64,000 nucleotides of DNA from Thelephora terrestris (taxonomy: Eukaryota > Basidiomycota > Agaricomycetes > Thelephorales > Thelephoraceae): assembly GCA_015956445.1 (NCBI GenBank), contig WIUZ02000003.1, forward strand, positions 2,418,001 to 2,482,000, in the 5' to 3' direction. Below, piece by piece: positions 1 through 64,000 of this stretch. The translations under genes were made by a program, and so were the position numbers. Within the stretch, counting starts at the first letter, position 1; the number at the start of each line of letters is the position of its first letter. The notes below the pieces were generated by a model. It did no database searches and was not told the origin of the DNA. It saw nothing but the letters and a program-made list of their open reading frames with translations.

Positions 1-331
1 CTCTCAGCTCAACTCGCTTGTGTAGTCTGATCCCTGGGTGATGAAGGAGTATCGCCTCGGCCGTCTACTAGACGAACATGCATCAGTTAGTCGTGATGCA
101 ACCAACGTAGGAAACCGAAAACATCTTATGATTAAATCCTCGTACCTTCACCGCTCTGCTAAGATCACTTGAGAACGCAACCCCAATATTTGCGTCTTTC
201 AAAGCTTCTCCAACCATCCACGCCTGTCCCTCCCCATTCGCATTCAACGCCGTGTCTCTTTGTCCTTGAATCACCCCGTCCAGGTTTTCTTGCGTCTCGC
301 CGTGGCGTACAATATACACTCGCACGACCAT
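1..331 (-). CDS. Histidine phosphatase superfamily (PGAM-like) protein, N-terminal part
   Basis: Seen: the protein starts at the ATG at 331 and runs straight into the family's phosphohistidine motif (VYIVRHGETQEN at residues 5-16), followed by GQRDTALNANGEGQA and SSDLSRAVK. Exon 1 is 146-331. A GT..AG intron at 65-145 (81 nt) joins it to 1-64, which continues TAEAILLHHPG and leaves the window, so the gene is truncated by the window edge. I chose 331 rather than upstream in-frame Mets because the RHG motif normally lies within the first 15 residues. Known of the family: the His of RHG is phosphorylated during catalysis, and members include phosphoglycerate mutases, fructose-2,6-bisphosphatases and broad-specificity phosphatases. 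The substrate cannot be told from this fragment; an acid-phosphatase-like or TIGAR-like role is possible. Confidence 0.85.
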
Positions 332-2934
332 TCTTTTCTTGGACCCCTTCACCCTACATTGAATAAGCCACAGCACGAGAAGGTCAGCGCAAGCTCCGTT
401 TCCATGGCAAGCGAAAATCAACCGAACAATTGGTTGAATTTGAGATTTCGTATAAAGTTCGTGATGAGGTGCAGACAATGACGCAGCGCAGTCTCCATTT
501 CTGCGGTCAGCTCCATAGCTCGAGGGTCAAGCTAGCACGAACGGGCGAAGAGCATGTAGGATGGGAGGAAGAGGGCCGCAGAAGTGGGCGACACGTGTCA
601 TCCCCCTGACGGCAATTCACTTTCACTCCTGAAATTTGACACTCACATCAGCAGATTCTGAATATAAGGTACCGGAAAAATTAAACAGCTGAACGAAGGA
701 ACTTCCACAATTCTCGTTCACGTACATGTCCAGCCAAATCCCTGGGTCGCGTAAGCAGTGGACGTTTGAACGTTGGTGTTCTGAGCACCCACCACGCGTC
801 CTAGTATGTACGCAAAAGTACAGGTATGTCAAATGATGGGTCTTGGCTGAAAGAGGCCAAGTCGCCTGCGGTCAACAAACGGGCTCGCTTGAGATCGAGA
901 GAAAGCTGTGACGGATCCGGATCGAAGCAAGACGCCGAAGCTTTACATTTCCCTCTGCCCAATCCCGGCTCAGGTTTCCTGGTAATCTCCCGCGCTACCC
1001 ATCGAATGGCTGTCCAGCCAAGGCCTTCTTGGTAGATCTCCCTCATGCCGAGCCCGCGGCGCGGCGAGATCATCCACGCCCCGAAAGGGACCCACTCATC
1101 AACCACTCCGAAATCTACTGCGCTATTCCTAACTTCCCTTGGCTGTGCGTGCGTGACGACCTCAACGTGTCGCTCACATTCATCGCGCCACAACTCCTCC
1201 GATGGGTTCTAGTCATCGGACTATCCTTCTGGCTCAAGATTAAGGGTGCTGCATCGCACATGCTGCTGCGTGGAGCCTCAAAAGTCTCTGACCTCTCGCA
1301 CGCTCTTTGTCCCCTGCTCTAATCAAAATTCGCTCTGACATGAAACCGGTCCGTACCTGTGCCCTGCGTTTACGCGGTTTACATGCGCACTTGGGGGTGA
1401 CGTACGTTCGCCTCGTGCCTAAGTAACAGCATCTTTATGCGATTCTCACAGACAACCAAAGCGCACCCTCACACCACGCAATTTTTAATGCCGTTCCATG
1501 GGTGGAAAACGATCGTTCCAGCCCCATCCCTATTACCATCGAGATTCCGCCCGAATCACCCCACGCTTTGGCACCTGTTCCCATATCCGGGCATATAATA
1601 GCCCATCCGACCATTCTACACACCACACTGATACACCGATGCCTTGAGGACCGACATACAATATTTCAATGATCCCCACATATACTCAGTGCTCAACGTG
1701 ATTGTCTGGGGATGATATCGCACGAGGAAGGATCTGACCTGATGGTTCGGCTATGCAGCAACCTGTAATAGCAAGTGCTAGTGAGTTCTCGGGTCACGAT
1801 CATTGTTGGACACGCATAACTAACCGTCCACGCCCCTCGCCAAGACTAATAACCTTGTATACAGCACATAGTCTTGGCGCCTATGCGGTCCTTCAAGTTC
1901 CCAGAGATGGTATAAATGGCACCTGAATGGAACCAGGCGGCCCTAGCGAAGGTCCTATGGTAGGTCTACAAGGCCCACCGCCTCCAACGTGGGACTCACC
2001 CCAATCACAATAGGTACGAAACATGTAAGTCCAAATCCTGTGCATCCCCGCTCATCAGTGAGAACATGCCACGCGCACGGCTTATGGTCCAGAACCTGAC
2101 CATGAGAAATCTACTAGTCGGAGTTACACCGCGAACGCGTCTCCTGCTCTGCCCGTCCCGGTTCCCGCTCAACATGTGGTAAGCAACTACGCGGACAGTT
2201 TTGTTTGGAATCTGGGGAAGGCTATCGTGCTGATTTCTTGGCAGATCAGCTGCGCCGAACCTTTCGCGGTAGTTATACCCCCCATGGCGATAGCGGCAAT
2301 GATGGGGTTTACCCCAAAGCGAATCTAATGCGCCCGCGCCTCGATCCTATCGGAGACACTGGGTCTACTATAGTATTGCAATACTGAAAGCCAGTTCCAA
2401 ATGGGTAGACGAACTTGCGACTTTCAAAAACGCAAATGGGCAGACGGAAGGACCGAAGTTCCACACAACGATGCGCCACTCAGAGCTTCGGGAGGCATCA
2501 CCGCACTTCCGTGAAAACAGAACAGTCAAACCACCACCTTGTCGACGTCTGCTCCGAGGTTTATAGATGGATGGCCTTCTCTAGCGGAGAAACACTAAGG
2601 CCACCTCACTTCTCGTAGAATCCGAAAACGTTCTTTCCAACGACTGCGAGATCTATCATGAAACAGGGGTCACATCTGAACTCCAAGTAGGGTACTCACT
2701 CGATCCAGTGATGCCAAAGTGCTCAAATACCTTCAGATACGGTCCAGAGGCTCCCAAAGCCTTAGGTACGTATTGCTCGTGAAGAGTACTTTTGCCATCC
2801 GCGGGTCTACAAGCAACCGTCAGCAGCGCAATTCACGCGAGTCGCTCAACGAAACGCGCCGGGAGAGCGTTGGCAGACACAATAGGAGCACCACTTCTCA
2901 GCACTCTCAGTTTGTAGCTCTCCGCTTGCTTATC
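332..2934. other. No recognisable gene; contains older duplication unit
   Basis: Apart from the first half of the decayed tandem duplication (about 1000-2400), I see nothing that can be supported here. A short open stretch at about 1170-1319 on the plus strand has a hydrophobic run (around LLRWVLVIGLSFWL) and could be a relic of a membrane protein exon, but its counterpart at 4.2-4.4 kb is frameshifted and neither copy has a convincing start or partner exons. Confidence 0.4.
1000..2400 (+). repeat. Diverged direct duplication, copy 1
   Basis: Landmarks recur in the same order about 3.1-3.2 kb further on: TACGCGGTTT at 1371 and 4461, GCCTTGAGGA at 1641 and 4771, and GGCGATAGCGG at 2286 and 5477. 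The offset grows from 3090 to 3191, as expected for an old duplication with indels. Many substitutions separate the copies and no long open frame is shared. Confidence 0.65.
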
Positions 2935-3560
2935 GAACACTGACCAACAGGGAATGGAGAAATCCTGGTCTTGGTACCTTCCGCCCCGGCCTTCGAGGCC
3001 GCCTCAAGGGCGATGGAGACCTCACTCCCACAGCTGAGGATCATGAAGTCCTCATCCTCCTCTGGAGAGGATGGAAGGGGTTGTCCTCGACTTGAGAGAA
3101 ACGTCCAGGTTTCACTGATGTTGGGCATAGCACGGGAGTGAACGAGAGTCTAGACCGGCTGATGGGCAGGACCGTCCTCTCCTAGACCCATGAAATCGTG
3201 TGTGGCAACCCAGATAATTTGCTGGCTACTGGGAGCGCAAATACACACAGAACCAGCGGCATAAGAGACGAAGTTCTCCGTAGGCGGATAATTCATTGGC
3301 AACGGCACCCATAGCGTGCTCACGAACACCATACCTGATGTATACAGGCGCCACTATGATTTCCCAAGCCGGTAGTACTGGGGTGCTGGAACTTGTCATG
3401 GTGAGCCTTAAACCTCGTCAAACTGGTGCCAGCCAGATCGGCAAACCACCCGGGACCCCGGGGTGGATGGCAGTCAAAACAATTTCGGAGAGCTTGCGGG
3501 AAGCCTCGATTCGGCGGGTGAGCTCAGCATGCTTAACCCTAGCGGGTTACCGCATATTAC
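2935..3560 (-). pseudogene. Degenerate transketolase fragment
   Basis: Seen on the minus strand, in order but in different frames: SRKLSEIVLTAIHP (about 3480-3520), a GTSLTRF-like piece, TTGLGNHSG, YIRYGVREHAMG, NFVSYAAGSV, the very characteristic ATHDFMGLGEDGPAHQPV (3150-3205), and SCGSEVSIALEAASKAGAEG (about 2960-3040). These match the order of the pyrimidine-binding and C-terminal regions of transketolase (thiamine-diphosphate enzyme of the pentose phosphate pathway), where family members read TSHDSIGLGEDGPTHQP and TGSEV. Several frameshifts and in-frame stops interrupt it, and the section between GEDGPAHQP and GSEV is shortened. It is a relic, not a working gene. It lies between the two halves of the ancient duplication. 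Confidence 0.8.
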
Positions 3561-6500
3561 GATGGGGTGCGTTGTCTCACGATATCGCGAGTTTTTCTTT
3601 GGTGTAGCAGTCGGGGACAAGACGTGGTCATTCGGAGCACATGACCGCTGTCTCTACGATATGCAAGACACCCATGTAGAGTAGGTTGTCTTTCTTGTTC
3701 CACAATCAAAATTTTGGCCCCTCTGTTCTCTCATGTTGCTTCCTGTCGGTACCTTCCAACATGCTCGTCAGGGTTCTTAGCTGGAAGAACCCTTGACCAT
3801 GCTTGTCTCGCTTAATATCATGTTTTGTGTGGGTATCTGCCTGACACTACACTTATACATGGGTGCGCTTGGAAGTCCATCCGAACCCGGGGTTGTGAGG
3901 GGGCCTCCGCCTCCGTGTTCTCATCGGTATTCCGACAGTTGAGCGGCCCTGGTGCACTCCCGCGCACAGTGACCTAAGAGAAAGCGGTGACGCGCGACGG
4001 ATCAAAACGACGCTTTGCAAACCCGAGACCTCGGCCCGGTTTGGGAAATCCCTGACTCCCGGATCAGGTTTTACGAAAAGGCTGTCCAGCTGCCAGGGCG
4101 CTCTGATGGCCGACTGCAGGGGCCGAATCCGCCATTTATGTAATGGCCGCATCGTTTACAGGGTCCCGGCTGGTCCCGGTCGCAGCTCGGCCAGGTACTC
4201 TGCTGACCACTCTACATCTACTGCCCCCATGGGCTGTGTGCGTGTTACGGCCCCATATTCTCGCTTACATTCATCACACCACACCATTTCCCTCCATCGG
4301 ATTATCAATAAAGGGGGGCCGCCGCACTGTGCATTCTGCTGCGGGGATCCTCAGGAAACTTCCGAACGAGTCCCGCGTGCTCTTCGTATTGCTCTAATCA
4401 CAATTCACTCTTACAAGCTCTTACAAGCAACCACTCCATATACTGTGTCCTGCGTGCGTTTACGCGGTTTACGCGTGCACGGGTGACGTGCGTTTGCCGT
4501 GCACCTCACACCACCTTTAGGGGTCATCAAACCACTGGCCACCAAAGCGCAGCTACAGACCACGCCGTTTTCATCTCGTTCCATGACGTCGTGGGGTGGA
4601 AAAAGATCGTCTCGTCCCCGTTTTCATCGCCATTGAAATCTCAACGCGAATTACCCCACACCCTGACACCTGTTCCCCATATCCGGTCAAACAATGGTCC
4701 CATCTGAACGTTCTACACATTGAACACACCACACCCGCGGCCTGAGGCCCTGAAGGCCTGATGCACTGATGCCTTGAGGACTGGCACTCAATATTTCGAT
4801 GATCGCCACACATACCTAGTGGTCAAAGCGACTGTATAGGGGATCATCTCGTTGCACGAGGGAGAGTACGACTTGAGGGTCTGGCTGTCCAGCAAGCTGC
4901 AACAGAAAGTAAGTGCACGAATCTCGATAATTGTATCCCTATGACCTAACCATCCGCGACCTCGCGAAGACCAAATGACCTCTTATTGGATGGCGTCTGA
5001 ATGGGACCAGATGGGCTTGACCAAGGTCCTATGGCATGGTTACGAGGCCCAGCGCCGCTAGCACAGGACTCACCCCAATCATAGACAATTGTTACGAAAC
5101 CCGTGAGTCCAAACCCTGTGCACCCCTCCAAGTAAGAATAATGCGTTCACGGCCGAGCGCACGGACATGACTTGATCACGAGGAATCTACTAGTCAGGTT
5201 ACGCCCCTAGCATATCTCGTTCCCTGCGCTAAACTCCGAGGGACAACTCCGAGGAACAAAAACCGGCGTCGAAGAATTCATCAGCATCGGTGGGTACTTA
5301 AGCACCCGAATCCTAACCCTGCACATCCGGATCCCCGCTCAACGTGTGGTAAGCACCGCGCTTCCTTGCAACTAAACAAACAGTGTTGCTTGAAATCTTG
5401 GGAAAGCGACTGCGCTGGGCGCTGATTTCTTGAAAGACCAGTTTCGCCGAACGCTTCACCATAGTTGCACCTCCACGGCGATAGCGGCCACGATGGAACT
5501 TGGCTCCAAGCGAATCGAATGCGCCCGCACCTCGATCGCGTCGGGGAACATCGATTGTGGAAATACCGATCTCGTAACGGGAGCGAAGGAGAACCTCACG
5601 TTCGTATAACCCTCCACAGTGCATGCCAGAATAGATCCCCTTCCATCCAGATCCACGTACGCAAGTTCGTACGGATCCTCTCACCCCAAATACATGATGA
5701 TAGTCAACGAAAGCACAGACCATCAACTTCCGAATCAAAGAACCATAGACCGTTCGACGACCAGTGGTAGCCATCGCGCATTCAACATTGATATTCGGTA
5801 TTGTATCCAATGCGCATCATATCATTCAATCTGCACCGCATCCTTACCTAGTGACAAGTTTATAAGCCTATCCGCACATCTCTTACCTATGCGACAAGCT
5901 GCCCGATCCGTGGGGGTGTGATACGACAGCACACGACCCCCTCGCTACGTGTACGTGATAACCCCACACACAAACCCTGCAGAACGCGAACAAGGGCGCG
6001 GGCGCGGACGTTCAATGTAAACGCTGAATTATACACCAACGGTGATGTCGATCACACACCTTGAGATTGACGTGTAGACTCCCAATAAAACGCATTCCAA
6101 GAAACCACATCTCACCCCCCCAAAAGGGACGACCTCAAAACCCCTGTGATAGTCATTAATCAACAAAATCGACATGGTTCCATGCTTCCAACAAAACTGC
6201 AAGATAAACGAACATTTGAACGGACTCTGCGACAGTGGCGGTCAACTAGCGAGATGAAATCCGATATTCTCGACTTGGCGGCCTTTGAAGCTTGAAGGCC
6301 CTGACTGATAGCGCTGATCGCTCAGCGAACACTGAATGGGTCCGGAAGTGATTGACCATTTCCGCAGAACTCCATACTCGTTGAACGACAGAGTGGCGTC
6401 AAACGCCACAGCCCTCAATAACCAATCATCATCAGTATTCATCCCTCGACGAGCATGTGAACGGGACCCACCTCACCACAGAGCAAACCAGACGCATACC

Positions 6501-7934
6501 CACCAAGAAGGGACCCGGCCCTATCAAGGAGACCATGGCACTCCTCAGTTCCACCGCAAAAGTGACCAGGCTGAAGCGGAAACCCGAGGAAGGCCCCCTA
6601 GTGATATCACGATCTTATCCCGCGCCACGATAGTTGTGCCTGTGGCGCCTATCACACCCTCCAGCGCCAAGCTCGATAAAAACAGGGCTGAGAGGTTTCA
6701 ATGTAACGTTGGGGTTCACCGGCCCTGCTTTCGGCTTTTGAAGCTCCCGCAAGATGCTCAGTCTATTCGGAGATATGAGGCGACAAGCCAAACACCCACC
6801 CGCAGCCGTGCGCTGCCCTCTGAACTCGCCAATCACGAGTTTCGCGTGAGGGGAGAAATCTCGGGAAACGGCTTTCTGGCCGAATAAGATTTTACGATCT
6901 CGGTGGAACATAACTTGGGGGATCCATCCCGGCCATCCGATTATGCTTATCCTTAGGGAAACAGGAGCCGTGACGATAAGTTCGTCGAAAGAAGACTCTC
7001 CCGCATCACCACGACACGTCAAAGGCATACGGATTCCAAGTTCAGCCATTCACATCAGAGCACCAGGCACGAGATGCAGATAATAGTAAAATCAAAACCG
7101 CGTAGTATACCTGGAACGCAATATCAGGACAGAGCGAACGCGGGCGAACACTCAAACCTTAGATTGGATCCAAAGAGTCCCAGCGCTTCGTGGCTTCCGG
7201 AACACGATCATAGAAACGTCATGCACGCAGCGGGGTTCGTGTATATACGCGATAGGAACGCATATTTGGGTGAATTGACCCCCGTTCCACGGTGGGGAGG
7301 CTGCCGACCGCTATGGTGAGGATGGCGAGAAATTCTTAGAATGTGGTCCTTTACCCTGCGTGAACACGGGTTCTTGCAGATCGTGCGCATGACGGGTGTT
7401 CGTGGCCCAAATAACAAGTACCGAGAAGGCGTGGCGTGCCGCACGAGGAAGCATGACCTGATGGCATAATTGAATGGCACTCACAAAGTCATCCCGGCAG
7501 AACAGTAGAATATCCAACTAAACGTGTAAAGATGAGGTTCTTGATAACCAACACCTGCGAGCGATAGTTGAAAACCGGGTAGGAAGCGGAGGACGGAGGG
7601 AGATAAGTGTTCCATTAGAGTCTTAGATTATGCAATATGGAGGCTATCTTGGATTGTATTGGTGAGGGTACGATCTCTACGAATTTTTTCGGGGGACGAT
7701 GATCGGGAAAAGGTGGATGGCGTGGTGTAGGACCTCAGGGGCCTATTCAGTGGGTCATAGGTGAAGACGATGATTGCGGGCAGGGTGAGGTGATAGACGG
7801 TCCGCGAACGGGACAGGGTGGGTAGGATGGACTGAATAGGGGAAGATAGGAATCCAGGAGAACGATTGAGAGCGTCGAACGTAAACTCTCAGCGACACGC
7901 GCAGGAGAGAGAACCCGGCGGGACGCGCGGAGGT
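3561..7934. other. No recognisable gene; contains duplication copy 2
   Basis: Besides the second duplication unit (about 4070-5600), I find no gene I can support. Some open frames of 100-180 codons occur on both strands between 5.3 and 7.1 kb, but they overlap each other, lack recognisable motifs and do not extend across plausible introns. The sequence looks like decayed or intergenic host DNA. From about 7560 to 7930 it is G-rich on the plus strand and probably downstream flank of the mL49 gene. Confidence 0.4.
4070..5600 (+). repeat. Diverged direct duplication, copy 2
   Basis: Second copy of the unit described at 1000-2400. A long collinear run includes the block around the TTTACGCGGTTTAC landmark, the GCCTTGAGGA block, a GGGGAT..CGAGG block (1707 and 4839) and the GTGTGGTAAGCA/ATGTGGTAAGCA block (2173 and 5343). 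Divergence is similar throughout, suggesting one old event. Confidence 0.65.
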
Positions 7935-8517
7935 TCAGAATCCTTTGTCCTTAAGCCAACCCATGACGCGGTGTTTCCACTTTCCTCCGCGTAGGACGAT
8001 ATGCCGCTGCCTGACGATGTCCAGCTTGAGTCGTTCGGCTTCAGGTGAACCGTGAGGGAACAATGAGGCCTTTATGTCGTTGGCAAGCGCCTATGTAAGA
8101 TGGATGAAAGGAGTCAGACGTCAGGACCACGAGGAGACGGTTTCAGAACGGGACCGGTGTTCAGCGTTCATATGCGAAACATGCAAAGGAATACGTCAGG
8201 TGGCGGACGAACGCTCAGAACGACGGGTATTGTGGTCCCCCGAAGATTGTTTTCGATTACGAAAACGCGTAAAGTCGATGGGAAATGCGAGGACGTACGT
8301 TGACATTACCCTCTACGTTACGAATGAGAACGAGGTAGCGAGTACCGGCGTTGCGGACGTCGGTGTATACGGGGATGGAACCCCGCGAGTTTCGCTGAAT
8401 AGAGTAAGGCAGCTGCGGGACATCACGCGCGGATGCGAGAGAGCTGTGAGCGAAAGTTCGGGTTTGGTGGGTGAAACGAAGGAAAGAGGAGGGTGACCGG
8501 AGCATTTGGGAAATCAA
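7935..8517 (-). CDS. IMG2: Mitochondrial large-subunit ribosomal protein mL49 (Img2 family)
   Basis: Two exons on the minus strand: 8299-8517 and 7935-8090, joined by a 208-nt intron (GTACGT..ACATAG). The product is 124 aa. Seen: the conserved block YSIQRNSRGSIPVYTDVRNA, then GTRYLVLIRNVEGN, then FPHGSPEAERLK, and the family's C-terminal signature IVLRGGKWKHRVMGWLKDKGF-stop. The first 35 residues are rich in Arg, Ser and Thr with no acidic residue until after residue 30, as expected of a mitochondrial targeting peptide; the start may be Met1 (8517) or Met5. Known: mL49/Img2 is a component of the mitochondrial 54S/39S large subunit, and loss of IMG2 in yeast costs mitochondrial genome integrity. 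The match is collinear over the whole conserved domain and both exons keep frame, so I am confident. Confidence 0.92.
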
Positions 8518-8733
8518 AGAGATGTAGATGAGGAGGAGAGGAGGGTCGTCAATCAGGCGAGAAGGAGGCGGAAGCGTGGTGCTGTTGCCCGTTTGAAATT
8601 GAAAAGAATTTCAGCCACTCGGCGTTTTGATTCCACTTGCTGAATAGAGGCGGTGATGAGATTGAGGGTCTCCCCCTCCCACCCCATCCCCTGACAGGCG
8701 ATGGCCGAGGAATTGGCACAAGGTCTTCCAGTT

Positions 8734-8743
8734 ACATATATAA
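8734..8743 (+). promoter_or_regulatory. TATA box upstream of the 8807 gene
   Basis: ACATATATAA lies about 70 nt before the ATG at 8807 and is followed by a C/T-rich stretch, a typical fungal core promoter layout. Confidence 0.5.
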
Positions 8744-8806
8744 CATCCCTCTTCACTCCTTCTCCTCCTCCCTCCGCTCCCCCTCCTCTCTCTTCCGCCA
8801 AAGACT

Positions 8807-9479
8807 ATGAACTCCCTCCTCTCGAACCAAGACCAGGCCGCCTGGTTCTACAACACCTCTGGCCCCCATTTCCCCAGTTGGAGGAACGATCTCCTCACCC
8901 TCCCCTTTCTCCTTCAACCGTTCAACCATGCAAGGGCAATGGACCAATTACCTCCCCTCACTCACGCAGGTACGTCAGAAAATTGTTCATCCCCTCACAC
9001 TCCAGCTGACTTGCCCCCCACAAGACATCTCTCCATCGCCGTCGGAATCATCACTCATTTCCGAAGATGGTTCACCTTCATCCCAATACCTGAACGTGGT
9101 CTGCAACGTCCCTATCGTGGTGCCAAAGCCAAGGCCGTACCGTTCTCTGGCAAACCTCCAGCTCCAATTCGACCTTCCAAGTGAAGATCAGGACCTCTCT
9201 CACCCTCCTTACTGCACACCACGATCGGTCACGAAGCGCAAGCGGACCGATGACGACGATGATGCGGATGATCGCGTCTCCCCAACCTCTCCCTCTGCTG
9301 ACCGAGCCTCGAAAAAGCGCAGGGCGTTCTTAAGCTCGTGTCACTCCTTATCGACATCCAGCGTGAACACAGGCCTGCTCTCCAGGAACCCTCATGTGTC
9401 TCAGCCTGTCACGAGATACGCCCCATCCGAAATCTCAAATAAATTAAGGCACAGGCAGTCCCAAGGCCGTCCGCGGTGA
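8807..9479 (+). CDS. Hypothetical nuclear-type protein, 205 aa
   Basis: Two exons, 8807-8969 and 9025-9479, separated by a 55-nt intron (GTACGT..CACAAG). Only this splice joins the ATG at 8807, which follows a TATA box and a pyrimidine-rich leader, to the long downstream frame, giving 205 residues. The N-terminal 55 residues are rich in aromatic and hydrophobic residues (AAWFYNTSGPHFPSW). The middle is Ser/Pro-rich. Residues about 120-165 hold two basic clusters (TKRKR and KKRR) around a run of Asp (DDDDDADD), which looks like a bipartite nuclear localisation signal. I do not recognise the family. A small nuclear regulator is an inference from composition only. It is divergent from the mL49 gene, whose start lies about 290 nt away, so the two probably share a promoter region. 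Confidence 0.65.
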
Positions 9480-11482
9480 CTTGATTGCCTGCCCCCGTTC
9501 CCGCGCTGTATATCACCGCGTTCCTTCTGATTTTTTTCACTCAGGTGAGCGACCAGTTACCCCTTTCTGGATTATTTCTCATCGCGAAATCTCCGTCTAT
9601 CTCCCTCAGTAGAACATTCCGTACTACTTCACAAGCGTTCCCTCCGTTCCTCCACTCTCTTCCCGTCTTCTGTGGTCTGTATGGATCTGTTTTATACAAA
9701 TCTATTACGACGACGATAGCAACCGTCGCCGTCCTGTTTGACGTCTGGTAGTGGATAATCTCCATTGCGTTACGATGTGCTGCCGCTACATCGCTTGATG
9801 GAATCCTCCTCCACCCGACGATCCGTCCGCAGTTTAGGAGCATTGGTCGGTGACCGTGGGGGACTTTAGGACTGTCTTGCAGCAGACGGACTAGTGCCTG
9901 ATGCAGGAAGGGTCGACCGGCTGGCGGCCCAACCCTTGTCAGATGCTTGGGCGGTTTCTTCTTCTCCTGTGATCACAACAGATGTCAACGGGTTCCCAGG
10001 CTTGTAACAGGTTACGAGAAGATGATTCACTCCCCGTCCTGAGGCCTGACCTTTTCCCTCGTTGTTGCCTTGTCCAACCTTTTTCTTCCCGATTTTCACC
10101 CACGCGTTTTTGGGGTCCCTCATCTTTTTTCTTTTCGCATGACAATTTTCATCTCCCTTGTGTAGCATGCTTTCCCGAGCGCTTGCTGCCCTTCTTTCCT
10201 GGGTCTTGTATCATCATGTCTTGTCTTGTCGCCATCCGGTTCTTTGTCGACTTCGGTCATCTTTTGCTTTCATTCGTTTGGTGTCTTAGTCTCAGCAGTA
10301 TCGGGATCCCGCGTACTAGTGCTTATAGATTTCAATTGGCCATATATTACGCCACCCGCATGCGCCCACGTTGAAAGGTTCTAGTTTCGTTCCATGCATT
10401 GCGGACAGCACGGTGTATCTGGGGTTCCGAATTGCAGATACACATTGGGCGGGATGTGGGGGGGCTTGAGTGTACTTGAGTGCAGTGTACATCCGTGTCG
10501 GGGCTTTTTCTTCGCTTCAGTTCCAAGACCTCCAATGAACCCTCCCCACTGCGCCACAGCGCACGGTATACTATGGACTGTGCGTGTTGCCGTAGTATGG
10601 CCATATGACCCGCCACTGGATTCATCTCCCCGTGGCGCCGTTCTTTCGCTCAAGTTTCCATCTCTACCCTGAACACAAATGGACTTCGTACATAATAACC
10701 CGCACGACAGGTTCACAGCGTCCGGGGTGTGCGTGCACGTCGACGGAGATGAAAAAGTAGGGAAGGCGAGATGTTGACTGGGATCAAACCTAGTCACCGT
10801 GGCGTCTCCCCCCTCAACACAAAAAAGTTTTCTCTGGACCACCCGCACCCCCTATATATGTATGTTTCCAGGAGACCGAGAACATACTGATCATAAGCTG
10901 CGGTCGAAGTGGGTGATGGGTGCTACATACCAACCGCAAGTCCGCTAACGCAGAGGTCAGTCGGTCGTTAGCAGAGATTCAAAGTGCAAGAGGATTTCCC
11001 TCCAGGATTTGGGCGCCGGCGGTGTGTCCTCGACATTACAATAACAGGCAGCAGGGAACGGCATAATCCCGAAGTGAAGGTGAAGATCGATCAAGGCCGT
11101 CACAGACTTGCCCTTCGTTTTCTTTTTGAAATTCGAGTTTGAAATTCGATATATGCGATATGAATTAGCCAGGACGTTCTTCGGACCGTTCTTCGACGTT
11201 CGACGCGATTGCGCTGCTGGAGTGAGCAGGCTGGACAAGTATTCTTTAATATTAAGCACCTCCGAGCCCTTACACGGTTGATGAAAACATTATATGAACG
11301 TCGTTTCACCTTCACGGAGCGCAAAAAAAGGAGGGGGCTGGGGACGTTGCTTTTAGGTTCGGATCACTTGTGCCCACGGTGAAGACAACTTCCACCTCCA
11401 CCTCCTACCTCCTCCTGAGACCGGGTGTACAGGAAACGGTGCCTGTCCGACTCTCGGCTGATCGCGAGAACTCGGGCTCAAA
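9480..11482. other. No confidently recognised gene
   Basis: The first few hundred bases are probably the 3' untranslated region of the 8807 gene. A minus-strand open stretch at 10957-11259 (100 codons, ending SWREILLHFESLLTTD-stop) lies divergent from the 11483 gene and could be a terminal exon, but I could not find a convincing start, so I leave it uncalled. Confidence 0.35.
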
Positions 11483-11921
11483 ATGTCGTACACGGCAAGT
11501 AGCTCAACGATGCTCCCTCTTTCCGCCGAAGATCGCGCGCATGAGTAAATTCCCAAGCACTTTTCCATCTCGCCTCTCCACAGCGACCCCTCGTCCCTCA
11601 ATTTGTACCTTAGGAATGACGTCGGCTCAGGCTCAGAGATCACCGTGTCATCCCCCCCTGGAATCCGTCTGATGTTTTTTTCTCTTGGCGGGACCGCACC
11701 AGCGCGGGTTTCCCAGGAAAAGCTGCCTGTGGAACTCCAGCAACATGGGCTTATCGCGAAAATTTCCTCGGATCGACGATTACGACTCAATGAGATCATG
11801 CGTACGCTCTGTTACTGTAAACTCCTTTACGAGTCAAGAAGGCCCCGTATCATCGAGCCGTTTGGTCCGTACTTTTCATGGTACAGCACGCTATAATAGC
11901 CTTCGGACGTGGGCTATCTAG
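11483..11921 (+). CDS. Hypothetical small protein, about 109 aa, three exons
   Basis: Proposed exons are 11483-11544, 11584-11816 and 11887-11921. The first intron (GTAAAT..CTCCACAG) is 39 nt, short for this class. The second (GTAAAC..GGTACAG) is 70 nt, and skipping it would instead end the protein at 11896. The three exons sum to 330 nt with phases that agree. The protein begins MSYTASSSTMLPLSAEDRAH and contains YLRNDVGSGSEITVSSPPG and LRLNEIMRTLC. I do not recognise the family. Support comes from splice sites plus one uninterrupted frame, not from homology. Confidence 0.45.
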
Positions 11922-14742
11922 GCTCACGTTACCATCCTCTCCAACTCTGGTCGTCCCCGTGGTCCTGAGATGTCCTTCTCAGGCTGTGCACGCAACTGTA
12001 CATATGCATGTACGGAAGAGGTTACCGTGATAGCTCTAGTGCGTCGAAGCACTAGGTCAAACAGAATCCTGCCCCATTTTGATGCGTCTGGGGCGTACTG
12101 GTAAGGTCACGTCGACTGTGTGGTGCATACGATCGATATCGTTCTTGCCTATCACGGGTATCCCGTCACAAAGGAGCGGAAGTACGTGATTGTGCTTTGC
12201 GGAACCGTCGTGAAACAATGAGGATAACGTCATATCGTTTCATCTGACGTGACGAGGTCTGGAGGTCATTCCGTGCGTAGTGGTATCCTGCATGCCGACG
12301 AGGTCTTTCCTGACTTGAGTGCACCTGCCGTGCTTTTGGTGCAAGAGCACGAAGATGCACGAAAGTACGTTCCCGTTCGTGGAAACCGTCTTCAATCTCG
12401 GGACGAAAGGTATTGGTGAGGGTGAACGACTCATGTGCTTCTACAAACCATCGGAGGAGATGCGACGATCCCTCGGGCGCGCTTCGTGAGGATCTTCCAC
12501 ATTCACTGGGTTCCTGGCTTATCGTCCTCGTTGCGATCCTCGTGGCCACCTCCCACGCTGGTGCTCTGCGCAGAACCATGCGATGGACGAGATTTTACAT
12601 AAAGGAAGGAAGATTTAGATGCACAGCTGCAGGAGCTTCCACGCACGTTCTGCGGTGTGTTCTCTAGTTTAGTTACCTTCATCGCTTTCTCCCCCTCTGC
12701 TTCTTGTAATGCTTTGAAGAAGATCACCCGTGGGGTCTCGGGATAGATCGGTGCGTCCTGGTTCGATCAGGGTTACAGTCAAAAAGACCTAAACCGCACG
12801 GAAGCCTATCGCGTAAGCCTCGGAATGCGGTAAAGTCGAGTCAGAACGGCTATCGTACAGGGGTCGTTGAAGAAAAATACACGATGCGTGGCGTGCTGAC
12901 GATCGTCCGACGAGCCGTCCAACTCGTGAGTGGTTGTTGTCCGGTGGGAACATCTGCTTACAAAATGTTTATACCGGCGCAAGGCAGGGTTGCGCAAGAG
13001 AGAACGGCCGGCAGACTAAATGCAGAAGGTTTGGCGATCACGATTCTGAGTCGGTGTGCCGGGCTGCCGTTGCATAACTGCGCAGATCCTTTGGAATCCC
13101 AAGGAACGAACAATGTGCAATCAGGGGTTTTTGGTTGGAACACCGGAGAATACGTACACAACACGGGTTACGAGTGGGAGGAGTAACGGTAGTTTGTCAG
13201 AGGTTCTGTCGTACCGATCTGGTTTTACGCGCGAACGACCTCTTATTAGCCTCTTGCGTCCCTACGAAGATATAGCGCGTTTGTGTCCTTTGTCCCATTC
13301 GCTCTCGATGGAACAGGGAGTGGTCGTGGAAACATTCATCTAGATTGAGGCTGTCGACGCGCGAGTCGAGGGTTAAGAATCGCAGAATCGCTTGGAGTGA
13401 TACAAATTGTCAAACCAATCCGGTCTGCGGTTAGACCGTACGGACAACTATTGCAAGAGCTGTTCATCGCACGAAAACGATTGATCAGAACAGAAGATGA
13501 TCGCTTTGGACGATCGGTAACTGACTCGTCCACGTTTGAAGTGCGCCTTTACAGGCACATACGGCGATGGTTGCTGGATAACCTGTGGAGGGATGTGTGG
13601 GCTAGAAGCGGTCCTCAATGATATAGGGTTTCGGGGCTCAGGGTACTCACAAGTAAGGAGCCATCAAGATACACCCATGCGCAGGCCCTTTTATTCACCA
13701 CAATGCGCGCCGCGGCCGGCCAAGTGACTGATTAAGTAGCACCAACGTTGCTGTTACCGTTTCGCCGCAGTTTGTGTACGGGGACAAGCGAAACATCAAC
13801 ATCCAAGGGCCGAGGTGATCATCCCCCACATCATGCAACTGACGTGTTGTGAATCCAAGCGCGTCCTCGGGAAGACCTCTCAAGACCGCGGTCGATAGAA
13901 AGCAGGGATGTGAGAGGGTCCTGGGAGAGCGGCTCCATATTTTTTCTGTTCCAGCCCCACGCCTGTTTCTCGCCGTGTGATGTGTCGTCGATCGGTGACG
14001 GAAACATGCTGTTTCTCTGTCCGCGTTTCGGTGGACCGATTTCCGACTGGCTGCCAGGTTTTGTTAGGGCTCGGAATTGCGATAAAGCGGATGAAGCGGC
14101 GCTCGAGCGTGGTTTCCCGAGGTAGCGGCCATTCTCGCTACCGACGTAGCCTGGTCCAGCTAAAGATCATAATTACCAGGCGCAGACCGGAGGATGCCGT
14201 GATGCTGGGGGTCCTGATCTTTGCGACCGAGTCTGTGGGCGATTTGGAACAGGACACGCGATGAGGTTGCCGGTCGCTCTTGGGATTCGTGTCAGGCGGA
14301 GCTGACTCTGAACGCTCGCGTCTGGAGGTGATTGAACAGATTTTCTCCTGTTATTTTACGGACGCTCGCTGGAAAGTACCATATGAAGTTGTGTACCAAA
14401 TAGAGATGGCGGCGCCCTAGAGGTGAACACACCGTTAGGCCCGCACAGTCAGCCTAAAGGGAGAGGTCGCTCTATTGGAGGTGGCTACATCCGAGTTTTT
14501 GTAAACTGTCTGACGCATGGTGGACGCAGCGTCCCAATATCCTGCGTTCATGGAGTTTTGAACGCATCAGATCATTCGCTCGCTTGAGAAGTTCATTCCT
14601 AGTGGGGGAAGTTCAACGAGCTGTTTCCAGGTAGTGTATCATAACCGCGATCAATCACTCCAATCGAAAGGATGGCCAAGCGCTTCCGCGAGAGCCAGGG
14701 GTAACAAAAAATATGAGGGTAAAACAGATACAGTTAACACCT
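11922..14742. other. No gene supported
   Basis: Open frames of 60-137 codons occur on both strands, several overlapping each other on opposite strands (for example about 12170-12670). None shows a recognisable motif or a chain of plausible introns. I see no repeats shared with the rest of the window. Confidence 0.35.
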
Positions 14743-14828
14743 GCCCGCGTAGCTCAATTGGATAGAGCGTCAGACTCTTAAATACGCGGGCGATCTGAAG
14801 GCTGCGAGTTCGACCCTCGCCGTGGGCT
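14743..14828 (+). tRNA. tRNA-Lys (CUU) with a 12-nt intron
   Basis: The sequence folds as a tRNA. The acceptor stem GCCCGCG pairs with CGTGGGC (one G-U). The D arm is GCTC..GAGC. The anticodon stem TCAGA pairs with TCTGA around the loop C-T-CTT-A..A, which gives anticodon CTT (CUU, lysine). The T arm is GCGAG TTCGACC CTCGC. Twelve extra bases (AATACGCGGGCG) sit directly after position 37, the standard place of nuclear tRNA introns. Internal A box (TAGCTCAATTGG) and B box (GAGTTCGACCCTC) are present. The discriminator base reads T, which is unusual for tRNA-Lys. An isolated single gene. Confidence 0.88.
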
Positions 14829-16211
14829 AGTTGCTTTTTCCATCTCCGGGGCCTGAGTTATCGCTGTGTGAACTGTTGTGACCTTTTCACAGATTCTCAA
14901 ATGACTCGACATTGGCCAGCCGAGTTGGACATCCGTGGATGCGTGCCTGGTTCGTCCGGTGGATTTTAAATACAATTAATCTTTGAAAAGAGGCTGACTC
15001 TTTAAAGTATAGATGTGACTCTCCGGCTCCCCAGATGCTTGGAGACAGTGTAGGACAAGCAACTATACAAACAGACGCTAAAGCCGCGATGTTGTGCGGA
15101 ACCTCGGACAAGATTGCAAACAACTCCTAGGACGCGAGGCGTACGGCACATGAGGGGGACTGCGGCAAGCTATGTCTCTGGGCCACAGGTGGGGCTCATG
15201 CACACGAGAGTCGAATGCGGAGTTTCGAGCGGGCGCGAAGGTGAGAAGGTCGGGGAGGAGGTAAGATTTTACTTTCTAAGCCCAATCGCACATGGGAAGC
15301 GTGTGGTGAATCCGATGTGGGGTCCAATTTGTTGATCTGGTGTATGCCCCCCACACGATTCAGCGGCCTCCGGCGTCAGGTGCGTCCGAGCTGCGAAGCG
15401 GATCATGACCGGAGAACGACAGCGCGGTAAACACGGTTGCGTGTCAGGAAAGAAACGAGGAAGTGACGGGCCTCGATTGATTTTTTACAAAGAATATCGT
15501 TCCGTAGCCGAACTGCCGGCCGAGTTTGAGGGGGGAAATGCAAGAGAGCGTTGAGTCAATCGTTGAGGTCAGTCCTGGGTCCGTCCCAGCCTGAGTCGAA
15601 GCATATTGTGGAGGACAGCGACACGCGCGCTGACTGTCTGGTTCGGGTGCGCCCATCATGATGGCATTTGGCTTTCGTTGAACTTTCGGGCGTCTGCGCG
15701 TTTTCCCCTGCGAACAAACAAACAACGTGAAACGAAGATGTGGATGAAACGAGGGATATACCCAGCAGTCGGATAACTCTAACACCTTGCGCGCCCGAGA
15801 TGAGGGCTGGCTGGGCACACGTGTGGGCCAGATGCAGTTTTGACGTACGATCCGAGTACAAGCCATATTCATTGGTGCCGGTGAGAACGTCTGAAGCCAA
15901 GTTAATTCAAGAGTAGCATCTGCGTCCTGGCGCGGAGTCAACGGAGGACGCGCCAGAGGGCCACCAGCAATTGCTCGAGCTTGTCTCAAGTGGGTTATCG
16001 ATTGCGATTGTCGGCATTGGGCATTCCACACAGCCTCGGAGAGAGAGAAATGCGGAAGGGAGGTGTCGTTTGACCGGCATGAGATGCAAGTCTCCTCTGG
16101 ACCGAAGAAACTCAATTATTTTCCAGCGTCTAGTAGTTTCCCAGAACGGAATGAGGCCACGAGGCCATCTATCTCTTATCAGCCCATCGCCGATACCGAA
16201 CTCACGACAAC
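14829..16211. other. Upstream flank of the NACHT gene; no gene supported
   Basis: A minus-strand open frame of 223 codons spans 15444-16115, but it has low complexity, no recognisable motif and overlaps other open frames. I treat this stretch as intergenic and promoter sequence of the NLR-type gene beginning at 16212. Confidence 0.35.
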
Positions 16212-19200
16212 ATGGGATTGCGAGACTTTCTCCGTCAATTAAAAGACCGTCATCGAAAACTAAGCAGAGCAAGGAGCGAAACAGGTCCCATTGGGGAGCC
16301 AAGCGAAGCCGCTGCACTCGGCGCGTCGCGCCACACAGGGTCAACACCAACTCTCCGCGTCGGTGACCCGAACCCACCGACTCCGGGACCCTCGACCTTT
16401 CGCACTCCATATTCCAACGGTACGCAGCCATTTACGCTCAAGAAGACCCGTCTAATCGCGCTTTTCCGCGCACCGCAGATTCCCCCTCCACTTTTACTCA
16501 ATTCCAGCCTGATTCTAGCAAAAAACAAAGCACGGTCGCACCACGTCTCGCCGATCCAGCACCGGGTCTGTACAGTGTTGCCCCAATAATCGAGCCCTCG
16601 GCCTCTCACGATCAGAAGCTTAACGGTATGCGGCCATTTGCTTCCTTCAGCATCCCTCTAATCGTGCTATCTCGTGCGATCCAGATCTCCCCTCCAGTTC
16701 CCCTCCATTCCAGCCTGATTCCAGCAAAAAACAAAACACACACACGGGACCCCCGAATCCCCCTATAGAATCGCCTGCGGTGGATGCTGACAAGGCCACC
16801 GGGAACCTCAAGTCCCTCGCGTATTCCGCAGCCAAGACAATCCTCCTCGCGGTCAGAGAGTCTGCAGATTCATTCGTTCCACTCAAGTCTGTCGCTGGAG
16901 GTCTCTGTTTTATATTGGACAATTACGAGGTACAGTCCTCCCGCACTCGCGATACACAACACTTACTGTTGCACCAGCGAACGAAGGCAAACAAACGGTC
17001 AATAGAAACGTTGGCACCCCGGGTCCAGGAGCTTGCTACGTCGCTTTGCGCGCCAGTTTCTCAAGGTGACATCGACGAACAATTAAGGAGAGGTGTTCTA
17101 GAACGGTAAGTCCATGCCCTCTCGTGTCAGATGCCGACTCTGACGTACGGATCGCTAGCAAATTGCAAGCCATTGATCAAGGTCTAGAGCTACTGATAGA
17201 ACAAGGAAAGGTTGAAGGGTTTTTGACCAATGTTGAGAATGCCGATAAGATTCGTGGACTGGTTGAGGACATCCGTGATGCATTGATTCAATATCAGGTT
17301 TGTTTTGGCAACACCCGCACTCCCCAGCACCTCTGATGTTGGCTTCAGACTTCGATACAGCAAGCTATCCACAACAAGAGTTGCCAGCTTATTGTAAGTG
17401 CTACTTCCTCGCTCCTCATCCTCACATGTTGATCGTTGGATAGGAATCTGTGGACCTTACCCTTCTCAACGGGATGTATCACGCTTCGGACGCTGGCTAT
17501 GACAGCGGGAACAGGCAGGGATGCCTGAGGGGAACAAGACAGGATGTACTTGGAGAGATTCAACACTGGTTGATGGATGAGCAGGATAAACATGTTTTCT
17601 GGCTGAATGGCCTGGCCGGAACTGGCAAGACCACTCTCGCTCAAACATTTGCCGAAACTAGCTTTGCAGATGGCAAACTCGGGGCGAGCTTCTTCTGCTC
17701 GCGGGACTTTGCGGACCGGAGCGATCTTCAGGCAATCTTCCCAACCCTCGCCTTCCAGCTCGCCTACAAGTATCCCTCTTTCTGTCAAAAGTTGTTGCAG
17801 GGCTTGAAAGCAATCCCAGACATTGGAAGGGTGTCCCTCTGCTCCCAGATGGAGAAACTCATCATTGCTCCATTCAAAGCCTCCCCTGTCCCAACCCTCA
17901 TCATCATTGACGCCCTTGACGAGTGCAAGGATGAAGAACCTGCCTCTGCCATCCTTTCCATCCTCTCCCGCTACACAGATCAGATCCCCAATGTCAAATT
18001 CTTCATCACTGGCCGTCCTGAACCTCGAATCCGCTCTGGCTTCCGCCTTGAGTCACTCCACCCCATCACAGAAGTGCTCAAGCTACACGAGGTTGAGCAG
18101 TCATCTGTTGATGCAGATATAAATCTGTATCTCAGGGCTCAGTTGGCCAAGGTTGCCAAGGCACGAAGTGACTGTAACCTCACAAACCCATGGCCAGCTT
18201 CTTCTGATATTGATGCTATCTGCAAGAAGGCTGCTGGTCTCTTCATCTACGCTTCCACAGTTATAAAATTTGTTGCATCCCCAAAACACCTTCCCACTGA
18301 GAGGCTTGCCCTCATCACCTCTCTCCCACAAGACACTGCTCATGAAGGAAAATCAGGGATTGATCATCTCTACACTGAAGTCCTGAGACAAGCCTTCCAT
18401 GAAGAAGATTCAAATGACCCTGAATTATCCTCCTCTTTCAAGAGTGTCCTTGGGACTGTAGTGCTGGTGTTCAACCCACTCACAGTGAAGGCACTCTCAG
18501 ATCTCCTCAAATCGTCCAAAATCCTCACCACCCTTCGTCACCTCCATTCCCTCCTCATTGTGCCAGACACAGGGACCACAAATGTTCCTATTCGACCCTT
18601 CCACAAGTCATTTCCTGACTTCCTCACAGACACCAAAAGGTGTGGGCACCAATGGGTTGTTGTGGAACCAGAGATTCATGCGATGATTTTGCTCTCATGC
18701 CTGGAGTTGATGAAGGAGAGGCTGAAGAGGAACATATGTGGCCTTGATGAATTTGTTGAGGTCAAGGACCTTTCTACTCAGCAAAGAGATAAAATTGGTG
18801 ATGCTCTGGAATATGCATGCCAGTTTTGGACAAAGCACCTTCTAGGCACCATTGGAAGCAGTTCCCATATAAGAGAAATAGAGAAGGCAATCAATGAATT
18901 CTCTACAACAAGCTTGTTGGATTGGATTGAAGTCCTTGTCCTTATGGGAAAGCTTGACACTGGAGTCTATGCCATGAATGATGTTGAGCAATGGTGTGCT
19001 TCAGTAAGTTCTCTCTCAATTTCTACTGATACCCATATTGATGAACATCCAGGTAGGAGTTTCTTGCAAGTGGGCCAATGATGCCCAACGCTTCCTGTTG
19101 GAGCACTTTGATGCAATCCACCACTCTCCTTCCCAGATATATCATTCTGCCCTCCCACTTGCCCCTTCCTCATCATGGATTCACCAGCACTACCACAAAG

Positions 19201-20879
19201 TGTTTTCAAATGAAGTCAAGGTGGTTAAAGGGCTCCCAGTTGAATGGGGAAGCTGCTCCCGAACAGTCCCTCTTGCTAGACATGCACTTGCAATCTCATA
19301 CTGGAATAACTCCATTGCAGTTGGTCTGGAAGATGGTGAAATTGTTATTCTTGATGCAACCAGTGGTAGCCAAGCAGCTGTTCTTTCTGGACACACCTTT
19401 GATGTTAGCGCTGTCATGTTCTCATCAGATGGGGTATTACTCGTGTCTGGAAGTTATGATAAGACTGTGAAGGTCTGGGATGTGCAGACTGGTGGAGTTG
19501 TTAAGAGCCTTCATGGCCACGAAAGCCTGGTCTGGTCTGTTTCCATCTCAAGAGATTCTACCATGATTATCTCAGGGGATCTTGATAGGATGATCTTCTT
19601 GTGGAATGTTCAGACCTGGCAGGGCCATTGTGTCATTGAGCAACAGAGGGCAATATACTATGTCACATTTTCCCCCACAGACCCCCAATGCCTCATATCT
19701 GTATCTGATGACAAAGTTTGGAGATGGAATGCCAATGGCCAACAGCTTGAACAAACAGATGGTTCTTGCTTTGCTTTCTCCCCAGATGGCACTCAGTATG
19801 TTTTGTGCAATGGAAATGTAGTCACAATCCAGCACTCTGATATCAGAACAACTGTGGCTACATTTCATCTCCCTGATGGTTCTGCCAAAGCTTGTGCTTT
19901 ATCCCCTGATGGGAGACTTGTTGCAATTGGTACTGAGCATGATATTTATGTTTGGGACATCACCAGCAAAAAATCTCACCCCATGGAGCAATTTAATCAA
20001 CTGGGTAACATTGAGGCCCTGGCATTCTCTGCACCCTCTGTCCTCATCTCAGCATCTTTTGACAAGTTCATCAGACTCTGGCAGATTGGTGGCTCTGTAA
20101 CAAACCCAGTGATCTCTGATCAACAGTCCACTTCACTCACTTCACCTTCAATCTACTCTATCACTCTACAACCAAGAGATGGGATCGTTATCTCAAGTGA
20201 TGCAGATGGAGTGGTAAAGACCTGGGATATTTCCACTGGCCTTTGCAAAGCATTTTTCCAGACCCCAGCTGAAAACCTCCCAAGAGATGTCCAACTGATA
20301 GATGGGGAGTTGATCACAGCTTGGAAAGATTTTGATAAAATTCACATCTGGGCAACTGAGAGAGCCAAATCCCTCCATAAGCACAAGGTGGAGTTAGGCC
20401 AAGCATACTGCAACCTGAAGATATCAATGGATGGGTCTAAGGTTTTTTACCTGAGAGACAGATATCCCATCCAAGCCTGGGATATATGGACAGGAAAGCC
20501 CAAGGGTATGACCAAGTCAGATGTGGAGGTAGAAGAGAGAGTTCTATATTTGGATGGTTCAAAAATCTGGGCTACACTTAAGGACTCCTCAATCCAGGGG
20601 TGGGACTTTGGAATATTGGGCTCCTCCCCTACTCCATTGCCTGATACACCTTCAGAGAGATGTCGTCTTGGATTGATCAATGGACCTCCCAGGATCAAGG
20701 ATAACCTTACTGGAAAAGTAGTTTTCCAACTTTCTGGGAGGTATGCAAAACCTACAGTGGCACAGTGGGATGGTCAGTATCTAGTTGCTGGCTATGGAAC
20801 TGGGGAGGTTTTGATTTTTGATTTCTGTCACATTTACACCCAGCAGCAACCTGGACTATACTGGTGTCCCCGTATGTAG
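16212..20879 (+). CDS. NACHT-WD40 STAND (NLR-like) receptor, about 1432 aa
   Basis: Eight exons: 16212-16419, 16479-16625, 16685-16929, 16978-17105, 17159-17297, 17349-17393, 17444-19003, 19053-20879. All introns are GT..AG of 48-59 nt and the exon total is 4299 nt, an exact codon multiple. The N-terminus is a short basic helix (MGLRDFLRQLKDRHRK) followed by a Pro/Ser-rich linker. Residues about 150-304 look helical (KATGNLKSLAYSAAKTILL). A NACHT NTPase follows: Walker A GLAGTGKT at about 360-367, Walker B IIIDALDE at about 457-464, and FFITGRPEPRI after it. The C-terminal 600 residues form a WD40 propeller, with clear repeats such as SGSYDKTVKVWD and SISRDSTMIISGDLDR. Known: fungal STAND proteins oligomerise on ligand binding and can trigger incompatibility or defence-type cell death. 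No recognisable HET, patatin or kinase effector domain is present, so the output is unknown. The WD repeats are divergent from each other, unlike the near-identical repeats of HET-E types. Confidence 0.92.
16420..16831 (+). repeat. Tandem duplication of an intron-exon unit (206 bp)
   Basis: Introns 1 and 2 of the NACHT gene are both 59 nt and similar (GTACGCAGCCATTT and GTATGCGGCCATTT), and each is followed by an exon starting with a related block encoding D-x-PS-x-(S/T)..FQPDSSKKQ. Copies begin at 16420 and 16626. Both introns are phase 1, so the extra exon keeps the frame. Confidence 0.8.
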
Positions 20880-21642
20880 TAGACATCTGTTGGATAGGAT
20901 GGAGTGCCAATGCAATACAAACTAAGTGTCACTGCTCTCAGTCTGAAGAAAACAGAAATGGATATAAAAGTTTTCCCTTTCATAGTTAGTCTGATTTACT
21001 CTCCATTACAGTCTCTGAAGGAAGGCCATTCCCATGACCCCCCCTTGCCACACCACCTGTACCTTTGCTCTTTGCTCCATCTGCAGTATCCCTCTCCATA
21101 GGGCTCATTGGACTACTCTTGAACCCCTTCCCTCTCCCACCTGGAGAAGGGGTAACAATCCTTGTGGTTGCCCCTCACCCAGCCACTCCCTGCTGCCTCC
21201 TCTCTAAGATGTATGCCTCAAGGGACAAGGAGATGGGATACAAGGGGGCATAACAATTGCAATTTTTGAACCATGTGTTGATGTGTGGGCTATGCTTGAG
21301 TCAAGTTTTGAAATTTTGTGTTGCATCCTGGATTGCTGAGGCTCCACACCAGCAATCAAAATTTGCTCAATTTTGGTAGGCGAGTCACAATGAGGCCTGT
21401 GGGTCTTTTGTTTGAGACAAGTGACAACCAGTGCATTACACTGGTTGCTGTTGCTGTCCCCTGCCTATGGTGGGACACCAAACTTCAATAGAGGCTATTT
21501 ACTGGCTTGCTCCCTCTGAATCAGCAGCACACTCCTATTCCTGCTTACAAACAGCTCAAACCCTTCCATGGCCTTGAGCATGATAGGTTTTATGATTGCA
21601 GGTCCATGTCTGAGTCCAAGTTCAGATCCAATAAAAGTGTGG

Positions 21643-22063
21643 CTAGTGAAGACCATCTGTGTGACCATAACCAGTGTCATTAGCTCTGACCATGGTGATT
21701 GTAGCTGTGCCATCTGAGTTTGGCATGATGAAGGAGCTGAGCTGGGCTCCTTTGCACCTGGTGCAGGTCAAATTCATTGTATATTTCTTTCCTGACAAGG
21801 TCTGTCCATAAAAGTTATCAACCATTGAGAAACAAAGCCTTGTTGTACACATGCCTTTGAGAATATCTCCAAGTGTCATGATCCCCAGAGGCATGATCAC
21901 TGGATCCAATGTTTGCTGAAGGTATGGGCAGGATGTCAGCTGCAAATGAAAAAAGGAATGGAGAAGTATCAGACAAACTAACCTCGTTTGCACTCTCCTC
22001 GGCCAGGATGGCATTGGCGGGTGTGATCTGCTCCTTCAACAACAATCCAAATCCTCCACCCTT
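21643..22063 (-). CDS. Hypothetical fragment, minus strand
   Basis: A minus-strand reading runs from about 22063 (NKGGGFGLLLKEQITPANAI) to a GT..AG intron of about 48 nt (GTTAGT..TTTGCAG, near 21940-21985) and continues LTSCPYLQQTLDPVIMPLG, ending at the stop at 21643. The second exon holds a CxxC pair (NLTCTRCKGAQ). No start codon in a good context was found and no family is recognised. It may be a remnant left by rearrangement. Confidence 0.3.
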
Positions 22064-22109
22064 GTTCGCTGTCGTGGCTGCATTCCTGCAGCTGTTGGAT
22101 CAAGAGGTT

Positions 22110-22290
22110 TTCCCCATGTTTTCCATGCCTTGTACTTCCCAAACATCCCAACATCCCAACATTTTCAACGATTCCAATGTTTGCAACCTCCTGATGTTCC
22201 CGACAATTTCAATATGCTTGACATCCCAACATCTGCGACCCCCCCTGATGTTCTCGACTTCCCGATGTTCCTGAATCTTCACGATGTTCC
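22110..22290 (+). repeat. Degenerate minisatellite
   Basis: Repeated short phrases built on ACATCCCAACAT and GATGTTCCCGAC recur about every 12-24 nt with many variants. It looks like a decayed minisatellite in host flank. Confidence 0.5.
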
Positions 22291-22744
22291 CCTATTCTTC
22301 TCAGTTCTCCTCCTTTTGTTGCTTATTCATTCTCCATGCTTAGTTCCCTATCCCCTGTGATTTCACCATCGCATCATGGATTCTTAATCATCCTCCCCCT
22401 AGCTTTCTCAGAGATTCCTTAGATATATGTATGTCTCCCTTTGTCTTAGCTAAAGAAGAATCCAATTGACTGGAGTTGTGCCCCATTCCCCAGAGTTGTG
22501 ATGAGTTCCCCCTTTATCTAATAGGGAGATTCTGTGTCTCCCTATTATTTCCAGTGTGTCAGGAACATGGTATTTTTAAACTTTTTATAACACGCTCTTT
22601 CTTCGAACTCTTCTTACCTTTTCTTATGTTTGAATGCTTCACACTCCTTATCCTTCACACCCATCATTCAAAACACACACAATGCACAATCCATTCGCAG
22701 TGAATCAGAACAACATGGCTATATACAGTGTTATCAATGTCCTT

Positions 22745-24527
22745 TCAAAAGTCGACTCTATCTAAGGCAGGCCTCATGGTCATCAGCATTCCATCCCAGA
22801 GATCGAAAAACCGGCCCCTCCTCACAAGGATCTCTCCGAACATGGCATCCCCGTCCTCCGCACTCAACTGAACATCTAGTTCAAGTCGATAGCAAGAGAT
22901 GCCTTCGTACGGACCAATCAGCCTCCCAGAGGTCACCAAACTGCAGAACACCTGACCCCACATCTCCATCACCGGGTGACTGCTCAGCAGCACTGTCGAC
23001 GTAGTCAAAGAGAGACCCTCTGTCTCCCTCATCGGAGGCCTGGCCGGGTTCCTGTACTGCAAGTCGGGTGAGGTGCCTGAGCTGGACCTCCGACTCGACC
23101 TGTTGGTTGGGACGGTTGACCCGGTATCGGAAGGGTCGTCCCTCATCTCGACCAGACTGGTCACCATCTGACTCAACTGGACGCGGATAAGGGTAAGCCG
23201 AAGGTGCCATGCAATGAGCAACACGGCGTCGAGAGCGTTTACAACACTGCCCTGTTATCACCGGACGTACCTCGGCAACCCTCAGAGCTTCTTCGGCCCG
23301 GTCAACGACCATGACCTCATCCTCGATCTTCACCAGTTGACTGATCGGCTGCAGCAGGCAACATCAACAGTTCTCCTTGTCGGACTCGGCCAAAGTAGAA
23401 GCTGGAGCCGGAGTTGGGATGGGAGCCTTGTTCTCTACCAGAGGCGTAGCGTAGGTCGACGGGTTAGGCGATGGGAGTACCACCTCATTGGCGTAATCCA
23501 ACTCAAACGGAACATCAGCTGTCCCCTGTCCAACCAATACAGGACCCTCCTTGCAGTTGCAGGACTTGTCCTGCAAAGACTCGACCCGCGCCGTCAACAC
23601 GGACACCAGATCCTCAAGTTCCTTGATCTAGAAGAAAGTCTTTCAGCGTTTGCAAACAACCTGCAAAGGCTGAAAGAGACCTTAACATTTTCACCCCCGA
23701 TCTTCTTCAAGTGCCTATCCAGGCGATCGTCCCTCATGTCCAAGGCCTTCCTGATGTTGACGTCCCGAACTTTCAGGCTGGCGACTAACTCTTGATGGTT
23801 AGCAACCATCGCCTCCAACGCCTCATTTGTCCTCTTCTGGAAGTCAGCCATGGTCTCCTTCATCAAGAGACCCTCTGCAGACAGACGAAGGACATCTGCC
23901 TTCGCCTCCTTCACCTTGCACTCCAATCGTTCAACCTAGGCAGTTTGGTTAGTCGAGAGTCATACTCGAATATCCAAACGGAAAACCTACCTGGCTTTCC
24001 CCCTCTCGAACGAGCGACCACAACAGCATGGTGGAAGTGATGGCATGGCGGACGGCCCAAGGAACGGTTGCCCCGTGTTCCAACAGGTCTTGATCGTAAA
24101 TACCCCTCTGCAGGGTGTACCAGAGCTCCTTCTTGATTGGATGCTCCAACTCCCCGAACCTACCCCTCATTTGGAAGATCACCTTCTCGGCGATCATGGA
24201 CCGGACCCAAAGCTCATCGTCCCAGGTCAACCCCATCAAATGCGGGATCGTCTCCCTGAGACGTTCGGCGTCCACCTTCTTGACGACTTCCAAGATCTAG
24301 AAGACGTTAGCTCGGCGTCCTGCCAAAGAATGTACGACCTCTACCTAAGGGAAAGAGTTAGAGCAGACACAAAAAGCTTTAGTTCTCCCCCATACCTGTT
24401 CATCAGTGGTATAGGGAACCCCCGCCTCATTGGCGTAGGTCTTGCGGTTGGCGGCACGACGGTCAATGCGGGAGATGGTGGAGATCCCGTTGGCAACCTT
24501 GTAGGTATGGTTGTTGGGGAAGGACAT
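22745..24527 (-). CDS. Antisense gene of element B1 (coiled-coil protein)
   Basis: Exon 1 is 24396-24527 (MSFPNNHTYKVANGIS..TTDEQ), exon 2 is 23991-24296 and exon 3 starts at 23936, with GT..AG introns. Exon 2 contains LTWDDELWVRSMIAEKV and IKKELWYTLQRGIYDQD; exon 3 is a heptad-rich coil (VERLECKVKEAKADVL). A later exon carries a Cys motif (SCNCKEG) and a basic cluster (CKRSRRR). The last conserved block (SGRLIGPYEGIS..VDRVDF-stop) is in another frame; a candidate 49-nt intron (donor GTCGAC, weak) would join it in phase. The same layout is present in B2. I do not recognise the family. Position inside a mobile element argues for an element protein rather than a host one. Confidence 0.55.
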
Positions 24528-25445
24528 TTTGGTAAGAGGATGGGGAAGTTGCTGGTATTGCTGATCAAGGATGGCTCCAAGAAGACGTCCTTCTCATAGC
24601 CTAGATCAGTGATCCTTCACGTGACCTACCTCGACGAACCTCATTGGTCCGGGTCACATCAACTTCCGCCACTGTACCATCATCGTTGGCTTACTACATC
24701 AAGCTGACACCTCAGCCCGTGGGACGGCCTTGGAAGAACTTCGTTCTGGAACGCCTAGAACGCGCGCACACTAAAAATAGGTCTCATGACCTTGACGACC
24801 CCTTTAGGAACCCCTTTATGACCCTGATGACTCATTTATGACCTCACGATAACGACCAACCCTGGACCTTGATCACACACGTGGACAGTCACATCACAGT
24901 CTCCTAACCGGAGGAAGGAATCGCCGTTATTCAGAAGGAGTGCCTTAGACTCCTTTTGGTTAGCCAAGCGAATGTGGAAGTAGCCGTTAGCGTGAAACAC
25001 CGGCGAATCTGTAATCTCTCATGTCCCATGAGTCTAGGCCCGACCTCCTCATGTTCGGACGTACATTGAGGTTGCCACTAGTCCGCGATGCTGTTACCGC
25101 CTACAGACAACAAGGGATGATGAATGGTCTCTATCTTTGGCCTCTCCAAAGGAAGCATCCAAGAAGATTCTCACCTGACCCTTGGGTGTGATCCCCAGGT
25201 ATGAACTTTCATGACCCCATGCCCTATTCCTTTTTGGACTAGTGTATCTCTACCCCTATGTTTCATGCAGACATTTGTTATCTTTTATGCAATCCTTCAC
25301 ACGCTAGTAAGGCCCTTTGTCCTTTATTCTCCCACGCGTCATATTTGTTCGCTTCCCTTACTTAGCGTTCTCACACTCCTTATCTCCCTTTGTTCGGACT
25401 TGATAAGGGTATATTAGGGTATTGACGTCATGGCCACTCCTTTAG

Positions 25446-25453
25446 TATAAGTA
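25446..25453 (+). promoter_or_regulatory. TATA box of element B1
   Basis: TATAAGTA lies about 450 nt before the 3' end of the element, after the antisense gene, where an LTR promoter would sit. It is conserved in B2 at 62690. Confidence 0.5.
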
Positions 25454-26457
25454 GCAACTGTGGCTGTATCGTAGTACCTTAGTTTTGTTACCTCAGGAAA
25501 TCCTCTGCCCTTCTCAGCCCAGTTGCAGTTAAGGACAAGTCAGAGTTTCTTGTTTGAACACAAGGCATCCCCCATCTGCTCTCCCTCCCGCTCTGTGCGT
25601 CAACTGCGCCTTGTAACTATAGAACCCCAGCGTTCACCTTATAGAATCCTCAAGCGTCCAGTTGATCACCTGGTGGAGTCATCAATCCTGCTGTAGGGAT
25701 AAACCCTTGCTTGTTAAACCGAACGAAGTACAGTTTAGGTTGGGTTTCTCTTTAGGATTTCGACCTGACTTGTAGTGACCTCGGACAACGTACTGGAAGA
25801 ATAGAGAAGTGATCTTTTTCTCACAGCTAGTTGGACTAGTGAGTACTCTGCGGAGTCGGCTCAGTGCACTGGTAGTTGTTGGGGTAGAGTGGCCCTGACA
25901 CAGTGTCTCCCTATTGTCGCCCAAGTCTCCCTATCGTCTCCAGAAGCTTCCCTATCATCGCTATTGTCTCCTTATCATCACCCAAGTCTCCCTATCGTGT
26001 GATGATTTCGCCGTTTACCCCCTTTTATTTCCTTTATTTAACGCCTCATCACCACTAAGTTAGTTGGTGCCCTGCCCTAAACACGGCGGTAAACTGTTTA
26101 TTATGCAGTATGCCCTATGCTTAACGACTCAAAGTCCAATACGTGGAACATGCTACTAGTCAAGATACCCCAGAAGACCCGAGGTATAATACGTGAACAT
26201 GTACCGGCGGACCTTCATACGAAGATCCCCCCTACCTGGCCCTCTGTTGCCCCTGGACGATTAGTAGATATTCAGGCTACCGACAACAAGGGATGTGTTA
26301 ATAAGCGATGCGCGCTGACCTCTCGCAGAAGTCAACCGGCTTATTAATCTGACCCTTGGATTGGACTTATGAAAACCATTATGCTTTACGACTCATGGAT
26401 CACGCGCAATAGACAAGAAAGAAGATTCATTGGAAGCCAACAGTACAAAAGAGTTAT

Positions 26458-27721
26458 CTAATCAATATCTCTTCGGATCCTTTGTACTACTTCCAATGCC
26501 GATCTCACCAACTCCTCATTCAACCAGTTCTGCTCCCAGATCTCGTTTGGATCCACGTCCGACAAGTCATCGTAATCTGGAAGCTCCGTATCAGAGTTTG
26601 GTTCACTATCGGGAACGAACTCGGCGTACGGATCATACTCCAGAGCAGGCCATTGACGGCGACTACCCCAAGGAGTAGAAACGAACTCAGGACGAGGAGT
26701 GTCCCTACGGACGACTCCTACGTTCTGATAGAATTCGTCGCTCCCAATCTCAATGACCTCATCGTCGATGGGAACCAACCTGTTCTCGTGACGGACCAAC
26801 AAACGAGCAGGCGGCGACTCAGCCCGGTTAGGGATGATCGGCGACCCGGCCCGATGTGGAACCTCCAACTCCTCTTCTTCGACTCGAACCTCCGGCCCAT
26901 TACACCTCCTCTGGAGATCTCGGACTTCTCCGGTTAATTCGGAGATACGACGAGTAAGGCGAACCTAAAACGAATAGGGTTAGAAGACATTAAAAACCTT
27001 CAACCCCTACCCGTTACCTTATCGTCCTCCAATTCTCCGGTTTTGGTAACCAGAGCCCGGACCAAGTCCTTGAGAGTGGTCACCTCTCCCTAAAAGAAAG
27101 TTTGAGTTAGAAAGGTCAATTACTCCGGACCCAAACTTTCTTACCTTCAGCAAATCAATATCGGCCCCCTGTCGGACAACGCTATCCTCCTGTCCATGAA
27201 TAACTCCCTGCATATCCTCCTTCCAATTCTCCAAAGCTTCTATCTCCTCACGACGACCATCAATACGCTCGTTGACATGAGCCACTTCGTCCATCAACAT
27301 GGACCCAACGTTCCCCGTATGGAGAACGTTGGCCTCCAACACGGAGTTGAAGGTCTCGTTGGCCTCGGTCACAAACTCAACACCCCTATTGAGGAGTTCG
27401 TTCGCATATGGGTTCGTCTCGATACGCGCCAACTTGCGCCGAGACACCCTACGAGCAGCTTGGAGAAAGTCCCTGAAACCTAAAAGGAGTTAGCTTGGTT
27501 TCCTAAAACCGGAATACGCAAGCAGGGCCCCCACCTAAATCAGAGAACCCCTCATTAGGGTCGGCGGTGGCGGTCCGGTCCATAACAGCTCCCAAAGTAG
27601 GATGAGGGCGGGATGGATCACGACGGGCATGGGAGAAGCGGTCGATGTTGTAGTTGTTCTCCTGAACAGGAGAGTAAGAAGAAGAGCGACGAGTGGGATT
27701 GCGAGTAGAAGCACGAGGCAT
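26458..27721 (-). CDS. Antisense gene of element C1 (366 aa, coiled-coil)
   Basis: Four exons on the minus strand: 27535-27721, 27145-27479, 27018-27089, 26458-26964; the introns are 53-55 nt with GT..TAG ends, and exon lengths sum to 1101 nt with matching phases. The N-terminus (MPRASTRNPTRRSSSYSP) is basic and Ser-rich. The middle is predicted coiled coil (DEVAHVNERIDGRREEIEAL and TTLKDLVRALVTKTGELEDD). The C-terminus is very acidic (SDTELPDYDDLSDVDPNE) and ends RSALEVVQRIRRDID. No enzymatic motif is seen. The copy in C2 keeps every exon and splice site, although residues within exon 2 differ. Family unrecognised; it lies antisense to the element's own promoter, as in elements A and B. Confidence 0.65.
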
Positions 27722-28152
27722 GTTGGCTGTGTGTAACAAAGGTGGGTTTGTTGAGAGACCCAGTCATCCAACCCCCTTTGGTTATATACCAAATGCCACG
27801 CCCCTTCCACGACTCAGGAGTTGAGTCATCATTTCTATTGTTTACTGCGCATGACCCACATGACATCATATGCCCCTATTTCTTAGTCATATGCTCCCCT
27901 TTTGCCATTGGCTGTTAGTCAGTCATACCCACATTCCTTCCGAACATTCCCAGGCTACGTCATGCTTTGTAACTGCTTTGTAATGCTCTCAAATTGCTAT
28001 TGGCCGCCACACTTTCGTTTATCAGCTGATAATTTGTAGCATTAGTCACCACGTAACGCACAGACCATGCAGTGCTGCGCACGGACCATGTTTGTCTGTG
28101 TTTGTATCTTTAGGGTAGTTACATGTCACTGTCACGTCACAAATCTAAGTAG

Positions 28153-28160
28153 TATATATA
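28153..28160 (+). promoter_or_regulatory. TATA box of element C1
   Basis: TATATATA sits about 255 nt before the end of C1. About 80 nt upstream is CGCACAGACCATG, a motif also found upstream of the TATA box of family A. In C2 this TATA run is the exact insertion point of A5. Confidence 0.5.
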
Positions 28161-28416
28161 CTCAGAGTAGTTTAGCCTGTACTCCTTAGATTTGTTATCA
28201 TCAGACTCTCCGTGACCTCTACTGCTGTGTGCTTAGAGCAAGAGTGCCTGAAGACCCTTGTCTCCTTCTTTCTCCTCTCTTCCAATCTAGTCTGTGAAGA
28301 GACTTCCGATATCCCTGGGTTTGCAACAGGGTTATAACTGTGTGTTTGACCCCTGAGTGCGATAGGTTTGGATAGCAAGAGTGCTATTGAACTGTAGAGG
28401 TCGCATCGGCCTGACA

Positions 28417-29221
28417 TATTGTCTCCAGTGTCTCCCTATCTTCTGCTTTGTCTTGCTATTGTTCACTCTGGTTCCCTCTTGCTCGCTCTGGCTCCCTACT
28501 CAATCCCAACAATAACCTACAATTCCCAACAATTCCCTACAGTTTCCTGAGGAGCTTGTTGGCACTGTACAACCACTGGACCCCCTCTCAACCCTTCCCT
28601 CTCCTAGCCATCCCGACTCTCCAGCAAATTGAGGGAAAACATTGCGTCCTGAGGGGCCTCTACAGCCTCAATGTCACCCTCCTCTGCCCTCCCGTGTTGC
28701 GCTTTTCAATGTTTCCCATCCTTCTTCCTCCAGAGCCTGAACCGCTGTTTGGAAATACTCTCACTGAGGTCCCTGTGCTCCTTGTCCTCTGGGACAGGGT
28801 CTCCTCATGATGTGGCATCATGATTTATTGGACTATCCAGGATTGTGTTGTTCCGGGATATGAAGTGGCTCTTCTTGGTTCCACCAGATCTGGCTTTGTC
28901 CTCATTATCCCCACCCTTGCTGCTCCAACTGCTTGAATTACAATTGTCCAATATTTCAACCGTCTGACGAATGCATTGGGTGAGGCCTTGCTTGACTGCC
29001 TTCTTGACGCTCTTGGCCTTCTCCACACTGAAACAGCTGATGATGGCAATATGCAAATGACCTTGGAATTTTTCAAGGATCCTGTCAGCATGCTGAATTT
29101 TATTCCCTTTTTGAACCATTTTTCACACCCAACTTTCAACTACTTTCCTTACCTCCTCGTTCTTATCTTATCAATTTCCCTTATCACGACTCACACATCA
29201 TCGAAAGGACACAGACAAGCA
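28417..29221. other. Host flank with unassigned open frames
   Basis: This continues the CTCCCTAT-rich host sequence interrupted by B1 and C1. A plus frame to 28810 (ending PVLLVLWDRVSS) and a minus frame at 28805-29119 (MVQKGNKIQHADRILEKF) are open but unrecognised; either could be part of a broken gene. Confidence 0.35.
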
Positions 29222-29694
29222 TGATGATATTACGACTGGCCAACCACAACAAAGACATAAGATGAATCACCGACGGAGTTGAATCCGCACGGGCTCTATG
29301 GACGAGGACTAAGGCGTTGAACTGCTACTATCCGGGTGGAGTCGGGACACGACCAGAATAGCAGAAGTGGGGGTGAGGGATCGCCGGTTGTGCAGAGGTT
29401 GGGGAGGGGAGAGAAGCTAGACAGAGGAGAGGGAACCACGGTAGGTCACGATGTTGTCGGGACGAGAAGGGAGAACTCCGTGCTAGCAAACTCCTGCTAG
29501 ACGATGACGATGGGCTAGGGGGCTAGTGGGCGATGGGCTAGTAGGCTAGGGGGCTATTGGAACTATGGGGCTAGTGGAATCAATGTCAGAGCGAGGAGCT
29601 GGAGGTTTTTGATGATCAGGTCGTTCAGGCAGAAGGGAGAAGAGGTGTGAAGAGGCCCGGGGGTTTCTTGTTCGTTCAACTAGCTAGTACAGGG

Positions 29695-29702
29695 TATTTA
29701 TA
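29695..29702 (-). promoter_or_regulatory. Minus-strand TATA box of the putative giant LTR
   Basis: The plus strand reads TATTTATA, so the minus strand reads TATAAATA. It points left, away from gene G1, matching the LTR orientation implied by the minus-strand pol. The sequence between 29500 and 29580 contains short GGGCTAGTGG-type repeats. Confidence 0.35.
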
Positions 29703-30470
29703 GGTAGAGACAGTGCGATCTACGCGAAAGAGATGGGAAAAGTAGCGAACAAATGGAGAAATGGTGGGAGAATAAGAACAGGTAGATAGAAGGGGATAAA
29801 CGAGAGTCCGACGCAGGGTAGGGAGACAAACGGTTCATCGGGAGGCCGGAACGAGGCTGGGACAGGTCTTACCGAGAGGATGGAGCGATCGTGAGAAACA
29901 GAACCAAAAGGGGAAGTCTACGGGTTTGAGATCAAAAGATCGTAACCGGGCGGGAGAGCAGGAGCAGCCGAAGATGATTGGCGAGCGAGAGGGAACAAGT
30001 CGACACGTGTCTAGACTGAAGGGAACTGGACCGAGGGAGGGGACGCGTCATCTCGACGAGATAAGGGATCGGGAGACATCGGCTGATCACAACATCACGT
30101 GCCATTTGGGAAGGACGGCCACGGAGGTGGAAGCAGTGTGCAATGACGCATGTCGAAGGGATCACGGGAACGGCTCGATGATCGGGACATCAAGTGGGCG
30201 TGATCTCCTGTGACCGATCGAGGGGCCGTTGGTTCGCGTAGGGGGTTTTGTCGAGATAGACGGGGTAGGAGCTGAGACTGGAGCTTGAGTCGAAGCTCGC
30301 GCGAATAGACGGCGGGTCATCTCCTCGAGACTTTAAAATTCAACCACCCTTGGTTGCGTGAGGTCGCCATGAGGCAAACGTGAGGCGTCCAAATCGGGAA
30401 GGCCGCGTGGAAGCAAAACAACGAGATCGCAGTTTCGCCAACTCATCACTTCTCTTTTCTGACCTCTACT

Positions 30471-31351
30471 ATGTCTTCATCTTCTAAGTGGACTCCTCCC
30501 GCTGCTGCCAGCGACCCAATTATCCTGGCTGCCATGATACAGAGCGCCAAGGCGGTGAAGATCCCGGATGATGAGAAGCATCCCGATTGGGCTCGCCCAA
30601 CGATCAAGGCCTTGGTGTCAGCCCAGGGACGTCCTGAAGCGTTTGAGCCCGTCTGGGCGACGGTCCTGTCGTTTTGGCGGCTCAAGGGGTTGGAGGAGAG
30701 GCTGGAGGAGGATAAGGAGTTGCAGGACCCTTGGGCGATGCATGCGTTGGCTTGGCTGGTGAGTCGAGTTGCGATGTTTCAATGTGGCGGGAGGGAGGGA
30801 CTAAATCGTTGAGCTTATAGGCTCATCATCGGGACGTGTGCCGTAGTTTTGGGCTCCCGCCGCTACAGTTGATTGTCGACTGGGCAGATGCGGCAGAGTC
30901 CATCGGTTGGCTAACTCCGGGCTCGACTCCTTTTGGCAAGGATGAAGAGGAGGCTCCTGCACCCGTGATCAGTCGTCAATCGACGCTTCGACCGGTCGGG
31001 AATGCTGGGGAGGCTGCTACGCCAGCTATGAGTCGTCAGCCGTCTATCCAGGCGATCGGGAACACGGGAGACAATTTCCCGCCGGTTACCAGTCGTGAGC
31101 TGTCTCTTCAAGCGACTCCGCAGACGTCCGAGTGGGACGAGGACTTCGAGATGGAGGATACGCCTCGGAGGAGCGTCGGAAGCAGCCAGAGCACTAAGGG
31201 AGGGAAGAGTACGCTCATTCCGTACATTGCCGTTCTTCCTCGTCCCACAGCTACCCAAAGGCGTCTTCCGGCTGTGGAATCGAGCGTCGGGTCGAAGAGG
31301 GACCTCCCTAGCTCGCCGAACAAGGAGGAATTGACTTCGAAACGTTCGTGA
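30471..31351 (+). CDS. Gene G1, 272-aa protein of the giant LTR-like region
   Basis: Exons 30471-30758 and 30821-31351, with a 62-nt intron (GTGAGT..CTTATAG), in phase. The first exon encodes MSSSSKWTPPAAASDPIILA and WARPTIKALVSAQGRPEAF. The second has three imperfect repeats of about 20 residues with cores VISRQSTLRPVGN, AMSRQPSIQAIGN and VTSRELSLQA, then an acidic patch (EWDEDFEMEDTPRR) and a basic tail. Not recognised. It is transcribed opposite to the Ty3 pol and appears to be the first of three tandem antisense genes. The intron and long open frame support a real gene, at least ancestrally. Confidence 0.55.
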
Positions 31352-31363
31352 ACGACTGGTACC

Positions 31364-31435
31364 ATGGAGAAGGGGAAAGGTGTTCAACGCACTCACGTTC
31401 CGGCCTTTCCAGAGGTTGATCTCTCCAAGGAGACA
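31364..31435 (+). pseudogene. Gene G2, first fragment
   Basis: An ATG at 31364 opens MEKGKGVQRTHVPAFPEVD, cut at 31436 by element F1a. The frame has no known continuation across the P1 and E rearrangement. It is probably the start of the gene whose later parts are at 38178-38325, 42014-42332 and 44626-44662, which is an inference from order and strand. Confidence 0.3.
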
Positions 31436-31561
31436 CACTGGGGGCAAGGGCACCTGGAATTGGTGATTACATCTTGATTACATGGTGAGTTCATGTGCAC
31501 TTTTCAATGATTGTAATCACTGATTCCAGGTTGATTACATTTCAAATGTTACCTTGACATG
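31436..31561 (+). mobile_element. F1a, truncated CACTG foldback element
   Basis: Begins CACTGGGGGCAAGGGC, matches the first 126 bases of the 501-bp F1 copies at 36990 and 52080, and stops exactly at GACATG|T, where palindrome P1 begins. The right three quarters and the expected right-hand ACA duplication are missing from the window. Confidence 0.7.
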
Positions 31562-32639
31562 TCAGTAGTCCTTATTAAAAACATTAATGTTTTAGGAGTT
31601 TTTGTCGCAAATTTGAATGATTTTTCTCATGAGTTTTTGAATGGCCTGAGGGGGGATATTTTACTCATAAAGTTTTAATGGAAATTATGGGGGGGACTGG
31701 GACCCAGCTTACTGGGCACTGGTGCTCCCAATTAGGCAGGTGCCGACAGTGTGGGTGGCCCGGGGGAGTGGATTGCTTATATAATAAAAATTGAAAAATT
31801 TGGGGAAATTCCAGAAAATTCTGAAAAAATTCCCACGGGTGTCAGGGAGGGCAGAAAATGAAAAATGGACTGTGGGAATTTCCGATCAAAATTTCCCAAA
31901 AAGGAAATTTTTGATGGCTTACATAAGCAACTCAAAAATGATTTTGATATTGAATTTCCTTTTTGGGAAATTTTGATGGCTGACATAAGCAGGTCATGTG
32001 ACTGAAAAAAGTGGGTGTTGCTTATGTAATCAGGTCATGTGACCGACCAAAAAAGGAAAGTTTTGATGGCTTACATAAGCGTCTCAAAAATGCTTTTGGA
32101 GGGGTCTTTCCTAAAAAGGAAATTCCTTTTTAGGAAATATTTGATGGATTACCAAAAAAGGAATTTCCCTTTTTAGGAAAGAGTTTCCAAAAAAGGAAAT
32201 TTTGATGGCTTACATAAGCAACTCGAAAATTATTTTGGCAAAAATTACCAAAAAAGGAAATTTCTTAAAAAGGAAATTATATGCTAGAAAATTCGGAAAA
32301 ATGCCAGAAAAATCCTAAAAAATACTGAAAAAATTCCCACACATCTAGAAAGTGCCCAAAATGGTAAATTATTCCCAGAAATATTCAAAAAATTGTTTTT
32401 CTGGCTGGAAAAATCAGGAAAAAATTCCAAAAAAATTCCAAAAATTCCAGAGTATAGATAAATATTTTATAAAAATTATTTCAATTTTTTTGGTCCATTG
32501 AATAGCCCATAATTTCAATATTAATATATTTTTTGCCCAAAAAATTCAGAAAAATCCCAAAAAAATTGATAAAAATAGGGAAATACAAATATATCTGTAA
32601 TATTCATTATATCATGAAGTACAGACCAGTTTGTGGTCA

Positions 32640-32990
32640 TAAACTAGCCCTAAACCTAGTCCTGGACCTAACCTAACCTAACCTAGCCTAACCCTAACCC
32701 TAACCCTAACCATAACCTAGACCTAAACCTACGCCTAACCTAAACCTAAACCTAACCTAACCTAACCTAACCTAACCTAACCTAACCTAACCTAACCTAA
32801 CCTAACCTAACCTAACCTAACCTAACCTAACCTAACCTAACCTAACCTAACCTAACCTAACCCCAAACCTAACCTGCCCTAAACCCAGCCTGCCCCAAAC
32901 CTATCCTAGCACCAAACCTAAACCTAAACCTAAACCTAAACCTAAACCTAAACCTAACCTGCCCTAAACCTAACTCTGACCTGGCCTAGT
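32640..32990 (+). repeat. Telomere-like array, left arm of P1 (CCTAA / CCCTAA)
   Basis: A run of more than 20 tandem CCTAA units at about 32750-32862, bordered by CCCTAA units (32690-32712) and AAACCT-type variants. The C-rich strand reads 5' to 3' rightwards. The 5-base unit is the insect-type TTAGG; some neighbouring units are the TTAGGG of fungi. Confidence 0.9.
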
Positions 32991-32997
32991 TCAGCCT

Positions 32998-33002
32998 TAT
33001 CT

Positions 33003-33033
<31 letters not shown>

Positions 33034-33035
33034 TC
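32998..33035 (+). repeat. TTATC microsatellite
   Basis: Six to seven tandem TTATC units lie directly inside the telomere-like array. The mirror copy (GATAA) is at about 34027-34064. Confidence 0.85.
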
Positions 33036-34028
33036 TTATTCTGTCTTACCTACCCTAGACCCAACCTAACCTGACATAGTCAACTTAACCTGGTCCATCA
33101 CAGATCACCCAACCTAACCTAAAGTGGTCTACCTGACCTAGACTGATGCAACTTGAGTTTATTCTTCTAATCAGCTGTTATCTTATCTGGCCTTAATCTA
33201 AATACCGTAGCTAACCAACATCTAACCCAACCTCACTTGGCTCACCAGCAAGTAGCTGGGCTACAGGAACACACCCTGAGCTGCACCATCCCATATCCTG
33301 TATCCAACTGTCACTCAAACACGAGAACTGTGGTGGACCTACAAGTTAGTGGACCCATAAGCCCACAGACCCACAAGTATAGGCTGTTCACTCAGTGGAA
33401 ACATCTGTTATCCATCCTCACCCACGCACCACCCTCACTCTGTGTTCTGTGCCAGACTGCAACTTCACCACAGCTTATGTTCAGCCACCTAGCTAAACCC
33501 ATGTACAATCAGGTCTACAAATCCATGGATCCATAACCAGTAGTCTATCACCCTGACTTGCAGGTTCAGCCAGGTGGCTGAACATAAGCTGTGGTGAAGT
33601 TGCAGTCTGGCACAGAACACAGAGTGAGGGTGGTGCGTGGGTGAGGATGGATAACAGATGTTTCCACTGAGTGAACAGCCTATACTTGTGGGTCTGTGGG
33701 CTTATGGGTCCACTAACTTGTAGGTCCACCACAGTTCTCGTGTTTGAGTGACAGTTGGATACAGGATATGGGATGGTGCAGCTCAGGGTGTGTTCCTGTA
33801 GCCCAGCTACTTGCTGGTGAGCCAAGTGAGGTTGGGTTAGATGTTGGTTAGCTACGGTATTTAGATTAAGGCCAGATAAGATAACAGCTGATTAGAAGAA
33901 TAAACTCAAGTTGCATCAGTCTAGGTCAGGTAGACCACTTTAGGTTAGGTTGGGTGATCTGTGATGGACCAGGTTAAGTTGACTATGTCAGGTTAGGTTG
34001 GGTCTAGGGTAGGTAAGACAGAATAAGA

Positions 34029-34059
<31 letters not shown>

Positions 34060-34071
34060 AGATAAGGCTGA

Positions 34072-34422
34072 ACTAGGCCAGGTCAGAGTTAGGTTTAGGG
34101 CAGGTTAGGTTTAGGTTTAGGTTTAGGTTTAGGTTTAGGTTTAGGTTTGGTGCTAGGATAGGTTTGGGGCAGGCTGGGTTTAGGGCAGGTTAGGTTTGGG
34201 GTTAGGTTAGGTTAGGTTAGGTTAGGTTAGGTTAGGTTAGGTTAGGTTAGGTTAGGTTAGGTTAGGTTAGGTTAGGTTAGGTTAGGTTAGGTTAGGTTAG
34301 GTTAGGTTAGGTTTAGGTTTAGGTTAGGCGTAGGTTTAGGTCTAGGTTATGGTTAGGGTTAGGGTTAGGGTTAGGCTAGGTTAGGTTAGGTTAGGTCCAG
34401 GACTAGGTTTAGGGCTAGTTTA
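34072..34422 (-). repeat. Telomere-like array, right arm of P1 (TTAGG / TTAGGG)
   Basis: Mirror copy of the left array, reading TTAGG on the plus strand. Together the two arrays face outwards like the two ends of a linear chromosome. Confidence 0.9.
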
Positions 34423-35500
34423 TGACCACAAACTGGTCTGTACTTCATGATATAATGAATATTACAGATATATTTGTATTTCCCTATTTTTATCAATTTT
34501 TTTGGGATTTTTCTGAATTTTTTGGGCAAAAAATATATTAATATTGAAATTATGGGCTATTCAATGGACCAAAAAAATTGAAATAATTTTTATAAAATAT
34601 TTATCTATACTCTGGAATTTTTGGAATTTTTTTGGAATTTTTTCCTGATTTTTCCAGCCAGAAAAACAATTTTTTGAATATTTCTGGGAATAATTTACCA
34701 TTTTGGGCACTTTCTAGATGTGTGGGAATTTTTTCAGTATTTTTTAGGATTTTTCTGGCATTTTTCCGAATTTTCTAGCATATAATTTCCTTTTTAAGAA
34801 ATTTCCTTTTTTGGTAATTTTTGCCAAAATAATTTTCGAGTTGCTTATGTAAGCCATCAAAATTTCCTTTTTTGGAAACTCTTTCCTAAAAAGGGAAATT
34901 CCTTTTTTGGTAATCCATCAAATATTTCCTAAAAAGGAATTTCCTTTTTAGGAAAGACCCCTCCAAAAGCATTTTTGAGACGCTTATGTAAGCCATCAAA
35001 ACTTTCCTTTTTTGGTCGGTCACATGACCTGATTACATAAGCAACACCCACTTTTTTCAGTCACATGACCTGCTTATGTCAGCCATCAAAATTTCCCAAA
35101 AAGGAAATTCAATATCAAAATCATTTTTGAGTTGCTTATGTAAGCCATCAAAAATTTCCTTTTTGGGAAATTTTGATCGGAAATTCCCACAGTCCATTTT
35201 TCATTTTCTGCCCTCCCTGACACCCGTGGGAATTTTTTCAGAATTTTCTGGAATTTCCCCAAATTTTTCAATTTTTATTATATAAGCAATCCACTCCCCC
35301 GGGCCACCCACACTGTCGGCACCTGCCTAATTGGGAGCACCAGTGCCCAGTAAGCTGGGTCCCAGTCCCCCCCATAATTTCCATTAAAACTTTATGAGTA
35401 AAATATCCCCCCTCAGGCCATTCAAAAACTCATGAGAAAAATCATTCAAATTTGCGACAAAAACTCCTAAAACATTAATGTTTTTAATAAGGACTACTGA

Positions 35501-35794
35501 ATCAAGTTGTGGTACCACAACTTGTCATCCATGGTCAAGTAGTGGGGAGGCCTGGCGATCGTTGCCTCCAGTTGTCGAGCATCCACCTTATCGGCAACCG
35601 CGAAGATCTACGACGCGATGTCAGTTGTTGCCAGCAAACGGCGACACGTGACGTCGCACCTCGCGATAACTAGGGTACGCCACATTGGCGTTCGGCAGGA
35701 AGTACCCCTTGTTCTGTACAGACCGAGGGTCAGCGGACTCGATGGTAGCGGTGCTGTTCTCAGCACGGAAGACACGGTCGGAGATCATGGGCAT
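35501..35794 (-). pseudogene. Antisense gene of element E, 5' part only
   Basis: Exon 1 is 35660-35794 (MPMISDRVFRAENS..YPSYRE), a 52-nt intron (GTGCGA..GTCGTAG) spans 35608-35659, and exon 2 runs from 35607 to the P1 junction at 35501. Exon 2 reads IFAVADKVDARQLEAT, then YLTMDDKLWYHN, which lines up with exon 2 of the B gene (ILEVLSEVDVERLRET, LTWDDELWVRT): same intron position and same spacing. The gene is cut by P1 after about 80 residues. An upstream in-frame Met at 35857 is possible. Confidence 0.55.
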
Positions 35795-35953
35795 AATGGA
35801 TGAGTAGTCGGTTGGTAGGATTGTTGGTTTGAGAAGAAGGGAGTTTGATGAATCCAACGGCCGGTTCGCGCTACGCTTTATCCGACCATCGAGAGCGCTC
35901 GCGCCCTATTCGCCATTGGATCGGTCCATCGTTTCACCGGCCCAGACTCCCCA

Positions 35954-36906
35954 CACTGGGGACAAGGGGTCAAATACCCGGTGGGTACATGCTGAACACA
36001 TTGTGATCACAGTCAACAAGTAATCACAATGTGCCCAGTGGGGGAAATTTGAATACATTCAAAATGTGCCCGGCCATGTGAGTCCAATGTGCCAAGTAGG
36101 CACATTTTGATTGTGATCACAATGTACCCATCAATGTGATCTAAATGTGCCCACTGGGGACATTTTGGTTGCGATCACAATGTACACATCAATGTGAACT
36201 CAATGTGCCTGCTGTGCATATTTTGATTGTGATCACAATGTTCCCATCAATGTGTTCTCAATGTACCCAGCTCATTACATAATAGTTTCTTTCACAATGT
36301 TGTCCACAATGTGTCCAGCATGTGGCTGAGCCACTCATTCAAACTTCTTTCACAAAGTATCCAGTGATGTGTCCATAATGTCCCCAGGGGGTTCTTTTTG
36401 AAGTAATCACAATGTAATCTCAATATTGTTCAATTTCACCATGAACTTTCAAAGAAATCACTATGTGTATGGCTGTACACATTCTAGACACATCACTGGA
36501 TACTTTGTGAAAGAAGTTTGAATGAGTGGCTCAGCCACATGCTGGACACATTGTGGACAACATTGTGAAAGAAACTATTATGTAATGAGCTGGGTACATT
36601 GAGAACACATTGATGGGAAAATTGTAAAAGAAATTAAAATGTGCACAGCAGGCACATCGAGATCACATTGATGTGTACATTGTGATCGCAATCAAAATGT
36701 CCCCAGTGGGTACATTGAGATCAAATTGATGGGTACATTGCGATCGCAATCAAAATGTGCCCAGTGGGCACATTGGATTCACATGGCCAGGTACATTTTG
36801 AATGTATTCAAATTTCCCCCACTGGGCACATTGCGATCACTTTTTGACTGTGATCACAATGTATTCAGCATGTACCCACCGGGTATTTGACCCCTTGCCC
36901 CCAGTG
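35954..36906. mobile_element. F2a, CACTG foldback element (953 bp)
   Basis: Ends CACTGGGGACAAGGGG and CCCCTTGCCCCCAGTG. The 3-bp duplication CCA lies at 35951-35953 and 36907-36909. The whole element is a long imperfect palindrome built from a phrase like ATTGTGATCACAATGT that recurs about every 50-60 bases. CACTG ends and 3-bp duplications are those of the CACTA (EnSpm/CMC) superfamily. With no transposase it would be non-autonomous. Confidence 0.8.
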
Positions 36907-36989
36907 CCATACATTCGCTTCAACCATTCAAGCCCCACTCGGTCTTTTGTTGTCCCGATCGGACGAGCTGACGTGTCGTCCTCTTATTG

Positions 36990-37490
36990 CACTGGGGGCA
37001 GGGGCACCTGGAATCAGTGATTACATCTTGATTACATGGTGAGTTCATGTGCACTTTTCAATGATTGTAATCGCCAATTCCAGGTCGATTACATTTCAAA
37101 TGTTACCTTGACATGTAATTCGACTGTTGCCACCAACTCCATTTGAAATTTCCTCAAGATGTTCCCAAGCAATATTTCCTGAATGTGCCCAGTGGGTACA
37201 TTGTGAAAACATCTCATGTTTTTGAGCGCATTTAGATTACATCTTGGACGATTGCAGAACATGCTGATTACATTGCAGTATCATTTTTGCTGACAGGTCA
37301 AAAGCATCCCAGAAACATTTGTTGAGCACATTTTGAATGGAATTGGTGGAAATTGGTTGGATTACATGTCAAGGTAACATTTGAAATGTAATCAACCTGG
37401 AATCGGCAATTACAATCATTGAGAAGTGCACATGAACTCACCATGTACTCAAGATGTAATCACCAATTCCAGGTGCCCTTGCCCCCAGTG
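36990..37490. mobile_element. F1b, CACTG foldback element (501 bp)
   Basis: Starts CACTGGGGGCAGGGGC and ends CCCTTGCCCCCAGTG, with the TTG duplication at 36987-36989 and 37491-37493. About 150 bases at each end are inverted repeats (GATTACATCTTGATTACATG and its complement). Same length as F1c. Inserted in element E upstream of its TATA box. Confidence 0.85.
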
Positions 37491-37705
37491 TTGGTCAGTC
37501 TTCGCATGTGATATTGTTCTTTGTCATTCCTTTCCCACACGATGTCATGACCCCTTTCTTATTCTCTCACGAACCCTGACCCATTAGTCATTCATTTATC
37601 ATTTCTATTCTGTAATCCGGGCCGCTTACTGTTCCAGCTTACTCTCGGCCCTTCTTTATTCCGAGTTATATTTAGATAGGGTTATCTCTGTCCCGGCCAC
37701 TCTCC

Positions 37706-37713
37706 TATATAAG
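37706..37713 (+). promoter_or_regulatory. TATA box of element E
   Basis: TATATAAG about 470 nt before the end of the element, in the same relative position as in family B. Confidence 0.45.
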
Positions 37714-39299
37714 TACCAGTAGAGTAGCTGAGGACTCCCCATCTTTGATATCTCGGGAAGTCCTCTTCTCCTTGCAGCATCGGTGTATTTGCTGTAGGCC
37801 ACTGAAGAGCTTATCGAGTAACTCTCTGAACACGTTCGCTCTCCTCTCTCTCTCAGCCTTGCGTTAAGAATCGGCGAACGCGCTTACGAAAAGGAGTTCC
37901 TCGCCGCTCTCTTAATCAAGCACCAGTTTGAGGCGCCATCCTCGGGCTCTTATCTCTGCCCTCAGAAGACGATAGGGATTGATCTGATAGAGGCTCGGCA
38001 CTCCTGCTGTGAATTCGGACAACCTACCGGAGAACGCTCGTCCATTGTGTTTTGGACCATGTAGACTTTGGGTGGATATAGGGAAGTCGTTCCCCCTTTG
38101 CCCTATTGTTTCTTGTTGGTTGGAGTTGCGACTCACCAACAGCACTGGTACCTGAAGGGCGAAGAGTGGCCCTGACAAAGACTAGGGCGGCAACGTTAGG
38201 GTCCTCGACTGCGGTTCCCACTGTCGCGATGGCTGGTCTGTCCGTCGGGGGTCCTTCCGGCCTTTCCTTGGGGCTGCACAGCTGGGAGGTCGACCTTCGC
38301 GATTTTGAGCAGAACTGGGGTGAGTCAGCAGCTGCTGTCCAGTCAATAGAAAAGTGGAGGTCAGATAACTGAGGAGCTATTACAATAGTGCAGGTCCGTA
38401 TCTACCAATGCAAAAGTGGCTTTGCCCCCAGAACCACCCAGACGGCACCTCAGCCGAATGGAGAAATACCGAAATGTTGGGTCTGATGGCCCATCAGCAA
38501 GTATTCCCAATTAGGCAAGTACCGGAGGAGTGGATCACCCATGTGGCTGGGTATGCTTACATAATAAAAATATTTAAATGTTGAAAAATGCAGAAAAATC
38601 CAAAAAAAAATCCAAAAATTAATAGAAAATTCCCACGGGTGTCAGGGAGAGCAGAAAATGAAAAATGAACTGTGGGAATTTTGGATCAAAAATTTCCACA
38701 AAGGGGTATTTTGATAGCTGACATAAGTAGGTCATGTGACTGAAAAAAGTGGGTGTTGCTTATGTAATCAGGTCATGTGACCGACCAAAAAAAGAAAGTT
38801 TTGATGGCTTACATAAGTGTCTCAAAAATGCTTTTGGAGGGGACTTTCCCAAAAAGGAAATTTCTTTTTAGGAAATTTTGATGGCTTACATAAGCGACTC
38901 AAAAATGATTTTGACAAAAAATCCCAAAAAGGAAATTATATGCCAGAAAAATCGGAAAAATGCCAGAAAAATCCTAAAAAATACCAAAAAAATTCCCACG
39001 GATCTAGAAAGTACCCAAAATGGTCAATTAATTCCAAAAATATCGAAAAAATGGGTTTTCTGGTTGGATAAATCCAGAAAAATTCCGAAAAATTACCAAA
39101 AATTCCAGAATATGTATAAATATTTTATAAAAATTATCCCAATTTTTTTGTCCATTAAATAGCCCACAATTTCGATATTAATGCATTTTCTGCCCCCAAA
39201 AATCCAGAAAAATCTCCAAAATTTAATTAAAAATTAAAAATTACATATATATCCATAATCTTTGCTATATCATAAAATACAGACCCATTTGTGGTCATA

Positions 39300-39800
39300 A
39301 ACTAGCCCTAAACCTAAACATAACCTAACCTAACCTAACCTAACCTAACCCTAACCCTAAACCTGAACCTAACCTCACCTAGTTTGGCCTTATCTTATCT
39401 TATCTTGAACCTACTCTAAACCTAAACTTGAATCTAAACCTAACCTCAACCTCAACCTATCCTAACCTAACTCAACCTACCCCTAACCTACCCTGCCCTA
39501 AACCTAGCCTGCCCTAAACCTAACCTAGCACTAAACCTAACCTAGCACTAAACCTAACCTAGCACAGAACCTAGCCTAGGACCAAACCTAAACCTAAACC
39601 TAACCTGCCCTAAGCCTAACCCAATTCTAACCTCACCTAGTCCTAACCCTGACCTGGCCTTGTTTGGCCTTATCTTATTTTATCTCATCTTATCTTATCT
39701 TACCTTATCTTATCTTACCTAGCCCAAACCTAACCTAACCCAGCCTAACCTAACCTGACATAGTCCACTTAACCTAATCCACCACACAGATCACCCAACC
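39300..39800 (+). repeat. Telomere-like array, left arm of P2
   Basis: Interspersed CCTAA, CCCTAA and AAACCTA units with a TTATC run near 39390 and 39670-39720; more degenerate than in P1. Confidence 0.8.
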
Positions 39801-40539
39801 TAACCTAACCTAGGGTGGTCCACCTGACCTAGCCTGATGCAACTTGACTTGATCTCATCTAATCAGCTGTTATCTTATCTAACCTTAATTTAAATACCCT
39901 AGCTAACCAACATCTGACTCAACCTCACCTGGCTCACTAGCACATAACTGGGCTATGGGAACATGCTGTGAGCTGCACCATCCCATGTCCCATATCCAAC
40001 TGTCAACCAAGCACAACAACTGTGGTGGACCTACAAGTTAGTGGACCTATAAGCCCACAGACCCCCACAACTATAGACTGTTCACTCAGTTGTTCACTCA
40101 GTAGAGACATCCATTATCTGACCTCACCATGTACCACCCCCACCCTGTGTTCTGTGCCAGACCACAACTTCACCACAACTCAAGTTTAATCACCTGGCTG
40201 AACCTGCAAGCCAGATAGATATAGACTACCAGTTACGCATCTATGGATTTGTAAGCCTGAGAGTACATGTTTCAGCCAGGTGGCTGAACTTGAGTTGTGG
40301 TGAAGTTGTGGTCTGGCACAGAACACAGGGTGAGGTTGGATAACAGGTGTCTCCACTGAGTGAACAGTCTACAGTTGGATACAGGATATGGGTGGTACAG
40401 CTGATAGTGTGTTCCTATAGCCCAGTCATGTGCTGGTGAGCTGGGTGAAGTTGGGTTAGATGTTGGTCAGCTAAGGTGTTTAGATTAAGTGCAGATAAGA
40501 TGATAGCTGATTAGATAAGATCAAGTCAAGTTGCATTGG

Positions 40540-40970
40540 GCTGGGCAGGTGAACCACTTTGGGTTAGGTTAGGTTGGGTAATCTGTGGTGGACTAGGTTA
40601 AGTGGGCTGTGTCCGGTTAGGCTAGGGTAGGTTAGGTTAGGTTTAGGGCAGGCAAGATAGGATAAGATAAGATAAGGCCAAACTAGGTGAGGTTAGGTGT
40701 AGGGCAGGTTAGGTTTAGGTTTAGGCTTTGTGCTAGGTGAGGTTTAGGTTAGGTTTAGGTTTAGGTTATGTTTAGGTTCAGGGTTATGTTAGGTTAGGTT
40801 CAGGTTTAGGGTTAGGGTTAGGTTAGGCTATGTTAGGTTAGGTTAGGTTAGGTTAGGTTCGGTTAGGTTATGTTTAGGTTTAGGGTTAGGTTTAGGATTA
40901 GGTTTATGGTTAGATTTAGGGCAGGTTTAGGTTTAGGTTCAGGTTTAGGTTTGGGTCTAGGGCTAGTTTA
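40540..40970 (-). repeat. Telomere-like array, right arm of P2
   Basis: TTAGG and TTTAGGG-type units on the plus strand, the mirror of the left array but with a different order of variants. Confidence 0.8.
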
Positions 40971-42437
40971 TGACCACAAATGGGTCTGTATTTTATGATT
41001 TAGCAAAGATTATGGATATATATGTAATTTTTAATTTTTAATTAAATTTTGGAGATTTTTCTGGATTTTTAGGGGCAGAAAATGCATTAATATCGAAATT
41101 GTGGGCTATTTAATGGACAAAAAAAAATTGGGATAATTTTTATAAAATATTTATACATATTCTGGAATTTTTGGTAATTTTTCGGAATTTTTCTGGATTT
41201 ATCCAACCAGAAAACCCATTTTTTCGATATTTTTGGAATTAATTGACAATTTTGGGTACTTTCTAGATCCGTGGGAATTTTTTTGGTATTTTTTAGGATT
41301 TTTCTGGCATTTTTCCGATTTTTCTGGCATATAATTTCCTTTTTGGGATTTTTTGTCAAAATCATTTTTGAGTCGCTTATGTAAGCCATCAAAATTTCCT
41401 AAAAAGGAATTTCCTTTTTGGGAAAGTCCCCTCCAAAAGCATTTTTGAGACACTTATGTAAGCCATCAAAACTTTCTTTTTTTGGTCGGTCACATGACCT
41501 GATTACATAAGCAACACCCACTTTTTTCAGTCACATGACCTACTTATGTCAGCTATCAAAATTTCCTAAAAAGGAAATTTTGATGCCAAAACCATTTTTG
41601 GTTTGCTTATGTCAGCTATCAAAATACCCCTTTGTGGAAATTTTTGATCCAAAATTCCCACAGTTCATTTTTCATTTTCTGCTCTCCCTGACACCCGTGG
41701 GAATTTTCTATTAATTTTTGGATTTTTTTTGGATTTTTCTGCATTTTTCAACATTTAAATATTTTTATTATGTAAGCATACCCAGCCACATGGGTGATCC
41801 ACTCCTCCGGTACTTGCCTAATTGGGAATACTTGCTGATGGGCCATCAGACCCAACATTTCGGTATTTCTCCATTCGGCTGAGGTGCCGTCTGGGTGGTT
41901 CTGGGGGCAAAGCCACTTTTGCATTGGTAGATACGGACCTGCACTATTGTAATAGCTCCTCAGTTATCTGACCTCCACTTTTCTATTGACTGGACAGCAG
42001 CTGCTGGGTGAGTCCGAGGATTCGCCGGTTGCTGTGGAGCAACTTCGCACAGCCCTGCGTGTCCAGATGTCCAGGGAGCGCAATGAGGTGGATCAACTCG
42101 CCGATCTGGTCGCGGGTTGTCGCTACATCTTGAAGCGGATCCTGGCGAGGATGAATGCGGAGATCGATCGCCGAGGTGGGGAGGAGATCTGGGACACCTC
42201 TGATCTCGAGGGTTCGGGAGAGGAGGGAGGTGATGGCGACATTTCTGTGGGTGCTGTGGGCGACGAAGATATGTTTTCGGACATCGAGGATATGGCGGGA
42301 GGTGCGGGAGGGGGATCTCAAGGTGTGGGCGATGTCACGAACGCGTGACATAGTAGCCAAGATCGCACGAGTAATTCAAGACATTGGTCTTATTCGCAGT
42401 AGTAATAGTACAAAAGGAAGGAGGAAAAACTACAAAC

Positions 42438-43341
42438 TCAAACAAGAACGAACGGGTCAGCATCGCAGGCACAGTTCTGAGGAAAGGGGCAACGATGAGC
42501 GAAGTGGTGAGGGTTATGAATACTTTCAGGACAATAAGACCACTCTCGCGTCATCGGATCCTGCCAACATTCCCTACACCCCAACACATCATGAGAGAGA
42601 ATCTCATACATCTCTCGCCGCACGTCCAGCAAGGCCCCGCTCACTAAGGAGAACCCATAGTGGTCTTGGAGACCCGCCACCTCCACTTTCAACTTCATCT
42701 TCACCTGCCGTGACTTGTCGGACGGACGACAACGTTGACCAGAACGAGTCATCGGACTCTTGCGGGTCTTCTTCTTCTGGGACCTCTCCACCATCTGGCG
42801 AACTGGGGCAGGACTCCAGGGAGGGGATGGAGGGAGAGGAACGCCCTGATCCTGGCGGTGGCGAAGGGACGACGGGGGACTCGCGAGGGGGGTCGGTGCA
42901 ATAAGCCCCACGGCACTGGTGTCCGAAATATCGGAAGAGAGATGCCTGGAAAGGTCCCCAATGTTCCAAAGCAAAGTGAGAGAAGTCATCATTCAAGCTG
43001 TTCACAATGACGTACATGCGGTCCACGCGCTTCTCCAACGTCGCGATCCTATCCTCCCTTTCCCTCTCCATGACGTCAAGCAAACGAGCGGCCGCAGGGT
43101 GTTGAGCCTGCATCAGAGGCATGGGAAGTCTGGGGTCTTCGTACCCAGCCTGTTCCCAGAACTCAGCGGGAGCATTGTGGACGGTGAGGAAGTCGATGGC
43201 GACCCGGTTGTCATGAGCGATGTTGGCGGGGGAGTCATACAGGTGCTGCTCCACGTTGTAAGGAGCATCCGTCTCGAAGGACGGGGTAAAAGGGGTGGCA
43301 GCGGCGTTGAGCACGGCGTTGTTGGCATCGAAGGAAGACAT
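42438..43341 (-). CDS. Antisense gene of A1 (277 aa, Cys/His-rich C-terminus)
   Basis: Exon 1 is 43016-43341 and exon 2 is 42438-42945, with a 70-nt intron (GTACGT..CTTTCCAG). Without the intron the reading frame misses the conserved C-terminus; with it A1, A3 and A4 all give continuous proteins. The N-terminal half contains PSFETDAPYNVEQHLYDS and APAEFWEQAGYEDPRLP, then a short coil (MEREREDRIATLEKRVDRM). The middle is Pro/Ser-rich and basic (QMVERSQKKKTRKSPM). The C-terminus holds CRECWQDP..YCPESIHNPHHFAHRCP..NCACD, six or more Cys plus a His cluster, which looks like a metal-binding module I cannot assign. Antisense to the element promoter; it shares the intergenic region with the sense gene. 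Confidence 0.65.
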
Positions 43342-43822
43342 AATTTCAAAGGTTGTTTAGGGGAGTGGTGGTTGGTTTAGTGGGAGTGGAAAAGAGACGA
43401 TGGAGGGAACGATCATTAATCCCCCTGACTTAAATACATCCTGACTCAACAGAACCCCAAAAGGGGAAAACAATACCTATTTTCCATTAAAGTCCCAATT
43501 AGGATAAACGAACCCTCAACCCCAATCGCGATCCCATCAAAACCTGAGAAATCCCCATCGATCAGGAGAAATCCCCATTGATCGGGAGAAATCCCCACCA
43601 TACTTCTACTACTCCCGAAACCCAGAGAAATCCCCGTCGATCAGAAGAAATCCCCTAGTGCTTCCATCAGTTGTTCCTCCTATTATTTTTCATATTAGTT
43701 ATTATCATTCGTCGTCCTAAGTCCCCCGTCCCCGACTCATTCAACCTACCCTAAAGTACGCACAGACCATGTTTACGCACGTTTGGTTCCTTGTAGAACT
43801 ATGACTCCTGTAGAGGACTGGG

Positions 43823-43830
43823 TATATAAG
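43823..43830 (+). promoter_or_regulatory. TATA box of A1 sense gene
   Basis: TATATAAG, 154 nt before the ATG at 43977. It is followed by GAGCGTTCGCTC and a leader with its own intron (43906-43958, GTAAGC..AAAGCAG). Upstream lies CGCACAGACCATG, shared with family C. Confidence 0.6.
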
Positions 43831-43976
43831 GAAGAGCGTTCGCTCCTTCTTTTCCCCATTCTCAATCTCTTCTGTACTCCTCTACCCACAACTTGAATAA
43901 ACAAAGTAAGCTGAGGAATTCTCCTCACGTCTTACTCTCCCTAACTCATTTAAAGCAGGAATTCTCCTGCCAGTGT

Positions 43977-44600
43977 ATGTTCAGTCCCCCAAATCCTTTT
44001 CCCTCTACTAGTCCAGTCCAGCGACCCAACGTCCCTGACGCCAGGAGATCTATCTGGGAGTATAAACTCATCAGGAGTCTCCAAGTAAACCGAACAGCCG
44101 GCTTACTCACCCATTTCCCTTATTACCGACCCTTTGCAGCTCTTGACGCCGGAGTCACCACTCCTCCTTTTCTCTTAGGAGCGGATCATCAATTCCTTTG
44201 GAATTCAGATCTTACGGAGAGCGTCCTCGCTACCGTTTACTTCAGTATCAGTCCAGCCTTTTATTTCCCTTCTCCGCGCATTCATCTGACCACAAACATC
44301 CACACCCACTCTCCTGCTATCATCGTCCTCTGGTGGGAAATTCCAACTGAATTACCTTATTCGGTTATAGAATATCTCGTCAATTTCGAACGCCTTAGCG
44401 ATCAAGACTTCGAACCATTTGTGCAGCAACTCAATCAGTTCTGCCAAGACTATCATTCGCCCGTCCACCCTTACCAGACAGAGTCACCTCTTTCTCTTGA
44501 TATTCCTCCTCCCCTCACCTCCACGCCCGGAACCCCCTTCAAAACCAGACCCGACACCCCTCACCCAGCTGCTAATCCTCTAGCGTCCCACAAACAGTAA
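43977..44600 (+). CDS. Sense gene of A1 (207 aa, unknown family)
   Basis: An uninterrupted frame from ATG 43977 follows a TATA box and a 53-nt leader intron. It is intact in all four complete copies of the element (206-207 aa). Seen: PDARRSIWEYKLIRSLQVNR, GVTTPPFLLGADHQFLWNSD, then hydrophobic and aromatic blocks (VYFSISPAFYFPSP, IIVLWWEIPTELPYS), FERLSDQDFEPFVQQLNQF, and a Pro-rich tail. No signal peptide or membrane helix is clear. No known gag, protease or envelope motif is seen. Differences between copies are often at third codon positions, which suggests selection on the protein. It ends only 20 nt before the element end. Confidence 0.7.
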   Translation: MFSPPNPFPSTSPVQRPNVPDARRSIWEYKLIRSLQVNRTAGLLTHFPYYRPFAALDAGVTTPPFLLGADHQFLWNSDLTESVLATVYFSISPAFYFPSPRIHLTTNIHTHSPAIIVLWWEIPTELPYSVIEYLVNFERLSDQDFEPFVQQLNQFCQDYHSPVHPYQTESPLSLDIPPPLTSTPGTPFKTRPDTPHPAANPLASHKQ

Positions 44601-44662
44601 GCAGGCCTACAACCCTGACAGGCGAGTCTGGAGTGGCTGAAGAGGGGTTGCGGGATGTTTGA

Positions 44663-45163
44663 GGAACAAGGGGTAGGTCGCATCGAACTTTTACCACTAC
44701 CATCATGTACTTCTTGGCTTCTTGGACTTTTGGTTTCTTGAATTGACTTGTTTTCTTGGTTTGTCGTGTCTGAGAAGTGGTGAGATCCGTGAAATCAGCT
44801 GGGTGGGACATGGGGACGGTCTGCCTCCTCTTTGGCGGGTTGCGGAGGGATGATCGGGAGGCAGGCGTGATAGTGGGGACTAGCTCTCCTTGAGACTTTA
44901 AACACTGACCGTCCTCGGTCACCATGACGATGTCCTGCAGGTCTGGGAGGCGTTCCACGACGGGAGGGGTGAGCAGCGCAGAGGGGAAAAGTCGACGGCA
45001 CCCGAGGTACAGCTTCGCGGTCCGGTCAGGACGATCGGGACGCTTCCGGCGTTTTCCGAACCACGTGGGACGCCGTACGGTCCGCGAGGAGGGGGGAAAA
45101 CGTCAGGGTGGGGATCGAGTGAGAAATTTTTTTTTGAAGTCCACCACCACCAGCACGACCGCA
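44663..45163 (+). other. Spacer between G2 and G3
   Basis: Contains a minus-strand open stretch (44630-44958) rich in Lys, Ser and Thr (TSQTRQTKKTSQFKKPK) with no recognised family and an artificial extension into A1. On the plus strand it probably serves as the G2 3' end and the G3 promoter; TTTTTTTTGAAGTCC precedes the G3 ATG. Confidence 0.35.
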
Positions 45164-45754
45164 ATGCCTCTCATCAGGAATCACTATCTCACCGACGGCG
45201 ACAATCCTGTGTGGATAAACAACCTTGAAGCTCGCGATCCCCCCACTGATCGTCCAGGGGTTGGCTTTCTCAACATCACTCTTGTAGACATCGTGGAACG
45301 CGTTCGGAGCGAGCGTGGGGATCGCGATGCCTTGGAAAGGGCCACGAGCTCAGATGCTCTCTTGGGATTCGCTATCAGGGCTATTGACACTGGGGGCAAG
45401 GGGTCAAATACCTGGTGGGTACATGCTGAACACATTGTGATCACAGTCAACAAGTGATCACAATGTGCACAGTTGAGGAAATTTGAATACATTCAAAATG
45501 TGCCTGGCCATGTGAGTCCAATGTGCCCAGTGGGCACATTTTGATTGTGATCACAATGTACCCATCAATGTGATCTCAATTGCCCACTGGGGACATTTTG
45601 ATTGCAATCACAATGTACACATCAATGTGATCTCAATGTGCCTGCTGTGTGTCACGAACGCGTGACATAGTAGCCAAAATCACACAAATAATTCAAGACA
45701 TTGGTCTCATTCGCGGTAATAATAGTACAAAGGTGGCTAAAAGGGACTACAAAC

Positions 45755-46657
45755 TTAGACAAGGACAAACGGGTCGACATCACAAGAACAGTTCTGAGGA
45801 AAGGGGCAGCAATGAGCGAAGTGGTGAGGGTTGTGGATACTCTCAGGACAGTAAGACCATGCTCGCGTCATCGGGTCCTGCCAACACTCCCTACACCCCA
45901 ACACATCATGAGATAGACTATCATACATCTCTCGTCGCACGTCCGACAAGGCCTCGCTCACTAATGAGAACCCATAGCGGTCTTGGAGACCCGCCACCTC
46001 CACCTTCAACTTCATCCTCACCTGACGTGACTTGTCGGACGGACGACAACGTTGACCAGAACGAGTCATCGGACTCTTGTGGGTCTTCTTCTTCTGGGAC
46101 CGCTCCACCATCTGGCGAGCTGGGGCAGGACTCCAGGGAGGGGATGGAGGGAGAGGAACGCCCCGATCCTGGCGGTGGCGAAGGGACGACTGGGGACTTG
46201 CAAGGGGGGTCGGTACAATAAGCTCCCCGACATTGGTGTCCGAAATATCGGAAGAGAGATGCCTGGAAAGGTCCCCAATGTTCCAAAGCAAAGTGAGAGA
46301 AGTCGTCATTCAAGCTGTTCATGATGACGTACATAAGATCCACCCGTTTCTCCAACTTCGCAATTCGATCCTCCCTATCCCTCTCCATGACGTCCAACAG
46401 ACGAACGGCTCCGGGTGTTGAGCCTGAACCACAGGCCCAGAAAGCCTGGGGTCTTCGAACCCGGCCTGCTCCCAGAATTCGGCGGGGGCGTTATGGGTGG
46501 TGAGGAAGTTAATAGCGACCTGGTTGTCGTGGGCGATGTTGGCAGGGGAGTCATATAAGTGTTGCTCCACGTCGTAGGGAGCATCCGTCTCGAAGGACGG
46601 GGTGAAGGGAGTGGCGGCAGCATTGAGGACGGCGTTGTTGGCAACGAAAGAAGACAT
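45755..46657 (-). pseudogene. Antisense gene of A2, frameshifted
   Basis: The same exon layout as A1 (exon 2 45755-46262, 70-nt intron 46263-46332, exon 1 46333-46657), but exon 1 is 325 nt instead of 326. A one-base loss near 46410, where A1 has GGCCGCAGGG and A2 has GGCTCCGGG, throws the frame after the AQHPE region. Exon 2 with the Cys/His block is intact. This is a recent pseudogene. Confidence 0.65.
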
Positions 46658-47270
46658 TGTGAGATAGACGATTGAAGGTGGTACTGGGGTTTGGTGGGAG
46701 TGGAAAAGAGACGATGAGGGAAACGATCATTAATCCCCCTGACTCAAAGAAAACCAAAAAAGGAAAACAAAACCCATTATCCATTAAACGTCCCCATTAG
46801 GGTAAACGAACCCTCAACCCCAATCACGACCCCATCAAATCAGAGAAATCCCCATCCGTCTTCTACTACTACCGTGAAACGAGGGAAATCCCCACCGATC
46901 ATGGGAAGTCCCCATCAACCTTCTATTACCGCCATCGATCATGAGAAATCCCCATTATGCTTCTAATGACTCCTTTACTATTGTCTCCCTATTTCATTTC
47001 GCTACCTGTCGTTCCAAAGTCTCGTTCCCCCGACTCATTCACCCTGCCCTAAACTACGCACAGACCATGTTGATTCCTGTTTGACTCGTGGTAGAATAAT
47101 GACTCCTGTAGAGAGTTGGGTATATAAGGAAGAGCGTTCGCTCCTTTCTTTCCCCATTCTCAATCTCTTCTGTACCTCTTTACCCACAACCTGAATACAA
47201 GTAAGCTGGGGAATTCTCCTCACACCTTACCTCTTTCTGACTCATATAGCAGGAATCCTCCTGCCAGTGT

Positions 47271-47891
47271 ATGTTCAACGCCCCTAATCCCTTTCCCTCT
47301 ACAAGCCCCGTTCAACGACCAACTGTTCCTGACGCTAGGAGATCTATCTGGGAGTATAAACTCATCAGAAGTCTTCAAGTAAACCGAACTGCCGGTTCAC
47401 TCACCCATTTCCCTTACTATCGCCCCTTTGCAGCTCTCGACTCCGGAGTCACTACTCCTCCTTTCCTTCTAGGCGCAGATCATCAGTTCCTTTGGAACTC
47501 GGACCTCACTAAGAGTGTCCTAGCAACGGTCTATTTCAGCGTTAGCCCAGCCTTTTACTTCCCCTCCCCCAAAGTCCATTTAACTACCAACGTCCACACT
47601 CACTCCCCCGCTCTTATCATTCTCTGGTGGGACATCCCGACTGAACTACCTTATTCGATTATAGAGTATCTCGTTCACTTCGAACAACTCAGCGGTCAAG
47701 ACTTCGAGCCGTTCGTCCAGCAATTGAACCAATTCTGCCAGGACTACCATTCGCCCGTCCATCCTTATCAAACAGAGTCACCACTCTCGCTTGATATCCC
47801 TCCTCCTCTCACCTCTACGCCCGGAACCCCCTTCAAGACTCGACCCGATACCCCACATCCCTCCACTAATCCTCTAGCGCCCCACAAATAG
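47271..47891 (+). CDS. Sense gene of A2 (206 aa)
   Basis: Homologue of the A1 sense gene, complete from ATG to stop, preceded by TATATAAG at 47121 and a leader intron ending CATATAGCAG. Replacements relative to A1 and A3 are mostly conservative (SIIEYLVHFEQLSGQDFEPF against SVIEYLVNFERLSDQDFEPF). It stays intact although its antisense partner in the same copy is frameshifted. Confidence 0.7.
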   Translation: MFNAPNPFPSTSPVQRPTVPDARRSIWEYKLIRSLQVNRTAGSLTHFPYYRPFAALDSGVTTPPFLLGADHQFLWNSDLTKSVLATVYFSVSPAFYFPSPKVHLTTNVHTHSPALIILWWDIPTELPYSIIEYLVHFEQLSGQDFEPFVQQLNQFCQDYHSPVHPYQTESPLSLDIPPPLTSTPGTPFKTRPDTPHPSTNPLAPHK

Positions 47892-49812
47892 TAAGCAGGC
47901 CTACAACCCTGACACTGTGCACATTTTAATTTCTTTCACAATGTTCCCATCAATGTGTTCCCAATGTACCCACCTCATTACATAATAGTTTCTCTCACAA
48001 TGTTGTCCACAATGTGTCCAGCATGTGGCTGAGCCACTCATTCAAACTTCTTTCACAAAGTACCCAGTGATGTGTCTAGAATGTGTACAGCCATACACAT
48101 AGTGATTTCTTTGAAAGTTCATGGTGAAATCAAACAATATTGTGATTACATTGTGATTACTTCAAAAAGAACCCCCTGGGGACATTATGGACACATCACT
48201 GGATACTTTGTGAAAGAAGTTTGAATGAGTGGCTCAGCCACATGCTGGACACATTGTGGACAACATTGTGAGAGAAACTATTATGTAATGAGCTGGGTAC
48301 ATTGAGAACACATTGATGGGAACATTGTGAAAGAAATTAAAATGTGCACAGCAGGCACATTGAGATTACATTGATGTGTACATTGTGATTGCAATCAAAA
48401 TGTCCCCAGTGGGCACATTGAGATCACATTGATGGGTACATTGTGATCACAATCAAAATGTGCCCACTGGGCACATTGGACTCACATGGCCAGGCACATT
48501 TTGAATGTATTCAAATTTCCCCCACTGCGCACATTGTGATCACTTGTTGACTGTGATCACAATGTGTTCAGCATGTACCCACCAGGTATTTGACCCCTTG
48601 CCCCCAGTGTGAGGACGATCGAGGCCGCCCAGGCCGTCTGGGGGAGGACAGGGTTTGGAGGCACCTCCTAGAGATGGGTCTCGCTGCTGATGGGATGTTG
48701 GGAGACATTCGTGAGAGCATCGCGACACGACAGGCTGTTCATTATACTGCTGTAATTGCGAACGAGCTCATGAGGCGTCAGGAGGGACTTGAAAACAGGG
48801 TATGTCGCCGGGACTGGTCGCGTCCGAGCATAGTGCTAACTCTTGAATGGTAGATTGAGGAAGTCCGTCTTCGCAATGAATGGTTGAGGATCCGCGTGGG
48901 AACGATGGACCAGGCCATGGACGAAATGGATCAGCACTACACCGCAGAGAGCGAGGCCGGGAGTCACTACGTGAGTCCTCGCCGTCCCGCGCAGGGTCGT
49001 GACGCTGACTGGGGCACAGGTCAGGGGTCTGAACGGCAGGATCACGTGGCTGGAGCAATTGCTCGTGGACTTCGTCGAGGCGTCTCTCATGCGCCGGGAG
49101 TACTATGGGGAAGTTGGGGTTCGTCGCGAGGAAGTCACCGCTGTCGCGGAGGAGCCAGTAGCCTTTGGTGGGGTGGAAGATCCGCCTGTGGTTACGGAGG
49201 TCCAGGCCCAGGCAACAGGCGAGGACGGGAATATTGTCCTTGCGCACAGGGAGGATCGCGAGGAGGCTCCGGTCCCGCTCGAGCGCGCAGAAACCGCTGA
49301 AACCGTAGGGGGTGTTGATCATGTGAGTTCATCAATTTGGTCGCGACGTCCACTGGTTGACCTGGGAGATCGTAGGTACCAACACCAGGTGTGACAGTCG
49401 TTGGGGCTAACACCATCGCGCAAGAGGGTCCACTGCCTTCCTATACACGTAACCGCAACTACGGGCGACTCCCTCCTGCGGAATCAGACATGGCCGCTGT
49501 CGGACATGAGAACAACCATGTCATTATTTATGATAATTCACCACAACAAGATTAGATTAGATAAGATAAGGACAAGAAACTCATGGAAAGTTACAGAATG
49601 TTACAGAAAGTTCAGGAACATCCTAGAATGCGCCGGAACATCCTGGAACTTGCCGGAATGTTCTAGAAGGTGACGGAACGTCGCACCCCATGTGACACCG
49701 GTCACACCTTTTGTGACATTTTGTCACACTTGTGACACCTGTCACACCATTAATTACCATAGAATACAGTAGAAGGACATAGAACGTTCTAGAATATTCT
49801 CACATGGAAAAG

Positions 49813-49820
49813 TATATAAA
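49813..49820 (+). promoter_or_regulatory. TATA box of element H
   Basis: TATATAAA followed by a C/T-rich leader. Confidence 0.4.
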
Positions 49821-50394
49821 GAACTCACCCCCAGTTCTAAAAAAAAGGCAACTCACCCATAACCTTTTACCCCTCTCTCTCTCTACCCAATAGCTGTTGG
49901 CCACTGGCCAGTAGTTGCCCCCTCTATCCCCTCTTCTCTCTATAACTCACCCTCTTTTACTCTACCCCTTTTCACCAAGACCCCTACTTTGCCTCACCTC
50001 CTTAGGCCTGAGTGGTTGAGTGATTTTCAGTAATCACATATCATTTTGAGCCCCACCTCTGTGTGAATAAGTTCTAAGTTTGGACTTCTGAATAAGCTTA
50101 GTACACTTGACTCTGTGACGTAGCAATATCCTTATCTCTGTTAGTGCTGAAGGCAGACCCTTCAGGCAGAGAGTATTCTACCTCAGACTAGTGACTGACT
50201 AGGTGACAGACAGATTTAGTAATAGTACCACATTGGTATCCGACGTATCAGTATCTCAGACATATCAAGAAGTTTATCTTATCAAGACAGGTTCTCAAGT
50301 TTCAGCAGTATCAAGTCATCAGACATATCTCAGCAGCATTTGGACGTACCTCAGCAGTATATTGACAGATCATCAAAAACCACTCAGACATATC

Positions 50395-50520
50395 AGCACA
50401 GCCTCAGAAGTATTAGCACAGCCACCCCCTTAACACAGCCACAGCACAGCCACTTACACAGCCACAGTGCACAGCATTCTACACAGCCTTCTTCACAGCC
50501 TCATACACAGCCTCGATCGT
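50395..50520 (+). repeat. ACACAGCC-type short tandem repeat
   Basis: Irregular repeats of CACAGCC and CACAGCCTC within element H. The open frame over it is only a consequence of the repeat. Confidence 0.6.
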
Positions 50521-51095
50521 ATCAGTTTCACACATCATTATCTCCATTCCCGATCATCAGCGTAGATCAGGAACTCCATTCTTATCAAGATCAGCAACCC
50601 CCTTTACATTCTTACTAGGTGTTTGGACCAGGGAATATACGTGCAGTAGTGATAAAGGTTACTGAACCCCTCTGAACACATCTGAAGGACCTACAACCTC
50701 CTTCAGCGAACTCATCAGGAAAAGGAGCCGGAAAGTACGAAACCCCGCCCACCCTGTGGAGTTGATAGTCGGGATAACTGACTTCTCAACCAGCCTACTT
50801 AGTTGTTAACGCTTAGCTTCTAAGTAAACCAAGAAGGACTAGTAAGAGTTCTTACAGACCTCTTCACTACAACCTCAGCCAACTCGACACCGCTTGTGTA
50901 CAAATGCTGCAGCACGCTGTCGCCTACATGCTCCGTGCTCGTGAGATGTTCGCGAGATCCACGGGCAGATATGCGGGATATGAAGACGACCTTGACCCCA
51001 CGGAGGACGCCATGATGAACGCGGTTGGGGAGACCTCGCGATGCATTCTGGCTGAGTTTGGAGAGGGTCGCGACCGCAGAGGTGACGGGGCATAG

Positions 51096-51316
51096 TCCAA
51101 GGTAAGAGTGAACCAGCTGGTCATTGATGCGCAACTGCGAAGAAAAAGGGGTTGTAAAGACAATGAAAGAAGGATAGCGTGCGAAGGAAACGTGGGTGTC
51201 TAGAAGGTAGATCGAAAGTGAGACAGCGTCAGAATCTTAGAAGGAGGCGGTTGCAAAAGTAAATAGAGAGGTGCATAGCTATAGTCCAGAATAAATACGA
51301 GACAGGTTGGTCTGTT
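51096..51316. other. Junction between G3 stop and Ty3 pol stop
   Basis: A 220-bp stretch between two convergent coding ends. If the giant-LTR hypothesis is right, the polypurine tract and LTR start should be here on the minus strand. I could not identify either; the minus strand here is pyrimidine-rich. Confidence 0.35.
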
Positions 51317-53545
51317 CTAGAACAAAGGGGAGGAAACCTCACGATAAGATCCAGCAGCGGGGTCCAAGGAATCGAAGAAGTGGACATCTTCAGGGTCTTC
51401 GCTGGTGGAGTCCTCGTCGTCGGGAAGAGTCGCGAAGCTTGGGTCGCGAGTCTCTGTACGAGCAAGGTAGGGAATCAGACGAAACCCGGCTACCCTGAGC
51501 TGAGACTGGGCGCCGTCGAGTTCAGCGACGATGTAAGAGGGGCCAGCCTTCTTGCGAATGACAACATAGGGGCCATTGTACTGGGGCTTGGTCTTGCGGT
51601 TCAGAGACTCTTCGATGCGGGAGTTCCGAACGAGGACCAGGGATCCAGGCTTGAAATCGAAGTCTACAATCTGTGAACCATGGTGCTTCTCAAACCGTTC
51701 TAGGTTCTTGACGCGGGAAGCGGTAACTGTCTCCTGCATCTTTTCAATATCCTCCTCACGCTTTGCGAGCTGACGAGCCCGGATCGCGATGAGTTCCTTG
51801 GTAGAGATGCCAAAGTCTTGGGCAGGGACAAGGTAAGTGGCTTCGAGAATATCGAAGGGAAGGATGGGGTGGACACCGTGGACCATGTAGTAGGGGGAGA
51901 ACCCAGTCGCCTTCCGTACAGTGACGCGCTCGGCCCAGAAGACCTGCGGGAGAACCTTGCGCCACTTGGACTCGTTTCCATGACAGGTTTTCATGACAGC
52001 TTCACGGACATCGAAGTGCTTCGACTCAACAATCCCATTGGCTCGGGAGTTGTAGCCAGAGATGCGGATGTGTCGTATACACTGGGGGCAGGGGCACCTG
52101 GAATTGGTGATTACATCTTGATTACATGGTGAGCTCATGTGCACTTTTCAATGATTGTAATCACCAATTCCAGGTTGCTTACATTTCAAATGTTACCTTG
52201 ACATGTAATTCAACTGTTGCCACCAACTCCATTTGAACTTTCCTCAAGATGTTCCCAAGCAATGTTTCCTGAATGTGCCCACTGGGTACATTGTGAAAAA
52301 ATCTCATGTTTTTGAGCGCATTTAGATTACATCTTGGACAATTAAACAACATGCTGATTACATTGCAGTATCATTTTTGCCGACAGGTCAAAAACATTCC
52401 AAAAACATTTGTTGAGAACATTTCAAATGGAATTGGTGGACATTGGTTGGATTACATGTCAAGGTAACATTTGAAATGTAATCAACCTGGAATCGGCAAT
52501 TACAATCATTGAAAAGTGCACATGAGCTCACCATGCAATCAAGATGTAATCACTGATTCCAGGTGCCCTTGCCCCCAGTGATACCGTATCGCGATGCAAG
52601 GATGTCGAGGGTGGCGATATAGAAGGAACTGTTGTCGGTGACAATCTCGGCGATGCCACCCCAACGACACAGGAGGTCCTGGAAGATGAAGTCGGCGATG
52701 ACCTTGGCAGACTCGGAGGTAGTTGCCTGAGCTTCGGGATAAGACGTAAGCGCATCGCGAGCGTGGATGACATATCGGTAGCTTCCAGTCCTGGGCATAA
52801 GAAAGGTATCAATATGGGCTTTCCAAAACAAGCCGGGAACGGTCGGGACGGTTGGCAGGATGTAGAAATATTCAGTTTGGCACAGCTGACACTTGTGGCA
52901 TGTCTTGACGTACCATCGGACATTCTCACTGAGGCAGGGCCACCAGAAACGCAGAAGGAGGTTGGCTGTCGTCGCGAAGGCTCCCTTGTGGCCGAGGTTG
53001 TCATGGGCAAACCGAATGAGGCGGAGGCGATCTGAAGGAGGAGGAACGAGCTGTGGGTTACCCTTGCGATTCTTCCGGAACAGCTTGTTGCCAATGAGGA
53101 AGTAGTCTGTGGCTTGGCAGATGAACTGCCGGTAGTCATGGTCAAAGAGGTCTGGAGGGCGCTCCAAGTCGGACAGGAACTTCTGTATCACGACCAGCCA
53201 TTCTTCGCAACGGAGGCCTTTGGGGGACTGGGGGATCGCGACATCAGTCTCAGAATCCGGTGAGGAGGATCGCAACGGAGTGGCAGAGTCGTCGGGAGGT
53301 TCTGGAGAGGGTCGAGGGGAAGGAGAGGAGGCATGCAGAGCTGGTTCGGGTTCAATGGCGAATAATATAGAAGGTGCTGGGTCTAGGGGGGATCGAGGTG
53401 TGTTGACTTCAAGGAAGAATCCTGCGCCGAGGTCTATCCACTCTTCTAGTTCGTCCGGATCCTCAGGGGCGCGAGGACGACGGGAGAGACCATCAGCTCC
53501 GGTGTGCTTGTCAGCGGGGACGTGGACGAGTTCGAAGTCAAAGAG
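51317..53545 (-). pseudogene. pol: Ty3/gypsy pol fragment: RNase H end and integrase
   Basis: Minus strand. From the right: the RNase H tail FELVHVPADKHTGADGLSRR; a linker; the integrase zinc finger (HDNLGHK..CHKCQLC, an HHCC pattern); and the catalytic core with Asp in AHIDTFLMP, Asp in IVTDNSSF and Glu in NGIVESKH (DDE triad). The C-terminus has the GPYVVIRKKAGPSYIVAEL beta-rich part that follows the core in this family, then an acidic tail ending YREVSSPLF-stop. It is broken twice. F1c (52080-52580) splits the core between the second Asp and the Glu, and C2 cuts off everything before the RNase H tail at 53545. Removing F1c and one ATA restores the frame (RYGIRHIRISGYN). Integrases of this kind make 5-bp duplications like those around A, B and C. 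Confidence 0.9.
52080..52580. mobile_element. F1c, CACTG foldback element inside integrase (501 bp)
   Basis: Ends CACTGGGGGCAGGGGC and CCCTTGCCCCCAGTG, with the ATA duplication at 52077-52079 and 52581-52583. Same length as F1b. Its removal restores the integrase reading frame, the strongest boundary check in the window. Confidence 0.92.
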
Positions 53546-54005
53546 TGTGATGATTTCGCCGTTTACCCCCTTTCATTTCCTTTATTTAACGCCTCATCAC
53601 CACTAAGTCAGTTGGTGCCCTGCCCTAAACACGGCGGTAAACTGTTTATTATGCAGTATGCCCTATGCTTAACGACTCAAAGTCCAATACGTGGAACGTG
53701 CTACTAGTCAAGATACCCCAGAAGACCCGAGGTATAATACGTGAACATGTACCGGCGGACCTTCATACGAAGATCCCCCCTACCTGGCCCTCCGTTGCCC
53801 CTGGACGACTAGTAGATATTCAGGCTACCGACAACAAGGGATGTATTAATAAGCGTCGCGCGCTGACCTCTCGCAGAAGTCAACCGGCTTATTAATCTGA
53901 CCCTTGGATTGGACTTATGAAAACCATTATGCTTTACGACTCATGGATCACGCGCAATAGACTAGAAAGAAGATTCATTGGAAGCCAACAGTACAAAAGA
54001 GTTAT

Positions 54006-55265
54006 CTAATCAATATCTCTGCGAATCCTTTGTACTACTTCCAATGCCGATCTCACCAACTCCTCATTCAACCAGTTCTGCTCCCGGATCTCGTTTGGGT
54101 CCATGTCCGACAGATCATCGTAATCTGGAAGCTCCGTATCAGAGTTTGGTTCACTATCGGGAACGAACTCGGCGTACGGATCATACTCCAGAGCAGGCCA
54201 TTGACGGCGACTACCCCAAGGAGTAGAAACGAACTCAGGACGAGGAGTGTCCCTACGGACGACTCCTACGTTCTGATAGAATTCGTCGCTCCCAATCTCA
54301 ATGACCTCATCATCAATGGGAACCAACCTATTCTCGTGACGGACCAACAAACGAGCGGGCGGCGACTCAGCCCGGTTAGGGATGATCGGCGACCCGGCCC
54401 GATGCAGAACCTCCTCTTCCTCTTCGACTCGGACCTCCGGCTCGTTGCACCTCCTCTGGAGATCCCGGACTTCTCCGGTCAACTCAGAGACACGACGAGT
54501 AAGGCGAACCTAAAACGAATAGGGTTAGAAGATACCAAAAACCTTCAACCCCTACCCGTTACCTTATCGTCTTCCAACTCCCCGGTCTTCGCGACGAGAC
54601 TCCGGACCAAGTCCTTCAACGTGATCACCTCTCCCTGAAAGAAAGTTTGAGTTAGAAAGGTCAATTACTCCTGACCCAAACTTTCTTACATTCAACCTGT
54701 CGATCGCCATACCATGTTGCTCCTCCTCATCTTCAATCTTCAAGATGCCCTCATGACACCCGAGGAACTCCTTCTCCAGCTTCTCAATCTCTTCCCGACG
54801 ACCATCAACTCGCTCATTGACATGAGCAATCTCATCCATCAACATGGACCCAACGTTACCCGTATGGATAATGCTGGCCTCCAACACAGAGTTGAAGGTC
54901 TCATTGGTCTCAGTGACGAACTCGACACCCCTATTAAGGAGTTCGGTCGCGTAAGGGTTTGTCTCGATACGCGCCAACTTGCGCCGAGACACCCTACGAG
55001 AAGCCTGGATGAAATCCCTGAAACCTAAAAGGAGTTAGCTTGGTTTCCTAAATTGGAATACGCAAGCAGGGCCCCCACCTAAATCAGAGAACCCCTCATT
55101 AGGGTCGGCGGTGGCGGTCCGGTCCATGACGGCACCCAAAGTAGGATAAGGGCGGGACGGATCACGACGGGCATGGGAGAAGCGGTCGATGTTATAGTTG
55201 TTCTCCTGAACAGGAGAGTAGGAAGAAGAACGGCGGGTGGGAACACGAGTAGAAGCACGAGGCAT
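54006..55265 (-). CDS. Antisense gene of element C2
   Basis: Same four-exon structure as in C1: exon 1 55079-55265 (187 nt in both copies), exon 2 54690-55024 (335 nt in both), a short third exon GEVITLKDLVRSLVAKTGELEDDK, and a last exon to the stop at 54006. All splice sites are kept. Exon 2 differs from C1 in its last third (KEFLGCHEGILKIEDEEEQH instead of NWKEDMQGVIHGQEDSVV) although the length is identical, suggesting a diverged or exchanged segment. The acidic C-terminus is nearly unchanged. Confidence 0.62.
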
Positions 55266-55323
55266 GTTGGATGTGTGTAACAAAGGTGGGTTTGTTGGGA
55301 GACTGTCAGGGTTGTGGGCCTGC

Positions 55324-55947
55324 TTACTGTTTGTGGGGCGCTAGAGGATTAGCAGATGGGTGAGGGGTGTCGGGTCTGACTTTGAAGGGGGTTCCGGGTG
55401 TAGAGACGAGGGGAGGAGGGATATCAAGGGAGAGAGGTGACTCTGTCTGATAAGGATGCACGGGTGAGTGGTAGTCCTGGCAGAACTGACTGAGTTGCTG
55501 CATGAAAGGTTCGAAGTCCTGGTCGCTAAGGCGTTCGAAGTTGACGAGATATTCTATAACCGAATAAGGTAATTCAGTTGGGATCTCCCACCAAAGAACG
55601 ATGATAGCAGGAGAATGGGTATGGATGTTAGTGGTGAGATGAACGCGTGGGGAGGGGAAGTAAAAGGCTGGACTAATACTGAAGTAGACAGTCGCAAGGA
55701 CGCTCTCAGTAAGATCTGAATTCCAAAGGAATTGATGATCGGCTCCTAGGAGAAAAGGGGGAGTAGTGACTCCTGCGTCGAGAGCTGCAAAGGGGCGGTA
55801 GTAAGGGAAATGGGTGAGTAAGCCGGTGGTTCGGTTTACTTGAAGACTTCTGATAAGTTTATACTCCCAGATAGATCTCCTAGCGTCAGGGACGACTGGT
55901 CGCTGAACTGGACTTGTAGAGGGGAAGGGGTTAGGGGCACTGAACAT
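55324..55947 (-). CDS. Sense gene of A4 (207 aa), separated from its promoter
   Basis: An intact homologue of the A1 sense gene. A3 is inserted 11 bp upstream of the ATG at 55947, within the GCAGG just after the leader-intron acceptor, so the gene has lost its own TATA box (now at 58430-58437). The coding frame itself is undamaged, which fits a recent A3 insertion. Confidence 0.6.
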   Translation of the reverse strand: MFSAPNPFPSTSPVQRPVVPDARRSIWEYKLIRSLQVNRTTGLLTHFPYYRPFAALDAGVTTPPFLLGADHQFLWNSDLTESVLATVYFSISPAFYFPSPRVHLTTNIHTHSPAIIVLWWEIPTELPYSVIEYLVNFERLSDQDFEPFMQQLSQFCQDYHSPVHPYQTESPLSLDIPPPLVSTPGTPFKVRPDTPHPSANPLAPHKQ

Positions 55948-56063
55948 ACACTGGCAGGTGTCACGAACGCGTGACATAGTAGCCAAGATCGCACAAGTAA
56001 TCCAAGACATTGGTCTTATTCGCAGTAATAATAGTACACGAGTGGTTAAAAAGAACTACAAAT

Positions 56064-56985
56064 TCAGACAAGAACAAACGGGTCGATATCACATGAACAA
56101 TTCTGGGGAAGAGGGCAACGATGAGCAAAGTGGTGAGGATTATAAACGCTTTCAGGACAATAGGACCACTCTCGCGTCACCGGATCCTGCCAACACTCCC
56201 TACACCCCAACACATCATGAGAGAGACTCTCATACATCTCTCGCCGCACGTCCAGCAAGGCCCCGCTCACTAAGGAGAACCCATAGCGGTCTTGGAGACC
56301 CGCCACTTCCACCTTCAACTTCATCTTCACCTGCCGTGACTTGTCGGAGGGACGACAACGTTGACCAGAACGAGTCATCGGACTCTTGCAGGTCTTCTTC
56401 TTCTGGGACCTCTCCACCATCTGGCGAACTGGGGCAGGACTCCAGGGAGGGGATGGAGGGAGAGGAACACCCTGATCCTGGCGGCGGCGAAGGGACGACT
56501 GGGGACTTGCAAGGGGGGTCGGTGCAATAGGCCCCGCGGCATTGGTGTCCGAAATATCGGAAGAGAGATGCCTGGAAAGGTCCCCAATGTTCCAAAGCAA
56601 AGTGAGAGAAGTCATCATTCAAACTGTTCATGATGACGTACATGAGGTCCACGCGCTTCTCCAACTTCGCGATCCTATCCTCCCTCTCCCTCTCCATAAC
56701 GTCCAACAAGCGAGAGGCCGCAGGGTGTTGAGCCTGCATCTGAGGCATGGCAAGCCTGGGGTCTTCGTACCCAGCCTGTTCCCAGAACTCGGCAGGAGCA
56801 TTGTGAGCGGCAAGGAAGTCAATGGCAACCCGGTTGTCATGAGCGATGTTGGCGGGGGAGTCATAGAGGTGCTGCTCCACGTTGAAGGGAGCATCCGTCT
56901 CGAAGGACGGAGTGAAGTCGAAGGGGGTGGCAGCGGCGTTGAGTGCGGCGTTGAGTGCGGCGTTGTTGGCGACGGAAGAAGACAT
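56064..56985 (-). CDS. Antisense gene of A3 (283 aa)
   Basis: Exon 1 56642-56985, a 70-nt intron 56572-56641, exon 2 56064-56571. Two copies of ALNAA near the start explain the six extra residues relative to A1. The coil and the Cys/His C-terminus (CRECWQDP, HHFAHRC, CSCD) are complete. An upstream in-frame Met at 56994 is possible. Confidence 0.65.
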
Positions 56986-57495
56986 AGTATTCAAAGGTTG
57001 ATTAGGAGAGTGGTGGTTGGTTTGGTGGGAATGGAAAAGAGACGATGGGGGAAACGATCATTAATCCCCCTGACTTAAATACATCCTGACTCAACAGAAT
57101 CCCAAAAGGGAAAACAATAATTATCTTCCATTAAAGTCCCAATTAGGATAAACAAACCCTCAACCCCAAATCGCGATCCCATCAAAACCTGAGAAATCCC
57201 CATCGATCAGGGAATTTCCCCTCCACACTTCTACTACTTCCGAAACTCAGAGAAATCCCCATCGATCAGGAGAAATCCCCGCCACACTTCTACTACTTCC
57301 GAAACCCAGAGAAATCCCCGTCGATCGGAAGAAATCCCCCTAGTCATTCCTCCTATTTGTTTTAGTATTAGTCATTACCGCTCATCGTCCTAAGTCCCCT
57401 TTCTCCGACTCATTCGACCTACCCTAAAGTACGCACAGACCATGTTTACACATGTTTGGTTCCTTGTAGAATTATGACTCCTGTAGAGGATTGGG

Positions 57496-57503
57496 TATAT
57501 AAG
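57496..57503 (+). promoter_or_regulatory. TATA box of A3 sense gene
   Basis: TATATAAG, 153 nt before the ATG at 57649; the leader intron is 57579-57630 (GTAAGC..CTCAGCAG). Confidence 0.55.
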
Positions 57504-57648
57504 GAAGAGCGTTCGCTCCTTTCTTTTCCCCATTCTCAATCTCTTCTGTACCTCTCTACCCACAACTCGAATATAAAAGTAAGCTGAGGAATTCTCCTCA
57601 CGCCTTACCGTTTCTAACCCATCTCAGCAGGAATCCTCCTGCTAGTGT

Positions 57649-58272
57649 ATGTTCAGCGCTCCCAACCCTTTCCCCTCTACAAGTCCAGTCCAACGACCAG
57701 TCGTTCCTGACGCCAGGAGATCTATCTGGGAGTATAAACTCATCAGGAGTCTTCAAGTAAACCGAACCGCCGGTTTACTCACCCATTTCCCTTACTACCA
57801 ACCCTTTGCAGCTCTCGACGCCGGAGTCACCACTCCCCCATTTCTCCTAGGAGCAGATCACCAATTCCTTTGGAATTCGGATCTCACTGAGAGCGTCCTT
57901 GCAACCGTATACTTCAGTATCAGCCCAGCCTTTTATTTTCCTTCTCCGCGGGTCCATCTTACCACTAATATTCATACCCATTCCCCCGCTATCATTGTCC
58001 TTTGGTGGGAAATCCCAACTGAATTACCTTATTCGGTTATAGAATACCTCGTCAACTTCGAACGTCTTAGCGACCAAGACTTCGAACCCTTTGTGCAGCA
58101 ACTCAATCAGTTCTGCCAAGACTACCACTCACCCGTCCACCCTTATCAGACCCAGTCACCTCTCTCTCTAGATATTCCTCCTCCCCTCGTCTCCACACCC
58201 GGAACCCCCTTCAAAACCAGACCCGACACTCCTCACCCTTCCGCTAATCCTCTAGCGCCCCATAAACAGTAA
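57649..58272 (+). CDS. Sense gene of A3 (207 aa)
   Basis: Complete and collinear with the A1, A2 and A4 sense genes, with intact TATA, leader intron, start and stop. Differences from A1 are few (for example YQPFAALDAG, PRVHLTTN). Function unknown. Confidence 0.72.
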   Translation: MFSAPNPFPSTSPVQRPVVPDARRSIWEYKLIRSLQVNRTAGLLTHFPYYQPFAALDAGVTTPPFLLGADHQFLWNSDLTESVLATVYFSISPAFYFPSPRVHLTTNIHTHSPAIIVLWWEIPTELPYSVIEYLVNFERLSDQDFEPFVQQLNQFCQDYHSPVHPYQTQSPLSLDIPPPLVSTPGTPFKTRPDTPHPSANPLAPHKQ

Positions 58273-60027
58273 GCAGGCCTACAACCCTGACAGCAGGAGG
58301 ATTCCTGCTGAAATGAGTCAGAAAGGGTAAGACGTGAGGAGAGTTCCTCAGCTTACTTGTATTCAGGTTGTGGGTAGAGGAGTACAGAAGAGATTGAGAA
58401 TGGGGAAAGGAAAGGAGCGAACACTCTTCCTTATATACCCAACCCTCTACAGGAGTCATAATTCTACAAGGGACCAAACGTGCGTAAACATGGTCTGTGC
58501 GTACTTTAGGGTAGGTTGAATGAGTCGGGGAAGAGGGACTTAGGGCGACGAATGGTAATTACTAATACGAGGACAATAAGAGGAACGACTGATGGAAGTA
58601 CTAGGGGATTTCTCGTGTTTCATGGTGGCAATAGAAGCGTTTTGGGGATTTCTTCCGATCGACGGGGATTTCTCTGGATCTCGGAGGTAGTAGAAGTGTG
58701 GCGGGGATTTCTCCTGATCGATGGGGATTTCTCGGGTTTTGATGGGATCGCAATTGGGGTTGAGGGTTCGTTTATCCTAATTGGGACCTTAATGGAAAAT
58801 AGTTATTGTTTTTTTCCTTTTCGGGATTCTGTTGAGTCAGGATGTATTTAAGCCAGGGGGATTAATGATCGTTCCCTCCATCGTCTCTTTCCCACTCCCA
58901 CCAAACCAACCACTACTTCCTTAACAACCTTTGATAATATGTCTTCCGTCGTCGCCAACAACTCTGTGCTCAACGCCGCTGCCACCCCCTTCGACTTTAC
59001 CCCTTCCTTCGAGACGGATGCTCCCTACAACATGGAGCAACACCTGTATGACTCCCCCGCCAATATCGCTCACGACAACCAGGTGGTGGTGGACTTCCTG
59101 ACCGCTCACAACGCCCCTGCCGAGTTTTGGGAACAGGCTGGGTATGAAGATCCCAGGCTTTCTAGGCCTCAGCCTGAGGCTAAACATTCCGGAGCGGTTC
59201 TCCTGTTGGACGCCATGGAGAGGGAGAGGGAGGATAGAATTGCGAAGCTGGAGAGACGGGTGGATCTTATGTATGTCATCATGAACAGTTTAAACGAGGA
59301 CTTCTCTCACTTTGCCTTGGAACATTGGGGACCTTTCCAGGCATCTCTCTTCTGATATTTCGGACATCAATGCCACGGAGCCTATTGCACTGATCCCCCT
59401 GCTAAGTCCCCAGTCATCCCTTCGCCGCCGCCAGGATCAGGGCGTTCCTCTCCCTCCATCCCCTCCTTGGAGTCCTGCCCCAGTTCGCCAGATGGTGGAG
59501 AGGTCCCAGAAGAAGAAGAACCGCAAGAGTCCGATGACTCGTTCTGGTCAACGTTGTCGTCCCTCCGACAAGTCACGTCAGGTTCGGATGAAGTTGAAAG
59601 TGGAAGTGGCGGGTCTCCAAGACCGTTATGGGTTCGCATTAGTGAGCGGGGCCTTGTCGGACGTGCGACGCGAGATGAATGATAGCTTGTATCATGATGT
59701 GTTGGGGTGCAGGGAGTGTTGGCAGGATCCGGTGTCGCGGGCATATTCGTATTGTCCTGAGAGTATTTACAACCCTCACCATTTCGCTCATCGTTGTCCT
59801 TTTGCTCAGGAATGTGCTTGCGACGTAGACCCGTTTGTCCTTGTTGTCAGGAACATGGTATTTTTAAACTTTTTATAACACGCTCTTTCTTCGAACTCTT
59901 CTTACCAATTCTTATGTTTGAATGATTCACTCTCCTTATCCTTCACACCAATCATTCGAAACACACACACGCGCGTACTATTCCCAGCGAATCCACAACG
60001 AGCTATACAAGTGCTATCCCAATCCCA

Positions 60028-61766
60028 TCAAAAGTCGACTCTATCTACGGCAGGCCTGAAGGTCACCAAACGTCCATCTCGGAGATCGTAGTGCTGGCCC
60101 CTCCTCGCTAGGACCTCCCCGAACATGGCGTCACCATCTTCGGCACTCAGCTGAACGACTAGTTCAAGCCGATAGGAAGAGATGCCTTCGAGCGGACCGA
60201 TCAGCCTCCCAGATGTCGCCGAACTGCGGAACACCTGGTCCCACATCTCCATCACCGGGTGACTGCTCGACAGCACTATCGACGTAGTCGGCAAGCGACC
60301 CTCCGTCTCCCTCATCGGACCCCTGGGTGGGATCCTGTCTTGCGAGGCGAAGCTGGTGTCGGAGTTGGATCTCGGACTCGACCTGTTGGTAAGGACGGTG
60401 GACCCGATATCGGAATCCTCGCCCCTCACCTCGACCAGAGAGGTCACCATCCGACTCAACTGGTCGAGGATAAGGGTTAGCTGAGGGAGCCATGCGATGA
60501 GCAGGACGGCGTCGAGAGCGTTTGCAACGTTGCCCCTTAGTCACCGGACGTACCTCGGCGACCCTCGGAGCATCTTCGGCTCGGTCAACCTCCATGACCT
60601 CATCCTCGATCTTCACCAACTGATGGATCGGCTGCAAGACGCAGCGCCCACAGTTCTCCTTGTCGGAAGCGGCCAAGGTGGAAGCCGGACCCGGAGTCGG
60701 AACGGGAACCGAGTTCTCGATCGGAGGCGTCGCATAGGACGACGGGTTAGGAGAAGGGAGTACCACCTCGTCGGCGTACTCCAACTCGAACGGAACATCG
60801 GCGGTCCCCTGACCAACCAATTTGGGACCCTCCTTGCAGTTACAGGTCTTGTCCTGCAAGGACTCAACCTGCGCTGTCAACACGGCCACCACGTTCTCGA
60901 GTTCTTCGGTCTAGGAAATGTCAGCTTCCATCATCTTAAGCAATGATGAAAGCGGCATTACCTTTTCATCCCTCCTGGCCAACGCCCCCTTGATGTTGTT
61001 GTCCCGAACCTTCAACCCAGCGATCAACTCTTGATGGTTGGCGACCATTGCCTCCAACGCCTCGTTCGTTCCCTGTTGAAAGGCGGCCAGAGTCTCCTTC
61101 ATCTGAAGACCCTCTGCCGACAGACGAAGGACGTCTGCCTTCGCCTCCTTCACCTCGCGCTCCAAACGTTCAACCTAGGCAGTTTGATTAGTCGAGAGTC
61201 ATACTCGAATATTCAAACGAAGGACCTACCTTACTCTCCCCCTCCCGAACGAGCGACCACAACAACGACGTGGCGGCAGTGGCATGGCGGACGGCCCGAG
61301 GAACGGTTGCTCCGTGCTCCAATAGGTCCTGATCGTAGATTCCCCTTTGCAGGGTATACCAGAGCTCCTTCTTGATCGGATGCTCCAACTCTCCGAACCT
61401 ACCCCTCATCTGGAAGGCCACCTTCTCGGCGATGATCGTACGGACCCAGAGCTCGTCATCCCAGGTCAACCCTATCAAATGAGGCATCGTCTCCCTGAGA
61501 CGTTCGACATCCACTTCCGAGAGGACCTCCAAGATCTAGAAGTCGTTAGTTTGACATCAAACGCCAAAAGAACGTTCCTCTACCTAGAGGAAGGCGTTAG
61601 TGCGAACACACGAAGCTCTAAGTCTCCCCCATACCTGATCATCCGTGGTATAGGGAGTCCCAGCCGCACAGGCATAGGTTTTGCGAGCGGCAGCACGGCG
61701 GTCGATACGAGAGATGGTGGAGATACCATTGGCAACCTTGTAGGTATGGTTGTTGGGGAAGGACAT
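60028..61766 (-). CDS. Antisense gene of element B2
   Basis: Exons on the minus strand: 61635-61766, 61230-61535, 60962-61174, then from 60910 leftwards; introns 99, 55 and 51 nt with GT..TAG ends. The first three exons have 44, 102 and 71 codons. Exon 3 is a strong coiled coil (VERLEREVKEAKADVLRL, ETLAAFQQGTNEALEAM). Exon 4 has CNCKEG, a Ser/Pro region and CKRSRRR. As in B1, the conserved end (SGRLIGPLEGIS..VDRVDF-stop at 60028) is in another frame and needs a further splice; a 49-nt GTCGAT..ACCAG candidate lies near 60245-60293. If it is not used, the protein ends RRHLFLSA at 60164. Family unknown. Confidence 0.58.
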
Positions 61767-62689
61767 GTTTTGGTAAGATGATGGGGAAGTTGCTGGTGTT
61801 GCTGATCAAGGATGGCTCCAAGAAGACGTCCTTCTTATAGCCTAGATCGGTGATCCTTCACGTGACCTACCTCGACGAACCTCATTGGTCCGGGTCACAT
61901 CAACTTCCGCCCCTGTACCATCATCGTTGGCTTACTACATCAAGCTGACACCTCGGCCCGCGGGACGGCCTTGGAAGAACTTCGTTCCGGAACGCCTAGA
62001 ACGCGCGCGCACTAAAAATAGGTCTCAAGACCCTGATGACCCCTTTATGACATCACGAACCCCTTTTACGACCCCTCATGACTTTACGATTACGATCAAC
62101 CCTGGACCCTGATCACACACGTGGACAGTCACATCACAGTCTCCTAACCGGAGGAAGGACTCGCCGCTATTCGGAAGCATCGCCTTAGGATCCTTCTGGT
62201 TAGCCCAGCGCATGTGGAGTAGCCGTTAGCGTGAAACGCCGGCGAATCTGTAATCCCTCATGTCCCATGAGTCTAGGCCCGACCTCCTCATGTTCGGACG
62301 TACGTTGAGGTTGCCACTAGTCCGTGATGCTGTTACCGCCTACAGACAACAAGGGATGTTTGCATGGCTCTACTCCCGAATCCGCTGGTACAACTATGTA
62401 AAGGGAGATTGCCACCTGACCCTTGGGTGTGATCCCCAGGTACGAACTTTCATGACCCCATGCCCCTTTTTCTTTTAGGACTAGCGTTATCTTTACCCCT
62501 ATGTTTCATGCGGACATTCGTTATCTTTTATGCAATCCTTCACATGCTAGTAAGGCCCTTTGTCCTTTATTCTCCCACGCGTCACCTTTGTTCGCTTCCC
62601 TTACTTAGCGTTCTCACACTCCTTATCTCCCTTTGTTCTGGACTTGATAAGGGTATATTAGGGTATTGACGTCATGGCCACTCCTTTAG

Positions 62690-62697
62690 TATAAGTA
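62690..62697 (+). promoter_or_regulatory. TATA box of element B2
   Basis: TATAAGTA, same position relative to the element end as in B1. Confidence 0.5.
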
Positions 62698-63660
62698 GCA
62701 ACTGTGGCTGTATCGTAGTACCTCAGTTTTGTTACCTCAGGAAATCCTCTGCCCTTCTCAGCCCAGTTGCAGTTAAGGACAAGTCAGAGTTTCTTGTTTG
62801 ATTCAAGACATCCCCCATCTGCTCTCCCTCCCGCTCTGCGCGTCAACTGCGCCTCGTAACTATAGACTCTTCGCAGTCATATTAGAACACCTCGAGCGTC
62901 CAGTCGATCAACTGGTGGAGTCATCAATCCTGTTGTAGGGATCAACCCTTGTTTGTTAAACCGAACGAAGTACGGTTTAGGTTGGGTTTCTCTTTAGGAT
63001 TTCGACCTGACTTGCAGTGACCTCGGACAACCTACCGGAAGAATAGAGACGTGATCGTTCTCTCACAAGCTAGTCGGACTAGTGAGTACTCTGCGGAGTC
63101 GGCTCAGTGCACTGGTAGTTGTTGGGGTAGAGTGGCCCTGACACTTGTCTGAATTTGTAGTTTTTGTTAGCCCCCTTTGTATTATCTTTACTACGAATAA
63201 GACCAATGTCTTGAATTATTTGTGAGATCTTGGTTACTATGTCACGCGTTCGTGACAGAGACCAGTCATCCAACCCCCTTTGGTTATATACCAAATGCCA
63301 CGCCCCTTCCACGACTCAGGAGTTGAGTCATCATTTCTATTGTTTACTGCACATGACCCAGATGATATCATTTGCCCCTATCTTTAGTCATATGCTCCCC
63401 TTTTGCCATTGGCTGTTAGTCAGTCATACCCACATTCCTTCCGAACATTCCCAGGCTACGTCATGCTTTGTAATTGCTCTGTAATGCTCTCAAATTGCTA
63501 TTGGCCGCCACACTTTCGTTTATCAGCTGATAATTTGTAGCATTAGTCACCACGTAACGCACAGACCATGCAGTGCTGCGCACGGACCATGTTTGTCTGT
63601 GTTTGTATCATTAAGGTAGTTACATGTCACTGTCACATCACAAATCTAAGTAGTATATAT

Positions 63661-64000
63661 TGTCACGAACGCGTGACATAGTAGCCAAAATCACACAAAT
63701 AATTCAAGACATTGGTCTCATTCGCGGTAATAATAGTACAAAGGTGGCTAAAAGGGACTACAAACTTAGACAAGGACAAACGGGTCGATATCACAAGAAC
63801 AGTTCTGAGGAAGAGGGCAGCGATGAGCGAAGTGGTGAGGGTTATGGATACTCTCAGGACAGTAAGACCACTCTCGCGTCATCGGATCCTGCCAACACTC
63901 TCTACACCCCAACACATCATGAGATAGACTATCATACATCTCTCGTCGCACGTCCGACAAGGCCCCGCTCACTAATGAGAACCCATAGCGGTCTTGGAGA
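63661..64000 (+). mobile_element. Element A5, left part only
   Basis: TGTCACGAACGCGTGACA start at 63661, with TATAT on the left as the expected duplication; it runs off the window. It lies in the TATA box of C2. Confidence 0.8.
63766..64000 (-). CDS. Antisense gene of A5, C-terminal part
   Basis: Encodes the Cys/His end of the family A antisense protein (LGCRECWQDPMTREWSYC, HHFAHRCPLPQNCSCD, DPFVLV-stop). The rest lies beyond the window. Confidence 0.55.
   Translation of the reverse strand, partial: LQDRYGFSLVSGALSDVRREMYDSLSHDVLGCRECWQDPMTREWSYCPESIHNPHHFAHRCPLPQNCSCDIDPFVLV

Follow-up and report, generated by a model that had tools for sequence, protein, structure and literature searches.

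What kind of mobile element are the long repeats, each with a gene read against its own orientation, that crowd this part of the Thelephora terrestris genome? The window, the whole stretch of 64,000 nucleotides analysed here, holds three families of discrete repeats, A, B and C, which are nested in one another. It also holds pieces of a fourth family, E. We consider it probable that all four are long terminal repeats (LTRs) of Ty3/gypsy elements of T. terrestris whose U3 region contains a complete spliced antisense gene. The A, B and C units of the window are as follows.

22557..25900 (+): family A unit 1, 3.3 kb, TGTCAGG...GGCCCTGACA, duplication CAGTG
25998..28416 (+): family C unit 1, 2.4 kb, TGTGATG...GGCCTGACA, flanks TATCG/TATTG
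42333..44620 (+): family B unit, 2.3 kb, duplication GGCGA
45650..47914 (+): family B unit, duplication CTGTG
53546..64000 (+): family C copy 2, running past the window end, split by the minus-strand B copy and the B copy at 63661
55304..63257 (-): family B copy, duplication GTCTC, interrupted by one B (55959-58292) and one A (59845-63143)
55959..58292 (+): family B unit, duplication GCAGG
59845..63143 (+): family A unit 2, duplication CTTGT
63661..64000 (+): first part of one more B copy (C23:2481661-2483942), flanked by TATAT at each end

The first-pass annotation described A, B and C as discrete units with a TGT start, a CCTGACA end and a 5-bp target duplication, and copies in the window and elsewhere in the genome bear this out. 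The duplication is perfect in most copies, including the two A units and the B units with GGCGA, CTGTG, GCAGG and GTCTC, but only four of five bases agree around the first C copy. The second C copy, inserted in a gypsy pol frame (52550-53572, minus strand), is flanked by AAGAG, the second side lying 2.2 kb past the window end. Elsewhere in the genome, the duplication is found by script in 28 of 30 B copies and by reading the ends in the remaining two. It is present in nine of ten C copies and absent in one. Among ten A copies it is perfect in eight (one by hand), matches at four of five bases in one and is lacking in one. For the genome copy lists, the best 40 were scored out of 635 candidates for A, 401 for B and 305 for C. 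These lists are lossy: they miss three copies from the window itself, one of A (59845) and two of B (45650 and 55959). All three families thus have the TG...CA ends and 4-6 bp target duplication by which LTRs are recognized.

The genes and promoter elements within these units are located at the following positions.

22748..24527 (-): A antisense multi-exon gene, ATG at ~24527, defined by pN/pS, exons and homology to the E LTR gene
~23991-24296 (-): A gene exon with a DDELW motif
~23691-23935 (-): A gene coiled-coil exon
down to ~22750 (-): later A gene exons, uncertain
26461..27721 (-): C antisense gene, four exons and three introns
28153..28162 (+): C sense TATA TATATATACT, 262-264 bases ahead of the C end
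42607..43341 (-): B antisense gene, first open frame, 245 aa
42441-42992 (-): B antisense second frame, overlapping the first and closed at the lower end by a stop
43823..43830 (+): B sense TATA box TATATAAG
43977..44597 (+): B sense gene, 207 aa, with the strongest constraint within the element

Several lines of evidence indicate that the antisense genes, first proposed from the window alone, are real. Codon analysis gives low pN/pS in the predicted antisense frames of A, B (20 of 32 aligned copies) and C, with values of 0.4-0.55 in the predicted frame for some stretches of A and C near introns. GT-AG ends are kept in 14 of 15 instances of the C introns, the three of the reference included. 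The public model BJ322DRAFT_1018427 (P0017) encodes a protein identical to that of the C gene model except in its last part. Of 31 other B copies, 27 keep the first antisense frame open where 4.0 would be expected, and 141 of the 150 A exons listed are free of stops. Two public models, P0087 and P0089, begin like B and end like C in the annotation; they might link B and C, or could be predictions that span nested copies.

Family B departs from the common plan. What had been described as a short terminal part is instead occupied by a second protein gene on the sense strand, which the first-pass annotation missed in taking all genes to be antisense. Its pN/pS is 0.03-0.09, and both the antisense and the sense frame are open far beyond what random substitution allows. 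In the codon analysis generally, the mirror frame on the opposite strand, which has its variable third positions in common with the real frame, also gives a low pN/pS (0.09-0.20 for the B sense gene, positions 1621-2220); its value is always higher and it contains stops. Searches of Pfam and of solved structures with the sense protein returned no useful match. Its structure model, of low confidence (mean pLDDT 40.5), has a helix, four strands and two helices. By eye this resembles a ubiquitin-conjugating enzyme, but a profile comparison with human UBE2D2 gave a probability of 0.3%, and such a fold is therefore not claimed. The plus-strand TATA box expected after the antisense gene is present in B, C and E; no TATA[AT]A match occurs in the last third of A, which has no clear TATA box.

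Genes under such strong constraint, present in very many copies and still open in unpaired LTRs, might be host genes that LTRs caught and amplified and that are kept for a benefit to the host, such as resistance, drive or silencing. We regard this as very unlikely. Database matches come only from T. terrestris and environmental sequence, in a search that finds close relatives only; for the C protein, all 73 matching protein clusters are named T. terrestris. Constraint across the copies of a mobile family is also expected if the lineages that move need the gene.

The nature of these units is clearest in family E, which is the LTR of a Ty3/gypsy chromovirus and has a spliced antisense gene inside it. 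On contig C12, two 2,934-bp E copies, 99.93% identical without gaps, surround a chromovirus pol, and a GTTTT duplication lies outside them. Two more full-length elements are found on C23 and C5. The pol contains RVT_1, RNase H, integrase, Tf2-1 SH3 and chromodomain matches (983 of 1,301 aa in the copy read). Among 114 E gene exons listed there are three same-orientation pairs, 8,758-8,799 bp apart, with an integrase between them on the other strand. At least 21 E LTR intervals measure 2,931-2,936 bp, and the leader behind the 5' LTR was found three times. As to a polypurine tract and a primer-binding site, AAGGAGGATCC precedes the 3' LTR, and no primer is assigned to the sequence behind the 5' LTR.

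The E LTR follows the plan of A, B and C: it contains an antisense gene and a TATA box on the sense strand, and its tail is R-U5-like. Its gene lies inside both LTRs and is antisense to pol. Two copies of it (L069 and L012) differ at 6 nonsynonymous and 58 synonymous sites (pN/pS 0.03). The protein is modelled as a single helix over residues 134-277, with pLDDT above 90 for about 161-260. Gene models here are our own or public ones; the later E exons of our own model are uncertain, and the public models P0010 and P0011 are preferred. The 'relic E' of the window is best read as a pair of E-type LTR fragments whose outer flanks, GATCC and AAGAC, do not match.

29083..29317 (+): fragment from the start of an E-type LTR, matching the E LTR at 81%
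35501..38177 (+): 3' portion of an E-type LTR, matching the E LTR at ~90%, broken by inverted-repeat elements at ~35954-36907 and 36990-37490
~35501-35794 (-): N-terminus of the E antisense gene in this fragment

Family A can be joined to E because the proteins are homologous and the 3' end is common. The antisense proteins are 35% identical over 229 aa (E=1e-28, in a comparison with the L033 copy), the last 36 bp of the two families are 83% alike, and the terminal 15 nucleotides are identical. On this sequence comparison, there is a strong case that A is an LTR family of E's lineage. The proteins of B and C show no similarity to that of E, and these families have nothing in common with E beyond the ends. 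Descent of a single superfamily, as originally proposed, is thus shown only for A and E. From their plan, their ends and their 5-bp duplication, we infer that B and C, too, are LTRs, each from another lineage of this kind in which the forms with two LTRs have been lost or were not found.

The first-pass annotation had looked to copies in pairs around a retroelement interior as the decisive observation. E provides it in three elements, so the contrary outcome, that no copy anywhere flanks such an interior, did not occur; among the copies listed, none from A, B or C has this arrangement. The rows listed (42 for A, 45 for B and 42 for C) show no integrase between same-orientation copies, short fragments having been left out of this table (27 of 69 A, 11 of 56 B and 12 of 54 C rows). 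The same holds for same-orientation loci among the best 150 of 606 A-gene and the best 90 of 885 B-like gene loci, where 15 A-gene and 3 B-like pairs lie 5-16 kb apart, integrase-free. An A or B-like gene lies within 8 kb of four integrases, on the other strand (C23:417302, C7:910427, C23:1046625 and C3:977367), and copies within 12 kb on a single side are listed at C15:533060 (B), C4:1123145 (C) and C56:1499750 (E). Searching the DNA for a pattern of termini joined head to tail gave two matches.

Three candidate arrangements were rejected. On C59, a B copy lying 2.2 kb behind an integrase is not the 3' LTR of that element, having its own AACGC duplication. Two B copies 12 kb apart on C23 enclose A and inverted-repeat sequences. 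An antisense reading behind pol in a 1,452-aa family is internal rather than a second LTR gene, because none of its 13 matches is paired.

E copies are themselves mostly unpaired among those listed, with 3 full elements in about 111 units. Even so, zero in about 270 listed A, B and C copies is fewer than expected if all were alike. A, B and C might be DNA transposons, autonomous or not, that have TGT...ACA ends (Ginger-like or of some other kind), genes for a transposase or helper and a likeness to E at the ends only. The copies tested do stand alone in their own 5-bp duplication (30 of 30 fetched B copies), none of the A, B and C copies listed forms a pair around an integrase, and B, with two selected genes, looks self-contained. 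We nevertheless judge this unlikely. The A, B and C proteins scanned match no transposase family in Pfam, A has homology to a proven LTR in both its protein and its 3' end, and Ginger elements make 4-bp duplications.

The same single copies could instead be LTR-like units that move singly by a retroelement route, using enzymes of helpers such as E, with A, B and C never having had a two-LTR form. Many unpaired E LTRs are young, because the 3' end of a full-length element is matched at 99-100% identity by all 40 E LTR 3' ends listed. Ordinary LTR-LTR recombination explains young solo LTRs as well, and we know of no mechanism by which a single LTR would move; movement of this kind seems highly improbable. 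If true, it would be a new mode of retroelement life. A related proposal takes the gene-bearing LTR as the unit of selection, A, B and C being one-LTR retroelements without gag-pol that carry their own antisense helper genes (in B also a sense one) and take enzymes from relatives such as E. We hold this to be quite unlikely.

In the LTR model that we prefer, sense transcription from the TATA box would produce the genomic RNA, and a second promoter in the opposite direction would express the accessory protein. This protein, predicted to be largely a helical coiled coil, may act in trans, on the promoters or the chromatin of the elements themselves. HBZ of HTLV-1 is known to act in this way. Similar action has been suggested in print for plant antisense proteins. 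Because the gene is located in the LTR, it would be copied at both ends of every insertion; because it survives recombination of two LTRs into one, the genome would fill with gene-bearing solo LTRs. The second B protein is encoded on the sense strand just past the TATA box, a position that would be near the 5' end of a genomic RNA.

Protein genes in or near LTRs have precedents. The sag gene of mouse mammary tumour virus, a retrovirus, lies in the LTR on the sense strand; the B sense gene differs in being located past the TATA box. HBZ is an antisense gene with its promoter in the 3' LTR. It is also spliced. Its coding part lies mostly outside the LTR and would therefore be absent from solo LTRs.

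Gypsy elements with internal antisense genes are already known (brtn, gene23, Retand); our literature search found no spliced ones located inside an LTR and kept in solo LTRs. Boty of Botrytis cinerea is a close fungal likeness, being a chromodomain gypsy element with an extra antisense gene, brtn, and a solo LTR with a 5-bp duplication (PMC7264820, PMC4227169). The plant elements Retand, Grande and RIRE2 carry antisense ORFs (GENE23, TRP28) that are kept in most copies, with their own promoter in Grande (PMC11963269, PMC7264820). No TRP28 match is listed for the proteins scanned here. The E gene resembles these genes in being antisense to pol and conserved across copies. However, brtn and the plant ORFs are described as internal, between pol and the 3' LTR, whereas the genes reported here have several introns and lie inside the LTR, in both LTRs and in solo LTRs.

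An internal accessory gene is lost when a gypsy element collapses to a solo LTR. With the gene in the LTR, collapse leaves a promoter and an open, selected gene. Single leftover LTRs across the T. terrestris genome keep a gene that appears functional, with over a hundred gene-bearing places listed for E and for A, and many of the proteins annotated as 'hypothetical' in this fungus belong to genes of such LTR-like units. These units allow the function of antisense retroelement proteins, those of brtn, GENE23 and Retand included, to be addressed directly.

Family E, represented in the window by LTR fragments only, is a chromovirus with 2.93-kb LTRs. At three integrase loci (L035-L037), the end of pol is followed on the 3' side by AAGGAGGATCC and then directly by TGTCAGCGTGCTGA, and the sequence after pol is similar to the start of the window fragment at 29083. 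A genome search with this post-pol piece returns at least 40 places (of 171 candidates), six of which form three pairs 8.76-8.80 kb apart. The repeats of the pair on contig C12 are 2,934 bp each and 99.93% identical, with GTTTT outside each. The pol enclosed by this pair encodes reverse transcriptase, RNase H, integrase, a Tf2-1-like SH3 domain and a chromodomain. The genome contains three occurrences of the sequence that follows the 5' LTR, one in each full element. The first-pass annotation had made copies flanking a retroelement interior the decisive check on its LTR reading; such copies exist for E (three full elements, with pol read between the C12 pair), but not for A, B or C among the copies listed.

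At least 21 E LTR intervals measure 2,931-2,936 bp, and one measures 4,491 bp. Three of these 21 belong to the full elements on C12 and C23, and 18 are unpaired. In all 40 copies listed, the last 220 bases of the LTR are 99-100% identical, while the first 216 bases are 91-95% alike in 36 of the 40. Exchange between the ends and a recent burst are suggested as alternative origins of this contrast between a uniform 3' end and a varied 5' end.

The E LTR is laid out like units A, B and C. Its antisense gene starts at position 2028 of one copy (L069), a sense TATATAAG lies 480 bases upstream of the LTR end, and the terminus is GGCCCTGACA. Two copies of the gene differ by 6 replacement and 58 silent changes over 437 codons. 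Among 114 loci with the DDELW exon, drawn from the best 116 of 1,324 candidates, the three full elements are the only same-orientation gene pairs at a spacing of 5-16 kb that enclose an integrase; two more pairs at this spacing enclose none. The protein is modelled as one helix (residues 134-277; pLDDT >90 for about residues 161-260) preceded by a helical, poorly modelled N-terminal start.

Units A, B and C are nested inside one another, as self-comparison of the window reveals, and they behave as the discrete, target-duplicating insertions originally described. Perfect 5-bp duplications flank both A copies and all four complete B copies in the window. The second C copy lies within a gypsy integrase frame and has AAGAG at either end (the distal one 2.2 kb beyond the window), and the duplication of the first matches at 4/5 positions. 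Searches of the genome (40.6 Mb, 60 contigs) list 37 full-unit rows among 56 for B (best 40 of 401 candidates), 17 full-span rows among 69 for A (best 40 of 635) and 32 among 54 for C (best 40 of 305); the A and B lists omit the window's own A 59845, B 45650 and B 55959. All 30 fetched B copies carry the duplication, 28 by script and two (L005 and L024) from reading the ends by eye, the script having picked an adjacent TGTCAC or CCTGACA instead of the true end. Ten copies of each other family were checked: for C, nine duplications are perfect and one is absent; for A, eight are perfect (L090 by hand), one matches at 4/5 positions and one is absent.

Features of the window
1259-2346 and 4332-5537, diverged duplication, 64-70%
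17444-20879, NACHT and WD40 frames, NLR-like gene adjoining the repeat nest
30471-31348, plus strand, two-exon open frame (MSSSSKW...)
31562-35500, giant near-perfect palindrome, two arms of 1,938 nt each, complementary at 100% and separated by 63 nt
35948-36906; 36990-37490; 45387-45649; 47915-48615; 52075-52584, smaller inverted-repeat elements
38326-42006, second, less perfect palindrome of related sequence, from self-comparison
43977-44597, plus strand, sense gene of B, 207 aa
48602-53572, minus strand, relic of a gypsy family with a 1,452-aa pol; behind pol, the other strand has open frames

The giant palindrome contains TTAGG-like tracts. Two of the smaller inverted-repeat elements sit within an E-type LTR fragment, and some have CACTGGGGGCA-like ends. 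The two-exon frame has no match besides itself among the loci compared.

The spliced antisense genes proposed for A, B and C are, on the evidence of their sequences, real. Sliding codon analysis of B (20 of 32 aligned copies) gives pN/pS of 0.09-0.22 on the antisense strand at positions 541-960 and 0.03-0.09 on the sense strand at positions 1621-2220. The mirror frame of the other strand, which has its variable third positions in common with the coding frame, is also low, yet it is always higher and contains stops; in other frames the ratio is mostly about 1 or higher. The first antisense frame of B is open in 27 of 31 other copies and the sense frame in 28 of 31, where random placement of the observed differences predicts 4.0 and 2.6. 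In A and C (at most 11 and 7 sequences), the frames of the predicted exons mostly show pN/pS of 0.1-0.4. Stops are absent from 141 of the 150 A exon loci listed, and of 15 C intron instances, the reference's three among them, 14 have GT-AG ends and one has a GC donor. A public model of the C gene (P0017) gives the predicted protein except for its last part. At B positions 271-600 (42603-42932), where nucleotide variation within B is lowest, most copies keep two overlapping antisense frames open; alternative splicing might allow this stretch to code twice.

The sense gene of B begins about 150 bases downstream of the sense TATA box and would thus lie close to the 5' end of a genomic RNA. A search reaching close relatives only finds related proteins in T. 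terrestris and environmental sequence alone (71-94%). The protein of the window copy has no Pfam match, none is found among solved structures, and its structure model is of low confidence.

No pair flanks an integrase among the 42 A, 45 B and 42 C rows listed, compared with 90 integrases, or among the 150 A-gene and 90 B-like gene loci listed. Since E has three full elements per about 111 units among the loci listed, roughly seven would be expected in about 270, and none is observed for A, B and C. For this reason, the LTR reading is held well below that of E for B and C. Either full forms are extinct, or they lie outside the loci listed, or the units spread by another route.

The single superfamily once envisaged survives in part. 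Common descent is shown for A and E only, because the A protein (L033 copy) aligns with that of E at 35% over 229 residues and the unit ends match (last 36 bases 83% alike, last 15 identical), whereas B and C have only the first 3-5 and last 7-8 bases in common with E. The exon order of the A and E genes is also the same by eye. What B and C have in common with E is the plan. Two annotated proteins, P0087 and P0089 (the latter at C1:3260934), join a B-like N-terminus to a C-like C-terminus; this combination could reflect a genuine relationship or an error of annotation.

In E, two-LTR elements with a gene under selection inside the LTR coexist with many unpaired LTRs. Recombination between LTRs would leave solo LTRs that still carry the gene. 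The antisense protein might aid the element in trans, most likely via the element's promoter or chromatin, although we put this forward tentatively.

Titles and abstract openings yielded no published case of a gene in an LTR, or an antisense gene in a fungal LTR, of this kind. This genome also contains an internal counterpart: in the gypsy family with a 1,452-aa pol, an antisense-coding stretch follows pol outside any repeat pair. It was considered as an LTR gene and rejected, as none of its 13 matches is paired. In the E lineage, the LTR may have taken in an internal antisense gene. In published accounts (PMC7264820, PMC11963269, PMC4227169, PMC8365987), the antisense accessory genes of gypsy elements, brtn in Botrytis Boty and those of Grande, RIRE2 and Retand in plants, lie between pol and the 3' LTR, whereas the E gene resides inside the LTR itself.
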